Assembly: GCA_026874595.1 (NCBI GenBank)
Contig: CM049314.1
Location: 26,857,729-26,921,728 of the forward strand
Direction: 5' to 3'
Length of the DNA: 64,000 nt
DNA from: Sipunculus nudus
Taxonomy: Eukaryota > Annelida > Sipuncula > Golfingiida > Sipunculidae
Shown here one piece after another: positions 1-64,000 of the stretch. Each line of letters begins with the position of its first letter. Within the stretch, counting starts at the first letter, position 1. Position numbers and translations under genes: made by a program. The notes beneath the pieces are model-generated. The model was not told the DNA's origin. It was given only the letters and a program-made list of their open reading frames with translations, and did no database searches.

Positions 1-261
1 TGTCGATGGCTTTTATGAGGATTACAAAATAACACAAACAGTTAAAATCCTGCTTAAGGACAACTCAGTGAGGCGGACAACTCACAAATGCGCGAGTATC
101 GTAAACTCTGTAAGGTTGACAACTCACTTTCCCGGACAATGGACAAAATTTCCTGTTCCGCCTGCATATCCAGTACATATTAAGACCCTCTAAAGTGGAC
201 AGACATATTTTTGTGCTTATATCTGCCTGTATTTATATATTTATAAGTCATTGTAACAAAG
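1..261. other. no recognised feature
   Basis: I see no coding potential, RNA gene or clear repeat in this AT-rich stretch at the left edge. It may be an intron or flank of the GT61-A gene, whose 5' noncoding exon is not located. Confidence 0.4.
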
Positions 262-640
262 TGTCCCAGTCGACCCATTGTGGGACGGTTACCATGCACA
301 TAAACCTGTAACTCACAGTGTGAAAATCACATGTACCAGGTCAACCCAGTAAACATGTAACTTACAATGTGAAAATCCCGTGCACCATGTATAACCAGGA
401 AAACGGTAACTTACAGTGCAGACGTCCCATGCACAATGTCAACCTAGTAAACTAGTAACTTACAGTATAAAAATCCCATGCATCAGGTCAACCCAGTAAA
501 CCTGTTTCTTACAGTGCTAAAGCCCCATACACCATGTCAACGCAGTAAATCAATTACAGTCTAGAGTCCAATGCACCATATTAAACCAGTAAAACTGTAG
601 CTTACATTGCCAAGGTAGCATGCAGAAATGTGAAATTTGT
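262..640. repeat. degenerate tandem repeat, about 59-bp unit
   Basis: Six to seven imperfect units follow one another. Each carries the words CCATGCACCA, GTCAACCCAGTAAAC and TGTAACTTACAGTG in the same order, about 57-60 bp apart. Units differ by substitutions and small indels, so the array is old. It lies about 600 bp upstream of the first identified GT61-A exon. Confidence 0.8.
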
Positions 641-649
641 GCAGAAGAG

Positions 650-1246
650 TGTTTTAGGCTTTCAGGTGAAAAAATATAAATGCTAATTTAATATTAAGTA
701 TAGTAATCTACAATTATGTTGAATAGCTGGAGCACAGTTAAACGCACGTCTTAGAATCAGCATATTTCTGGATACGGAGTACATTTAGCAGCTGTAAGCT
801 CTTTTGTATATCGAACATTATTTCCCGCAATTCGGCATTTTTTAGCCCTAAAAGCTTACTGAGAGGGGCTTTGAGGCGCGTGCTAAACAATAACATCTAG
901 CTGTTCTGCAGTATTAGATAAAGCAAATATGTAAAGCCTTGAGGTAACCCGATAACATGCACTAGCGGCATAGATATATAAAACAATGAATGGTCCAAAT
1001 GCCGCTAACATGGATAACTACATCACAGTAAACAGCGTAGATATAATACAAACCAGTGGAACTCGCACTATCAACAGAGGGCCTTACACTGCACGGAAAC
1101 TGTCACAACTGAATGTCCATATTTTCACAATGTTCGCTGGATTAGACACTGACGCCCCTTAAGGTCATCATAATTGGTACATTTGTCAACCCCATGTTTT
1201 CAATGTAGCGTTGCTTCTAGTTCTAATATAACTTATTGTGTTGCAG
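650..1246 (+). repeat. duplicated upstream/intron block, copy A
   Basis: Between about 650 and 1030 the sequence aligns by eye with about 10590-11000 upstream of the second GT61 copy. Shared words include AAACGCAC(G/T)TCTTAGA, TGAATGGTC and ACATGGATAA in the same order. The same relation continues through the GT61 exons, so the duplicated unit begins at least here. It ends at a good acceptor (TTGTGTTGCAG) at 1246, so it is at least partly intron. Confidence 0.6.
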
Positions 1247-1326
1247 GTGCTGGGTAAGGTCAGTTTAAGGTCATGCAGGCGGCACTTATTTACAAGCTGA
1301 TGGGTTTCGGAGGCGCAGTTATCATG
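1247..1326 (+). CDS. GT61-A exon with start codon and half of the signal anchor
   Basis: The acceptor AG is at 1245-1246, the ATG at 1273-1275 and the donor GT at 1327-1328. The 18 codons encode MQAALIYKLMGFGGAVIM. The same exon with the same boundaries recurs at 11468-11547 with only conservative changes, which supports it as real coding sequence. The first 26 bases are 5' UTR. Confidence 0.85.
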
Positions 1327-3893
1327 GTAACGTAAAAATTAATGAAAGCAGATGCATGCAGCCCGTCATTCGCTTTTCCCTTATACATGGGATCAACAGG
1401 GAAAGAAGTGAATGAAAATAATCCACAGAAGTGTGATGAAATGAATAAGAAAAGCAAAATCCCTTCATGTTCACAAGCTTCGTCACAAGTGGGAAACTTA
1501 GACTATCGTGTTTATCCTACTTGTTTATAAATACAAATTATTTATAAATGCGCATAGAAAATCGTATAATCCAAAATCCTCTCTGCAGAAGACAAATAAA
1601 ATTTAAATTTGTTTAAAACTCTTCAAGCACAGTTCAATATCTCCGATTTGTTCGGACGGTTGATATTTGAAAATTTCTTATATCTGTACGAGTTACCCCA
1701 AAGGTGTAACATTTTTGGTTTCTCAAAACCATACATGTAGTAATGTATGGACAAGATATCCGAAGGATTTACTTGCTGCATATTTACTGATTATTTCACA
1801 AAGGGTGGAATTGAATTCTGAAAGCCCCTCATGAGACTAATTGGTTCACCTCTTATAACATAATATCTCGTACATGATGACCAAAGTAGTAAACGTGGTG
1901 TATGCACCACGGGGCACCGCATTCTCGTGGATTCCGCCTTAAAAAATCATTGCTTTATAGTATTGTTAAAAGAAACCGTAATTATCACCCACGGTAAACA
2001 TATCCAGTATACAAACCTTATTTTTAAAAGGAATAAAAAAATAAATTTTGGACACATCAGCAATCACAGATTTAACATTATCATTTTGATTAGCATTCGT
2101 TATCATAATATTTGCCCATGTTTTATCTCAATTTTGTTTTGACTGTATAATTATCTTTTTGACATTGAAAAATGAAAACCACATGTGTATAATAAAATAT
2201 TTGAATATGCAGACGTTGAGTTTGACAAATGTATAATGATTTATGTTTTAACGGCAAGAATATTTTTAATTATCTTTATAAATGTACCTGAACTTGTTTG
2301 ATACATTTAATTTTTTTTATATCACAGGTATTGGGGTGGATTGCGACAAAATCTCCGGAACTGAATGGTACATATAGAAGCTGGCAAGCCGAAACGGGTT
2401 ATAGGATACATAAAAACTTCTGTTCCGGAAACTTTCCAGTGGTAGACCTCTTTAGAAAACATTTAACAGTACAAGAAAATGCTTATGCTGCGATTTGGGT
2501 TTACGAAAATGGTGACCTTTCTGAACGTTTAAACGAATTGAACACAATCGTGGGAAAAGTTCGAAATATCTGGTTAGAACAAGCATCTCATTGCAAATGG
2601 ACGGCACCAGTTAACATAACTACTGTTCTAGATGGAAGAAGCTTGACTTATTTAAGTAACGTCTCAGAATCCGGCCATGTTGTTCAAGTCATTTTAAAAT
2701 GGATACAGGATCTGAAGAACAAGCAATCTATAAATGAAAAACCAAACCTAATCGTACAGAATTATTACCAATGGACCGCGTCGCCGAATCTGTGTAAGTG
2801 GATCAAAGGAGGTATCACAAATCACCGATGGCATATTGTATACAATAATATTTGTGAAACAAATACAAGCCTTTCTATGGTTCCTGTAGATTTAGCAGTT
2901 ACGTATTTGAATTCTCGTCCAGCACAAAAAGGAATTTTCCCTGCTAAATATCCATCATACTTCCATACTCAACCACCACGTCACGTGACCTTCCTGATGG
3001 TTGCGTTTAATGCGGTATTTACACATTTAGGTGACATGTTTACACACAATGTCAAGGTGGTCCCATATGGTTGTTCGAGTGACGTCAACCCGAAGATTCC
3101 AGGTGATGTCAATAAGGCGCCGTTGTACGATGAAGTTTTTACTATAAGTCAGTTCTGGGGCGCATCGTTTTATCACAAAAATATTGAGGACTATCCCCGT
3201 TTGGCGGCATTTTTACCATTCATTCTCCTACATAAACACATCAAGATACACGTTTTTGAAACCGGAGGATACACGGCAAAGGTGTTAAATTTTCTTGGAA
3301 TAACTAGCGATAGACTAATTGGTGGAGTGGTCAGAGCAAAAATAGCGTACATGCCTGAAGCGACCTACTGTGGTTTCGCACACCCCACAAATAGTCAACT
3401 CCTGTCAAAAACGTATAGGAATAAAATACATTATGGCACAGATAACAATACACGTGATAGTGTGGTTCTAATACGTAGATCTGGAAGTAGAAAATTTACT
3501 CAGCATGTTAAAATTAAACATATGGTGCAATCAATAGTCGAGCAACACAACCTGACATTTGAAGAATTTATAGACAACCCAGTTCCAACCTTTGAAGAAA
3601 CCATGAAGATATTTAACCGCGCTGTCATGGTTGTAGGTCCTCACGGTGCGGGACTTTCAAATATAATCTTCAGTGAGCCTGGTACATTTATTATTGAAGG
3701 GGTCTGTAACCGCCCGCATGTCAATATGTGCTTCAACAGGCTGGCTCATGTTTTGGGTCACCGCTGGCACGGTATTGAGTCCAGAGGGGGCTGTGAAGGT
3801 GTCGTTGACGTGCATGCTGAGGACCTTGAGAAAGTCCTAAAGATTTTTATCAAGGATGCCGCGAATCTGGCAGTGAAAATAAATATTTCATAA
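1273..3893 (+). CDS. GT61-family glycosyltransferase, copy A (intact, two coding exons)
   Basis: Coding exons 1273-1326 and 2328-3893 join in phase 0 to give 539 aa. Exon one lies between acceptor TTGTGTTGCAG (1246) and donor GTAACG (1327). It holds 26 bp of 5' UTR, the ATG and the first half of a hydrophobic segment that exon two completes, about residues 4-23. This fits a type II Golgi/ER signal anchor. The long remainder should be lumenal and carries several N-glycosylation sequons (NGT, NIT, NVS, NTS, NLT). The GT61 signature GPHGAGLSN is at residues 455-463, followed by FSEPGT and a conserved His/Asn/Cys-rich stretch. A VLIRRSGSRKF block precedes it. This is the DUF563/GT61 fold seen in EOGT, POMGNT2 and beta-1,2-xylosyltransferases. 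Donor sugar and acceptor cannot be told from sequence; xylose or GlcNAc transfer is possible. An upstream noncoding exon is implied but not found. Confidence 0.9.
2328..3893 (+). CDS. GT61-A main exon, lumenal glycosyltransferase domain
   Basis: Acceptor TATCACAG ends at 2327 and the open frame runs 521 codons to TAA at 3891-3893. The upstream in-frame ATG at 2298 lies inside the intron and is not the start, because the homologous copy also has a splice acceptor at this point. The whole catalytic domain is in this single exon. Confidence 0.9.
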   Translation, partial: VLGWIATKSPELNGTYRSWQAETGYRIHKNFCSGNFPVVDLFRKHLTVQENAYAAIWVYENGDLSERLNELNTIVGKVRNIWLEQASHCKWTAPVNITTVLDGRSLTYLSNVSESGHVVQVILKWIQDLKNKQSINEKPNLIVQNYYQWTASPNLCKWIKGGITNHRWHIVYNNICETNTSLSMVPVDLAVTYLNSRPAQKGIFPAKYPSYFHTQPPRHVTFLMVAFNAVFTHLGDMFTHNVKVVPYGCSSDVNPKIPGDVNKAPLYDEVFTISQFWGASFYHKNIEDYPRLAAFLPFILLHKHIKIHVFETGGYTAKVLNFLGITSDRLIGGVVRAKIAYMPEATYCGFAHPTNSQLLSKTYRNKIHYGTDNNTRDSVVLIRRSGSRKFTQHVKIKHMVQSIVEQHNLTFEEFIDNPVPTFEETMKIFNRAVMVVGPHGAGLSNIIFSEPGTFIIEGVCNRPHVNMCFNRLAHVLGHRWHGIESRGGCEGVVDVHAEDLEKVLKIFIKDAANLAVKINIS

Positions 3894-5185
3894 AAGGTTC
3901 TATAAAAAATGTATTTATTTAAAACCTTCATATATGTTCATTTTTACTTGGTTTTATTATTGATCGTATTTCAGTCACGCTTCTGCTTGATAATTGAACG
4001 CGTCTGAAAGTATTTCTAGGTGATACATATATGTTCTCTTATCATTTACAATAAATATCACCTTTATAAACTATTTTGTTTTATTCATATCATATGTCAC
4101 ATCATAAAACGGAATGGTGAATCTGAGAATGGAAAGTAATCAACAGACCTATCCCCCCCCCCAAAAAAAAAATAGAGAAAAAAAAACAAAAAATATCGAG
4201 GGACGGCAAATGTGAGGCTTAGGTATTCATGATAAATCGACCAACAAATATTCATGTTTGATAATTGCCGTAATGTAAACTGATAACCTCAATATATTCA
4301 GCGGCTACCCTTGTACTGCCAATTCCTTTACCGGACGGTTATTTAGACGCCCCCATTGTCCTCATTATAATGTGAAGGCAAGTGGTTCGGCCCAAATCGA
4401 GACTGGAAATGAATGTTTCTGTTCTACTTCCTCTCAGCCCTCCTCCATAAATCTTTAACATCGCTCAAAATACGACCACAAATTACTGGGTCGGTGGTTT
4501 CAGACATAAGTGATAACTGTAATATGTTGGCTCAAAGACAAAATAATGACGTCATCACTAGACCGGGCTGGTGATGGCTATTACGATTTTTTCTTAAGTT
4601 ATTAGCAGGGAAAAAAATAGTAACATTATTAGCAAGCGTTGTCCTCCCGACAAGTAAAACTTTAAATTTCACAACTAAATAAATAAATGGTATTATGAAC
4701 TTGTAATCGCTGATGGGATGTGAAATGTCACCTGAAAATCAGCTCCCCTCTCTATTTAATGAGACCACATAACGTGAATGCCACAATGACATACCTTAAT
4801 AATAGCGAGAATCTAGACTAGAACGCCGATTATTACCCTTTTCTGTGAAGGTTAGGGAATAGTTTCCCCGGGAGAACACGTCCAAGTTACATGGCTGATA
4901 TGGCGGGAAGATTTGTTCCACACTCATTTCCAATCATGCACTTCTTTCTGGTCTTGCCGGTGGAAAAAAACAATAAGGCGGATCTATTTTCCCTTCTATT
5001 AGTTCAGTTTTAATGTAAAAATTTTGAGAGTCATTATTAAAAGAACGTCTGGATAACCATTTCGCGCATCTGTAAAACCGGAACCGGGAAAATCAGGGGT
5101 TTGTTTTCATAATACCATTTTCTCAGACTTTTCGATCATCAAACAGGGAATCCAGTTACCGATTCGCTGAAACCAATTCTTATTT
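3894..5185. other. intergenic; 3' flank of the duplicated unit, otherwise unassigned
   Basis: The first 120 bases or so resemble 14684-14812 after the second GT61 copy, so the duplication reaches at least 4010. The rest shows no reading frame, RNA gene or repeat that I can name. Confidence 0.5.
4050..4055 (+). promoter_or_regulatory. candidate polyadenylation signal AATAAA of GT61-A
   Basis: The canonical hexamer lies 157 bases after the stop codon in AT-rich sequence. No other strong candidate is closer. Confidence 0.45.
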
Positions 5186-5470
5186 TAGTCATGTAGAACT
5201 AAAATACCTATATCGACCTAAAATGCCTTGGCAATAGAACTGATGATATAAACGTTTATTTATACCCGGGTATATGAATATTTTTTGGCAATCAATATTT
5301 TTTAATTAACCACCAAAACTATATCCACATTACATGGCTTACACTGGTAAATTGTGTTTATTCGCTTGTATGAATATATTAACTTCGTCTGGAGTTGAGT
5401 ATATCGAGATCATATTTCAGGCTACAGTTCCAAGCACGGCATTCGCAACCGCATCATATTTGTTTTCATG
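5186..5470 (+). repeat. local dispersed repeat, copy 1 (partner at 9125-9410)
   Basis: It shares GAACTGATGATATAAACG, TATGAATA, a run of T, a CCACATTACA/CCACATAACA word, and CAAGCAC(G/T)GC...CGCAAC(C/T)G in the same order with 9125-9410. Divergence is clear, roughly a quarter of positions by eye. The family is unknown. Confidence 0.6.
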
Positions 5471-6261
5471 CTACCATTTTTTCTTAGATTTTTTTATCAA
5501 TTATCAGCGATACCAGTTACCGAATCGCCGAACGAGAGGGTGTGAATAGTCTTATACCAGTCTAGCAAAAAGTGGGCTTCCTTTGAACAATGGCAACTCT
5601 TCACTAATTTTCAGTCCATTCAGTAAATGATGTCATGTAATTGCAGAGGGTAGAGGTTTAAATTGGGAATCTTGCTCGAAGGGTTCGATAAAGAAACGAA
5701 GAAATATTTTTTCTTATATATATGTATATTCATTTTCAAAAGTGAAGCACTAAATGGACGGTGTTAGGGTGAAATCAAAACAAATGAAAAAAAAAAAAAA
5801 ATCCACATAAAAAACAGTATATTTTAAAAACTTTGGACGGGAGTCAAAACCACTGATCATAGGCACAAAGTACTATTCAAAGCAGGTGAATGTTTGATTA
5901 TTGTTACAATTATCGCATTCTACAGAATGACATTATAATAGTAAGACTGTGAAATTCAGGTCAATCGACTACAAGACTAAAACTGAACCAGATCTTAAAA
6001 TATAAATATTGGTCATTTTCGGGAGGTCGGTCACTCCATATTCGGCTGCAATGACGGATTCACTTGATCAGACTTGCGTTAAATGACAAAATAGTAGATG
6101 TTGATAAAAACGAAGCAAGCGCTTGGTCCCTAAGATATAAAGTTGAAGTGGGAACTTGGAATTAGAAGCGGGTGATCCGGATTAAAATTCGTTTTTCCTG
6201 ATTTAGAAAATATAAGAATTTTCCTATTTGTATTAAAAGCATTTTCATGACATGTGTATAT

Positions 6262-6585
6262 TAAAAACTCATGCAGCCAACAACTGCAGCATAAATGGTT
6301 ATTGTTTTGTCGTCAACGAGAGAAGAGATCACATGGAACGTCCCAGGCAGCAGACCTTTCGCCGACATATGGTTGCTACAGAATCTGAATACAGGCGGGG
6401 GCATACACCTACAGCGTCAATTATCAAAAGAGATGCAGTCTCCATTTTGCGTGACCCAATTGATAAAGCTACACCTAGAAAGAAAAATAAAGGTACGACA
6501 TGAGTTGATTTGTTTTCAATTGTGCTGATAATATATAACGAATATCAGTGAAACCGGTAATGTTTCTCCTTCAATTGACAAAATT
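6262..6585 (-). pseudogene. SLC16-like transporter exon remnant
   Basis: Read on either strand, this segment is collinear with the 3' half of the intact transporter exon at 18925-19290. Shared words include CAAC(A/G)ACTGCAG, GTCCCTGC-like spacing, GCAGCC/AGTCTCCATTTTGC and GTGCTGATAATATA(T/C)AACG. Indels destroy the reading frame, and only the region for the last transmembrane helices of that exon can be traced. It lies on the minus strand, downstream of and convergent with GT61-A, exactly as the intact gene lies relative to GT61-B. This implies that an SLC16 gene once accompanied GT61-A. The small plus-strand frames here are shadows of the decayed exon. Confidence 0.75.
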
Positions 6586-7586
6586 ATTATGTAGATACTG
6601 GAGCTTTTGCATTATGTATTAATATTATTATGAGCTCGTAGAATGCAGGTCGTATTTTTTTAGGTCAGCCGACTGCGAGTCATCTGAGCTATAGCAATCA
6701 CTCTTTGTCCGCCCTCCGTCTGTCGGTCTGTCCATTACAGGCCGCAGATAATAACCGGTGGACCTAGACGATTCTACCTAAAAACCTTTGGATTTTCATA
6801 AAAAATATCTTTAGAAACCCAGAATAAGGTCATTGTGACGTATATCCGGGCTATGGGTCTCGTAAGTCCCCCCCCCCCGAAATAATTAAAACTTTGATAC
6901 AAAAGCTCGAATATCTGAAGAACTATTGCATTTATTGTCATGATTCATTTCATACGTATTGAAAAAAAAATTGTTTCATCAATTATTGTAGACTGATGGC
7001 GCCAGCTGTATTTCTTAACATTTTTACGCGTTTTTTCTCTTATTTTTTTAAATCTTCAATGAAGCAGTCTGGACATTTATAGGGCAAAGACCATAACAGT
7101 CAGACGTTGAAACTTTTACCTGTATGTTCTGAGACGACCTAGGCAAATCTGCTTTGAAACATAAAATGTGGTCACGATGAACTATATATTGCGCACTCCT
7201 GGACAAAAAGATGAATTTGAGCACCCAGTGAGTCTGGCGTGAATAAAATTGTAACTGCTGGCCCTAGGACGTATTTTTAACACAAATTTAACCTCAAATT
7301 AAGTCTGCGTGAACTATATTCTGCGAACTATTGGGAAAATTTGATTTGACCTCCCTGAAAATCAGATGGGCCAGAACCGTGTCCCGTTATGCTTTAAATA
7401 TTCTTACTTAACATCCAGGGATTTTATTAGGCCATGATGACCTATTGTATGCAAGTAACTTGCCAAAATCAGGACTGTGAGCACCCTGACAGTTAGGAAA
7501 GCTAAACTTTGTACCCGTTAGACCTAGAAACGTTTAACTGTACATCCTATATATTGAGCTGCAAATCTCCTCATAAACAAGAAATT

Positions 7587-7601
7587 AGGTCATTATGACC
7601 T
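7587..7601. promoter_or_regulatory. perfect IR3 nuclear-receptor-like palindrome
   Basis: AGGTCATTATGACCT matches the AGGTCAnnnTGACCT form bound by steroid-type receptors. It sits in an array unit. Occupancy is not shown. Confidence 0.3.
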
Positions 7602-7753
7602 ACATTTTGCGAGTAACCGTTCGTAAACCTGATTTTAAACAGTCAAAGAGTCATACGGGGCAAAAGTTTTTCGCCTAGCATCCGTTCGGCCTAAAATCTT
7701 CTGATGTTACATTCAAGGAGGTTCTTTGTATATGTCCTCGGAAATATGAAACG

Positions 7754-7768
7754 AGGTCATTATGACCT
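7754..7768. promoter_or_regulatory. perfect IR3 nuclear-receptor-like palindrome
   Basis: The same 15-base word as at 7587, found one array unit (167 bp) further on. Confidence 0.3.
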
Positions 7769-8047
7769 AAAATCTGTGATCTTTAGGAAAAGACATGATG
7801 TGCACAAACTGATCCCGTTAGCCCTATATTTATTATATAATAGCAAGGGAAGTCTTAAGCAAATTTTCATTAAAACCTGAAATTAGTTCACGATGCCCAA
7901 TATTCCCGAGCGACTGGCCCGAAACGTGAATTTGAAAAATAGAACAAACAGACAGTCAAACAGCACGAAAGTTGTAATTGTTAGGCACAGAATTTAAAAC
8001 ACAACATCCAAGGAGGTTCTGTCAAAATCTCCTCAGCAACCTTAAAT

Positions 8048-8062
8048 AGGTCATGGTGACCT
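8048..8062. promoter_or_regulatory. perfect IR3 nuclear-receptor-like palindrome
   Basis: AGGTCATGGTGACCT: both half-sites are perfect, with a different three-base spacer, two units after 7754. Confidence 0.3.
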
Positions 8063-8470
8063 AACATTCTGCTAGCAACCGTTCAAAATATACCTATGAT
8101 AGTCAGGCACGGCACCAAACTTTACTGTTTGACCTATAACCTTCTAATATGACATCCAGGTTGGTCCTTGGCAAATCTCCTTTGATCCTAAAATTTAATA
8201 ATTATGACCTATGTCCTCCGAGCTTTGAGCATGAAAACATAACTTTTAGCACAAACCAAAATCTTAACTATCTTCTTTGGAAACGTCCGTTTAAATATAA
8301 AGGAAGAGCATTGTAATATCTCCTTTGTTATCTAAGTTAATGTCACTGGGACCTACATTCTGTGAGCTGTGTGAGGTAACATGACTTGAGTACCCTCAGT
8401 CAGATGGCGATTTAACTTCTTACGTAGCATCTTGGGAGTAAGTAGTAAAATTTTCTTGTTACCTAAGGAC

Positions 8471-9124
8471 TAGGGGAATTAAAACATGATTTCGAGAACT
8501 CTGGAAGTCGTTCTATCCATCGATCAGGGCTCCTTAACAATAATTTTGACTAGATCATAACACCAATTATTAATAAATGCATCACCTAATACAGGTCATA
8601 TTCAGCTGAGCGTCATGATTCATGGGGCACTAGTTATTGATCTCCCATGGATATGAAATTAGAAATTTTCTAAGCCCAACTGTTAGAATTAGTGTCGGGA
8701 GGACGACGGGCAAAGAGTGGTCGATACAGCTCAGCATGACTGAAAGTCAAATAAAAAAGTTTAAAAATTATTTGTGCAGTAGCCGTAGCGTCTCATCGAT
8801 TGAAATATATGCATCTGGTAACGCAGGTGTTCCATTAAACATATACGCATTGTGCTCCTGATAAGCACATCATGTGAAACTGGCCATCTGTTCCAGTGGC
8901 ATTATGGTCTAGATAAAAACCAAACACGAAGGTTTAGTATTATTCATGTGTTTGCAATAGGCAAGAGTTTTCCGTGGTTTAAGTATTCAACAGCGAATAC
9001 AGTTTTGTTGGTGCAAGCTTTGAACCTTAGATACAGTTCGGTGAGTAAACCTGGCCTATACAGTATCGGCGGTGTAAGCGTTGAACTGTGGATATAGAAT
9101 TGGCGATGGTAGCAGTTGAGTAAT
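8471..9124. other. intergenic, unassigned
   Basis: Two short open frames (8637-8861 and 8852-9097) overlap here without family motifs or codon-like regularity. I see no other signal. Confidence 0.4.
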
Positions 9125-9410
9125 GACTAAAATATCTATATAAACCTAAATGCATTGGCAGTAGAACTGATGATATAAACGTTTATTAATACTCGGTATA
9201 TGAATAAGTTTTTTTATCAAACATTTTTTTTTATTAGACCACGTAACCTGTTTCCACATAACAAATCATAAACCGATAAATTAAGGTAACTCTAATAATC
9301 ATTCCGCTTTCATTCATATGGTAAGTTAGTCTGTAGCCGAGTTTTTTTTAGATCACTCTCTCAGCCTACATAACCAAGCACTGCGCTCGCAACTGTATCA
9401 TACTATTCGT
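9125..9410 (+). repeat. local dispersed repeat, copy 2 (partner at 5186-5470)
   Basis: Collinear with 5186-5470, with shared words such as GAACTGATGATATAAACG. Same orientation, about 3.94 kb apart. Confidence 0.6.
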
Positions 9411-10589
9411 AATATAAATAATGATATTATTTGGATGCATTGTGCCGGAGTCATCAATGACGCCCGATACATGTTGCACGTGACACGAAAATATGTGAAC
9501 TTTGATATGTTAAACTGATATGTTAACACTTTTTATGACATCTGTAATAAATATTCTTTGAAAAACCTACCGCGTCTACTTTATTAAATTATAACGAACA
9601 TTTGCTTGTTTATGTCATGGTAACCTTTTGGAGGCTGAAGATCCAGTGGCCAATCAGTACACACCTAAGTGACGAACATATCATGTTTTTTTATTGTGAT
9701 AGAATCACTGAACTTGAATATACACCATTTCATACAATATGGACGTTTGGTTATAAAGCACTAAGGATTTGAAACACTATTCTGTGATGACATTTATGAC
9801 CAGGCAGTCCAAATTCTCTTCATGAGAAACACATATCATGAACAAAAATTGTCTGCCGTCGAAGTACAGACGCACCAGTATATAAAGGTACGATATAACT
9901 TTGGTAACTAATCTGCATGAAGTAGCCAATATCACAGATGGTTTCATGTTGTCATTCCTACATCCATTACAGACCAGGTTGACTGTAAAGCTTTATGTCC
10001 AAGGTGCACAAAAACATATACACTAAGCTTAATGTTTTCCTTATTCGTCTTTTTTTAGATTATACTAAAATGCCATAACGTATAAAAATATCAGAGATCA
10101 ATGAAAATTAACCCTATATAATAACAAGGTAACCTGCATGGTCCATATAGGCCTCTACAAAGTACTTGATTGGATTACGCACTCGCTTGATTAATACAAG
10201 ATCCGTGCCTATGGAAATAAAAAAAAGAAATTCCACTCCTAGCTAGTTTCATGGATGACTGGAAGCAGGGGATCAGAGAAAGATCTATTCCAAGAGAGTA
10301 GAGGAAAGCCCAGTGAGTGGAGAATATCCCATACAAACGTCCCGCAAGCCTATCACTCTTAGCTTGTTTTTATTTTCGATCCCCTTCCTCTTCACAGATC
10401 ATAACATCATATAAGTCACTGGTGATTCTATAGAAGAAGTAAACCTATTTCATGTAGAGAATCAGATAATGCTATTAGATGGTTTGAAGATATTATAATG
10501 GATGATAATTCTAATACTTTTTCTTACCACCATACGCAACGAGATATAATACTAGTATTGTAGTTTACGGTATGTATGCTGTGCAAAAC
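9411..10589. other. intergenic, unassigned
   Basis: AT-rich with no credible reading frame and no repeat that I can name. Confidence 0.4.
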
Positions 10590-11467
10590 ACTGCGTAAAA
10601 CTTTTCGGTATGAATATTGATACCGACTGAAATTATACCTTCATATTTAACGATTATCCGGAGAATAACAAAAGCATATTAAAACGCACTTCTTAGATTA
10701 AGCAAATTTCTTGTTATTGAATTCAAATTATCTGCACGATCTATCTTATATACAAATTTTAATTATTCCCCACTTGTTTGGCATTTTTGTACGGTGTGAT
10801 ATAGACAGAAAATTTCAGGATTTGCGCTAAATGATAAAATATCTAACTGCTCTACGGCATTATATGAAGCAAATATCCTTAGCCTTCAGGTAATCCAGGT
10901 ACAAGTTATAGAGGCAGAGGTAAATAAGACAATTAATGGTCAGAGTGCCGCTTACATGGATAAAGAATACATTTAAACAGTGTAGACATAACACAATTAA
11001 AACTGATATTTACAGCCTGTTTACACGATTAATATGGCAAACGTTCTTTATCTTTTGCTGCTCAAGAAAAGAATGGGATCTCATACTTAAATATCCACTT
11101 TTATATATTTGAATTTTTTATGTATCTAATGATAGTGATCGACAAAAAAGCTTATTGCTAATGTTTTACTTTTGTATTCACAGGCCTAAAATAAAATTTG
11201 TAGTTTGATAACCCGGCGCAGATCCATCCCATACGGGCCCAGGTACTTTTAGTTCATAGTTTGCTGGTCAGCCAGGAATCCAGTGAGATGCTTTAAGTCT
11301 GACACTGCACGGGCACTCCACACGCGGTGTGTCGCCTGTGAAAACTTTCTTGACATATCTTGACACCATTCGCATCTTCAGACTTAGAAGAATCTTAACT
11401 GGGAAATTGAGAAAACCTTATGGTTTTAGTGTAATATTCCAGTTCTGATATAACTAATTTTTTTCAG
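10590..11467 (+). repeat. duplicated upstream/intron block, copy B
   Basis: The counterpart of 650-1246, with many small indels. It ends at acceptor TTTTTTTCAG (11467) directly before the GT61-B start exon. Confidence 0.6.
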
Positions 11468-11493
11468 GTGCTCGATAAGGCCAGTCGAAGATC

Positions 11494-14400
11494 ATGAAGG
11501 CGGCACAGTTTTACAAACTGATGGGTTTTGGAGGAGCAGTCATCATGGTAAAGTTAAAATTCAATAAAGCAACTGAATGAAGCCCGACTTTCAAGTTTAG
11601 GTATCCTAAACCCTTTAGTAAACAGAAATGGGAAACATAAATATGGTGAAAATCTTTCAGAAAAATGTCTTTATGTTGCGCACTTCTGCATCAATAAATA
11701 CGGACACCATCAAGTAAAACCTACTTGTTTATAAATGCAACCTTTATTTTTTAATTTAGCAATGCAAATCCAAAACTCTAGCATTTAACATCCGCCGAAA
11801 AGCGTCCATAATTTGGATTGTTCGGTCGGCTTTCATGTTCCCCCGTTTGCTTTATTTAGATGCATTGATAAAAAGTTTGTACAGGGGTGTTTAGGACTTG
11901 ATTAAATATTTAAAGCTTTGCTGTAATTAACAAGTTAAAAGTTTATTTAAAGCAACTATAACGGTTGTTTAACATTGTTGGATCTTACAACCATTGATAT
12001 ACGTGTGGAAAATTGACATTTCATGCGATTAACATTTAACCTCACATAATACCTTGTAAGGAAGTGGACCGAGTGGGAAATGTAGCTTAAATGACAATAT
12101 TTGAAGTCTTGTTTTTAGATTTTGAACATTTCACCAATGGTTAACAAATATAGTCTTATTCCTTAATTAAAAAAAAAACTACGGCTAAGTCAGCAAACAC
12201 AGATTGCACATTGTCAGTTGAACATGAGATCAGATGTATGGAATATTACCTCGGCAGTCTATATCAAATGTCTATATAACTGTATAAAATATGATTATGA
12301 AAATTGATGTGCTATTCACATAACAGCATAATTACATACTTCAACTGTGTGTTTGATATTTAATGAATAAAACCTATATGCAATTCATATTTCCCGTGAA
12401 GGAAAGTGGTTCAACGGCTGTCCTAGCCCCTCTTGGCCAAATCTTATTTTTAGCTAATACGCCCTGTAGTGCGATAAAAGCTGCTCTTCTAGATGTTTTT
12501 TTTCCATTGAACGAAGTGACAATAACTGGATCTGGTCGATCTTAAAGTCCGCTGGAAACATTCATATTGACGTTTCATAGGCACCTCAACGGCAAAAATG
12601 AAACAAAAAGTTACATAGGCATTGTGTTACACAGTTTGGCAGAATAGAATATAAGTCAGTAGAATATAAGTCCGTGCGATTGTTTAAATCTTACCCTCGT
12701 AACTTGATTGATAAGTTATTTATAATGTCAATCTGTTTTGAAAATTTACTTACCAATAAACGTACACTTCAAATTACATGGACGAGACCCAGTTATCCCC
12801 CCATCAAAAATGTTTTTTTAAACATAAGAAGACCAATGTGCGAATGAGAGATCCTGTTGACGGTATTTGACAGCCATATCAAAACGGTCCGAAACAGATA
12901 ATAAAGTAAGTAATAGGCTCAATTAACATTATGAGAATCTGTTACATGATTCTAAAACATGCACTTTCTGCTTTGAATATCTCCTAAGCATAGCGTCAAA
13001 TTATTATGGGTAAGTATGTCAGAGCTCCTTGACTGTAGACAATAATTTGGGTCTGACATATTGAATATTTTCATCATGTTTTAGATTGACAACTTGGATT
13101 TTTTATTAATTCATTTTAATTATACTACAGGTATTTGGGTGGATTGCGACAAAATCTCCGGAAATGATTGGTATATATAGAAGCTGTCTGGCCGAAACGG
13201 GTCATTGGACACACGGAAACTTCTGTTCCGGAAATGTTCCAATGGTAGACCTCTTTAAGAAACATTTAACAGTACAGGAAAATGCTTATGCTGCGATTTG
13301 GGTTAACGGAAATGGTGACCTCCCTGAACGTTTAAACGAATTGAACACAAATGTGGGAAAAGTTCGAAATATCTGGATGGAACAAGCATCTCATTGCAAA
13401 TGGACGGCACCAGTAAACATAACATTGGTTTTAGATGGAAGAAACATGTCATATTTAAGTAACGTCTCAGAATCCGGCCACGTTGTCCAAGTAGTATTAT
13501 CATGGATAAAGCACCAGACGAAAGAGCAGTTTATGAATGAAGAACCAAATTTAATTGTGCAGAATTATTACCAATGGACCGCGTCGCCTACGCTGTGCAA
13601 GTGGATCAAGGCAGGCATCACTAAACAGCGATGGCATATTGTGTACAATAATATTTGTGAAACAAATACAAGCGTCGCTATGGTTCCAGTAGCTTTAGCT
13701 ACCACTTACTTAAATGCACGTCCGGCGCTACAGACAATATTCCCTATAAAATATCCATCTTACTTTCATACCGAGCCAACACCTCACGTAACCTTTCTTA
13801 TGGTTGCGTTTAATGCGATATTTACACATTTGGGTGATATGTTTACCAACAATGTCAAGGTGGTCCCATATGGGTGTTCGAGTGACGTCAACCCATACCT
13901 TCCAGAGGATGCCGATAAGGCGCCGTTGTACGACGAAGTTTTCACCATAAGTCAGTACTGGGACGAAGCATTTTACCACAAAAACATTGAAGACTTTCCC
14001 CGTTTGGCGGCATTTCTACCGTTTCTTCTCCTACATAAACACATCAAGATACACGTTTTTGAAACCGGGTGATACACGACAAAGGTGTTAAATCTACTTG
14101 GAATTACTAGCGACAAACTAGTTCATGGGACGGTCAGAGCAAAAATAGCGTACATGCCTGAAGCGACATACTGCGGTTTCGCACACCCCACAAATAGTCA
14201 ACTTCTGTCTAAAACATATAGAAATATCATACATAATAAAACAGAAAACTATACACGTGATAGTGTGGTCCTGATACGTAGATCTGGACATAGAAAATTT
14301 ACTCAGCATGGGCAAATTAAACAGATGGTGCAAACAATTGCCAAACAAAACAACCTAACATTTGAAGAATTTATAGACAACCCAGTTCCAACCCTTGAAG

Positions 14401-14683
14401 AAACTATGAAGATATTTAACCGCGCTGTGATGGTTATAGGGCCTCATGGTGCGGGACTTTCAAATATAATCTTCAGTGAGCCCGGTACATTTATTATTGA
14501 AGGGGTATGTAACCGCCCGCATGTCAATATGTGCTTCAACAGGCTGGCCCATGTTCTTGGCCATCGCTGGTAGGCATAGAGTCAAGAGGGGGTTGTGAAA
14601 GTGTTGTTGACGTACATGCTGATGATCTGGAGACAGTTGTGAGCATTTTCATCAAGGACGCCTCGAATCTGGCAGTGCAATAG
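11494..14683 (+). pseudogene. GT61-family glycosyltransferase, copy B (nonsense plus frameshift)
   Basis: The same two-exon structure as copy A: exon 11468-11547 (ATG 11494, 18 codons, donor GTAAAG) and exon 13131-14683 (acceptor ACTACAG). The protein resembles copy A closely throughout, roughly four residues in five identical by eye. Two lesions break it. The first is TGA at 14070-14072, where copy A has a glycine codon. The second is a one-base loss near 14574, just after the HRW codons, which creates TAG at 14571-14573. The original frame resumes with GIESRGGC and ends at TAG 14681-14683. Translation from the ATG would stop after 331 residues and lack the GPHGAGLSN motif, which is still present in DNA at about 14443-14469. 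Splice sites are intact, so a transcript is possible. Few lesions and good conservation mean recent inactivation, an allelic null or an assembly error. Confidence 0.85.
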
Positions 14684-15879
14684 TAGATTGTATGAAAGAT
14701 TTAAAAAACATTGTATTTATTAAGTGTTCAGTGTTCCATTATATGTATTTGTTTACTGGGATTAGATTTTATTATTGACTGGTAATTCAATTACTTTTAT
14801 TCAGGATAATTGAAATTAAACAATTAAATGATAGCAACATAACTGGCAAAAGTTGCCTTTCTAACAAGGAAAATCGGTGACAGCCAAAGACAACTGTTAA
14901 TTAACTAAACTTATTTAAACCAAAATATATCTGAAATATGGCGTCAAATATAAGACATACATTCTAAGTTCGAATACAATCAATTTGGGGCACTATAAAT
15001 TTGAGCAACATCACGAACATTTGAGCCTATCGACATATGGTGTTGGCATAAAAATGTAACAAAATACGTGCAATATGCAGTGATTTTTACCCTAGATAAT
15101 TTACTTTGTAACAATTTTATTATAAAAATATACCATATGACAACCCATTCTTTACAAAGCTACACTGATAACTTCGTTTAATGCTACAGGTTTAGAATGG
15201 CCACACAAAATATTATTCTACGGAATATAGGAACAAAAACTATGGTGCGGACGGGAAATGTGTCCATTTTTATTGTTCTTAAGACACAGTGATTTTTACA
15301 ATTTTGCTAAGAAACTAAAACAAAATTGCTTCAATTTAGGAACGATGGTCATTGAATATTGAGCCTATTTTAACAACTCCTCATAGGAATTAGTGCCATA
15401 GCACAAATTAGCATCACTACATGGGATCTTGTCTTCATTTGCAAAAAAAAAAAAATAATAATAATAAAATAACAGCAGCAAAAAATAAACAATTATGTTT
15501 TCATATGAACAGATTGCACCATGTCTTCCTGTTAAACAATATATCAGAGCCCTATATAACGACAATAGAACAAACAAAATTCACGATTGCGCAAGCTGAC
15601 ATGAAACTTACCTTGTAACACTTACTGGTTATGCACATAATTAAACAGCAGGTAAGGTTCTTCAGGAAATCTATGATAACATCCACATATTTCATTATAA
15701 TTATATTATTTTTATCACAAAGGAAGCTGTGTTACTCCCTAATGCACATTAATTTTCGTTTATATAATTTTAACGAACACAAAGTGCTGGACAGATTCAC
15801 AGAAGATATAAACTAGGGACCCATGGGCCTCGACGCTCAGCTGTATTTGTCTATTAGGATATTTTTAAAGAATTTTTTT
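14684..15879. other. intergenic between convergent genes
   Basis: The first 130 bases resemble the GT61-A 3' flank. The remainder is AT-rich with poly-A and poly-T runs and short spurious frames. Nothing is recognised. Confidence 0.4.
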
Positions 15880-16920
15880 TGTGAATGACGTTCCTGTGAC
15901 CTAAACCAATGATCTTGTGACAAAAATATCTGAGAACGTTTTATCCCTGAACTTGCAGCATTTAGATTATTGTAACATTCTTCTATGAATACCGGTCCAG
16001 TGACATTGACCTATGACCAGGAAACCTCAAAATCTATAGATTTCTTCTACTTTGGGCAAGTAAGCCATGTGTGAAAGATGGAATGTTTTGGATGAAAAGT
16101 TTGATTTACATTGCATCCATAATCATTCTAAAGATATGGCTCCTGTGACCTTCATCTTTGACCTCTAGACCCTGAAAATCAATTTTTTTCTCTTAAGCGG
16201 TGGGTCATTAATAAATCAAGTTTGAAGCCAATCTGTCTAGCCAAAGCAGAATTATCATCCATAAACTAATTTGTTAATTGATGGGCCCTGTGACCTTGAC
16301 CTTTGACCCTATCTCCCCAAACCGAAAGAATCTTCCCACATTTGCAGTTGAGTAATATCCTGAGAATGGAAGGTTTGTGATGAAAAGTTTGGCTTGAAAG
16401 TATACACATTCCTTTTAAAGAAATGGGTCCTGTGACCTTTACCTTTGACCTTTGAACCCTAAAATGGCCAGGGTTCTTACTTTTGTGGTAAGTCATATAT
16501 AAGTTAAATTTGAAACCAATATTTAAGAATAAACTGGAGTTATCATCTGAAAACTTTGTGAACAGACGGCCCTGTGACCTTGACCTTTGACCTTATGACC
16601 ACACATTTATTTATACTCTCCCTATACTGGCAAGTTATTTAAATGTGCAAGATTGAAATAAATAAGTGAGTCTTGTGACCTTGACCTTTGACCTCATGAC
16701 CCCAAAATCAAACAGGTTCTTTCTTTAGTGATGGGCCATGTGTAAGTCATGTCTGAAACCCATATGTCATTCCAACCTGGAGTTATCATCTGGAAACAAA
16801 TTTGCATGGATGGACGGATAGACAGATATACAGACAGACAGATGAACAAACAGACAGACAGGGTGATTACTATAGGGCATCCACTTGTGATCAATAAACA
16901 CACCAGGTTTTTGGACACTA
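15880..16920 (+). repeat. degenerate tandem array with TGACCTTTGACC core and GACAGACA tail
   Basis: About seven units of roughly 100-147 bp, marked by CCTGTGACCTTGACCTTTGACC near 15892, 16000, 16140, 16287, 16430, 16570 and 16673. Between them run GTTTGAA(A/G)CC, CCATATGTC-like and GAGTTATCATC(T/C) words. The right end is GGATGGACGGATAGACAG, then more GACA repeats and GTGATTACTATAGGGC. Perfect TGACCTTTGACCT (DR1, AGGTCAnAGGTCA on the other strand) occurs at 16581-16593 and 16682-16694. Confidence 0.8.
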
Positions 16921-17149
16921 GATAGAATCATAGCTGAGAAACTGACATAATTGTTGTTATTTTATTGTAAAATAAAAACAAAAATATTCCTAAAAATTAA
17001 AAAAAAATACATGTGGCGCCACCACTTTTCGGGGACTGAAAAAAACAGTCATGGTCAATATTAGAGACAAGATTCATGACAATCCATGCATTGATTACCA
17101 TGATATTTGAGGTTTTGTATCAAATGTTGTTTATTCTGGGGGGTACTTA

Positions 17150-17385
17150 CAAGCCCCGTAGCTCTGATTATATAGGTCGAAGTGATTTATTTTCAGGTTT
17201 CCAAGGACATTTTTATGGACCCCCTAGATTTTAATTAATAGGCTTCTTGGGTTGGCGGTTACGTTTTATGCCCTGCTAACGGACGACCGGACGGCCAGAC
17301 GACCGGACGGCCGGACGGACGACGGACAAAGCGCCATACCTATACCATAGTTGACTTATGGTCAGCTGAGCTAAAATCGAGAAAC
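17150..17385 (+). repeat. repeat tail of the same class (GGACGGACGAC)
   Basis: A run of GACCGGACGGCC and GGACGACGGACAAAG words is followed by CCATACCTATACCATAG and GGTCAGCTGAGCTAAAA. The end words match, in reverse, the tail at 6651-6745. The body units are missing or too decayed to see. Confidence 0.6.
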
Positions 17386-17435
17386 CTTTTCGCCTATATA
17401 CAATAACACTCTATGTTCAATTTTCATTCTTTCTT

Positions 17436-17629
17436 CTAACACTTCATTTTCACCGTGCCGTTTTGTTCAGGGGATTCGGCGTTGATATCTATAGCCTCAT
17501 CGTAAGTCACCTCCGTGCGTTTACACTGAAGCATGTAAATGAAACTACTGCAAATGCCACTGGTGATTTGTGCGATTCCCACAAGCAGGAATGGAGTACC
17601 AAAGTTGCCTGTGATGTCCACAAGAATCC
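17436..17629 (-). CDS. SLC16-like exon 5 (helix 12, tail and stop)
   Basis: Acceptor TTTTTCTTGCAG. It encodes the last helix, a CKR membrane boundary and an acidic tail with a possible Tyr sorting site (YDEAI). The stop is at 17438-17436. A candidate AATAAA on this strand is at 17191-17186. Confidence 0.88.
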
Positions 17630-20600
17630 CTGCAAGAAAAAGGCTCTACGTCTTAACTTCAAAGTTATCTTGATATGCTTTTATTGGCATTGTAGCAGAA
17701 CAATCAAAAACCTGTTACAAATTCTGTTTAATGTATATTGATAAATTATTAAATTATCATTGATTTGGAAGCCACTTTTGGGGGACACTGAAATGCTGGT
17801 GTCTATGATAATAGGGAAGTTTATATATATTGTTTATCAAACCTGCAACAGGTGGCGTCAGAAGGCAGCCCATTCCGTATGAGAACATGTAGATACCAGT
17901 TGCGTGCGCATGCTTTGTGTCAGGTACAATATCACCGAGGACGGCGTTCTCCATTGCTATATACCCAGCTATAATGTGAATTGCAAAGAATCGCGTATGA
18001 ATAATGTTAAACCTGTCATTGTTACTTTACAGAAGACACTTTACAAAATATAACCTGGACAATATATAACTCAAGAAAAGACATTAACACTGCCGGGACA
18101 GCATGTATTAAGCCCAGGTACGTATAGAGTTTAATAAATGCTCAGTCCAGTAATATAAACTTGAAAAGTGGTGTCTAAAACTCAATTTTATATGTGAATT
18201 ATCATGTGAAGATCAGCTTCCAAACCGGAAATATGAGACTATATTTCTTGGATGGCATATATTTATAATCCCCGCTAGGCTCAGCGAATGATACAACAAG
18301 GGGAAAACCTCTGTTTTTTTGTTTGCGCAAACAACGCTGCGATTACGTACTAGCTAATGCTCTTGCAGGTTGAAAAAGACGCCCAAAATATTAATGCAAA
18401 GTATTGTTTTTCTTTTTTATGAATCCAGCGTCTCCATTATCCGAGAGGAACAGAGAGAAGTGATGACTGGAAGAAAATTGGGCAAATCCGCAGGATCATC
18501 ATTAAATAAGGGCAAATGCCGGCAACCGCAAAGTGGAAGTGTTTGTTCTGATTCTTTGATTCGCTCAGCTTAGCCGGTATCTATCAATAATGTGAGCATC
18601 CCTGATTCTCTAAGACCAGGTCTATTTACAATCAGCTGATTGGTTGATTATGGTGCTAAGTATAAAAATCAATATAACTGTCAAAGTCAAAATACAAGAA
18701 AAAATAACTTTTTTTACCCAAGATTAGGCCAAAGCGGCGGAGTCAAGCGCTTCATTCGTAAGCTAAATCGTTAAAATAGGAACTTACGTTTAAAAATGAT
18801 ATTTGAAAACCAAAACACGTAAACATATATTCATGTGTTGATAAACATTTTAACTATGTTTTGGAAAAATATAAATATTGTTCTATATAAAGTTAACTTG
18901 TTAACTCAACGTATGTATACTCACCACTCAAAGCGCCAACGACTGCAGAATAAACGGCCATTGCTGTGTAATCCACGAAAAAGTATGAGATTACGTGAAG
19001 CGTCCCGCTCAGTGCCCCTGCAATACTGTGACAAAGGGTCCTTTTCACCGACAAATGGTCTCCACAAAATCCGAATATGGGCCTGAATATACAGCTACAG
19101 ATTCCCATCACAGTTACCAAAGTTGCAGCCTCCATTTTGCTTGAACCTAATGATATAGCTCTGGCCGGAAGGAACAGGAAAGGCACTACATGAGCTGACT
19201 TGTTCAGAGTTGTGCTGATAATATACAACGGGTATTTTGAGTCTCTGAAAACAGTAAAATCGAACACCAGCATGAGTCTCTCCTTCCACCCAGAATTCTG
19301 CTGATCGTCTTCTTCATCCATATGTTTGACTTGAGGTCGCAAGAGGGCGCCACAGACTATGCCGTTCAGCAGGATACCACCTTGTACCAGCAGAGCTCCC
19401 CTCCACCCGTACTGTTCCACCAATAATCTGGTTATTAAAGGGGAAACAAACGTTCCAGCACTCAAACCAGTCGCCGCTACACCAAACGCCAACGCCCGGC
19501 GTTGATGGAAATACTCATGTGTTGCTACAGTACCACCGATCACGAAGCAGCCATACCCAATACCTGTAAAAAATGACAAAGCAAACTATCTTAAAGCACA
19601 GTTTGGCTACCTATATAAAATATAAATATGACAAAAGTATGTTTCAGAATTATTCTACAGGCCGTTATTCAAGTTTAACTTTTTCATCACTTACTTCGTA
19701 TTCCTGTACTTCCATTGGATTTTGATATTGTATACATATATATAGATAAAATTACAGTTCAAAACATAAGAAACTGTTAAATATGCCACGGTTCAACAGT
19801 CACAGATGAAACCTTTTAAAGATTATTTGTTGCAAACAAAATGAACTGTTTTTAGAATGGTATAAAGCAAACATGACAAATATGAAAGAAACAATATTTA
19901 GAGGGTCCTGTACAAGTAGAAAATTGAACATGATGAACATAAAACTTTCATGAACATGTATATTATAAACCAAACCTCCTGACAACCACAGTCCACGACG
20001 TACAAAGGGTTCATTCTGAAATCAAATTATTAGTATAATCGCCTAATCTAAAAGGCATTTTTCTCTAAATCAGCTAATTAGAATTCAAAGCTATCTACCC
20101 CCATCGCATTAACCCCAGTATTTGAGTATTGACAAATATTCCTATCAAACTTGCTAAAAAGTTCGATAAAATTCACAATATATACTACTATAAAGCTTTT
20201 AGTTTTATGTTTCTCCAGTGGAAGACCAGTGTACTCAAAGAATGTGTTATTATTAACTATAACACAGGAAACAGAAATTTGCACAGAAGGTATTCAGGAA
20301 AAAATTGAAATCAAACAAATTGTGAACTTTAAAGTCGTCTATTTCGTAAGGAATATGATCTTTCTTAGATAACAACCAAACGTACACCTCCCTTTTCCGG
20401 GAAAAAAACACACAATTTTAATTAAGTTTTTTACAGATCATTTTAAAAAATACTGTAAGGCATTCACATTTATGAATGTAATACTTAATGTATCTAGTAT
20501 TTATAAGCAGAAATGCAAATTCCAACTCACAAGAAATCCATTTTCCCCATAGATATTAAAAAGTAATGCTAAGTGAAGCTTCAAATGCAACAGAAGGCAA

Positions 20601-23600
20601 AATATAGAAAAATATTAAAACCAAACCCCATCGTCCAGTCGTTCTTGTAGACGGCATTTTCCAAAAGACTGCAAGGCAAATGCAGCATCGTCAATTGTTT
20701 ATTATACTTATTTTAAAGACCATTGTCTACTGAAACTTATCATGGTTACTTTTTACTTATAATGCAATATTTGCTTCTCGTATAATTCCATTATTAACAT
20801 AATAGCGAGCACTATCCTTAACCCAACTGATCCACAAATGGCAGTGTTGCCACTCCGGGTGTAACTGTGACTGTAAGTACCCTTTTTAAAAGAAGAAAAT
20901 TGTAAAAGAATATTATTTTTTGTTAGGGCTCCATAATTGCTGTGTGCTCTATAAGTCTCAGCACTGCATAGTGTTGGCAAGCACCAGAGAGGTATATTCC
21001 AGTGTATGTAGGACTGCCGTTAAGGTATATCTGTCAAAGGGTATATTCCTCAAGGAAAATGTGTAAATCTGGCTGAAAAGCTTGGGAAAGTATGAACCAG
21101 AGACGTACGTGTGTGTGAGGTTTCTCTATGCAATGCTTCTAAACAAACGTCAGGTATGATATTTACAGTTAAACTGCGACTTTTAGCACATTAGAACTCA
21201 GTACTTCATATTGCCAGTTTTTCTATCTTTCAAGAATGGGCGATATCACAGCTAATCTGTGCTCAATATCTGTTGCGTTAATATAAAACTGACAGAACAT
21301 ATCTATCTCCCTAGACATATTGTGAACAATATGTGAATAAAAATTGCCTCAAATCACCAGTCAATCTAAAGAGTAGCAAATGGTCTTTCCTTTAATAAAT
21401 GTTTGATGCTTGAAGAACGTATACAGCGGCAGTACTGAGACCATGTCACCTGAACTAATTAAACTTTTAAAATTATAAACTTTTAAAATTTTCTATTAAT
21501 AATCCCGTGGAGTTAGAAATAATTATCCTGAGCATTTGTTACTTTAGAATTACCATACATAACCGATAAGTGGAAACACTGCTAAAGTGTAAGACAGTTT
21601 TTGAGAGTATTAGGAGATGTTACATACATATGTGTGTTGAATCAGCAGTTGTTAATCAAAATAGAAAATAAAAATTACTGAATATCAGCGACATTTTCTT
21701 TTGAGACTTTCTCAATTTGTCTTGGAAACAATATTAATAAATATATATTAATCGTGAATATGCCTACATATACTTAGTACAATTCTTTACCACAGTTAAC
21801 TGCACCATATCATGTATTCCAACATATTTAGAAAAGTATTTCTTCACTTAAAGTATTGAATAAAACACCATTACAACTGGTCTATTGTTAAATGTATATA
21901 ATGGAGTCCGAAACAGTAAAGCAGTGATATTGCGCTAAAACCTATTTCAGCCATAAAAGGAAGTGTTAACCTTAATTGTTTCATATAAATAACAGTAGAT
22001 AAATATCCCTCAAATAACAGCAGAAACAAAACGGGCCATAGTAAATGATTCGATAAAATGGACAAAAGTGATTAGTATGGAATAAAGATACTTAACAAAA
22101 GTGTTCATGCAAAGTACTCATGCAACTAAGCAGAGGAAAATAAGGCCAGGAAGTAGTTTTCAGGTCACTATCCACATGTGACAGGATCAGAAATGTACCA
22201 AAACCGTACAAAGTACTGGAGTGTTGACAACTGTAATTTTAATAGTAATAGAGATCAAACGGAATGTGTTTCGATACCTTACACTACAATTGAATAAGAT
22301 ATCTCCCTGGTCTTTCTCGGTTGTAAACTAATAATCAAGAAAATATTCCCTGTATTTGCCAAAATGGTTTATATTATAACATTTATGCACACTTTAACAT
22401 AAGCTAGGTAAACAACAAGATCGGTTCAGAAAAAAGTCCCACAAATTGAACACAGTTAAGGAGCATGTATTTTATGACATAATGAAAAGTGTGAGTCCTG
22501 GTAAAATAAATGGTTGAAATTTTATCGTTGTGTTATCTGACAAGTGTACATATGTTTCATTGCTGGTATGAAATTATGCGATATTACAGTAATCAGATTA
22601 CACTATTGACAGAGCTACTAACTGATTTCTCCTTAAAATAGAACAAGCACTTGAGAGAAAAGCAAAATTACTCGTGCTTGCATTAAACGAGATAATATTA
22701 ACGAATTGAACTATATTGTTTACCTGCACTAGAAACAGCTGTATACAGAACGAATGTGAGAACGTTATGGGGAAAGATCTATATCGTCGATCTTGACCTT
22801 GACCAAAAGTGGACCATCGGGGTTACTTTAAGATGAGGACTGCCAAATAAAACAAAGCAGTATAGAGAGCTACTTGGCCATCTCAAGAAAACGTTGGCCG
22901 AGTGATTTTAACACCACCGTAACTGACATAAGGAATAGGAAAATGCACACCATTCATTGATTACTCATCGGGTGATGGTTGTAGCACATATTGATTTGAA
23001 ACATGTGCAGTACTAAGGGTCTAATAAACTGTAAATAGCGAAATATGGTGGCGCCGCCAAAGAAAAGCAATATGCATATAACGTGGAGCAATTTCTTAAT
23101 GACCGTGAAAATAACATCGAAGAATCCCAGTTTGACCGTATGTACTATGCATATCCTTCTGAATTGACTTTAATTAATGCTTTCCTTGAACACCACAAAC
23201 AGAAAAGATCCAACAATCTGAACATGTGGGTGGCGCCACCACATTCCGCCACCATAATCTGCCTAGGCTGCTTCTTACCCCAAGATAAGATATGTATCAG
23301 GTCATTTCCTTAACAAAAGCAAAGTACGAACCTTTGCACCTTGTAAACCATTAACCTCTAATGAATCTGAAAAGCAAAACTCTTGCACCAAATCTAAGTA
23401 CAAGTTGCGAACTTGTACTTAGCTTTGATGACATGATATATGGCTGTGCATTTTATTTAGGCAGTGAATTAACTAATTTCAAATGTTACTACATTATAAT
23501 TTTTTTTAACGAGTTCTAGTTAGCATTAACACTACTTGAAACCATGAATGAAAATATGCTGAACTTAATACGTCAAAAAGAAGTTATCATTATTTTCTCT

Positions 23601-26600
23601 ATAACTGACAAGTAATCATAGTTGCAACAGTATGCTTCCAAAAAGAGGAATAAAATCTAAATATCCAAACGTTTGATCTCAGTGTGTTTGCGTGAATGTT
23701 ATATTCTTGTTGCTTTAACCCCAGGCCCTTGAATATTGGCTGGCTTTCCCTTCACTGTAGACCCTGGTGGCCGGCTGAAATTTTCTTTCCTGAAGAAAAG
23801 AAAGGGTTTCCTGAAAATATCAGACAAAGATGCACCGGAGAGGCTCATGTGCCAGAGAAAGATGGTATCGTCGAGTAAACAGCATACTCGCCTTAAGCGG
23901 CTTTTTATTTAATAGATTATAATAGTTTTAATCTATATATGACCGGGCATTTGACTGAAGAATTGCCGTCCACAGGTTCAGCTGACCAGATAAATTTTAG
24001 TGTAAAATATAATTCATATTATATGTATATGGACACGGCAATCTTTGGTAAAAAGATAACTAGTTTTCCAACAGCATGCCCATTGGTCGACAGATCCTAA
24101 TCTGCTGGATACTTTAGCGCACTAATACTGAAGACTGACTTATCATCAACCTTTAAACAATCAGTATTTAAACTATAATACACTGTCTGCTTTGAAGAAT
24201 GAATAACTTCAAGAAATCCTACAAAATGATTCAACATAAAATGCAGTGTTTCAAATATCGTTGTGATTATTTGTGATATGACATGGTTAACACTATGGTT
24301 AACACTGATTAAGTGGGAACACAATTTTCACTCATTCTTATATCTGGAGACTGCAGGATATTTGTACAGTTCTAATTTTTTTCTTTAGTTGGCACTAGGA
24401 AGACGTGAAAAAAAACCTTGTGTCACTTAATATCTTAATCAAATATCATACATCATATTTTTAATACATTTAATGGGAAAATCCTTTAGCAACATGACAA
24501 AAATCATGCATATTAAATCAAATCTTTACAGTTTAAATGTTAGATAAACCTTCGTTTTGACATGCTAGAGATATAATAACATTATCTTCCGTAGTTAGTT
24601 CTATGGCTTCAGCACAGCCTACTCAATCAAGCTTCTGGATATAATGCATTTTTTCCACTTCTATTTTTATCTTATAATTCTTCTGACGTTCTTTCTTTGG
24701 TTGCCCAGAAGTTACTTGCAAAAAAGAAACCTTTAAATAACGTTCTCCCAATTCGAGAGATGCGTGGTTTGATGCATGCATTTAAGATTCTGAACTTATC
24801 AGACAAGGAAGCACACCTACCTGGAAAGACACCTAACAAGATGTTAATGATTTCTAGACTGTTGGCCAGACTCGCTGCTGAGACACCGATGCCACCGAGT
24901 AAGCCTCCACACATAACTACAGTCCGAGCCCCATAACGTTTTATCAAAGGACCAAGAACGATTCCTGTCAAAACCAAATGGCCGACATATGAAGACATAT
25001 AACACCTTATCTGTTAACATTTTATCATCCATAATAACATCGAACAGAAGGTGGCTATTAAATGGTAATATCCTCACAATTGATAACTGTTTAGATACGT
25101 TCATTTATCTATTTAAAAAACGTAAATCACAAACCCAGTTAATTACTTTTGTATGATGTGAAACATGGTTATCAACAGTAATAATTATTAAACTGAACAC
25201 ATATTTATTTGCAAGAGCAAAAAGTTATAGACATAAGGCAACAAGATTCAATTTTTATTTAAAAGCATGCTTCAATACATAGTCATATTTGCTTTTCATA
25301 TTTACAATTTTGTATGGTTTCCCTACATTTATTCTTGAACTTCTCAACTTAGTCTACCATGCATATATTACATAGAATGCTGCAATACTTCTTAGAAATT
25401 TTTACAGAAAAAAAAATTTATTTAAAAGCATGCTTCAATACATAGTCATATTTGCTTTTCATATTTACAATTTTGTATGGTTTCCCTACATTTATTCTTG
25501 AACTTCTCAACTTAGTCTACCATGCATATATTACATAGAATGCTGCAATACTTCTTAGAAATTTTTACAGAAAAAAATAATACAAATCCAAAAGAAATAA
25601 ATGCTTTTCCCTTTATTCAAGATTCCCAAGAGGTTTAATAGAAAACTCACTCGTGTGATGTGGCCGATGTATTGGCGCACCAATGTGTAAAATGTATAAT
25701 AAAATAATTTCCAAATGCGCACATTAAACTTGCTTGTGTAATCACTGCACATTATGAGAAAGAATCGCTCCATCGTTCAATGTATGTTCGGTTATATACA
25801 CTGCTCATATGAATGTGAATCCCTAACTGATATTTTATGATACTTGATGATATTAGATGAGTTTTGCTTTGGTTGGCCTGAAGGCACATTGACTTAAAGT
25901 GATCCTTCACAACTTTAAAGTTTGACTTGAAATAAAAGCCTAACACGCAAGAGTTGTTTATGCCATTATTAGCCATAATTCAGTAGTTTCCTCTAATCCA
26001 GAGAGTTAATTGAATAAGTAAGGTCACAGTGACCTCACATTGCCTTTCCTTTTAGCTGCTGGTTTCTTAATATTTAACTGAAATGAAGGTGGATTCCTCT
26101 GTTGTCATGCGACTTACAGACTAAAGTTTGTATAGACGATTGACAGAGCAAGTATTCATAAAAATTTGCTTATGTCAATGCACATGTTATATATATGCTC
26201 GTATTATTGTATACTTTTAGCAAATGAGATGTTTCTTCTTGTATGTTGTGTGTCAATATATGGTTACACGTGCATAGAACCACACCATTACACAGGAACA
26301 GGTGGGTCCGATATTGTGCAACATCAAACAAAATTCTCAAGCCTAACGATCATGGAGAGTTTAGTTTGACATTTAGTCCTCACACCTCTTTGTCATTTCA
26401 AGGATGTTGTTCTTCGGGCTATACAGCCTGAAAGGATAGAAAGAAGAATGGGGAGGTATATGTAACAAATAAAGCTAATACTAATTAGAAATTATAGAAC
26501 TCCCATTTAAAAGATGTAAACTCTAAAACCTTAAATGGAGTTATTAAGTAGTGGGCCATACATAATTGATGTTTGAAATCCATATGTCAATCAAAACTGG

Positions 26601-28594
26601 AGATATCATAAGAGGTGTGTGATATGGAAATATTAAAGGTCAAGGCCACTCTCATGGTAAAGGTCATGACCCAATTTTAAATGACCTTATCCCATAGCCC
26701 ATATCTATAAATTTGCATAATATGGACAAATCTTTCCATTATTTTTTACTTATAATGCTCACAGTTCTGTCAAGTGGCAATGGTGGGGATATTTAAAGGC
26801 CCGAAAACAAAAATGGATCTGTTTAAGGTCAAAGTCACTCTACCAGTCAAGGTCATGACCCAATTTAGGCTTCGTCCTTTAATCCATATCTATACACATG
26901 TAAAGTTTGATAAAGATCCCTGAAATATTTTCTGAGTTATCTCGCTCAAAGTTTTTCTGCAGCGGCGGGACAGTGCTGAAACCATAGTATTCCCCGACTT
27001 TGTCCGAGGATACAATAAATAACAAAAGTGTGTTAATATAAATTATTATGACATTGTTTTAATACAGGAATTTTCAGCATTGAATTACTAATGTAATAAT
27101 GTAATAATAAAATAATAATAATGGAACAATGTAATAATGGAACATCTATGACAGACCCCATTCTAAGAGGAAAACGATATTTTATGCGAAACAACAGCAC
27201 ACTAACATATAAGTCGCGATAAATTAAATTACACTTATAGGAATTTCTGAAGAAATGACGTTTGGCTGATGAAAAGAAAATTCATGATAGAAAAAAAGTA
27301 TTTAAGCTACCTTATTATTATTATTATACCTTAGAAAGGCCGGGAATGTCTAAAGAATAGACAAGCCAGACAAATTTTATTATTTTTTTTTTTCTTTTGA
27401 TGCGTCAAACGATATTCATATTGCAGCCCGTAGATTTTTTAATTCACCCATTTATTACATATAAATATTGATTAATACTCGTTTTTTCAGTTTTGTATAA
27501 TTCAACTATTCAGAGTATATTAATATCATTTCATACTAGTCTTTTTGAGGTATTATGTAATTCAACCACTTATTGTATATTTATCGATTAACATTTGCTA
27601 TTTTTAACTATTGTTACATACAAAACGGCCATAGGTGAGCATTGCGACATTTATTTAAAGGCATCATTGTGAGAATAAACTTCGCAGGTTTTGAGTAAAC
27701 ATTCAATAGTGCGTCCATTCCCAGCAAATTACATTTTTGTATTACAATCAGTGATAGTACACGCTACATTGCCTGATATATATTTGCTGTGTATAGACCG
27801 CTCAGCTGATCGGTGATGTATTTTGGGAAGCGACAAATAATAAACAGATCAGATGCCTCACCACGTTATTGCACTTTGGACCCCATCTCCTCTACTGCCT
27901 GTGGCCGGAAAAAAAACCAAGCGCACCTAACTGTGTTGATGAAAGAACTGAGCACGTGCTGCGTAATACACAGGGTACAGCACTGACTTGTGGAATCGGA
28001 TTACCGCTACACAGCAAAAGTTTGAGTAGCAGGGTGATTTCTTGTGTTGTACTGGTGTGTATACCAGCTTGATTAGCTCGGCTACATGGTATTTGTTGTG
28101 AGTGGCGCTTACGAAAAAAACAAAGAAATTTCTCCACGCCATAGAGTCATGGTTTTGTACTTTTTGGGCATTTTCAATAGAGTACCCTAAAGGACTCAAC
28201 AAAACGCTCCTTTTTATTGAGCACTGTATGCTGAAAAGAAACGTAAAAGTGCCAGTGACAGTAAAGAACTGGCATGCAAAACTATTCAAACAATAGGTCT
28301 TAACCGCTCATATGGAACATGAGGATGATTGATAAACACACACACACATATATATAATATATATATTCATGAATATGTACCCACAGAGGTCTACATACTA
28401 TTTTTATCAATGTTTAATTTTAATCTGTGAGGTATGTGTCACATTTTCTCATATTTCATGTTTTGTCAAACAAACAAGCTTAATAACCTCAACTGTTGCT
28501 GAATCACTTGTCTCCACTTGCTGACTGACCTCATGCATGAATGGATGATCCCAAGCCTGACTTGGGGAAGCATACTTAATATGACCTTAACGTG

Positions 28595-28651
<57 letters not shown>

Positions 28652-28776
28652 TATTATCCCTTACTATTTGACAATTTTCTTCAGAAGCCTATAGATGTTT
28701 ATACATTCATGAGGTTTGACCAATTGTTTTGTTGAGTCTGCATGTGAGGTATATTGTCGGAATTTATTGTAGACAG

Positions 28777-28828
<52 letters not shown>

Positions 28829-28940
28829 TATATATAATATTCTTTCATATTTGACCACAGAGGCCTACAGATGTTTATACAAGGTTTGACCAATTGTTAT
28901 GTTAAATAGTCTGTGAGATATTGTGGAATTGTTATATTGA

Positions 28941-28971
<31 letters not shown>

Positions 28972-30742
28972 GGTGTTTCTACAAGCAGTTTTGTTCCAAA
29001 ATAAACTCTGTTTTCCCAATATTAGACTTTATTGTTCATATTAACCATTGAGTGACGAGAGAGCGCGAGATGTATTGGAACTTACATCAGTAGAGTTTTT
29101 TTGTCCATTCGTAAAAGAATTTTATAGGGCTGTACAAAAGGTTTTTATTGGCTCAAAAACCCTTTTCATGAGGGTTTTCTAGCACTACAAGAACCTTTTT
29201 AGAAAGGTTTTAATACAGCGCTAAAGGTTTTCCAGAAAACCCATAGCCTAAGGTTCTCCAGAAAACCTTTAAAGGGTTTTTCTATAGGGTCAGTTTAAGA
29301 ACCTTTTAAAAACCTCTAGAAAAACCTTTATTTCTAACAGTGTACTATGTAAGCTCCGTTTCTGATGGTGAACTCAGAGGGCGTATATTACGGGCGGATC
29401 CAGGATTCTGGAAAGGGGAGGGTCCAACCAGGGAAGACTAATAAGAAAACCTAAAAAAAATTGCCCTGATCCAGAAATGGAGGGGTCTAGGAAAGAACAA
29501 TTGGTTTCAGATCCTGAAAAAAAGGTTGTTGGGGCTCAAAAAGAGCACGGTTTTGACCCCCTGACCTCCACCCCCCGGCTCCGCCACTGTATAATATTAC
29601 TTATTCATGTGTGTAGGCAGAACATTCGAAAGGGATTCATTCCACATGAAATTTGTTATCTTAAAATGTTCCAAATATTCTGTATATATACAAATATATG
29701 GAATTTATATTATCGTGTTATTTTGTATACTATATAGATATATAACAGATGTTTCCTATACACTTATACAGACTGATAGCATATTAAAATGTTAATATGT
29801 TTTGCATCGAAAATATAGTCAGCCATTTAATGTGTGGGCAAATGCCTTTTTAACTAATACTTGCATTAGCAATTAGCACGGCACCCTTGGTAAGACATAC
29901 CTTTTCTTACTTTTCATGTTAAAAATACACTGTTGTGTATACATTAAAGTACTTCATCTTGGTGTGATTTGTTTAGGTGCTCTTGCGATTGAAACATAGC
30001 ACACTTATACCTACCTGGTAAGGCGCTCCATTCATTGTAAAACTTGTCAATGACTTTTGTTCATTCTCTTATCCTTCCAAATACGGCAAAGATCATCGCG
30101 GAAAATCACGTTTCCAAGGGACATGCGCAAAGGATTAGATATATATCCCTGCTTTAAATATAACAGGACCGTGCAGCGATCACGCTATTATAACCTGGGC
30201 TGACTATATCTTATAAAATGCGAGTCGATCCCATTCTAACGCTGAATATGTGAATAACGTTTATTAATTTAGATATCTAAGTGTTATCTTTTTTTTAAAG
30301 TATTTCCGCATTTATCTAAACCAAAACCTTGAATATTTAGAATTTGTTTAATTTTCAGAGTCATTTAATTAGCACAAAATGGACTGTTATTCCGATAACA
30401 CAATCAACATGTTTTTCTTCTGAATTCCATTATCATCTCTTTCAACAAACCATATGAGTTTCATACCGAGAAACAAAAACCCACTTAGTTTATGAGAATT
30501 GTGACCGATGCATGTAATAGCATATTTACAATCATACCAATGATTCCTGCGATTCCAACTGTCAGCGATCCGGCAACTGCTGCTTCTGCTTTGCTGACCC
30601 GGAAGTAGTCCACGAATTCCGGAAGGAATACCCCATGTGCCGTAAAGTTGCCGGAAAATAGGCAGAACAACATGAAGGTGCTGAACATAACAACCCATGA
30701 ATATCCATGATCTACGGTGGCGGTCATCTTCTTATTTGCCAT
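17436..30742 (-). CDS. SLC16 (monocarboxylate transporter)-like MFS transporter, five coding exons
   Basis: Exons in coding order are 30742-30538, 24964-24821, 19563-18925, 17968-17843 and 17629-17436. All introns are GT-AG, every junction is phase 1, and the sum is 1308 nt (435 aa plus stop). This is a normal length for a 12-helix SLC16 protein. The N-terminal family motif appears as DHGYSW (residues 11-16, usual form DGGWGW). The helix-5 motif is YFHQRRALAFG (134-144). A charged loop of about 35 residues separates helices 6 and 7, and the C-terminal tail is short and acidic. The helix-8 Arg-Pro is present (IFRP), but the Asp four residues before Arg that proton-coupled MCT1-4 use is Ser, and the helix-1 Lys is absent. 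This points to the orphan MCT groups; substrate unknown. The first coding exon has an acceptor (TTTCTTTCAG) ten bases before the ATG, so a noncoding exon lies upstream. Confidence 0.92.
17843..17968 (-). CDS. SLC16-like exon 4 (helix 11 region)
   Basis: Acceptor TCACATTATAG, donor GTTTGAT, 42 codons encoding AGYIAMENAVLGDIV and GIYMFSYGMGCLLTPPVAG. The ME...VLGD and PP(V)AG words are common near the C-terminal helices of MCTs. Confidence 0.85.
18925..19563 (-). CDS. SLC16-like exon 3 (helices 4-10)
   Basis: Acceptor CATTTTTTACAG, donor GTGAGTAT, 213 codons. It carries YFHQRRALAFG, the central acidic loop (DEEDDQQ) and IFRPIFGFCGD. The 3' half of this exon is the part that recurs as a remnant at 6262-6585. 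Confidence 0.9.
19564..23035. other. intron 2 of the SLC16-like gene, first part
   Basis: AT-rich intron with no reading frame of note and no repeat that I can name. Short frames at 20.1-20.4 and 21.9 kb look random. Confidence 0.5.
23036..23252 (+). mobile_element. small element with inverted termini (GGTGGCGCC)
   Basis: Left end GCGAAATATGGTGGCGCC matches the reverse complement of the right end GGTGGCGCCACCACATTCCG with few mismatches, giving imperfect inverted repeats of about 20 bp around a 215-bp body. A related GTGGCGCCACCAC word is at 16995. One plus-strand frame is open across the element and includes 23083-23313, but resembles no family I know. No target duplication is clear. Confidence 0.5.
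24821..24964 (-). CDS. SLC16-like exon 2 (helices 3-4)
   Basis: Acceptor TTGGTTTTGACAG, donor GTAGGTG, 48 codons, phase 1 at both ends. It encodes GPLIKRYGARTVVMCGG, the usual MFS loop 2-3 signature region, then a helix ending GVFPG. Confidence 0.88.
25255..25580. repeat. 163-bp near-perfect tandem duplication in an intron
   Basis: The block from TTTATTTAAAAGCATGC at 25255 repeats at 25418 with no differences that I can see over about 160 bases, apart from the length of an A run. It is either very recent or an assembly artefact. Confidence 0.85.
26021..26035. promoter_or_regulatory. perfect IR3 nuclear-receptor-like palindrome in SLC16 intron 1
   Basis: AGGTCACAGTGACCT is a perfect consensus of the estrogen-response-element type. 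It lies between coding exons 1 and 2. Function unproven. Confidence 0.35.
26620..27015 (+). repeat. two-unit AGGTCA-rich repeat with tail
   Basis: Units near 26634 and 26821 share TTAAAGGTCAA(G/A)G(C/T)CACTCT and AAGGTCATGACCCAATTT, about 187 bp apart. The end near 26975 (ATAGTATTCCCCGACTTTGTCC) recalls the ends of the other arrays. It is probably a member of the same repeat class. Confidence 0.6.
28320..28970. repeat. (TA)n-bearing tandem repeat in an intron
   Basis: Two to three units of roughly 165 bp. Each has a (TA)n tract (28595-28649, 28778-28818, 28943-28968) and a spacer with AGATGTTTATACA, GGTTTGACCAATTGTT and GTGAG(G/A)TAT(A)TTGT. The first unit is more decayed. Confidence 0.75.
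29100..29345. repeat. cluster of short AAAGGTTTTC/GAAAACCTTT palindromes
   Basis: At least eight copies of AAAGGTTTT or its complement occur in both orientations within 240 bp, for example around 29155-29290, so the single strand could fold repeatedly. It could be a MITE or its core. No termini are identified. Confidence 0.5.
29388..29593 (+). mobile_element. GGCGGATCCAGG-type MITE-like element, copy 1
   Basis: It starts GGGCGGATCCAGGATT and ends CCCGGCTCCGCCACTG, whose complement CAGTGGCGGAGCCGGG mirrors the start. Further copies lie at 43178-43305, about 49600-49745 and, reversed, 59040-59241. Ends of the CAGGGGCGGATCC kind are common in hAT-derived MITEs. Confidence 0.6.
30538..30742 (-). 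CDS. SLC16-like exon 1 (start codon, helices 1-2)
   Basis: The ATG is at 30742-30740 and the donor is GTATGA. It encodes the DHGYSW motif, helix 1 (VVMFSTFMLFCLFSG) and the GVFLPEF segment, typical of orphan MCTs rather than MCT1. An earlier in-frame ATG (30784) lies beyond the splice acceptor and is not used. Confidence 0.88.
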
Positions 30743-30752
30743 TATTTTTTTT

Positions 30753-33012
30753 CTGAAAGAAAAAGAAATAACTAACTTCTGCAAGCACGGGCAGATCTGG
30801 GTGATTTAGGCAATTTGTCAGTGGAGTGTAAGACCTTGGAAATTTGGCCAAGGTCAAAATTAATTAAGTAACACATGGAAATCTTTCACCCATGTTTATT
30901 AATGTGCTAAAAATTGGAGATCCACCGCAAACCCAGGCGTAAGAAATTAAAAATATGTAATAAATGTTTTACACTCGATATACCCTAACAAAATCATATA
31001 AAATTTAACGATATAGAAATGAACCCATCAACCCCTATTAGTCTCCCATCCGTTGGGGGGGGGGGGGGTGGATCAATATGATTAAACAAAATGGGCTATA
31101 AATAACATACTTATATCATCAACTTGGTGTACAATCAAGGAGATTCGAGAACGGATACCGTCCAAAAATCCTTTCGTCACGATATGAGGTCAACGTCGTA
31201 GTGTGCGTTAGTTAAACCTATCCAAAGAACTCTCACCACTGACACGCTCACTACCTTTATGGGCATAAAATTTGGCTGTAAACTTCAGGAGGACCCATTA
31301 TCCGATTTATATCTTATCTGCTAGATTAAAGTCAGGTATGAAAAGATGTGAAGAGCTCTGTGCCCTATATTACGGGTTAGTTTGGCACGCCTGCTGTGTT
31401 CTTAATATATAACTCTCTTTTTTTTACTGACCTAAACATCATAAAACATTTAAGCCTTTAACGTTTACGTGCATATTACTCATTCATTATTTTGCACCGA
31501 TTTAGGTTCACTAAGCGAGTGCAGTGGCTAAGTTTCTGACAGAGGGTACTGCTATAGCCCCTCTGTAAAAAAATAATTTGATATTTTTTTTCAGGATTTA
31601 TGGGAAATATGGAAAATGGTCCCCTCGGGTCACACTTGGCATCGTTCTCGACTTTCAAGACCAAAAACGGGCATTTTCAACAGAGGAATTGCGTAACAAT
31701 GGCTGAGTGAACCAAACATCAATTTTAATATGGATTTGTTCTAAAGTAGTTATGAAACCAATCTGTCTAGGTGAATTCAAGAGCTACAATTGAGACCTCG
31801 TGGTTACAGACCCCTGCTTAATTTAACCAGGAAGAAGTACATTGTATGTGTGGTTGGGCGGAAATGGAAATATTAAAGTCACACTCTGCTTTCAATTAAA
31901 GGCCAAGGATGCAGAATCTTGTTGTGGATGTTCGTTTTTCTGTTTAATTTTATGAAATTAACTTAATTTACAAAGAAACTTTAAATTTATATCAGATATA
32001 GAGTACTTTTGACTGAGAAGCTATGAAGGTTGACTTAATGCACATCTACCATTATCCACATTATAGTTGTGATCCGGGCTTTCATCGTACGTGAATACAG
32101 GTAAGCGATAATAAAAGAAGTGGTCACAAGAAAGTATTGTCAAGTGCATAATTTCTCTGCTTATTTATCTTTTCTCGCAATAGTAGAAAAACAGGACTTC
32201 TGAAGTAAATTAAAAAGCTTTATCGGTTTGATTGTGTCTATTTCATACAACGATATTGACTACCTTGATGATAATGAATAAATGACTATAATTAAATAAA
32301 TAACATGTAATATAGAAACAGAATATGAATAAAACAAAGTAAAATAACACAAATTGATTTATTGACTAACTGATGACTATCGTAAATTTGGTTAGATTTT
32401 ACAGAGCTCTGATTTGCTTCTTAGTTTAATCGCCGGTATTTACGCGAAGGGAACAAGTGTTTTGAAGAGACTATATATCATAGTTGAAGGTACCTTAGTA
32501 CTGAAACTGAATTATTCTTTTATTAATTTTCTCAAAGTCCCCGGACGTCTAAACTCACGATGGGCGTTCTCAGTTAATATCCGATTTTTACCCAAGCAAT
32601 AAAATGAGAAAACCATCAGCAAAACTAGATGTTTGCATTCGCCAAGCGATCATTTGAAAATTCCCGCAACTAAGCGATAAAGGGGAACCAGCTACAAAGT
32701 GTACGAAATTCGAAATTAGATCAAGATTAAAAATAAATATGCGCAAATATGTCTCCTGGGATTAATATTGTGCCAAAAGATGTGTTCTGGATATCAGTCA
32801 TATTGGAGAAAGATGAAGAAGGGAAAAAAAGAGAAAATAATGAAATTTATGGTTAACTTTAAACCCCACCCACAAAAAAAATAAATCAAATATTTATAAT
32901 GAAATTAACCCATCAACCCCATGAACGTCCCCTTTTTACTTGGGTAGGCTTAACGGTTGCAGTGCCACTATCTTTTATACAATCGTGGATCTGGTTTTCT
33001 ATGTTCTCTTAC
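30753..33012. other. 5' region of the SLC16-like gene, unassigned
   Basis: Probably the intron between a noncoding first exon and coding exon 1. It holds a poly-G run (31055-31068) and, at 31560-31700, one copy of a dispersed repeat with GGGAAATATGGAAA and AAGACCAAAAACGGGCATTT, related to 42260-42425 and 57090-57250. Confidence 0.45.
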
Positions 33013-33178
33013 CCATGTTGCCTGTGATTTCCACATTATACACAGGAATTTGAGGCCGATTCCTATAATAAAATTTCCTCCACCGACGACAGCCTTCATT
33101 GCAACATTCTTTAAAATCCAAGTATTCGCTTTTCCTCTTGTCACTTTCACTTATCAGGGAGCCGAAGCAAAATGCCAT
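33013..33178 (-). other. candidate first exon on the SLC16 strand (unproven)
   Basis: From ATG at 33178-33176 the minus strand is open for 55 codons to a strong donor, GTAAGAG, at 33012. A TTTATACA TATA-like word lies about 30 bases upstream (33207-33215). The predicted peptide is rich in Cys, Arg and Tyr (ECCNEGCRRW). If spliced to the acceptor at 30752, the frame would stop, so it would be a leader with an upstream ORF. It could equally be an unrelated gene start or chance. Confidence 0.3.
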
Positions 33179-34286
33179 GACACATGCACCGCAGTGGACC
33201 CTGGGTGTATAAATGAGGGGCTAACCTTGGAATCTGGTGTGTTAAAACGATAGAGTCACCTCAAGGAGACCTGGATCTGCGTGCACGTAGACAGAAATCA
33301 GCTGATGTTTGTGAAGATGTTTTATTACTACCATCCGGGATCCGGCAACAGCCGCAGCTTAAACCACATGTAGGCAAAAAAAACCAAAGGTCAACAACAC
33401 TTCCAGGTATACAAAAGTGCTGCAGCAAAAGCAAACGTACATATAATGACTTTGTTCGACATCCATCAGTAAAACAAAAGCCAATAAAAAAACACTGCAG
33501 AATTCGCAGATAAAACACACGCGAAAACGACATTTATTTCCTCTGATTTTGCCTCGAATATGACGTGTTTTGCATTCACTCTTCGTCAAAATTTAAATTT
33601 AATGGTTATGTTGCACCAAGTTTCTTGTTAACTAAAGCAAGTGTCACTCAATTTCCCATATACGTTAGGTTGAAAACAAATAGGGGGCGCGCGCTCCCTG
33701 CCTATTCCCTTTTAATCACCCTTTGCTATCTGTTTCCATGCACTGTTTCCATGCACTGTCTCAAACCAAAGATGTTTTTAATATAAGTAACTACTGGGAA
33801 TTATATCTTGGACCACTGATACCGAAACTTAAGCTTATATATGCATTGTTTTGTGCTAACATCTGATCGATTTGACAGGGCTTTGTATTTTTTATGATAA
33901 TATGAGTTTTGATAAGTAAATATGGGTCAGCATGAAGATGGCATGAAAAGGAATCTTTTTCAGGCACATTAACGAACGAGTGAGGACTGTTGTTACATTT
34001 TGGAAAATCGACATGTATGTAATAAATTTACTTATTAATTTATACAAGTTTCATGATTGTTCATAATCTCCCCAAGGCAAAGAGTTGCGACAATAAAAGC
34101 GCCCTTCAGTTTTACATGAATTGAGTTTGTTTCTATGCATAGCGGTGGTAGGCAGTGGCATCAAGTTATCTTCAAGGTTGGGGGATGACTCGCAGGGTAA
34201 TGAGATGACTTGCAAGTATAGGGGCTGGGGGGGGGGGGGGGGTTGACAAGCGTGGAAGGTTGTCAAAATTGGGATTAAACCGACAT

Positions 34287-34356
<70 letters not shown>

Positions 34357-36420
34357 TTTATTGTCTGTGTAACACATTTTAAATTTATATCAATTAAGGT
34401 TTTACAAAAAAAGATATATGTTAATTCAAACCAATTTAGATATAAATATTTCATATTAAACTCAATAATGGAACCAAAGTCTCTAATTATAAATTTCATT
34501 TGAAATATATAAATATTATTCTCTGAATAGGGGAGGGGGGGGGGGTGTGGGTGATTACATTGACCATCCCCCTTGCCAAAAGGTGGGGGAAGTTACATAC
34601 CCCCCCCCCTTTTTTTTTGACGCCCTTGGATGCAGGTAAAAGCTGATATTAGAACATGCTAAATATAATGTTTTTAAATCAACATTTGTTTCCATCACAC
34701 AAAACGGTCCATAGAAGGTTTGTGTAACCCAACACCATACAGCAATTTCCGTTAACAGCGGTCCCAAGCAGTATGACGCAGCATAAAACCTGCCAGATAC
34801 GCCTGCACAGCACCATGTGTTCGGCGAAACAAGTGCTCGACCCCATATTGCCGCGGCAGACCCGTGCACCACGTAAAAATAGAACGCCTGCGGATCTAAC
34901 AGTAGTAGCCTACTGATAAAACCCCAAATGTCGTGTGCTGTGCATATTAGCAGCATATAGATAATATTAATGCTATGAATGATAACCAAACGGAAAAAAA
35001 TCAGGACATGGGATGACTGATCGAGCTTGTGTTTGTGGTTTACTTTATATATATTGATCAGGAAAAAGTAAAATATGATAAAACTCAGGCCTATTACTGA
35101 TTACGGGTAACAGAGTCAAGCTGGCTCTGTTGTCATAAGTACATATACCAAACCTGATAATCTGTCGACTCTTTTTATTCTCCCAGCTGGGAGCTTTTGG
35201 GTACGAGTTCGTCATTTGGGTCCCAGTGTCGCCTCTCGCCATATGCAGGCTTTCTGGGGTTCACTGACCGTCCGCTGTGCCCTTGGTATCTCATGCCGCG
35301 CTTTTTAGCAGACAACCTATTATTGTGAGAAAATATAACGCCCGCTGTTAGTTTGAACCACCGGAACATGCACACCCTTCACGGTTGATGGTCTCTCTTT
35401 CGTACTGCTGCACGAACGAGCCTGTCAGTAATAAACCATCATGTTGTGAGGTAGCATCCCTTAATTTAAGATTAAATCAAAAGCTGTTTTAATGCATATA
35501 GTCCCCCATTAAGTATGTATAATTTTAAACGTTAAATTTGATTTTTAAACATGACAGAAACATGGTAGAATAAAAACGAAAAAAAACCTTTTATAGATAT
35601 TGTCATCCAATTTGATATTGGCAAACTAATAAATGGTTTACTGTCATTGGTCACTTGAAATCGTTTAAATTTAAAAATTTTAAATTTCTACTCCCACTCC
35701 AACTGCTTATGTTTATCCCTAACTGTTATTATGAACTGCAAACAAGCTCCATTTACTCGAACCCCATATACCGTTTATCCGATATTATAAACTGATTGAG
35801 AATCCAATAAATGACCATTTTTTCCGAATTGGTCACGAGACGAAAGTTGTTGATCTGAAAATATGTAACTGAATGTTTGCAAACTCATACATCAGAGCCA
35901 ATTATATTGCGTATACCCTTTATATGCGTGTTCAATATAATTATTCGATTAATTATATGAGCATAACCTTTTTTTAATTTTAGAAATGAATAACTCTTAA
36001 AGCAATTATGCAAAGTTATATATACATTTACACCTGCACAAATAGGCGTTACCTGCGCGTTAGTTTGTATCCTGCTACATAACGTGCCGCCACATCACAT
36101 TCTGCTTTTTCGATCTCATCCAGTCTCGGGGGGGGGGGGGGGGGGGGGGAGGTTTAATTATAATTCAATGACGAATAATCTTGTTTCAGTGGGAAAAAAT
36201 CATAAATGAATAAACATTTGATTTTTCATTATGAAATGACAGGTAACATGCAATAGTCATAACTATTGCCGGTCTTTGGTTGTTTAAGGTCTGGTTATGG
36301 AGAGTTACCTGTGCTCACTTCCCCCCTAGTTGATAACCTGATGGTAAACACGACTGTTTCATCCGATATTTCATTTATCTGAACAGAAGCATGTGCCCCG
36401 ATATCTAAAACTTCGGATGA
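33179..36420. other. intergenic, mostly unassigned
   Basis: Contains (TA)n at 34290-34354, poly-G runs at 34227-34242 and 36128-36149, and a C/G-rich repeat fragment near 34525-34620. A minus-strand frame at 34555-34989 (144 codons) and a GC-richer patch at 35160-35410 show no family motif. Confidence 0.4.
34290..34354. repeat. (TA)n microsatellite
   Basis: About 32 perfect AT units. The Tyr-Ile frames on both strands come from it. Confidence 0.95.
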
Positions 36421-37590
36421 ACAGTAACTCCTGTTGTTCCATTTCCAGCTGTTGGGGTGATTTAGAGTGGCCTCGGCGAGGTCATTCTGGTTCCTGTTGT
36501 TCCGTTTCCGGCTGACCGGGTGGTTTAGAGTGGCCACGGCGAGGTCATCCTGTTTCTTGTTGTTCCATTTCCTGCTAACATCTGGTTTAGAGTGGCCATG
36601 GCGAGGTCATCCTGTTTCCTGTTGTTCCGTTTCTTGCTAACCGGGTGATTAAGAGTGGCCACGGCAAGGTCATACTGTTTTCCGCTGTTCCGTTTCCAGC
36701 TGACCGGGTGGTTTGGAGTGGTCACGGCGAGGTCATCCTGTTTCCTGTTGTTCCGTTTCCAGCTGACCGGGTTGTTTAGAGTGGCCACGGCGAGGTCATC
36801 CTGTTCCTGTTGTTCCATCCCAGCTAACCGGGTTGTTTAGAGTGGCCACGGCAAGGTCATACTGTATTTCGCTCTCTTCCGTTTCCAGCCGCGTGGTTTG
36901 GAGTGGTCACGGCGAGGTCATCCTGTTTTCTATTGTTCCTTTTCCACGTGACCGTGTGGTTTAGAGTGGCCAAAGCGAGGTCACCCTATTTCCTGTTGTT
37001 CCATCCAACTGAACTTGTGGTTTAAAGTGGCCACGGCGAGGTCATCCTGTTTCCTGCTGTTCCGTTTCTAGATAACTGGCCACGGCGAGGTCATCCATCT
37101 TCCGTTTCCAGCCGGGTGGTTTGGAGTGGTCACGGCGAGGTCATCCTGTTTCCTGTTGTTCCTTTTCCACGTGACCGTGTGGTTTAGAGTGGCCAAAGCG
37201 AGGTCACCCTGTTTCCTGTTGTTCCGTATCCAGCTGAACTTGTTGTTTAAAGTGGCCACGGCGAGGTCATCCTGTTTCCTGTTGTTCCGTTTCTAGATAA
37301 CTGGGTTGTTTAAGTGGCCACGGCGAGGTCATCCTGTTTCCTGTTGTTCCGTTTCCCGGTGACTGGATGGTTAAGAGTGGACACGGCGAGGACATCCTGT
37401 TTCCTGTTTTTTTCCGTTTCAAGATTACCGGGTGATTTAGAGTGGACACGGCGAGGTCAACTTGTTTCCCGTTATTCCGTTTCCTGCTGACCGGGTGATT
37501 TAGAGTGGCAACAGCGAGGTCATCCTGTTTCCGGTTGTTCCGTTTCCAGCTGAACGGGTGATTTAGAGTGGCAACGGCGAGATCATCCTG
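36421..37590. repeat. 63-bp minisatellite, about 19 units
   Basis: The unit is GTGGCCACGGCGAGGTCATC, then TGTTTCCTGTTGTTCCGTTTC and CAGCTGACCGGGTGGTTTAGA-like words. Starts fall near 36469, 36531, 36592, 36655, 36718, 36781, 36842, 36904, 36966, 37028 and on to 37568. Units are 61-64 bp and one is short (37077). A block of units at 36904 recurs at 37125 with the same private variants (CCACGTGACCGTGTGG, GTGGCCAAAGCG), a higher-order repeat of 221 bp. On the minus strand a unit reads as a 21-residue peptide, broken by indels. Confidence 0.9.
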
Positions 37591-38689
37591 ACAAAATGTG
37601 CACGTGCCCCCCCCCCCTTAGTTTTCTAGATGTTTGTTTTGCTACATTGTGTAAATCTCTAAAGACCCATTCAGTTAATTAGCAAATTCATTCATTGACT
37701 ATATATTTATAATGATTTATTTCTCCCTGCTTTTCATTGACTTGTACAACTAGTGTTCCTCATAGTATACAAACGTTTTAAATATATATTATTATATTAT
37801 ATTGCCAAATATGAGAATAACACCGTGTTTTGTATAAATATTAAGGGAGTATAGTTTATATAATATTTGGTATTCATATTTCTGTTTGTAGGTTCTGTTT
37901 TAAGAATTTTTAGATCAGTACATGCCATCTATATAATTAATACGGAGTTGGTTTTTTTCTAGACCACGGTTTACCTGCTTTCGTTCTGAGTTGACTCTCC
38001 AAATTCGGCAGACGTTTCGGTGGTGTGTTCTTCTAGGACAAGTTTGTTTTATTTTGCGGGATTATGCCTATTAAGCTGAATAATTAATAAGTTTAATATT
38101 TCCCCATTAGGTGCCCCTATTTCTTTTTGTTTCTTTAAGGTCCTCCACGCCTGTGACGCTTTTTCAGGAGGCGTCTATGGGATTTTCACTGGCCGTTTAA
38201 GACCGTGCCAGAGCGCGTGTCCTGCCCAAAATGCATTTCCGTTCAATACGCGGTTACGCGTGTCCACTATTATCCCCATTGATCCACTATATCCATTGTA
38301 ACGCCTCTAAAGGTATTTTCTCTCTCATAAGGAAGTAAAGGTTTTTAATCCAAAGACCACATGTCTCAGCTTTCAATGCGAGGGCTTTTCAGTTTGGTCA
38401 ACACTGGGTACTGAGTCCAGTGATGTGACCACCGTTTGACATTTTGTTATGGGTTAAAGGTATGTTGATTTTTATACATTCAAAAATATCTTTCCATGAT
38501 AACCATAGTTTCAAAAGTTCGGCCAAGTCATGTATTTTATAAAGTTTTGTTTTCAGAAATAAGCCCCAAAACTTAATTATTCGGGTTTGGTTGGGATTGG
38601 GTGGGGGGGGGGGGGGGGGGGGTCACATATTTTTTAAGATCCGTTGTCTGAAGGGACGGTGAAACATGAAAAAAAAATGTCACCAGTAC
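37591..38689. other. intergenic, unassigned
   Basis: AT-rich with a 20-base poly-G run at 38603-38622. No gene or named repeat is seen. Confidence 0.4.
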
Positions 38690-38905
38690 ATCTTTAAATT
38701 GATTACAAACTAGAATCTGTAGTCAGGGCGTACAGACCTCCACCTCTGCTAGTGACAGAACAAATAAATACGAATGGATGACTTCAACACGGGGACATGT
38801 CATAATGGTTTATTAGAAAATATATATTGTGATGATTCGTATTTCCTCTAAAATGAAATGGAATATTGATATGTTTTTACTCTAATCCTCTACAAATGTT
38901 CAGGG
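38690..38905 (+). repeat. diverged copy of the start of the 1133-bp unit
   Basis: Words TACGAATGG, ACGGGGACA, ATATATTGTGATGATTC and CTACAAATGTTCAG align in order with 39075-39252 of the adjacent unit, with substitutions and indels. It stops at a poly-G run (38903-38918). Confidence 0.65.
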
Positions 38906-38924
38906 GGGGGGGGGGGGGAGGGTA

Positions 38925-40057
38925 TTGCACACACTTCTAAGGGTTCTCAATCTTTTTGGGACTTTAAGCCCCCACCAGAATCTACTACTCAGTCGTTCGT
39001 TCATACGTGCACGTTTCATGTAAAACATTGTCAGGGTTCAGAATCACGGGTTCACTAGGTGAGTGGCTCAACAACTGCATACGAATGGGCGGCTTCTACT
39101 CGGGGACAAAGGAATAGCCACTTATATTTATTTCTTTGGGGAATTGTGATTATGGCACTTGAGAAAAAAATATATTATGGTGATTCCGATTACCTCCAAA
39201 AATGTAATGGATTACAGATGCATTTTAACTCCATCCCTCCACAAATTTTCAGCAAAATCTGTATTTAAGATTTTGCGTTCATTTGCTGAAAGACAACGCA
39301 ACGAACCAAGGCTGAAAAGGTTTCTTTGCTAAATGCTTTCATCCAAATATATCAACCTGCTTTCTTTTTATCTGGGAGAGTTGTCAATTTTGCACCAGAC
39401 CTGCTTATTCCATGTACTTAAAGGGGCCCAATCACCTACCTGACCTTTATAAACTGAAGATTATCCCTTAAAGCTTTAAAAAAGCCAGAAAACGTTGATA
39501 ACGCCGCACACAGGCTGTTTGTTTTGTTTATTTGAACGTTTTTATAAAATGTGGGGGCCCGCCAAATTCTACACAAATTCAAAAGGGCATCTGAAAGGAA
39601 CTCAGATAAGCCAGTGCTTTGCAATTGGCACTTTGCAACAAATGACCATTCTGCCTCCTCATATATGCAACCTACCACCTTGGGTTACATGATTTTCCTT
39701 TTTGTCACATTGCTGTGTTTACAAACATGTTGATAAACAAGTTCACATATCCTTGACGAAGGTCTTTTAAGAACTTTTCACAACCAAAATTACCCTTAGA
39801 TCATTAATATATACACAGAGGAAGCCAGAAATCACATGAATTCTTTATCAAAATGTAGGTGAATGGTCCCCTCTAAACCAAAAATTTAATACAGGTTGAA
39901 TGTATTTTTCTGGGCCTATCTTTTTCACATTGGCAGCAATACGTTTCGCGTACAAGAGACTTCAACGACATATGCATGTGTACACAAATAACGCATGTGT
40001 CTGTTAACATGCCTTAGGCTATACCCTCAGCTGACTACACTGAATTAACATCGTGTT
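38925..40057 (+). repeat. 1133-bp direct tandem duplication, unit 1
   Basis: Starts TTGCACACACTTC and ends TAACATCGTGTT. All reading frames in it recur unchanged 1133 bases later, so the two units are identical or nearly so. No transposase, reverse transcriptase or host domain is visible. Confidence 0.92.
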
Positions 40058-41190
40058 TTGCACACACTTCTAAGGGTTCTCAATCTTTTTGGGACTTTAA
40101 GCCCCCACCAGAATCTACTACTCAGTCGTTCGTTCATACGTGCACGTTTCATGTAAAACATTGTCAGGGTTCAGAATCACGGGTTCACTAGGTGAGTGGC
40201 TCAACAACTGCATACGAATGGGCGGCTTCTACTCGGGGACAAAGGAATAGCCACTTATATTTATTTCTTTGGGGAATTGTGATTATGGCACTTGAGAAAA
40301 AAATATATTATGGTGATTCCGATTACCTCCAAAAATGTAATGGATTACAGATGCATTTTAACTCCATCCCTCCACAAATTTTCAGCAAAATCTGTATTTA
40401 AGATTTTGCGTTCATTTGCTGAAAGACAACGCAACGAACCAAGGCTGAAAAGGTTTCTTTGCTAAATGCTTTCATCCAAATATATCAACCTGCTTTCTTT
40501 TTATCTGGGAGAGTTGTCAATTTTGCACCAGACCTGCTTATTCCATGTACTTAAAGGGGCCCAATCACCTACCTGACCTTTATAAACTGAAGATTATCCC
40601 TTAAAGCTTTAAAAAAGCCAGAAAACGTTGATAACGCCGCACACAGGCTGTTTGTTTTGTTTATTTGAACGTTTTTATAAAATGTGGGGGCCCGCCAAAT
40701 TCTACACAAATTCAAAAGGGCATCTGAAAGGAACTCAGATAAGCCAGTGCTTTGCAATTGGCACTTTGCAACAAATGACCATTCTGCCTCCTCATATATG
40801 CAACCTACCACCTTGGGTTACATGATTTTCCTTTTTGTCACATTGCTGTGTTTACAAACATGTTGATAAACAAGTTCACATATCCTTGACGAAGGTCTTT
40901 TAAGAACTTTTCACAACCAAAATTACCCTTAGATCATTAATATATACACAGAGGAAGCCAGAAATCACATGAATTCTTTATCAAAATGTAGGTGAATGGT
41001 CCCCTCTAAACCAAAAATTTAATACAGGTTGAATGTATTTTTCTGGGCCTATCTTTTTCACATTGGCAGCAATACGTTTCGCGTACAAGAGACTTCAACG
41101 ACATATGCATGTGTACACAAATAACGCATGTGTCTGTTAACATGCCTTAGGCTATACCCTCAGCTGACTACACTGAATTAACATCGTGTT
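40058..41190 (+). repeat. 1133-bp direct tandem duplication, unit 2
   Basis: The exact continuation of unit 1. It diverges from unit 1's right neighbour after TAACATCGTGTTT, so the breakpoints share only one or two bases. Confidence 0.92.
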
Positions 41191-43177
41191 TCACGATGTC
41201 GCCTGAGCTTCAACTAATACAAAGCGTCTTTCATATAATTTCACGGTAGAATGCTTCTTTATATAATCATAATATCTACGATATTTCCAAGCAATGAAGC
41301 TGTCGGACCTATGTTGTTTATCGAAAAAAAAGTCTCACTTAAAAATTCGTTAACCCTGTATATGCCTCACGTTTCTTTCCAAAATTTATTTTTTGTGTGA
41401 TTTCTAGAATAGAATAATTTGTCTTTCTTTGTTGATATTTTGGGGGAGGGTGTTCCTGGAGAAATCCAGCAGAAGTAATCTTTATATCATAAAAGTGAAA
41501 CACATGACAAATCCTTAGGATTAAAATATGCCCCGTTTAGTTACGTTCAACTCATTACAAAAATATGCATCAGACAGAGCCATGGATTTTCCACGGGACC
41601 AGCTAATATATTTAATTTTAAACTTTGTGTTCTTGATGAAATAGGTTTCATAAAATTTATTTTGAAATCACTATAAAAACAGTTTTCTCAGAGATCCCGT
41701 AGCAAAATAATGGCATAAGGTCTATTATTTTGCAGGAGACATCTGATGCTCCTTTTTACAGATGCTGACGAGGGTAAGGTTTGTATGAAGAAGTGTATGA
41801 AGAAGAGATTCACAAACGCAATTTTCGTCCTCATGTAAGCTTGTCTAAGAAACAATGTAAAAGAAGTTTCATGTCAGAGTTTAGTTATAAAAATGGGCAA
41901 CAGAATACCCAAACCTTAGGCTTTTTATGCAGAAATTATATAACGCAACTGTCAATATATCATATTTCCTGGATGCACTTGTTAAATTGCAGGAGGAAAT
42001 GCGGTGAGCTTGTCAACAATAGAGACTACAGGAGGACAGAGTCGTTTGGTGGCCGTTATAAAACAAACTGGCTTGGTTTTCTACTATTTGGTTGTTTGAT
42101 GGACTATCTGGTTGTTCTTGGATTGATCAGCTGTCTTTTGGATTGCTTGAATTTTTTTGCTACTTATGGATTGTATGGCTGTTTGGTTTGGTTATTGTTT
42201 GGCTGTATTTTGGACTTTTGGCTCGATATAATAGTGTAGTTTCTGATAGATGGAGCTGTTTTTCACTAATTAATGTCAAATTCCTTAGAATTTATTGGGA
42301 AATATGGAAATCGACCCTTCTTAGGATAAACATGGGATTCATTCCCGACAGTTCAAGACCTAAAACTGGCATTTCCGAATTATGGTTTCAGAGGATTTGC
42401 ATGACAACGGTTGCCAATACCGTCAAATATAATATAGTTTTCCCCCTCAGAGAATGACAAACTGTATCCTATATACCTCTGGGTGATAGCGACCTTAAGT
42501 TAAAGAAATAAGAAAAGTGCAAACATTTTAAAGGGAACTTTTGACATAGTATGTTTTGCATACGCGAAATTTATTGTTCTTTAAATATAAGTTTTACTCT
42601 CTGCTAATATTTCGTGTGCTTACTTCAGTGCATATACGTAGGAAGGCTTGGACCGGGCTCGTTTTGTTGCTGCATATTAATATAAACATATAGCCCAGAC
42701 TACCTGGTGGCTGTGCCGTCCAACTTTACAAATCAAGCTTCTATCAAGCATCCCGCTGGCATTTATCCTGTTTTCCTTCTTCAATGTGATTTTCTAATTT
42801 TGGAGTTGTCCTCCATGCACAGGATGGGACCTCTGGTCAGGTGTGTTGTTACGGGTTACAGACACATGAGGACAAACAAAGAACCATAACAATGCATAAA
42901 ACCTGTGAAGTGGTGGGATGGTTTTGCTGGGAGGCCTATGTATTCTACCATAATTGGCTTGCAAAGTGAGTCAATACACATATTATTGCAAATGTTTATG
43001 TCACTATAAACATTTTATCCTGCTCCCTCGAATAAATCAACAACTGGATATAGGATTAATAGACCTTTCAAGGACATAGAGAGTCACACAAATGACATAG
43101 TGTAGATTAAGTCAGTATATCTTTAGGGGAATTATACTTTAGATTTCAGGGTAACCTAATAATTTGGCTTTTAATGC
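41191..43177. other. intergenic; one dispersed repeat, otherwise unassigned
   Basis: At 42260-42425 a repeat with TTTATTGGGAAATATGGAAA and AAGACCTAAAACTGGCATTT matches 31560-31700. The overlapping frames at 41781-42457 are rich in Leu, Phe and Cys and resemble nothing known to me. Confidence 0.4.
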
Positions 43178-43305
43178 CAGGGCGGATCAATTATCTACGA
43201 AAAGGGAGGGGTCCAACCTAGGAGGACTATTGACTAAAAAATAAAAAAGGTCTCCAGGTCCAGAATGGTGGTGGTGGTGGGGGGGGGGGGGGGTGTCCCA
43301 GACCG
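43178..43305 (+). mobile_element. GGCGGATC-type MITE-like element, copy 2 (partial)
   Basis: Starts CAGGGCGGATCAA and shares GGAGGGGTCCAACC and GGAGGACTA with the copy at 29388. A GGT microsatellite and a poly-G run (43279-43293) sit near its right end. Confidence 0.55.
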
Positions 43306-43516
43306 CAAACAATTTGCTGAATATATATATCGATGTGAATGCGCGATGGTGTGTGTGTTTGGTTTGTTCATGAGAAAGCGACAAACAGCGCTTGGAGCAC
43401 TTTATTACATGAGCCTCTCTGTTTATATTATCAAAATAATTGGATGCCTATAGCATTAATCAAATATCGATAAATCGATGTACGGAGTATCTCGTGATAA
43501 CCACTAACCTTTTTTT

Positions 43517-43895
43517 TTTTAAATATTTTTTTTGTCGGAGGTAACCGCCTCCATTTTTTTAATGCTGCCTTAACTAAGTATATGTACATCTGCAGATTTC
43601 CATTCCGGTTTCGGACTACGTGACAGGGCAGTATCACACGCTTCCTCTCATTTTATATCCTGGCGTTAACCAGGCCCGGTGACTACTGCACCTGCGGGCC
43701 CTGGGTTGGTAATAATACCATGAGGACCCCCGAAAGGCGCACTCGTTTGTGAGTGAAACTCGGCCGTTGGGCACGACCTTCCCATTAAGCCTGCAGAGCG
43801 CTCACCGTGAAAAACCTCACCGCCTCGGCTGAGATTCGAACTCACGATCCCCCGGCTTTGAGTCTTGCGCTCTACCCCTGAGCCACAGAAGCCGG
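43517..43895 (-). mobile_element. tRNA-derived SINE with 18-bp target duplication
   Basis: On the minus strand the element opens with a tRNA-like head: box A TGGCTCAGGGGTAGAGC and box B GAGTTCGAATC. A GC-rich body of about 200 bp and an A-rich tail follow. It is flanked by AACCACTAACCTTTTTTT at 43499-43516 and 43896-43913. This gives full SINE anatomy: RNA polymerase III head, tail and target duplication. Confidence 0.88.
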
Positions 43896-43913
43896 AACCA
43901 CTAACCTTTTTTT

Positions 43914-44875
43914 GACTATAGTATATATAGCTAATTAGATAACGCTTGTATATGAGCTGTCATACGTACTGACAGCAGTGTCACATAAAATCTTCTACCA
44001 GGTAAGTTTTGGATCCAGAATCTTTGTTGATTCATTCCTAATCCTTCGAAGGAGATGCAGTTTTATATTTATATTCGATAAAACACCCTTATTTAAACTG
44101 TGTGCAATTTTAGAAAATAGTATTGTAGGTACTAAAAATACCGTGGTGAATGAGTAATAATGTATAAAAGACTAATTGATATTCAGTCATATTTCAAGGC
44201 CAATTAGGGACAGAGCCGTAAAAGATTGTAGACTGGAGAGGAAATATATTCACATAAGTTTAATATTCACACATATATAATCTGTGACAAATCAAAGAAA
44301 TGCCATCACAATGCGTGATTCGGACTGGTTGGGACATCCTGTTTGCTTCGGTACACTCTGGCCAGATTTGCTTGAACGACAAATACACATGCCCCCTTTA
44401 AAAATGTCCTTTGATATCCTCATGATTTAAGTATGAGTATTCATATTACACGCCCAAATCGCGCTGTCATTGTAGTTTGTCTGTTATGTTTATCTGACAA
44501 AGCTTGCCACGTATTGACCAGTAAAGTGTGGAACTTACGAGCTCCCGGATTTACTCCTGTTCTCTGTGCCTGGGACACAGAAGCTTAATATATGTCTTTT
44601 GGTTCTTGTTTTAATGTGCCTTTTCACAGAGCATGCTAGGTTGGGGTCCAGTGGTCCAGCATGGCGGGTTTGTTAATTGAAAGCAGTTGCATAACAGGAA
44701 AACTTATAGGAAACACAAACATTTTAAATTCATATTTTTATTAATATACCTAATCGAAACTGTTCTTGTCAATTTTCGCCTACAGATGTCGCTAATGTGA
44801 TGGTAAAGGGCCCTTTTCGTGAAATAGCAGGAATACGCATAAATGCGGAAGCGGAAACTCAGCCTTAGTGTAAAG
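43914..44875. other. intergenic, unassigned
   Basis: No gene or repeat recognised. Confidence 0.4.
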
Positions 44876-45084
44876 GTATAACCGAGGAGCGGACTGGGAA
44901 GAAAAAACGGCCCTGGAAATTTGAATGAAAGCGGCCCATGGCAGTTAAAATAGACTAAACACATAAACTGCATAATTTATTTCTTTGTATTGCAAGACGT
45001 AAAATACATACAACTCAACATTTGTCATTTTCTTGCATTTAGCATTCATTAGTCCGTAGTTCTGATCTTAACAAAGAACTCTTC

Positions 45085-45266
45085 TTTGGGACTGCATAAA
45101 TAACAGTCTGCGTCCAGATTTTGTAGAATATCCTTCTTAACTGCCATTAACATGAATGCATCTGTAGGTTTTCTGAGCAATGTGTGGTCCTCATTTTGTT
45201 CTCGATGAACTTCAGAGTGGAGAAACTCCTCTCACATGCAACCTGTGTTGTTGACAGAGTTAGCAG
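45085..45266 (-). pseudogene. hAT transposase C-terminal dimerisation domain remnant
   Basis: The minus strand reads LTLSTTQVACERSFSTLKFI, then ENKMRTTHCSENLQM and, after a one-base frame change, DAFMLMAVKKDILQNLDAD. The CERSFS-LK-I-K-R-T pattern followed by LM(A/S)V-KDIL is the conserved hAT dimerisation region. The rest of the transposase is missing, so the element could not move itself. Confidence 0.8.
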
Positions 45267-45554
45267 ATATTAGTTAATAAACTAAAGGCATCATGCTCAA
45301 AATGATGAATTCAATTGACTTTAATGAACATTGAACAATTTTATTTTGTGTAGAATAGAAAAATCAAGCATTATCAATTTATTTTTTTCATCTTGAGTCT
45401 AAAAAACGTAATTTTAAATTGTAGTTTATTTATCACATTTGGATTCGATACCTAGAGTAATTCTGTTATAGGAGGCATCTGACACCTCACACACCTCTCG
45501 TATTCTCTAGCTCTTTGGCAAATGAAAAATGATTACTTAATAATGCAAGTAAAG

Positions 45555-46510
45555 TCTAAGTCACATAACCGGCAGAGCTCCAGTGGATTTTTAAAGTCGG
45601 CCGAGCAGCGAGCTACTCGCCCTGTTTTTTTCTTAACCCGGCGGAGATCGATCAATTTTTTATAGATTGTGGTCACATAAGTATCGAGGCCCGGCCGAGT
45701 TCAAAATTTTTTTCACTTGAAATGTGAAGGGGTCCGGCAGGACGTCGTTGGAAGTACGTCCGAACCCCCTCCGAACACGTCCGCCGCTCTTTAACTCCAC
45801 CGAGACTCTTCACTGGTCCGCCTAAATTTCGGCCGAACAATGCAAAATCATCATTGGACGTACGTCCGAGTGCCTAGCGGGCATCGTTGGGATCGTCCGG
45901 GCTCCGCTGGACACGAAGGACTTTTTAACTTAAAAAAAAAACGAGCGGACTTCGGACGACCCCAAAAATTTACCAGCAAATCTCGCTAGAGGCCCCGGCG
46001 AGCTGCTGCTGAGCAAAATGATCCAGCAAGTCCTCGTCCCTATTTAACTCTGAGCGACAAGCTCCCAAGATAAAGGTAGGTAAAGTCTGCTGGGCTTTTA
46101 CACCCGAGGCTAATGGCTCATCAGGCCGGAGCTTATCCCGGTCTCGGTAGCGTGAAGCGACTTAGGAGTTAAACTCCTCCTGGATGGAACGATAGTCCAT
46201 CGCAGGTTACCTTCCCAGTATTTACTGGTACCCATTTCTACTGCTGGGTGGACAGAGGCACACTTGCGGTTGGGACCTTGCCTATGGGTCTTGGCACGGT
46301 GGGGGTCTGACCGGGATTCCAACTCACGACCTCTCGATCATGAGCCCGGCACCTTTACCATTACACCACCGCCCCCAAACACAAGTTCCCCAACGAGCTG
46401 TTAAAATACCAACGAGGCTCGTCCGAATAAACAATGTCCGGCCGAACCTCGTAAAAAAATCCCCTTTAACCAGAAAACTCGTAGGGGCTCGTTGATGTGA
46501 TGTTACTGAG
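45555..46510. mobile_element. GC-rich non-autonomous element, copy 1, split by a SINE
   Basis: Begins near AGTCACATAACCGGCAGAGC and ends near GTTGATGTGATGTTACT, giving short imperfect inverted termini. The body is built from many CGAGC, GTCCG and CGGCCGA words. It aligns in order with 53815-54310, sharing AGTATCGAGGCCCGGC, AATGTGAAGGGG and AAACAATGTCCGGCCGAA. Confidence 0.7.
46067..46380 (-). mobile_element. tRNA-derived SINE nested in the GC-rich element
   Basis: The minus strand begins GGGGGCGGTGGTGTAATGG (box A region), with GAGTTGGAATCCC as box B. A central domain with AACCTGCGATGGACTATCG and ACCGGGATAAGCTCCGG resembles a core shared by several metazoan SINEs. The insertion duplicated ACAAG(C/T)TCCC (46057-46066 and 46381-46390), and the host element resumes after it. 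Confidence 0.85.
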
Positions 46511-47133
46511 GTTTGAATAAGGTGTTTTAATATGCGTTCTAATTTTTAAAATCAAGAGCCCCTCCGTAAGATATGCTAGAGGCCGTTTCTAGCTCAATTT
46601 GGCCCTTGGCTATGACTTCACACTCACATTACCACCCAAGCATTAACAAATATTGTCTATACGAGACTCAGCTTGGTCTATATGTGTTATATAAACTGTC
46701 CTTTTCATACAGAGGCCCAGACGAAGCTGCAAAGGACACTCAGAATATAGCGTGACAAAATTGCTGCCCGCATTTATGTGCTTTAAGTTGAAACCATCGG
46801 CCCACCGGGAAACTTCCCGGTGTCCCGGCGGCCCAGTCCGCGGGCCCCCTTGTATAACCTTTCGAAATAACAGCACTGCTTAAGAAGCAGGCCTTTATAA
46901 ACTAAAGGTAATCTCTTACAAATTAAAAAGTATTTGACTGATACTGTAATTTTTTTTGTTTGGAGTTTATGCTTAACATACAAAAATATCAAAGAATGGG
47001 GTTTTTATATGCAACTTGGCATACTGCCAGCCAAACCATTCACAAATCAATTTCAGATTTACTGGTTTATAACTCTGGATCATGTAAATCAATAGGACCA
47101 ATAATAGGACCACACATCGTGTGCGTCATCTAA

Positions 47134-47262
47134 TCTATTTATTAATAGCGTAAGGCGATTTTTGTGATTTTCCGTATCTTCTCTGATACCACCGTACGGA
47201 TTGCCGTGATTTTCGACACACATATGCTCTGGGTTTGTCCGAAGAGATTCCACCCACTTTTA
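47134..47262 (+). mobile_element. Helitron-like 5' end, truncated copy
   Basis: Begins TCTATTTATTAATAGCG after an A and parallels 48948-49080 for about 130 bases (TTCCGTATCT, GGATTGCC, ATGCTC(T/C)GGGTTTGTC). No matching 3' end is seen nearby. Confidence 0.6.
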
Positions 47263-47569
47263 TTTGCAATATTTGCTTATTACGTGCATAATTTATACTT
47301 TTAATATTTGCTCTCCCGCGGGTGCCTCTTTTCTTTGTGTCTTCGGGCTCGGTAACACAATGGCCATAGAGTGTGTGATGGCGGGACAGTTTTACTCCCG
47401 GGGCCCTATCTGGGATTTTCTTATATTTCGAGGTGACCCGCCCGAAATAATTCCCCATTCGTGATCCCTTCTAAAAATGCAACCTCTGCGCAGCAAAAAG
47501 GTCTATTGTCCACAAGCTTAAAAGGGGGATCTTTTAAAGAATGAACATTTTCCGAACGGTAGTGATTGC

Positions 47570-48556
47570 AGGGCAGTGTGTAAAACCCGGACCCCACAGT
47601 CCCCGGACCACGAAAACCAGTTTCCTCATTTTCATCATTTAAACCGATAAAACCACTATTGCTGATGAAAAAAACAGAGCAAAGTCCCAAAATTTTGCAG
47701 CTTTGAAAATGACCGATTCACGGAAAGATTTAAGTTTACAAAACATTTCGATGAAGATGGACCTAATTTAACTTGACTTTGCTGACTGTTCGATTTGACG
47801 GACAGTAACCACCGCTCATATTTTTTTTATTGATGACTGAAAGAGGAATAAAATAGTTCTCAAGTCAAACACTAAATATAATTTTTGTTTTATTTTGAAT
47901 GAAAATTTAATAGTGCGGGCACACTGGGGGAAATTTATTGGATGTGCACTAACAGTCGTTGCGGAACCGAGACTGATAATTCCGAGCTCTTCCACATAAC
48001 AACAGGTTTCGTGTTCCATTCATACCAACCATGCAATTTAAAGTTGGCAATAATATAAATACCGAAAGGAAATGTTGATTACTTGCATTTCAAGCAACTA
48101 TAGGTTCCAAAATAATGATTTTGTAAATGTTCTTAATTATTGTACTTTTTAAAACGCTACACAAATGTAATAAATAGCATATATATAATTATGAATAAAA
48201 ACTGAGACATAAAAATGTAAAAATACAAATAATAACACAATAATAAATCACATGGGTGTTATGGTTAAACGTGATGTGAAAATATGTACTAAAGAAATGG
48301 TAATACAACGAGTAAACGGGATCCGTGTAATCCGTGAGGTCCGTGCGCCAGGGTCCGTTAGTGTTAATTATCATTTTTTTTTTGTGCAAATCAGACTATT
48401 TCTACTAATTTTTAACCAAACATAATATTAAATATTTCTTTAATACGTTTATAATATCTGGATAAATTACCATGACAGTTTAAGAATTACAAATTTTTTC
48501 TTGGGGTCCGGGATCCGGAGTCCGTGGGGTCCGAGTTTTACACACTGACTGAATGC
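47570..48556. mobile_element. non-autonomous hAT-like element (987 bp) with 8-bp target duplication
   Basis: Left end CAGGGCAGTGTGTAAAAC then CCGGACCCCACAG; the complement of the right end reads CAGTCAGTGTGTAAAAC then TCGGACCCCACGG. Both flanks carry AGTGATTG (47562-47569 and 48557-48564). Eight-base duplications and CAG-type termini are hAT hallmarks. No transposase frame lies inside; internal frames are random. Confidence 0.82.
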
Positions 48557-48947
48557 AGTGATTGTCTCACTGGGAAACATTGGCTTAGCTTTAAAAACAG
48601 GAAAGGGTCCTTGGGAGTGCGTGATATTTAAAAAAATATATACAGCCTAATATGTACCATATAATATAATGCTACCACGAACTTTTGCGCAGCGGAATTG
48701 CCCGACCATGTGAGTGCTCAGTTTTTGTGCCTGATAACGGGAATGCAATTATCGAGAACACGTCTCATTCAAGATAACAGGTTCCTTTACTGGCAGATTG
48801 ACGGGGTCGGAGGGCAACTTTAAATGGCGATGTTCAGCATAATATATTTTCATATAAAAATTACTTTATTTATCACTTCTTCGAAAATTCTCCGGCCAGT
48901 CGTTTGGCATCATTTAGTTTTATGCATAACACCATGCATATAATGAA

Positions 48948-49257
48948 TCTATATATTAATAGCGGATCGCGATTTGTGTGGTCTTCCGTATCTCCTCCGG
49001 ATTGCCATGGTTTTCATCATACGTATGCTCCGGGTTTGTCAGAAGATATTCCACCATTCTACAGGAACATATTCGTCCAAGTCATCCAGACTCCGACACA
49101 AGGTCAACTCAAAAACAGAATACTTATACCAAATGTCAGATTCAAAGAGATCTTATGACGGTAACATTGTACAACCAATACTTTCATCTATGATAAGCTA
49201 TTTGACATCAGAACTAAATGCTCGCCCCGAACCGTGCGTAGCACGGGTATTTGCTAG
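48948..49257 (+). mobile_element. non-autonomous Helitron, 310 bp
   Basis: The 5' end is TCTATATATTAATAGCG. The 3' end has the hairpin CCGTGC-GTA-GCACGG (49232-49246), seven bases, then CTAG. It lies between A (48947) and T (49258), as Helitrons do, with no target duplication. It is too short to encode a Rep/helicase. Confidence 0.8.
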
Positions 49258-50134
49258 TACTTATAAAAGGAATTCAGTTCACGTTTGTTCGCAGTGTTCT
49301 CTAAAACCGCGTTGTGTACAATATTGTGCCATACATCATTTTAAAAGTTATTATCCCCGCAGTGACATAGGCGATATGAGAATAAATAATTTTTATAATA
49401 CATATAATTTTGAGTGATTTTTCCGTTTTTTTAACGAGCACAGCCGAACTGCCTTCGGCAATCACCGGAATGCGTGCATCGTGGCCACTTAACCCCTAAC
49501 ACTAAGGACTATTGTTCATATGAATAACGCTTGCTTTCAATTAGGGATTTGACCCACGTGCGTGGTCAGTAAAAGAGAAAAACACATGTTTCTCGCTTTA
49601 TGAAATGGAGAGTTCAATCCAGGAGGATTAATGACAAAACCTAATTCAAGGTCCCAATTTCAGGAACAGGGCTGGGGTGGTGATGGCGGTCTGAAAATGG
49701 GATACGGACCCACTGCATGGAGTCCCGCTGGGTCCGCTTCTGCTACTTACGATGTATGCATATGTCTGTTTCATTCTTCAGGTACAGTTTCTTTGCAACG
49801 TACATTTAATTATTCTTTATTGTGTTCCTCACATCAACCTATTCTTGATACGTCCAACGATAGAAAGCAGTCAAATATCAACGAAACACTGTATGCCTCC
49901 GCGTTTCATTCCGGTTCGCAATGTAAACCATCACTGACCAAGTCTTTAAGGTAAACATACCGGGATATGATTGTTGCCACGAGCACAGCGCCACAAAATA
50001 ACAGTAAAAAATTATTTGTGCATATCGTATTCCGAGAGTATCCCACTAAAAATCTATATTTTCTTTTAACTTTTATAATAAAAAACGAGCCAACATTCAA
50101 TATTTCAGTAAATATATCTCCCAAACCGGGGTAA
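49258..50134. other. repeat-rich intergenic stretch
   Basis: A diverged GGCGGATCC-type element lies at about 49600-49745 (CCAGGAGGATTAATGACAAA; right end GGGTCCGCTTCTGC). No gene is seen. Confidence 0.45.
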
Positions 50135-50164
50135 AAAGCCCGGTATACCGGGTTTATCAGCTAG
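50135..50164 (+). mobile_element. second Helitron-like 3' end
   Basis: A 14-base palindrome, CCCGGTATACCGGG, is followed by TTTATCAG and CTAG, then T. This has the 3'-end architecture of the element ending at 49257 but a different sequence. The 5' end is not identified; a TCTATA at 50048 is possible. Confidence 0.55.
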
Positions 50165-50192
50165 TCATGTTATATTCCAAGTTCTGTTGCAG

Positions 50193-50908
50193 ATACAAAA
50201 TGGCAGTACCACGGGTGAAATACAATTACCTTGGAAGCTCTGGCATCAAGGTTTCCAATATGTTTTGGTGGCAACTTGTGCAGTAAAGATGCATCACAGT
50301 TTTCACAGAGGGTAGGATCGGTTCCTCACTTTCCGTTTTAATGTTGCTCTTGTTATTCGTGTGAATACGGGGCATTCATTCAAGGAACAATTTAATTAGT
50401 GTTTTTTATTGGACTTTATTCTCTGCTGAATTTTGAACAAATTTGGTGTAATATATACATATATGTATATATATATCTATATATATGCATAAATATAATA
50501 AAACAATTACCACATACAACATAAATATTCCCAATATAAAATACATAACTCAACGCTATTAAAGAAAATATGACAAACTTTAAACTGATCGATGAAATTA
50601 TCTCGAAATTTGTCTAGTATGTGTTTGTAACGTTTAAAGTTAACGGGACAATAGGCCGGCTGTCCCAATCCCTAAAATATTGAAGGAAACATGTCTTCTG
50701 TCCCCTGATAGGAAGTTATTAACATACTGGTATTTAAGCAGCGTGTTCTCTCAACAGATGATTGAATATATTGTAGAAATAACGCCCTGGTTGCCCGGAT
50801 GAGGATTCGTACCGGCTACTGGACAGGTTCACAGCAATGGGCGGGAACTTCATTGATACAGCAGATATTTACACAAAAGAGCAATCGGAAAGCATAATAG
50901 GGTCATAG
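50193..50908 (+). pseudogene. aldo-keto reductase gene fragment, two broken exons
   Basis: Acceptor GTTCTGTTGCAG (50192), then ATG at 50200 and MAVPRVKYNYLGSSGIKVSN, the usual AKR7/Kv-beta-like start. A two-base loss then shifts the frame before CFGGNLCSKDASQFSQ, with a donor-like GTAGG near 50312. A second exon-like segment (about 50783-50902) reads [16 protein letters not shown] and [19 protein letters not shown], containing the catalytic-Asp/Tyr neighbourhood of AKRs. A TAA just before it and no convincing acceptor suggest decay. Retained intron signals mean it is not a processed retrocopy. The rest of the barrel is not found; retroelement sequence follows. Confidence 0.8.
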
Positions 50909-50952
50909 GCTGCCAAGTAAAATTTTTTTTTATTTAGCATGATTGGATTTAT

Positions 50953-51441
50953 GTGTTGTCATTCGTATGTACGACAAGAAACACTGCCAAGAAACCAGCG
51001 AAAAAAAACTGCAACTGTAGGGTGAAAAACACATGTCCCTTAGGCGGGAATAGCCTTGCTAGCAATATTGTTTACAAAGCGACGGTCAAAACCGAACACC
51101 AAACCGCTCAGTACATCGGATTGGCAAGTGGCCCATTCAAAACTCGGTACAACAACCACAACAAATCATTTCGCAGTGAACGTTATGAAAAAGAAACGGA
51201 ACTTTCGAAGCACATCTGGACCCTGAAGAGAAAACAAATAAAATATTCTACCACCTGGGAAATAATCCAACATTCTAACACAATGAAACGAACCTCGGAC
51301 CAATGTAATCTCTGTATGGAGGAGAAATACAGCATACTGCACCACAAAAGCGACAAGTCAATAATCCTACTAAACAGGCGAAGTGAATTAATTTCGAAAT
51401 GCCGACACCTGAAGACATCGAACCGAGTAAAAAGAAAGTAA
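50953..51441 (+). CDS. GIY-YIG endonuclease-like reading frame of a retroelement
   Basis: An open frame of 162 codons. A Cys-rich start (CNCRVKNTCPL) precedes a GIY-YIG-like core: VYKATV, then QYIGLASGPFKTRYNNH. Further on come CNLCMEEKY, with a Glu where the catalytic Glu lies, and NRRSELISKCRH. Frames like this are common in marine invertebrate genomes as the endonuclease part of reverse-transcriptase elements; a Penelope-like origin is possible but not established. No reverse transcriptase is attached, and the likely N-terminus is uncertain since the ATG may not be the original start. Confidence 0.65.
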   Translation: MLSFVCTTRNTAKKPAKKNCNCRVKNTCPLGGNSLASNIVYKATVKTEHQTAQYIGLASGPFKTRYNNHNKSFRSERYEKETELSKHIWTLKRKQIKYSTTWEIIQHSNTMKRTSDQCNLCMEEKYSILHHKSDKSIILLNRRSELISKCRHLKTSNRVKRK

Positions 51442-51472
51442 CAGTTATAGCTGAGTCCCAAACAAGCGTCAG

Positions 51473-51950
51473 TTATCTGATGAACTTGACTAATCCATGT
51501 GGCAACACACGAAAATGATAGTGACCATCTGGCGTCAAAAATGCCGTTCTATCAAGCGAGGTAGCTGCGACAGGTATTTGCCAATATCTCTTCGTCAGGT
51601 GCATCTTTTTAAAATATCACTCTGAGAATAAAACCTCTGGCTTTGACATGGTCTGTGGGTCGAAGACGACCACTTTACTGATCCGCCTAAAGTCGATCAC
51701 GAATTGAATCTTTCTGTCCGGATTATTTAACCTGATACACTTACTTCCGGTTGACTTAACACTGAACATGGCGCGTCGTGAGTGCGATTTCTCTATGAGG
51801 CCAAGCGCAAGCAAATCGTCTAATTCGCGACGCAACGTCTTGCGCTTAGCCTGAGGTTTCCGATACAGCTTTGACCATACTGGTTCATCTTAGGTGAACA
51901 ATTGCACTAATAGTGTGTTGCCATCGATTCGCAATAACAACAAATCTTGG
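51473..51950 (-). pseudogene. Ty3/Gypsy-type reverse transcriptase remnant
   Basis: The minus strand carries RT fingers/palm motifs in order: RRELDDLLALGLIEKS, QFVIDFRRISKV, DPQTMSKPEVLFSE, an in-frame stop, LTKRYWQIPVA, then TAFLTPDGHYHF and VLPHGLV. These match the region before the catalytic Asp pair in Gypsy elements. Stops at 51615 and at both ends, plus the lack of integrase or LTRs, show that it is dead. It abuts the GIY-YIG frame by about 30 bp in the opposite orientation. Confidence 0.8.
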
Positions 51951-53139
51951 TCGCCCACACTCGCAACATTCATTCACTATGCATACACATCCACGCCACA
52001 GATAGAGCTCGGTTTTATCTTGTAAGGTTTAATTACATTTAATCAATAACCGATAACCAATTAAACGTCTCAGAAAAGCTTGACGTTCACCAGGTTCGAC
52101 CCACTGACAATTGAGTTCATTCAACATCTGGGCATTTGAGATTCGCGTCGTCGCCCATTGTATTTTCGACTGTTATGTACGTAATACTTAGTTGTTCCGG
52201 TGTAACAGTATGAATAGCAAATGCTTATAGTCAAGTGGTTTATTTGGAAATAACTCTGTGTATCTTCCGATATGCCCAGGATATAGCAGAAATAGCATTA
52301 TGCCATATAATTTTTTTTCCATATACACGTCAAAAGAGAGAGACCAACGATACTAATTACAGTATATGACACTAACAGATCATTCACAAAACATATGCCT
52401 TTGCACACTAATTTGCTTGAGTTAGGGTTGCTTTACTACGCTTATCATTTTTTGTAATTAAATTAGGCTTTCAACCCTCAACCTTCAACCCTAGCCACCC
52501 TCGACCTCCAACCCTAGCCGCCCCGTACATGGACATGGTCACTTGCACCTCGCAATTAGCTGACTGACCTAGGTTAAGGATGGGGGGAAAAAGATTGACA
52601 GGCCTGTGACAGGACTGGAGTTAGTTTAAAAACTCCCTGTCAGTACATGTTAATGTTTACTGAATAGAAATCACATTTTTCCTCAAAATGCGACCGGCGA
52701 CAAAAATTTGCTCCAGTGCAATAGATCCTCCTAATATTCAATATCAAGTATACCCTGTATTGAAAAATTTTTAACCAGTCCTGCTTCCTTTAGTCTTTGG
52801 AATAAAAGTTACATCTCCGCATATTGACAAATCTTACGCTGTCACCGAGAGATGATATAACCGAATTTACAACTTTATCATACTTGATGTTTTTGATCTA
52901 AAGGTTCTAATGAAACAAGTGGCTCTTGTGAATCTGTGATATCTGAAGATCCGAATGCTGCCGCTCGGTGTCTAAAACGAAATCGTTTTGTTTATATTTG
53001 GAACCAACACCCGTGTCTCCGTAACACCTTGGAATCGACCATAAACATAGATGAACACGTGGTTACATGGATACGTTCGACTTTGTACCAGTCAAGCTGG
53101 ATACGGGTGGGGGTCGTTCGAGTATCATAGGTAGCTCAT
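51951..53139. other. intergenic, unassigned
   Basis: Contains a short CCTCAACC/CCCTAGCC pyrimidine-rich repeat near 52470-52530. No gene recognised. Confidence 0.4.
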
Positions 53140-53515
53140 GCGGCGGTCGCGCAGCTCTTCCGACCGCCGTCCGAATTTTTTAACGCAAAAAAGGTCTAAA
53201 ATTATAGGATTGCTGCCTTATTATTGATCGCATGTTGGCCGATGCCCGATAGATCAACGGGCGACCTGTTTACGACCTCTGCTACGTCAAAATTCGCCAT
53301 TGGAAAATCGCTGAATTAGGAACAGGTTTCCGTGCCCTGCTAACGCCGGCAGTCCCTTAAAAATAGCGGCGGAGCCCGCAATGATCCAGCAAACACCGGC
53401 CATATTACTGCCGAAAATGCCCTTTTTGAGCTCGCAGAAAAGTCGGACGGGCTCTGTTTTGGATAAGTGATGGCCCCTTAATGAGTATGGTCGAAAGAAT
53501 GGGTCCCCATGCGCC
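53140..53515. repeat. GC-rich repeat possibly of the 45.6/53.8-kb family
   Basis: CGGCGGTCGCGCAGCTC, AATGATCCAGCAAAC and CTCATTAAGGGGCC (reverse end) recall parts of the two GC-rich elements, but collinearity is weak. Confidence 0.35.
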
Positions 53516-53814
53516 AACATCTGTCTACCTTACATTCTTACATTCCTCAGTGCTTTTAGACTTTTCATAATTTCTCTTATGTTTTATATGTATGTACCTT
53601 GTTTAATCATAAGAAAACCAAATTTACCTTTGGATTTCTTGTTCAGGAATTGGTATAAGAAAATCGGCCCATGGCTCATTTTCAATAAAATTAAGCAAAT
53701 GACGTCGCCAAGTATTTTTGCCTAAGCAGTGTCATCAATCTAGCACATATACCATGATCTCTTTGGATAGCCAGCGATTATCAACATACTGTGCTGCTTA
53801 AGCTTAAAAGTCTC

Positions 53815-54232
53815 ATTAGCGGCCGAGCTCCGACCAACATCTGTCGATTTTTTTTAGATTTAGGTTATATTAGTATCGAGGCCCGGCTGAGTCCAAAGAT
53901 TTTTTCCACACCTGAAATGTGAAGGGGCCCGACCGGATGTCGGTGGAAGCACGTCCGGGTTTCTTCTAAACTCGTCCGACGTTCTTTAACTCGACCGAGG
54001 CTCCTAAGTGGTCCCAAAGATCTCACAGCGGTGCTCGCTGGGGGCCCCGGGCGATCTCTTCCCGAGCTCAACCGAGCAAAACTGTCGCCGAATTTCCAAC
54101 GAGTCCTCGTCGCTCTTTCACTTCGCGCTAAAGAGCGAGCGACGAGCTCCCCGAAGACTTGTTAAAATACTGACGAGACTCCTCTGAGTAAACAATGTCC
54201 GGCCGAAGCTCGCCTGAAAAGTCATTTTTTTT

Positions 54233-54267
<35 letters not shown>

Positions 54268-54310
54268 GGTGGGGGGAACGTTGACGTGATGTGACTATAG
54301 CTTTGAACAA
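53815..54310. mobile_element. GC-rich non-autonomous element, copy 2
   Basis: Begins near AGTCTCATTAGCGGCCGAGC and ends near CGTTGACGTGATGTGACT. Collinear with copy 1 apart from the SINE, with a 25-base poly-A run near 54235-54263. Termini AGTC(A/T)CAT appear inverted at the two ends. Confidence 0.7.
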
Positions 54311-54559
54311 TTAACCCTTTCACATTTTCTGTAAATTCTCACCAACCTTGCATATCGATTCTGTGTGTTAGCGCGTTCATATCACCAGCATACTTCATCA
54401 TTCGATTTCAACCCATCCCTTCGCTTTTGCTGCACGTTTAATTTAGGCCAAATTAGCAGCCAGTTAATGAATGTGTATACTGCATTTTAAGGTAATATAA
54501 TTAATCTTTTTTTCATAGAAAATTAAATGTTACCTTTGTCTTTTTCAGTGATAATAGCC

Positions 54560-55130
54560 AATATCTCATGAGTGGTTCAATATATTGGGCTGACATTGTA
54601 CATGACCGGAGAACTTGGCTGTATTTCCCGTACACCAGACTAATGGCGCTATCTACGACCAAATATATGTAGAATATTAAAGCATTTATCTCAGGAGTGG
54701 TACGAAGCATTCTCCTGAGCATGTTCATAGATCTTTGATTGGCTTATCTTGCACACAAAATATTTGGTGCCATCTGTCATTTATTTAATATGGCGTCCAT
54801 CCGTTGTATCTATTTTTGGTGAAAATCACGCATATCTTAGGAGTTGTTTAATGTAACGGTCTGAAATTTGCATGTAAATCCATCTTGGATAGCTTCCCTT
54901 ATGCACAAGACAGGTGGCGCCTTCTACAATCATGTATTCGTTTATGCATTTATCTTAGGAGTGATTTGCTGTATTGGCCTGAAGTTTTGCCTTTGCACAG
55001 ATCTAGGATGGCATTATCTTGTACACGAGTGGTGGTGTCACCTGAAATAGTTTGCTTTAGTTTCGTTCATCCGTGTGTACTGGGATACTTGGGCATCTCT
55101 AGTGCCACAAATGTGTAGTGCTGTCACGTT
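54560..55130. repeat. degenerate tandem repeat, about 120-145-bp unit, four copies
   Basis: Units begin near 54567, 54691, 54836 and 54954 with TC(A/T)(T/C)(G/A)GGAGTG. They share TTGGCCTGAA(A/G)TTTGC, ATC(T/C)(T/A)GGATGGC and CTTGTGCACGAG...GGTGGCGCC-like words. It lies downstream of the SLC23-like gene. Confidence 0.6.
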
Positions 55131-55438
55131 AGGAGCGATAACTTTATCCATGCCTCTGTTATTCGCAAATACTTATAGTCTCTTGTTGACTGGCCATATT
55201 CTAGTTTAATACATTTTAGTTGATGTCCTCAATATATCGAAAAAGCTTACTATCTCGTATGTTAAGAACATTAAAGTAATATATTTTTCAACTCTTATAA
55301 TAAAACAGCTCTTCTTATTTATCATTTTATTAAGGACACAGGGCCGTATATTTGTTTGACAAATAATTATATCCAATATGGATATAGACTCATTGACCTT
55401 AAGGCATACTTCTATGCGACAAGATCTCGATGACTCTC

Positions 55439-55620
55439 TCAAACATTATGATCTTTCCGGCGCCGACATGAACATTTAAGTCCCCGGAAGGTCGGACAAA
55501 AAGGAATGAACTTTAACCAGGTGAACCTACGAATGAGGTTCATGCCGACCGGGAAGTCATACGTCTTTAGGTCCGAGGTGTCTTCTTCTGTCTTCTTGGT
55601 TTTACCCTTTTTGTCTGGAT
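55439..55620 (-). CDS. SLC23-like last exon with stop
   Basis: Acceptor TTTTATATACAG. Encodes a Lys/Glu-rich linker, [20 protein letters not shown] and a basic tail. TGA is at 55441-55439. A candidate AATAAA on this strand is at 55330-55325, about 110 nt on. Confidence 0.88.
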
Positions 55621-58600
55621 CTGTATATAAAAAATACAAAGTTTTATGTTATGTACATATCCATGTTGAAATATGTCTCTGCAAATATAATATATAAAAA
55701 CTTTGAGCTGCATGTAATAGTTTAACTAATATTTTTTCCTCGTGCAGAACCATGCTGGGAGGAATATACTCGAAGTATGTGGTCTGCTCACCTGTATGTA
55801 GAACACTTGCACTTAGAATCTTCCACAAGTTAAACCTATACGAATCGGGTTCTATTTGTAATATATCTCTACATGTAAAAGCATTAATGTCATGGAATTA
55901 AAGTTCACGTTCATAAAGAGGCATGAATGATGAAAACATGAACTTACGTGCATGTTAAACACTCCGTATTTGTATATAGGCGTAAAGACTGGGCATTTAT
56001 ATATAGGAACACATTTATTTTTGTAGGGGCTTGTATGTTTAATACGCGCAACCTGAAGACTAGATGTACTTCTGCACTTGAACGGGATGGATTTTAGGTG
56101 TATTCTCTACATGAACAGGCAGGAAAGGTTCTTAACTGGAACCGCAGGAACACATATTTCTTTGCAGAAGGGAGTCAAAGGAAGCACTCTTTTTTTTTTT
56201 GTCATCCTTCCATGAGACGATAAAATTCCTTATGATTGACAGTGATGCCAAATCATTTTCTTGCAAGATGACTGTATTGGTTAGATAAATTGAATATTTA
56301 ATTAGACTTCTTTACATCTGTCATTGGACAGATCTCCACCTTCCTGCGCACATTCTCCGACCTTAAGATACGGTCACTGGCTGGAGTGACTGAAAGGTTA
56401 ATTTAAGTATTTTTGACGTGGCCAAAGTGATTGAGATAGTTTTACGCATTGTCGACAGAGGGCAGTATGGTACTGTCATTCCAGATTGTCCTGAATAGGG
56501 TTAAATTGTAAATTCTATCTTATTCTAAAGGTAATGAATATATCAAACCCAAATCCACCCTGCACTCCTACGTTGTAACAACACATTTCTTTTATAGAGT
56601 TATAAACCTGTTGGTTCAGAAGCTTAGGTGGAGTTGCTAGCTTACCGGGAGATGACGTATACTAGAGGGCGCCTATATGATAATAAAATAACTCTTAAGA
56701 ATGTATGTCATATGATAAGCATGGGACAAGCATGAAAATAAGGGATTTTTTTTTGCTAAACAGGTAAAACACTTATCAAAATCAAAATTCTATTATCTAA
56801 TCTTCTTGAAAAATGCAAATCATAATAAACATTTTTGATGCGGGGGTTAAAATTGACGCGGGCGATGCCTAAGAACCATACCTTTTTTTTGTTTGGCCTA
56901 AGCTTGATATCTTAATAAGTTAATGAGAAATAGCCACCTGCGTTTTGACCTATTCTGTGACTTTGACCTATATGTACCCACCGATCCATTGTTGTTGCAT
57001 ATATACTCGTATATTGTACATGCAGACGCCGCGATCTAACTAAAAATCGCTGAGTCACCTATGTCATAACTTACCGTATGAGTATTTTGATATGGAAATG
57101 GTCGCCATTAAAGGTTATCTACGCATACAGAAGAGATCAAGCAAAAGGGGGGCTTTAGGACACACGACATCTTAAGACAAAAACGGCCATTTCCGAGACG
57201 TTCCCTCAGAAGACTTCCATGACGAAACTCTGGTGGTCCCACTATCAATTAAAATACAGGATTTTATTATTATTATTTTTATAATTATAATTACTATCAT
57301 TAAACTCACCTGATAAAGTGTTGTCGAGGATTAAGGCTAACAGTCCTCCCACCAACATGGTAGACTTGAGCAACACCTGTAGAATCTGGTCGGCTGTGCT
57401 ATTTCCTGGTCATAAAGAGTTAGTGTGAGTTAGTATTAATACCATGCTTTAATCAATGAGAGTTACAAATGTGCGGTATTCGCGAAAGATGAACCTTCAC
57501 AAATAAAACACGTGAACATTATGTTACACAACGGCCACATTGGCATAAAATGTAGGTATTCTAGCGTCGAAAGTTGAACGGCGCAGAATTACTTTATGAT
57601 ACATAATCAGCAAATACATCAATGACTGATGTTATAAGTAACAACATATGTTTTATATTGTGTTTCAAATATAAAAAGGAATATCTGCACTTTTGATTTT
57701 AACTTGAATATTTATTAACTGTAAATATCTTGTGGGTATATTATGGAATTTTAAACGTTGTACTGTATATAGGTATGTCCTGTCATGCTGGTAATTCTGC
57801 ATTTACGCTTCCCTTTCCCTTGTTTATGTCGCGATTATCTGTTTATGAGGAGAGGACTAATTTTTTTTTTGCATTTATATGTTATAATTAATAGCAAGAT
57901 GAATATGCAATTTCAGTAGAACAATAATCGTGTACTCGCAGCAACAATACGCATCTGCCTTTTAATATACTCTCGAAGTGAAATCGAGAGATTACATTCA
58001 TTTCAAAAGTATGGTAAAACGCTGAAATAATAATACTGGAGTACATAAAGATAAGGCAAATCACTTGAGTGTTATAATTTATGATAATAATAAATGTACA
58101 TTTTAGAAGACAAGCAAAAGATATGAGCTGAGTTAAAACAGGACATTTTTATATCTCGAGATTTCGAGATCATAACTCGAGATAATCTTTTCCATATCTC
58201 GACAAAATTATTTCGACTTATCAAGATAAAAAAACCTGTGTCCTAAATTATTATTAGCTGTATGTGTGCAGTAAAAAATGAAACATTCGCTCAAACCTGT
58301 ATTTATGGCATTTGGGTGGGCCTCAAGCCAGGCCGGGACGGACAATCCAACCCCCATAGACATGCCGAGCACGTATAGGTTCCTGGTCCGTTTCATGTTC
58401 ACGAACTGTAGCACCGACAACCCCGCGGCGATCAGGTAACCTTATTAACACACGTAAAATACGAATTTGAGCTGTGCTATGTCACTCAAATACCAGACAT
58501 TAATCATCATAATAATGCGCTTTATTAAGAGCATTCACGTACAATTTAAAGTAATATATTTTATAAGGTATTATTTATCTGTAATCTGAATGGACTGATG

Positions 58601-58905
58601 AATTACCTAAATCGCTAAGTTTTTTTTTGTTTACTTTATTTCATGATTTTACTGCCATAACTTTGTGATAAATCTGAAATCTAGAGTATATATATGCAGT
58701 AAATAACAAAAAATAAAGAATAGCAATATATTTTTGTCCTTTAGTCGCTTCCAGTTATGTTGAATCAGGAAAATGAAAGACTGAAAAATAAAACACCCCC
58801 TCTTTAAAAACACATACCCAGAGTCAGCAACATTAAACAGACTGAACATATGTATATTTGTGTATAGTTTGATGGATGGGTGTGTTTTGAGTTGATCTAA
58901 TAATT

Positions 58906-58955
<50 letters not shown>

Positions 58956-60813
58956 TGAGACGGTAAAACTGAGACATGTTGGATGCCTGTGTTTAGTGTG
59001 TTCTTGTACGTAACGGTTACATTAGCGAATCCATTGGGGGTGGGGTGGGGGGGGGGGAGATCCAGGGGTTCGGCCCCCCTTCCCCCTTTTCAGCCAACGG
59101 AACCTTTCTTAAGGATTTCAGACCAATTTTTGTGGCCTGCCCTCCTCCCGTTTCTGGACCTGGCTATATCTTTTTAGGCTTTGTCATTAGTCCTTCCGGC
59201 CTAGACCCCTCCTTCTTCTAAATCCTCGATCCGCCCCTGGGATTTGCCTATCACACTTACCTATCAGGTAGATGTATATGCCACCGATCACCGGCGGGGG
59301 AAGAGTTGCAAACAAAGCACCAAGCTTGGCAAAGACTCCGAACAGAATCATCCAGCAAGCCGCAAACTGGACCACCCTCCTGCTGGCGATCTGTCACAGA
59401 ACAAACATATGGACGTATTTCATTTAACTCTTTGCAACCATGGAAATGGCTAAATAATATAACACCAGAGTCATTAAGTCAATGTTCCCGTCCGACCTGG
59501 ACTCAAAATAGGTAATAACAAACCCAACCTTTGTTTTATCCCAAATGAAAAAAAAAGAAGCCAATGCTGTGATAATGCTCTACTCAGTAAATAAAGGTCA
59601 AGAATGGATGTGTCTTTTTTATCCATTTTTAAATTTATTATATATTATTATATATAAGGTAAACATATAAACCAATAAATCCATATATCTATGTATTTGT
59701 TCCTTGAAACGGGGAGCACGAAAAGGGTGTTGAGATTATTAACATTTTTTTTTCCTTGATGGATATATCTCTGCCAACTGATATACCTCGCTGTGACCTT
59801 CCGAAACGTTTCTGTGACTTTTTCTTGGCCAAGATTGAACGTATCCGTCGGAAACTTGACTCGTGTGTATGTGAACCTCCTAATTTCGATGTTTATGACG
59901 GTCCAACTTTGTCCTGGTTTACACCAGCGACTGATCAGGAGATACATGAACTCATAATGTCAACACCAACAAAAAGCTGTATACTTGATCCCTTCCCCAC
60001 TCCACTTCTTAAGCAATGCATAGATGACCTAACTCCATTGATTACATTCATTATAAATGTCTCTCTATCAACAGGTACAGTCCCTTCTCAGTTTAAAAAG
60101 GCTGTCATGACTCCACTTTTGAAGAAGCCGGGACTAGATCCAAATGACCTTAAACACTTTAGGCCAGTAACGAACGAACCTTCCCTTCGTTTCTAAAATC
60201 ATTGAGAAGATTGTTTTAAAGAGGTTCCAATGTCATCTTTATGAAAATAGCTTAATGGAAATCCATCAGTCCGCGTATAGAAGGCACCATAGCACAGAGA
60301 CCGCCGTACTGAGGGTCATGGATGGTCTGCTGATGGCGGCAGACGATCGAGAGATGCGTTTCTCTCCTAGCATTGTTGGACCTCAGTGCAGCGTTTGACA
60401 CGCTTGATCATTCCATTTTGCTTAAAAGACTAGAAATTACCTTTGGTATACACGGCACCGCGCTTTCATGGTTTACTTCATAATATCTGCACATGATTGT
60501 TCTTTTCACAAGTATGCTGATGACACTGAATTGTCAACAAGTAATAAACCAGGTGAGTTCAGCTCTGTCCAGTTAAGCATACAAGCTTGTATCGAGGATA
60601 TATATACTATCATGGATGACCAGCAACAAACTTAAATTAAATACTGACAAGACTGAAATTATGCCTGTCGGATCTAAACCCCTTCTAAGGATGACTGACA
60701 GTGAGTCTATAAGCATTGGGGGCTGCACTGTTCCTTTTCAAAATACAGTGAAGTACCTACGGCCCTTACGAAACAACGTTGTAAAACCCATGTAGGTTAA
60801 AGTCTTGAACTAT

Positions 60814-60871
<58 letters not shown>

Positions 60872-63586
60872 TTAGTCTCCTCTATAATGGATCGATATAT
60901 CAATATAATTATATTCGTTACACAGTTTGGTACCGTGTTTCTGATAGTAACCCAAAAAGTAATCTTTGTATCGTGTCATATTAAAGAACTCAGAGAAATG
61001 TGACCTCTTCGCATGGGCATGGGCAGTATAAGATGACCTATTGCACTGTATTGTTGATGGAATAATTGCATTCTACCTTGGTGAGAGCGATAACGCTGAT
61101 GTTGACGCTGTATGACGTCGTACCGACACCGGAGCCCCAAATACCACATAGCAAACTCCCAAGGCCCTCCGTCCCGATACCTTAAGAGACATAGGAGATT
61201 AGTTAATCTCAACAGATTTACAAAAGGGGAAAAAGCACATACGGAAATTAAGTAAACAAGCTGTTATCGGATACATCAAACATTACCCCGTTAAGAGTCG
61301 TCTAAATTAGGTAATGTATACACTATTGTCACGGTTCAACATACTAATCCCAAGTAACCTCCAAGTAAATCCTGTGAATAGCCCCATTATAATGAAATAG
61401 GTGTAGTCCTATGTAACAACAGAAGAGTACACATTGATTTCAAAATGGTTCTATGTGGATCAGATTACCTCTAGGAGATAATGTATTGTTCCTTGGATGT
61501 TATCTTAATCCTTCATAAAATTTCTGTTCATTACTTTTCGCGTAACTTTACTAACAGACACACCGAGTTTTATACCTCTCACCACCTGGCGGGGTTTTAA
61601 ATATCAGATGTGTTATACGTGTTACCTCTGTTCATTGCATGTACCGGTGGCTTAGGTGCGCCGGAAAACCTTGCGCATGCGTAGTAATCGCCTACGCTCT
61701 CTATGGTACTGGCGAATACTCCCGAGAGCATCCCGAGAACTCCCGAAGCTGTGATGATAGGCATACCCCACTGAACTGAAACACAACTGTCAGTACAGAA
61801 TGATGTTCATCAAATCCGTGTGGTCCTTGGGGGGGGGGGGGGGGTCAATTTAAAATTCAGAATACCTGCACAGGACTAAAGGTATTAATTTTTATCAGTG
61901 TAAACTACTTTGTATCTGGTAGAGCCTTGAGTGGATATTTACTGTATTAATTGTTGTGAAAAATGCGTAAAGAATCGAAATATGTGCTCCTAAATTGATA
62001 ATGTAATGAGAGTTACAGAGTAGTTTAATTAGCTTCCACCTGACGGACTAGTTTTGGCATCAAGCATTAAAGCTGAAAACTCAAAGAGATTAACAGGCTG
62101 CTGCCAAACTACTGTTGTTAATTGTACCGTTTTGGCAACTTCCTTTCTCCCATGGTGCTATAGATGGGTTCTTTTTTTTCTTCTTATCCTTCTTACTTAT
62201 ATACAAACTGCTGATCTAAGATGTGGTCAGTTGTTTAAAAACTGATTAAATTTTCAGGCTCTGCTTGAAAACGAAATGATTCCATCATGAAATGCTAACG
62301 ATAATTCAAAACGCAAAATCTACAATATTAAGATAACTTTACTGAGCTGCCGAAAATAATGTCCGAAATGCCAGCGCCATGTGGGCCGTTATGTCAATTA
62401 TTAGTTGGTCGTCTTAAACCTACACTCACCAGGAACTGATATGCGACAGATTACATGACAAACGTAAAGTACGGTTAACTCGAGGACGAGAGAACAGTTA
62501 CTTACATGGAAGTGGGAATCTGAACCATGGGGCGTCAACCACAGACTGGGTCTTCAGGTCTGTCCTTACCGCTCGTTTCCAGTTCTCGTCTCCTTCTAGA
62601 GCGCCGCCTACCGTCAATAGGAAGCACAAGAACCAGACGAGTAAAACCGCAATAAGAAGCTGTCAAGAAAGAAAGAAAAAATATATCATGAATAATTTGT
62701 TTCAGGACGAGCCTGCACAGAACGATATTTTTTTGTCTTCTGAAATTTTATCAAAGCTGTTAAAATACGGTGTCAAGTATGTATAAAAAAAGAAACAATG
62801 CATAAGATGATCAATAATCTCATTGTGCGCATGCCTTTCAATACATTTTTATTGTAATCTCTACTTTGAGAGTGGTTCCAATTCTTTTTATGAAACTGTT
62901 ATTTATAACCGTGACATGTTATTTAGTTACCAAGACTTAAATTCTTACCGGAAACAACCCAAACGGTCGTGTCCACATGATGCCACAGTTCCGCTTCCGG
63001 AAGTTAAAGGAGGGTGTCGGGACGCTGATCTCCGTCATGTATTGTCCGAGTATGCTGGCCAGGACAGTGGTTCTGTAATAAAACACCGATGTATTCCTGG
63101 CAATAGTTATAGAGAGCGACTTGGGCTGGAATATTTTCTATATCTCTTTAACTATTTTTATTTCAAGAATGTAGAATATGGTGGGTGCTTATACGTACGT
63201 AATAGCGATTGGCCAGCTGGATCCGGACATGTTGGCACCGATATTCGCTAGGGGCAGCCCCAGCATTGTAATGACGACAGCGACCACTAGGTGGCTTACG
63301 TACGGCAGGACTAGTCCAAGGATGCCGGAGTAACCGAGCACTATGTTGACTACAGCGGCACCTATTAGCGCTCCTTGTGCCTGATGGGTTACAGAGAAGA
63401 ACAAATATAACTCCTTCATGTTGTACCACTTGTTACTGATGTTCTTAAGCAGTTGGGTCAAAATAGATTAAACGCTATACAAAATAACAACACAAGTATA
63501 ATTTCTAACCTCATTCAGCTTGGGGCGCCACTGGTCTGTTGCATTGCATGTACTGTTAACACCAGCTGTAATGTTACCGTTTGGAA
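55439..63586 (-). CDS. SLC23-type nucleobase/ascorbate transporter, C-terminal ten exons (partial)
   Basis: Exons in coding order: 63586-63510, 63380-63199, 63072-62949, 62659-62506, 61775-61626, 61180-61077, 59390-59261, 58440-58297, 57405-57310, 55620-55439. All phases agree and give 446 residues plus stop. Family members are usually about 600, so the N-terminal exons lie beyond the right edge. Recognisable blocks: (N)[32 protein letters not shown], the hallmark [74 protein letters not shown] and LDNTLS, then a basic tail. The NAT signature, normally PN-x-G-x4-T-K, reads [10 protein letters not shown]. The protein should be a multi-pass membrane transporter for nucleobases, ascorbate or a related substrate; which one is unknown. 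Confidence 0.92.
57090..57250 (+). repeat. dispersed repeat in the SLC23 intron (family of 31.6 and 42.3 kb)
   Basis: Shares ATATGGAAATGG and AAGACAAAAACGGCCATTTCC, then CATGACGA-like words, with 31560-31700 and 42260-42425. Confidence 0.45.
57310..57405 (-). CDS. SLC23-like exon
   Basis: Acceptor TTTATGACCAG, donor GTGAGTTT. Encodes [20 protein letters not shown] and [11 protein letters not shown]. Confidence 0.87.
58297..58440 (-). CDS. SLC23-like exon
   Basis: Acceptor GTGTTAATAAG, with a weak polypyrimidine tract; donor GTTTGAGC. Encodes [39 protein letters not shown] and [10 protein letters not shown]. Confidence 0.87.
58910..58951. repeat. (AT)n microsatellite
   Basis: About 21 AT units in an SLC23-like intron. 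Confidence 0.9.
59040..59241 (-). mobile_element. GGCGGATC-type MITE-like element, reversed copy
   Basis: The reverse strand starts CCCAGGGGCGGATCGAGG and shares GGAGGGGTCTAGG and CCAGGTCCAGAAACGGGAGG with the copy at 29388. It ends in a poly-G/C run, 20 bp from an SLC23-like exon. Confidence 0.6.
59261..59390 (-). CDS. SLC23-like exon
   Basis: Acceptor CTGTGACAG, donor GTAAGTGT. Encodes [18 protein letters not shown] and [19 protein letters not shown]. Confidence 0.88.
59756..60760 (+). pseudogene. LINE (CR1/L2-like) reverse transcriptase remnant, antisense in an intron
   Basis: The frame 59756-60196 carries the RT N-terminal blocks: [56 protein letters not shown]. After frame changes come [48 protein letters not shown], then a deletion and [10 protein letters not shown] with the catalytic YADD. 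Last come [16 protein letters not shown] and VKYL. Frameshifts and a missing segment make it inactive. It lies opposite to the SLC23-like gene between exons 61077-61180 and 59261-59390. Confidence 0.85.
60814..60869. repeat. (CA)n(TA)n microsatellite
   Basis: A short ACACAC run passes into about 22 TA units, just beyond the LINE remnant. Confidence 0.9.
61077..61180 (-). CDS. SLC23-like exon with the NAT signature
   Basis: Acceptor TCTCTTAAG, donor GTAGAATG. Encodes [20 protein letters not shown] and [15 protein letters not shown]. The substrate-site signature departs from the family at two positions. Confidence 0.88.
61626..61775 (-). CDS. SLC23-like exon with the [10 protein letters not shown] block
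   Basis: Acceptor GTGTTTCAG, donor GTAACACG. Encodes [19 protein letters not shown] and the diagnostic [19 protein letters not shown]. Confidence 0.9.
62506..62659 (-). CDS. SLC23-like exon
   Basis: Acceptor TTTCTTGACAG, donor GTAAGTAA. Encodes [17 protein letters not shown], a loop, and APWFRFPLP. Confidence 0.88.
62949..63072 (-). CDS. SLC23-like exon
   Basis: Acceptor TTTTATTACAG, donor GTAAGAAT. Encodes [20 protein letters not shown] and ends in FGLFP. This corresponds to the SQYL...VPVP and FQLFP blocks of the family. Confidence 0.87.
63199..63380 (-). CDS. SLC23-like exon
   Basis: Acceptor TAACCCATCAG. Encodes [20 protein letters not shown] through [20 protein letters not shown]. Donor GTACGT is preferred over a nearby GTATAAG because only it keeps phase with the next exon. 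Confidence 0.85.
63510..63586 (-). CDS. SLC23-like exon (first visible)
   Basis: Acceptor TATTTTCAG, donor GTTAGA. Encodes [19 protein letters not shown] and ends in KLNE. The two or three N-glycosylation sequons suit an extracellular loop. Confidence 0.85.
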
Positions 63587-64000
63587 CTGAAAATACATAT
63601 ATGGGATAAAAACCTTTTTTAAACTTTAAAAGTCTTAAATGGAAACAATACCACCGCATAATTCGCCTGTTGTAAGTCCAATGATGACTGACCTGATCTA
63701 ATTTATATTTTGCAGAGAATTATAAATAGTGAGTTTAATCGAAATCCATCAGATTTCTGGCCACACTGCCGCTAAATCTGATGACTTCTTATCTGAAAGG
63801 TTATGTATAGATTTTGAAGTGAATCGAAATTATTTGAGATATTTTATTGCCATATTAAGAGTGACTTTCATGAAAATCCACCAAATTGCTGGTAATTTAT
63901 TTTAGCGACCCCAAAGGTCAGCGGACGATCGGAATGATGGACATTGAGCCCGCAGAATGGACGGGCGCTGCCAATAACCATAATAGGACCTTTGTACAGA
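63587..64000. other. probable SLC23-like intron at the right edge
   Basis: No further SLC23-like exon can be read. The last 100 bases are GC-richer (GCGGACGATCGGAATGATGG) and open in more than one frame on either strand without a motif, perhaps a repeat. Confidence 0.4.

Follow-up and report, generated by a model that had tools for sequence, protein, structure and literature searches.

The closest described system is a tandem gene family under birth-and-death evolution in which a passenger gene is partly duplicated. The locus described here, in Sipunculus nudus, is a case of such ordinary gene-family turnover, and it involves a glycosyltransferase family 61 (GT61) gene and a transporter gene of the SLC16 type. 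Literature searches on GT61, on SLC16 in bivalves and on partial duplication listed nothing on a GT61-SLC16 pair, and those on GT61 and on partial duplication were unhelpful. Among the animals, the monocarboxylate transporter (MCT/SLC16) family has been described as expanded in bivalves (PMC11939762).

The stretch of DNA analysed, called the window below, has 64,000 nucleotides (C9:26857729-26921728, C9 being the contig) and comes from an assembly of 1.43 Gb in 153 contigs. Along it we found GT61-A (+), an SLC16 fragment (-), GT61-B (+) and an SLC16-like gene (-), that is, an interleaved order with conserved orientations. The four-part layout read by an earlier note from the letters of this DNA (intact GT61-A, disabled GT61-B, intact SLC16-like gene and exon remnant) was thus confirmed. 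The features of the locus are the following.

C9:26823046-26825756, outside the window and 33 kb upstream of GT61-A: GT61-0, a third copy of GT61 whose frame is intact, found by tblastn and genome search
638..1051: dispersed repeat upstream of GT61-A, recognised by its genome matches, with a related copy by GT61-B at 10580-10996
1273..3893, plus strand: GT61-A, intact two-exon GT61 gene (open frame, GT-AG intron, PF04577 above cut-off)
5865..6249, minus strand: what may be left of SLC16 intron 3 in degraded form (weak), counterpart 18615-18908
6250..6560, minus strand: fragment of SLC16 exon 3 covering its 3' half; the frame is broken and the alignment shows no preserved splice donor
6655..8750: dispersed element, repetitive and with ends resembling inverted repeats, situated between the fragment and GT61-B, near the truncated end of the former
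11494..14683, plus strand: GT61-B, disabled copy (TGA at 14070, frame break near 14571)
17436..30742, minus strand: intact five-exon SLC16-like transporter gene (gene model, MFS and MCT matches)

GT61-A has its exon 1 at 1273-1326 and its exon 2 at 2328-3893, with 539 codons and a GT-AG intron. Pfam PF04577 scored 52.9 bits (cut-off 27) over residues 297-455 of exon 2, which by this curated domain criterion makes GT61-A a predicted glycosyltransferase of family 61. NCBIfam gave no match for GT61 and a profile search against solved structures found no relative; one weak single-sequence match to MOB2 (E 0.0054) was taken as chance. The SLC16-like gene was modelled on the minus strand with exons at 30742-30538, 24964-24821, 19563-18925, 17968-17843 and 17629-17436. 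All four introns are GT-AG and the 435 codons contain no internal stop, so that the description of this gene as intact holds. Its protein scored 162.7 bits against MFS_1, the best NCBIfam match was the monocarboxylate transporter TIGR00892 (E 1.3e-55) and the best solved-structure match of exon 3 was MCT2 (E 2.6e-16). As the score remained far below the MCT subfamily cut-off of TIGR00892 (188.9 vs 586.1 bits), we name it SLC16-like, without a subfamily. Intron 1 of this gene carries a 161-base perfect direct repeat, almost head to tail (25254-25577). Farther along the window there are a minisatellite with a unit of ~63 bases within a GC-richer stretch (36429-37590), a 1137-bp tandem duplication of 99.9% identity that is very recent or an assembly artefact (38922-41191, copies 38922-40058 and 40055-41191) and an exon-like ORF on the minus strand matching solute carrier family 23 member 1 structures (63189-63467, E 4e-6, no NCBIfam match).

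The explanation that we favour, with moderate confidence, is a joint segmental tandem duplication in which SLC16 was only partly included, followed by GT61-only copying and a recent loss of GT61-B. An ancestral convergent pair, GT61 and then SLC16-like, would have been segmentally duplicated in tandem, with GT61 copied in full and SLC16 most likely just in its 3' part. The proximal copy of the transporter gene would never have had a promoter or first exons, hence its neutral decay from the start, and a mobile-looking element now lies close to its remains; the distal copy would have retained both its 5' end and its function. Later, a segment of ~3.2 kb with GT61 only would have been copied between the A position and the site 33 kb upstream (GT61-0). 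The GT61 copies would then have exchanged sequence, probably by gene conversion, and GT61-B, held under purifying selection, would have been broken recently.

The parentage of the fragment is clear. Positions 6560-6250 (minus strand) align to 19257-18909 over 308 aligned bases, 83 of which differ, with a tblastn E of 2.9e-18 and an alignment score matched by none of 60 shuffles; the earlier coordinates of this remnant, 6262-6585, were correct to within ~25 bases. A DNA search of the genome with 6199-6600, in which very common words were skipped, gave two matches, the query itself and 19043-19230 of the window. Furthermore, in a tree of 25 SLC16 exons (from at least 168 matches 25 loci were fetched, and two of these have the same exon sequence) the fragment paired with the window exon at 100% UFBoot, with a p-distance of 0.306 compared to 0.405 for the next. 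No other SLC16 locus in the tree was closer; a closer one would have spoken against the duplication proposed in the earlier note. The sole other genome match and the full support of this pairing indicate that the fragment descends from the lineage of the neighbouring SLC16 gene. The adjacent 5865-6249 may be what is left of intron 3, a weak signal whose alignment score was reached by 0/300 shuffles in a narrow test and by 4/300 in a wider one.

The GT61 copies are also homologous outside their exons. The 3' flanks (3894-3998 and 14696-14814) align beyond shuffles, as do the 5' flanks beside exon 1, and the non-repeat upstream homology of GT61-A and GT61-B starts near 1100 and 11336, ~160-170 bases before exon 1. 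To this extent the flank homology claimed earlier is real. The distal upstream block at 638-1051 had to be discarded as duplication evidence because it is a dispersed repeat closer to copies elsewhere. It has 19 genome matches including itself, the GT61-B copy not being among them. Identity between the A and B copies is 70.6%, and that of five fetched copies is 72.9-78.3% to A and 69.1-75.2% to B; A is more similar to all five than to B, and B is more similar to 4/5 of them than to A. Both copies lie on the same side of the gene and in the same orientation, and given this they might still have been inherited with the duplication. In the SLC16 region, 15996-16800 and 16968-17376 match sequence upstream of the window; these matches were rejected because they recur within 124 kb and are repeat-like, and 26520-26967, which also matches upstream sequence, was set aside. 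The first of these stretches consists of repeats of the type TGTGACCTTGACCTTTGACC, present also upstream of the window. For the element at 6655-8750, the scoring of 40 among 6474 candidates gave at least 73 matches, the element itself included, and near its ends 6671-6717 pairs with 8701-8748. A direct repeat of 72% identity (5198-5458 and 9126-9402) flanks the SLC16 fragment on either side.

Outside the window, GT61-0 has a GT donor at exon 1, an AG acceptor at exon 2 and an open frame, with a stop four codons before that of GT61-A. The homology between both spans 1107-4335, including the intron and ~440 bases past the stop, and covers GT61 alone. The noncoding sequence common to GT61-A and GT61-B is less complete than this. 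Near GT61-0, in the 60 kb upstream of the window, tblastn with the SLC16 exons gave no match below E 1. Among the matches listed, there are just three GT61 copies (0, A and B) in this part of C9. Since this copy with intact frame lies 33 kb upstream of GT61-A, the proposed return of the locus to a single working copy per gene is not supported. Actually, a neat two-gene story of reciprocal loss can be a window-edge effect, the third copy sitting just outside.

The relationships among the three copies depend on the part of the gene considered. Exon-2 trees join A and B (65% in IQ-TREE, 0.92 in FastTree). These were built from seven sequences, GT61-0, A, B and the loci L002, L005, L006 and L007, with stop codons and the frame-break codon masked; L001, L003 and L004 were omitted and L008 is GT61-B itself. 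Nei-Gojobori Ks (0.272 for 0/A, 0.402 for A/B and 0.473 for 0/B) and the noncoding sequence instead join GT61-0 and GT61-A. In the first 450 bp of exon 2 derived sites shared by A and B prevail over those shared by 0 and A (17 vs 6), and in the rest of the exon the reverse is found (12 vs 32; permutation 79/5000). Exon 2 is thus probably a mosaic produced by gene conversion, which blurs the coding clock. The noncoding A/B distances of 0.40-0.42 (intron 0.421 over 776 aligned bases) are aligner-dependent, since strict scoring retains 623 bases of the 0/A intron but just 55 of that of A/B, and 57 of the A/B 5' flank. The A/B intron score was reached by none of 60 shuffles, indicating that the homology is real. 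With just 55 bases aligned under strict scoring, we dropped this distance as a clock, and it is best taken as a lower bound.

The earlier note had proposed to compare the synonymous divergence of the two GT61 copies with that of the remnant, and at 4-fold sites both were compatible within wide errors. The differences are 15/45 between fragment and exon, 47/179 for A/B and 31/185 for 0/A, corresponding to Jukes-Cantor distances of 0.441±0.126, 0.323±0.051 and 0.190±0.035; the fragment does not differ from A/B (p 0.36) and does differ from 0/A (p 0.02). Its third-position distance was 0.399±0.080 in one alignment and 0.535 in another, both nominally larger than that of A/B. The age of the fragment therefore appears compatible with the A/B event, may be older, and does not agree with the younger 0/A event. 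These nominal excesses could also be expected if the events were independent, with GT61-only segments spreading by themselves and the SLC16 fragment being a separate, perhaps older, local duplication. The 0/A homology limited to GT61 and the ~1.9 kb between the 3' flank of GT61-A and the fragment, for which no convincing alignment to unit 2 (GT61-B and the SLC16-like gene) was found, would agree with this, as would the clustering of SLC16-like matches on the same chromosome. We nevertheless regard such independence as unlikely, given the interleaved order with conserved orientation and the lack of a difference in 4-fold divergence. The joint duplication of GT61 with at least part of SLC16, the core of our preferred explanation, is likely but not proven, as the errors of the dating are wide. 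Furthermore, exons 4 and 5 would be expected in unit 1 (GT61-A and the fragment) after a cut inside SLC16 and were not found there by tblastn, so a further deletion is needed; this and the unaligned spacer leave the joint event short of proof. The duplication of a two-gene unit put forward in the earlier note agrees with the parentage, order and orientation, and with the imprecise dating; its second half, reciprocal loss, fares worse.

Under that proposal a full two-gene unit was duplicated, both SLC16 copies worked for a while and each unit then lost one gene. The fragment parentage and the gene order would be the same, and the question is what happened along the fragment branch. Its derived changes affect 38/162 first and second codon positions and 9/45 third positions (p 0.69), without third-position excess, whereas the intact exon has 4/128 and 10/46, respectively (p 0.0003). 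By position, the fragment changed at 25/75 first and 13/87 second positions, and the lower number at the latter leaves room for a short constrained phase; otherwise we see no sign of coding constraint in this branch. In addition, over the window and the 60 kb upstream of it, SLC16 exons 1 and 2 gave no tblastn match below E 1 other than at their own place, so that unit 1 has no counterpart of the 5' exons at this threshold, and the 5' part of exon 3 has no alignment in unit 1. The lack of constraint and of 5' exons suggests a proximal SLC16 that was probably truncated when the duplication happened or shortly afterwards. Together with the intact frame of GT61-0 and the different timing of the two losses, this makes the proposed history rather unlikely. 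As the fragment shows no constraint since the split and GT61-B appears constrained until late, the losses were not symmetric, that of SLC16 being probably early and that of GT61-B recent.

GT61-B has its exon 1 at 11494-11547 and an exon 2 starting at 13131, and is 84.3% identical to GT61-A in DNA over 1708 bases. The nonsense codon and the frameshift noticed earlier could both be located, the former at 14070-14072 (TGA) and the latter near 14571-14573. The three-point w is 0.18 for GT61-B, 0.38 for GT61-A and 0.31 for GT61-0, and the third-position bias of B-specific changes is not less than that of the A+0 changes (p 0.31). From this low w and normal codon-position pattern, GT61-B would have stayed under purifying selection until late and broken recently. 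The same strong constraint, with just two lesions, could be read as a working gene whose lesions are assembly errors or a segregating null allele, a reading that concerns GT61-B alone and is compatible with any other for the locus. We find it improbable because the lesions are two and separate, one of them a substitution to TGA, and stops are also present in other GT61 matches of the same assembly. That the convergent arrangement was kept by selection (e.g. shared regulation), with a phase of two full units and later losses restoring the balance, seems very improbable.

A GT61 cluster at C9:43.2-43.46 Mb of the same genome, with four copies 72-75% identical to GT61-A, resembles the window locus in having one copy with a stop in the match, plus further stop-bearing fragments. 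It differs in that, among the matches listed, the nearest SLC16-like match is ~380 kb away. By eye, among the matches listed on C9, the two families are separated by this distance at 43.4 Mb and by ~440 kb at 19.46 Mb, and the closest other spacing is ~35 kb at 5.55 Mb, where identity is 28%. Clusters of GT61-like matches that contain numerous stops, and seem to be decayed copies, were also seen at C15:14405597-14429510 and C15:2956757-2965359. The SLC16 exon has at least 168 matches in the genome, MFS relatives included, and the abstract and Results of the bivalve paper on the MCT/SLC16 expansion (PMC11939762) do not describe a GT61 neighbour.

The wider importance of the locus is little, and its value is that of a small, readable case of a segmental duplication carrying a fragment of a neighbour gene, with a decay of the two passengers that is widely separated in time. 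It resembles birth-and-death evolution in its neighbouring copies, one disabled and one reduced to a fragment, in the signs of gene conversion and in the repeat near the break. Nothing essential differs from that concept, except that here a single duplication seems to be common to two unrelated families.
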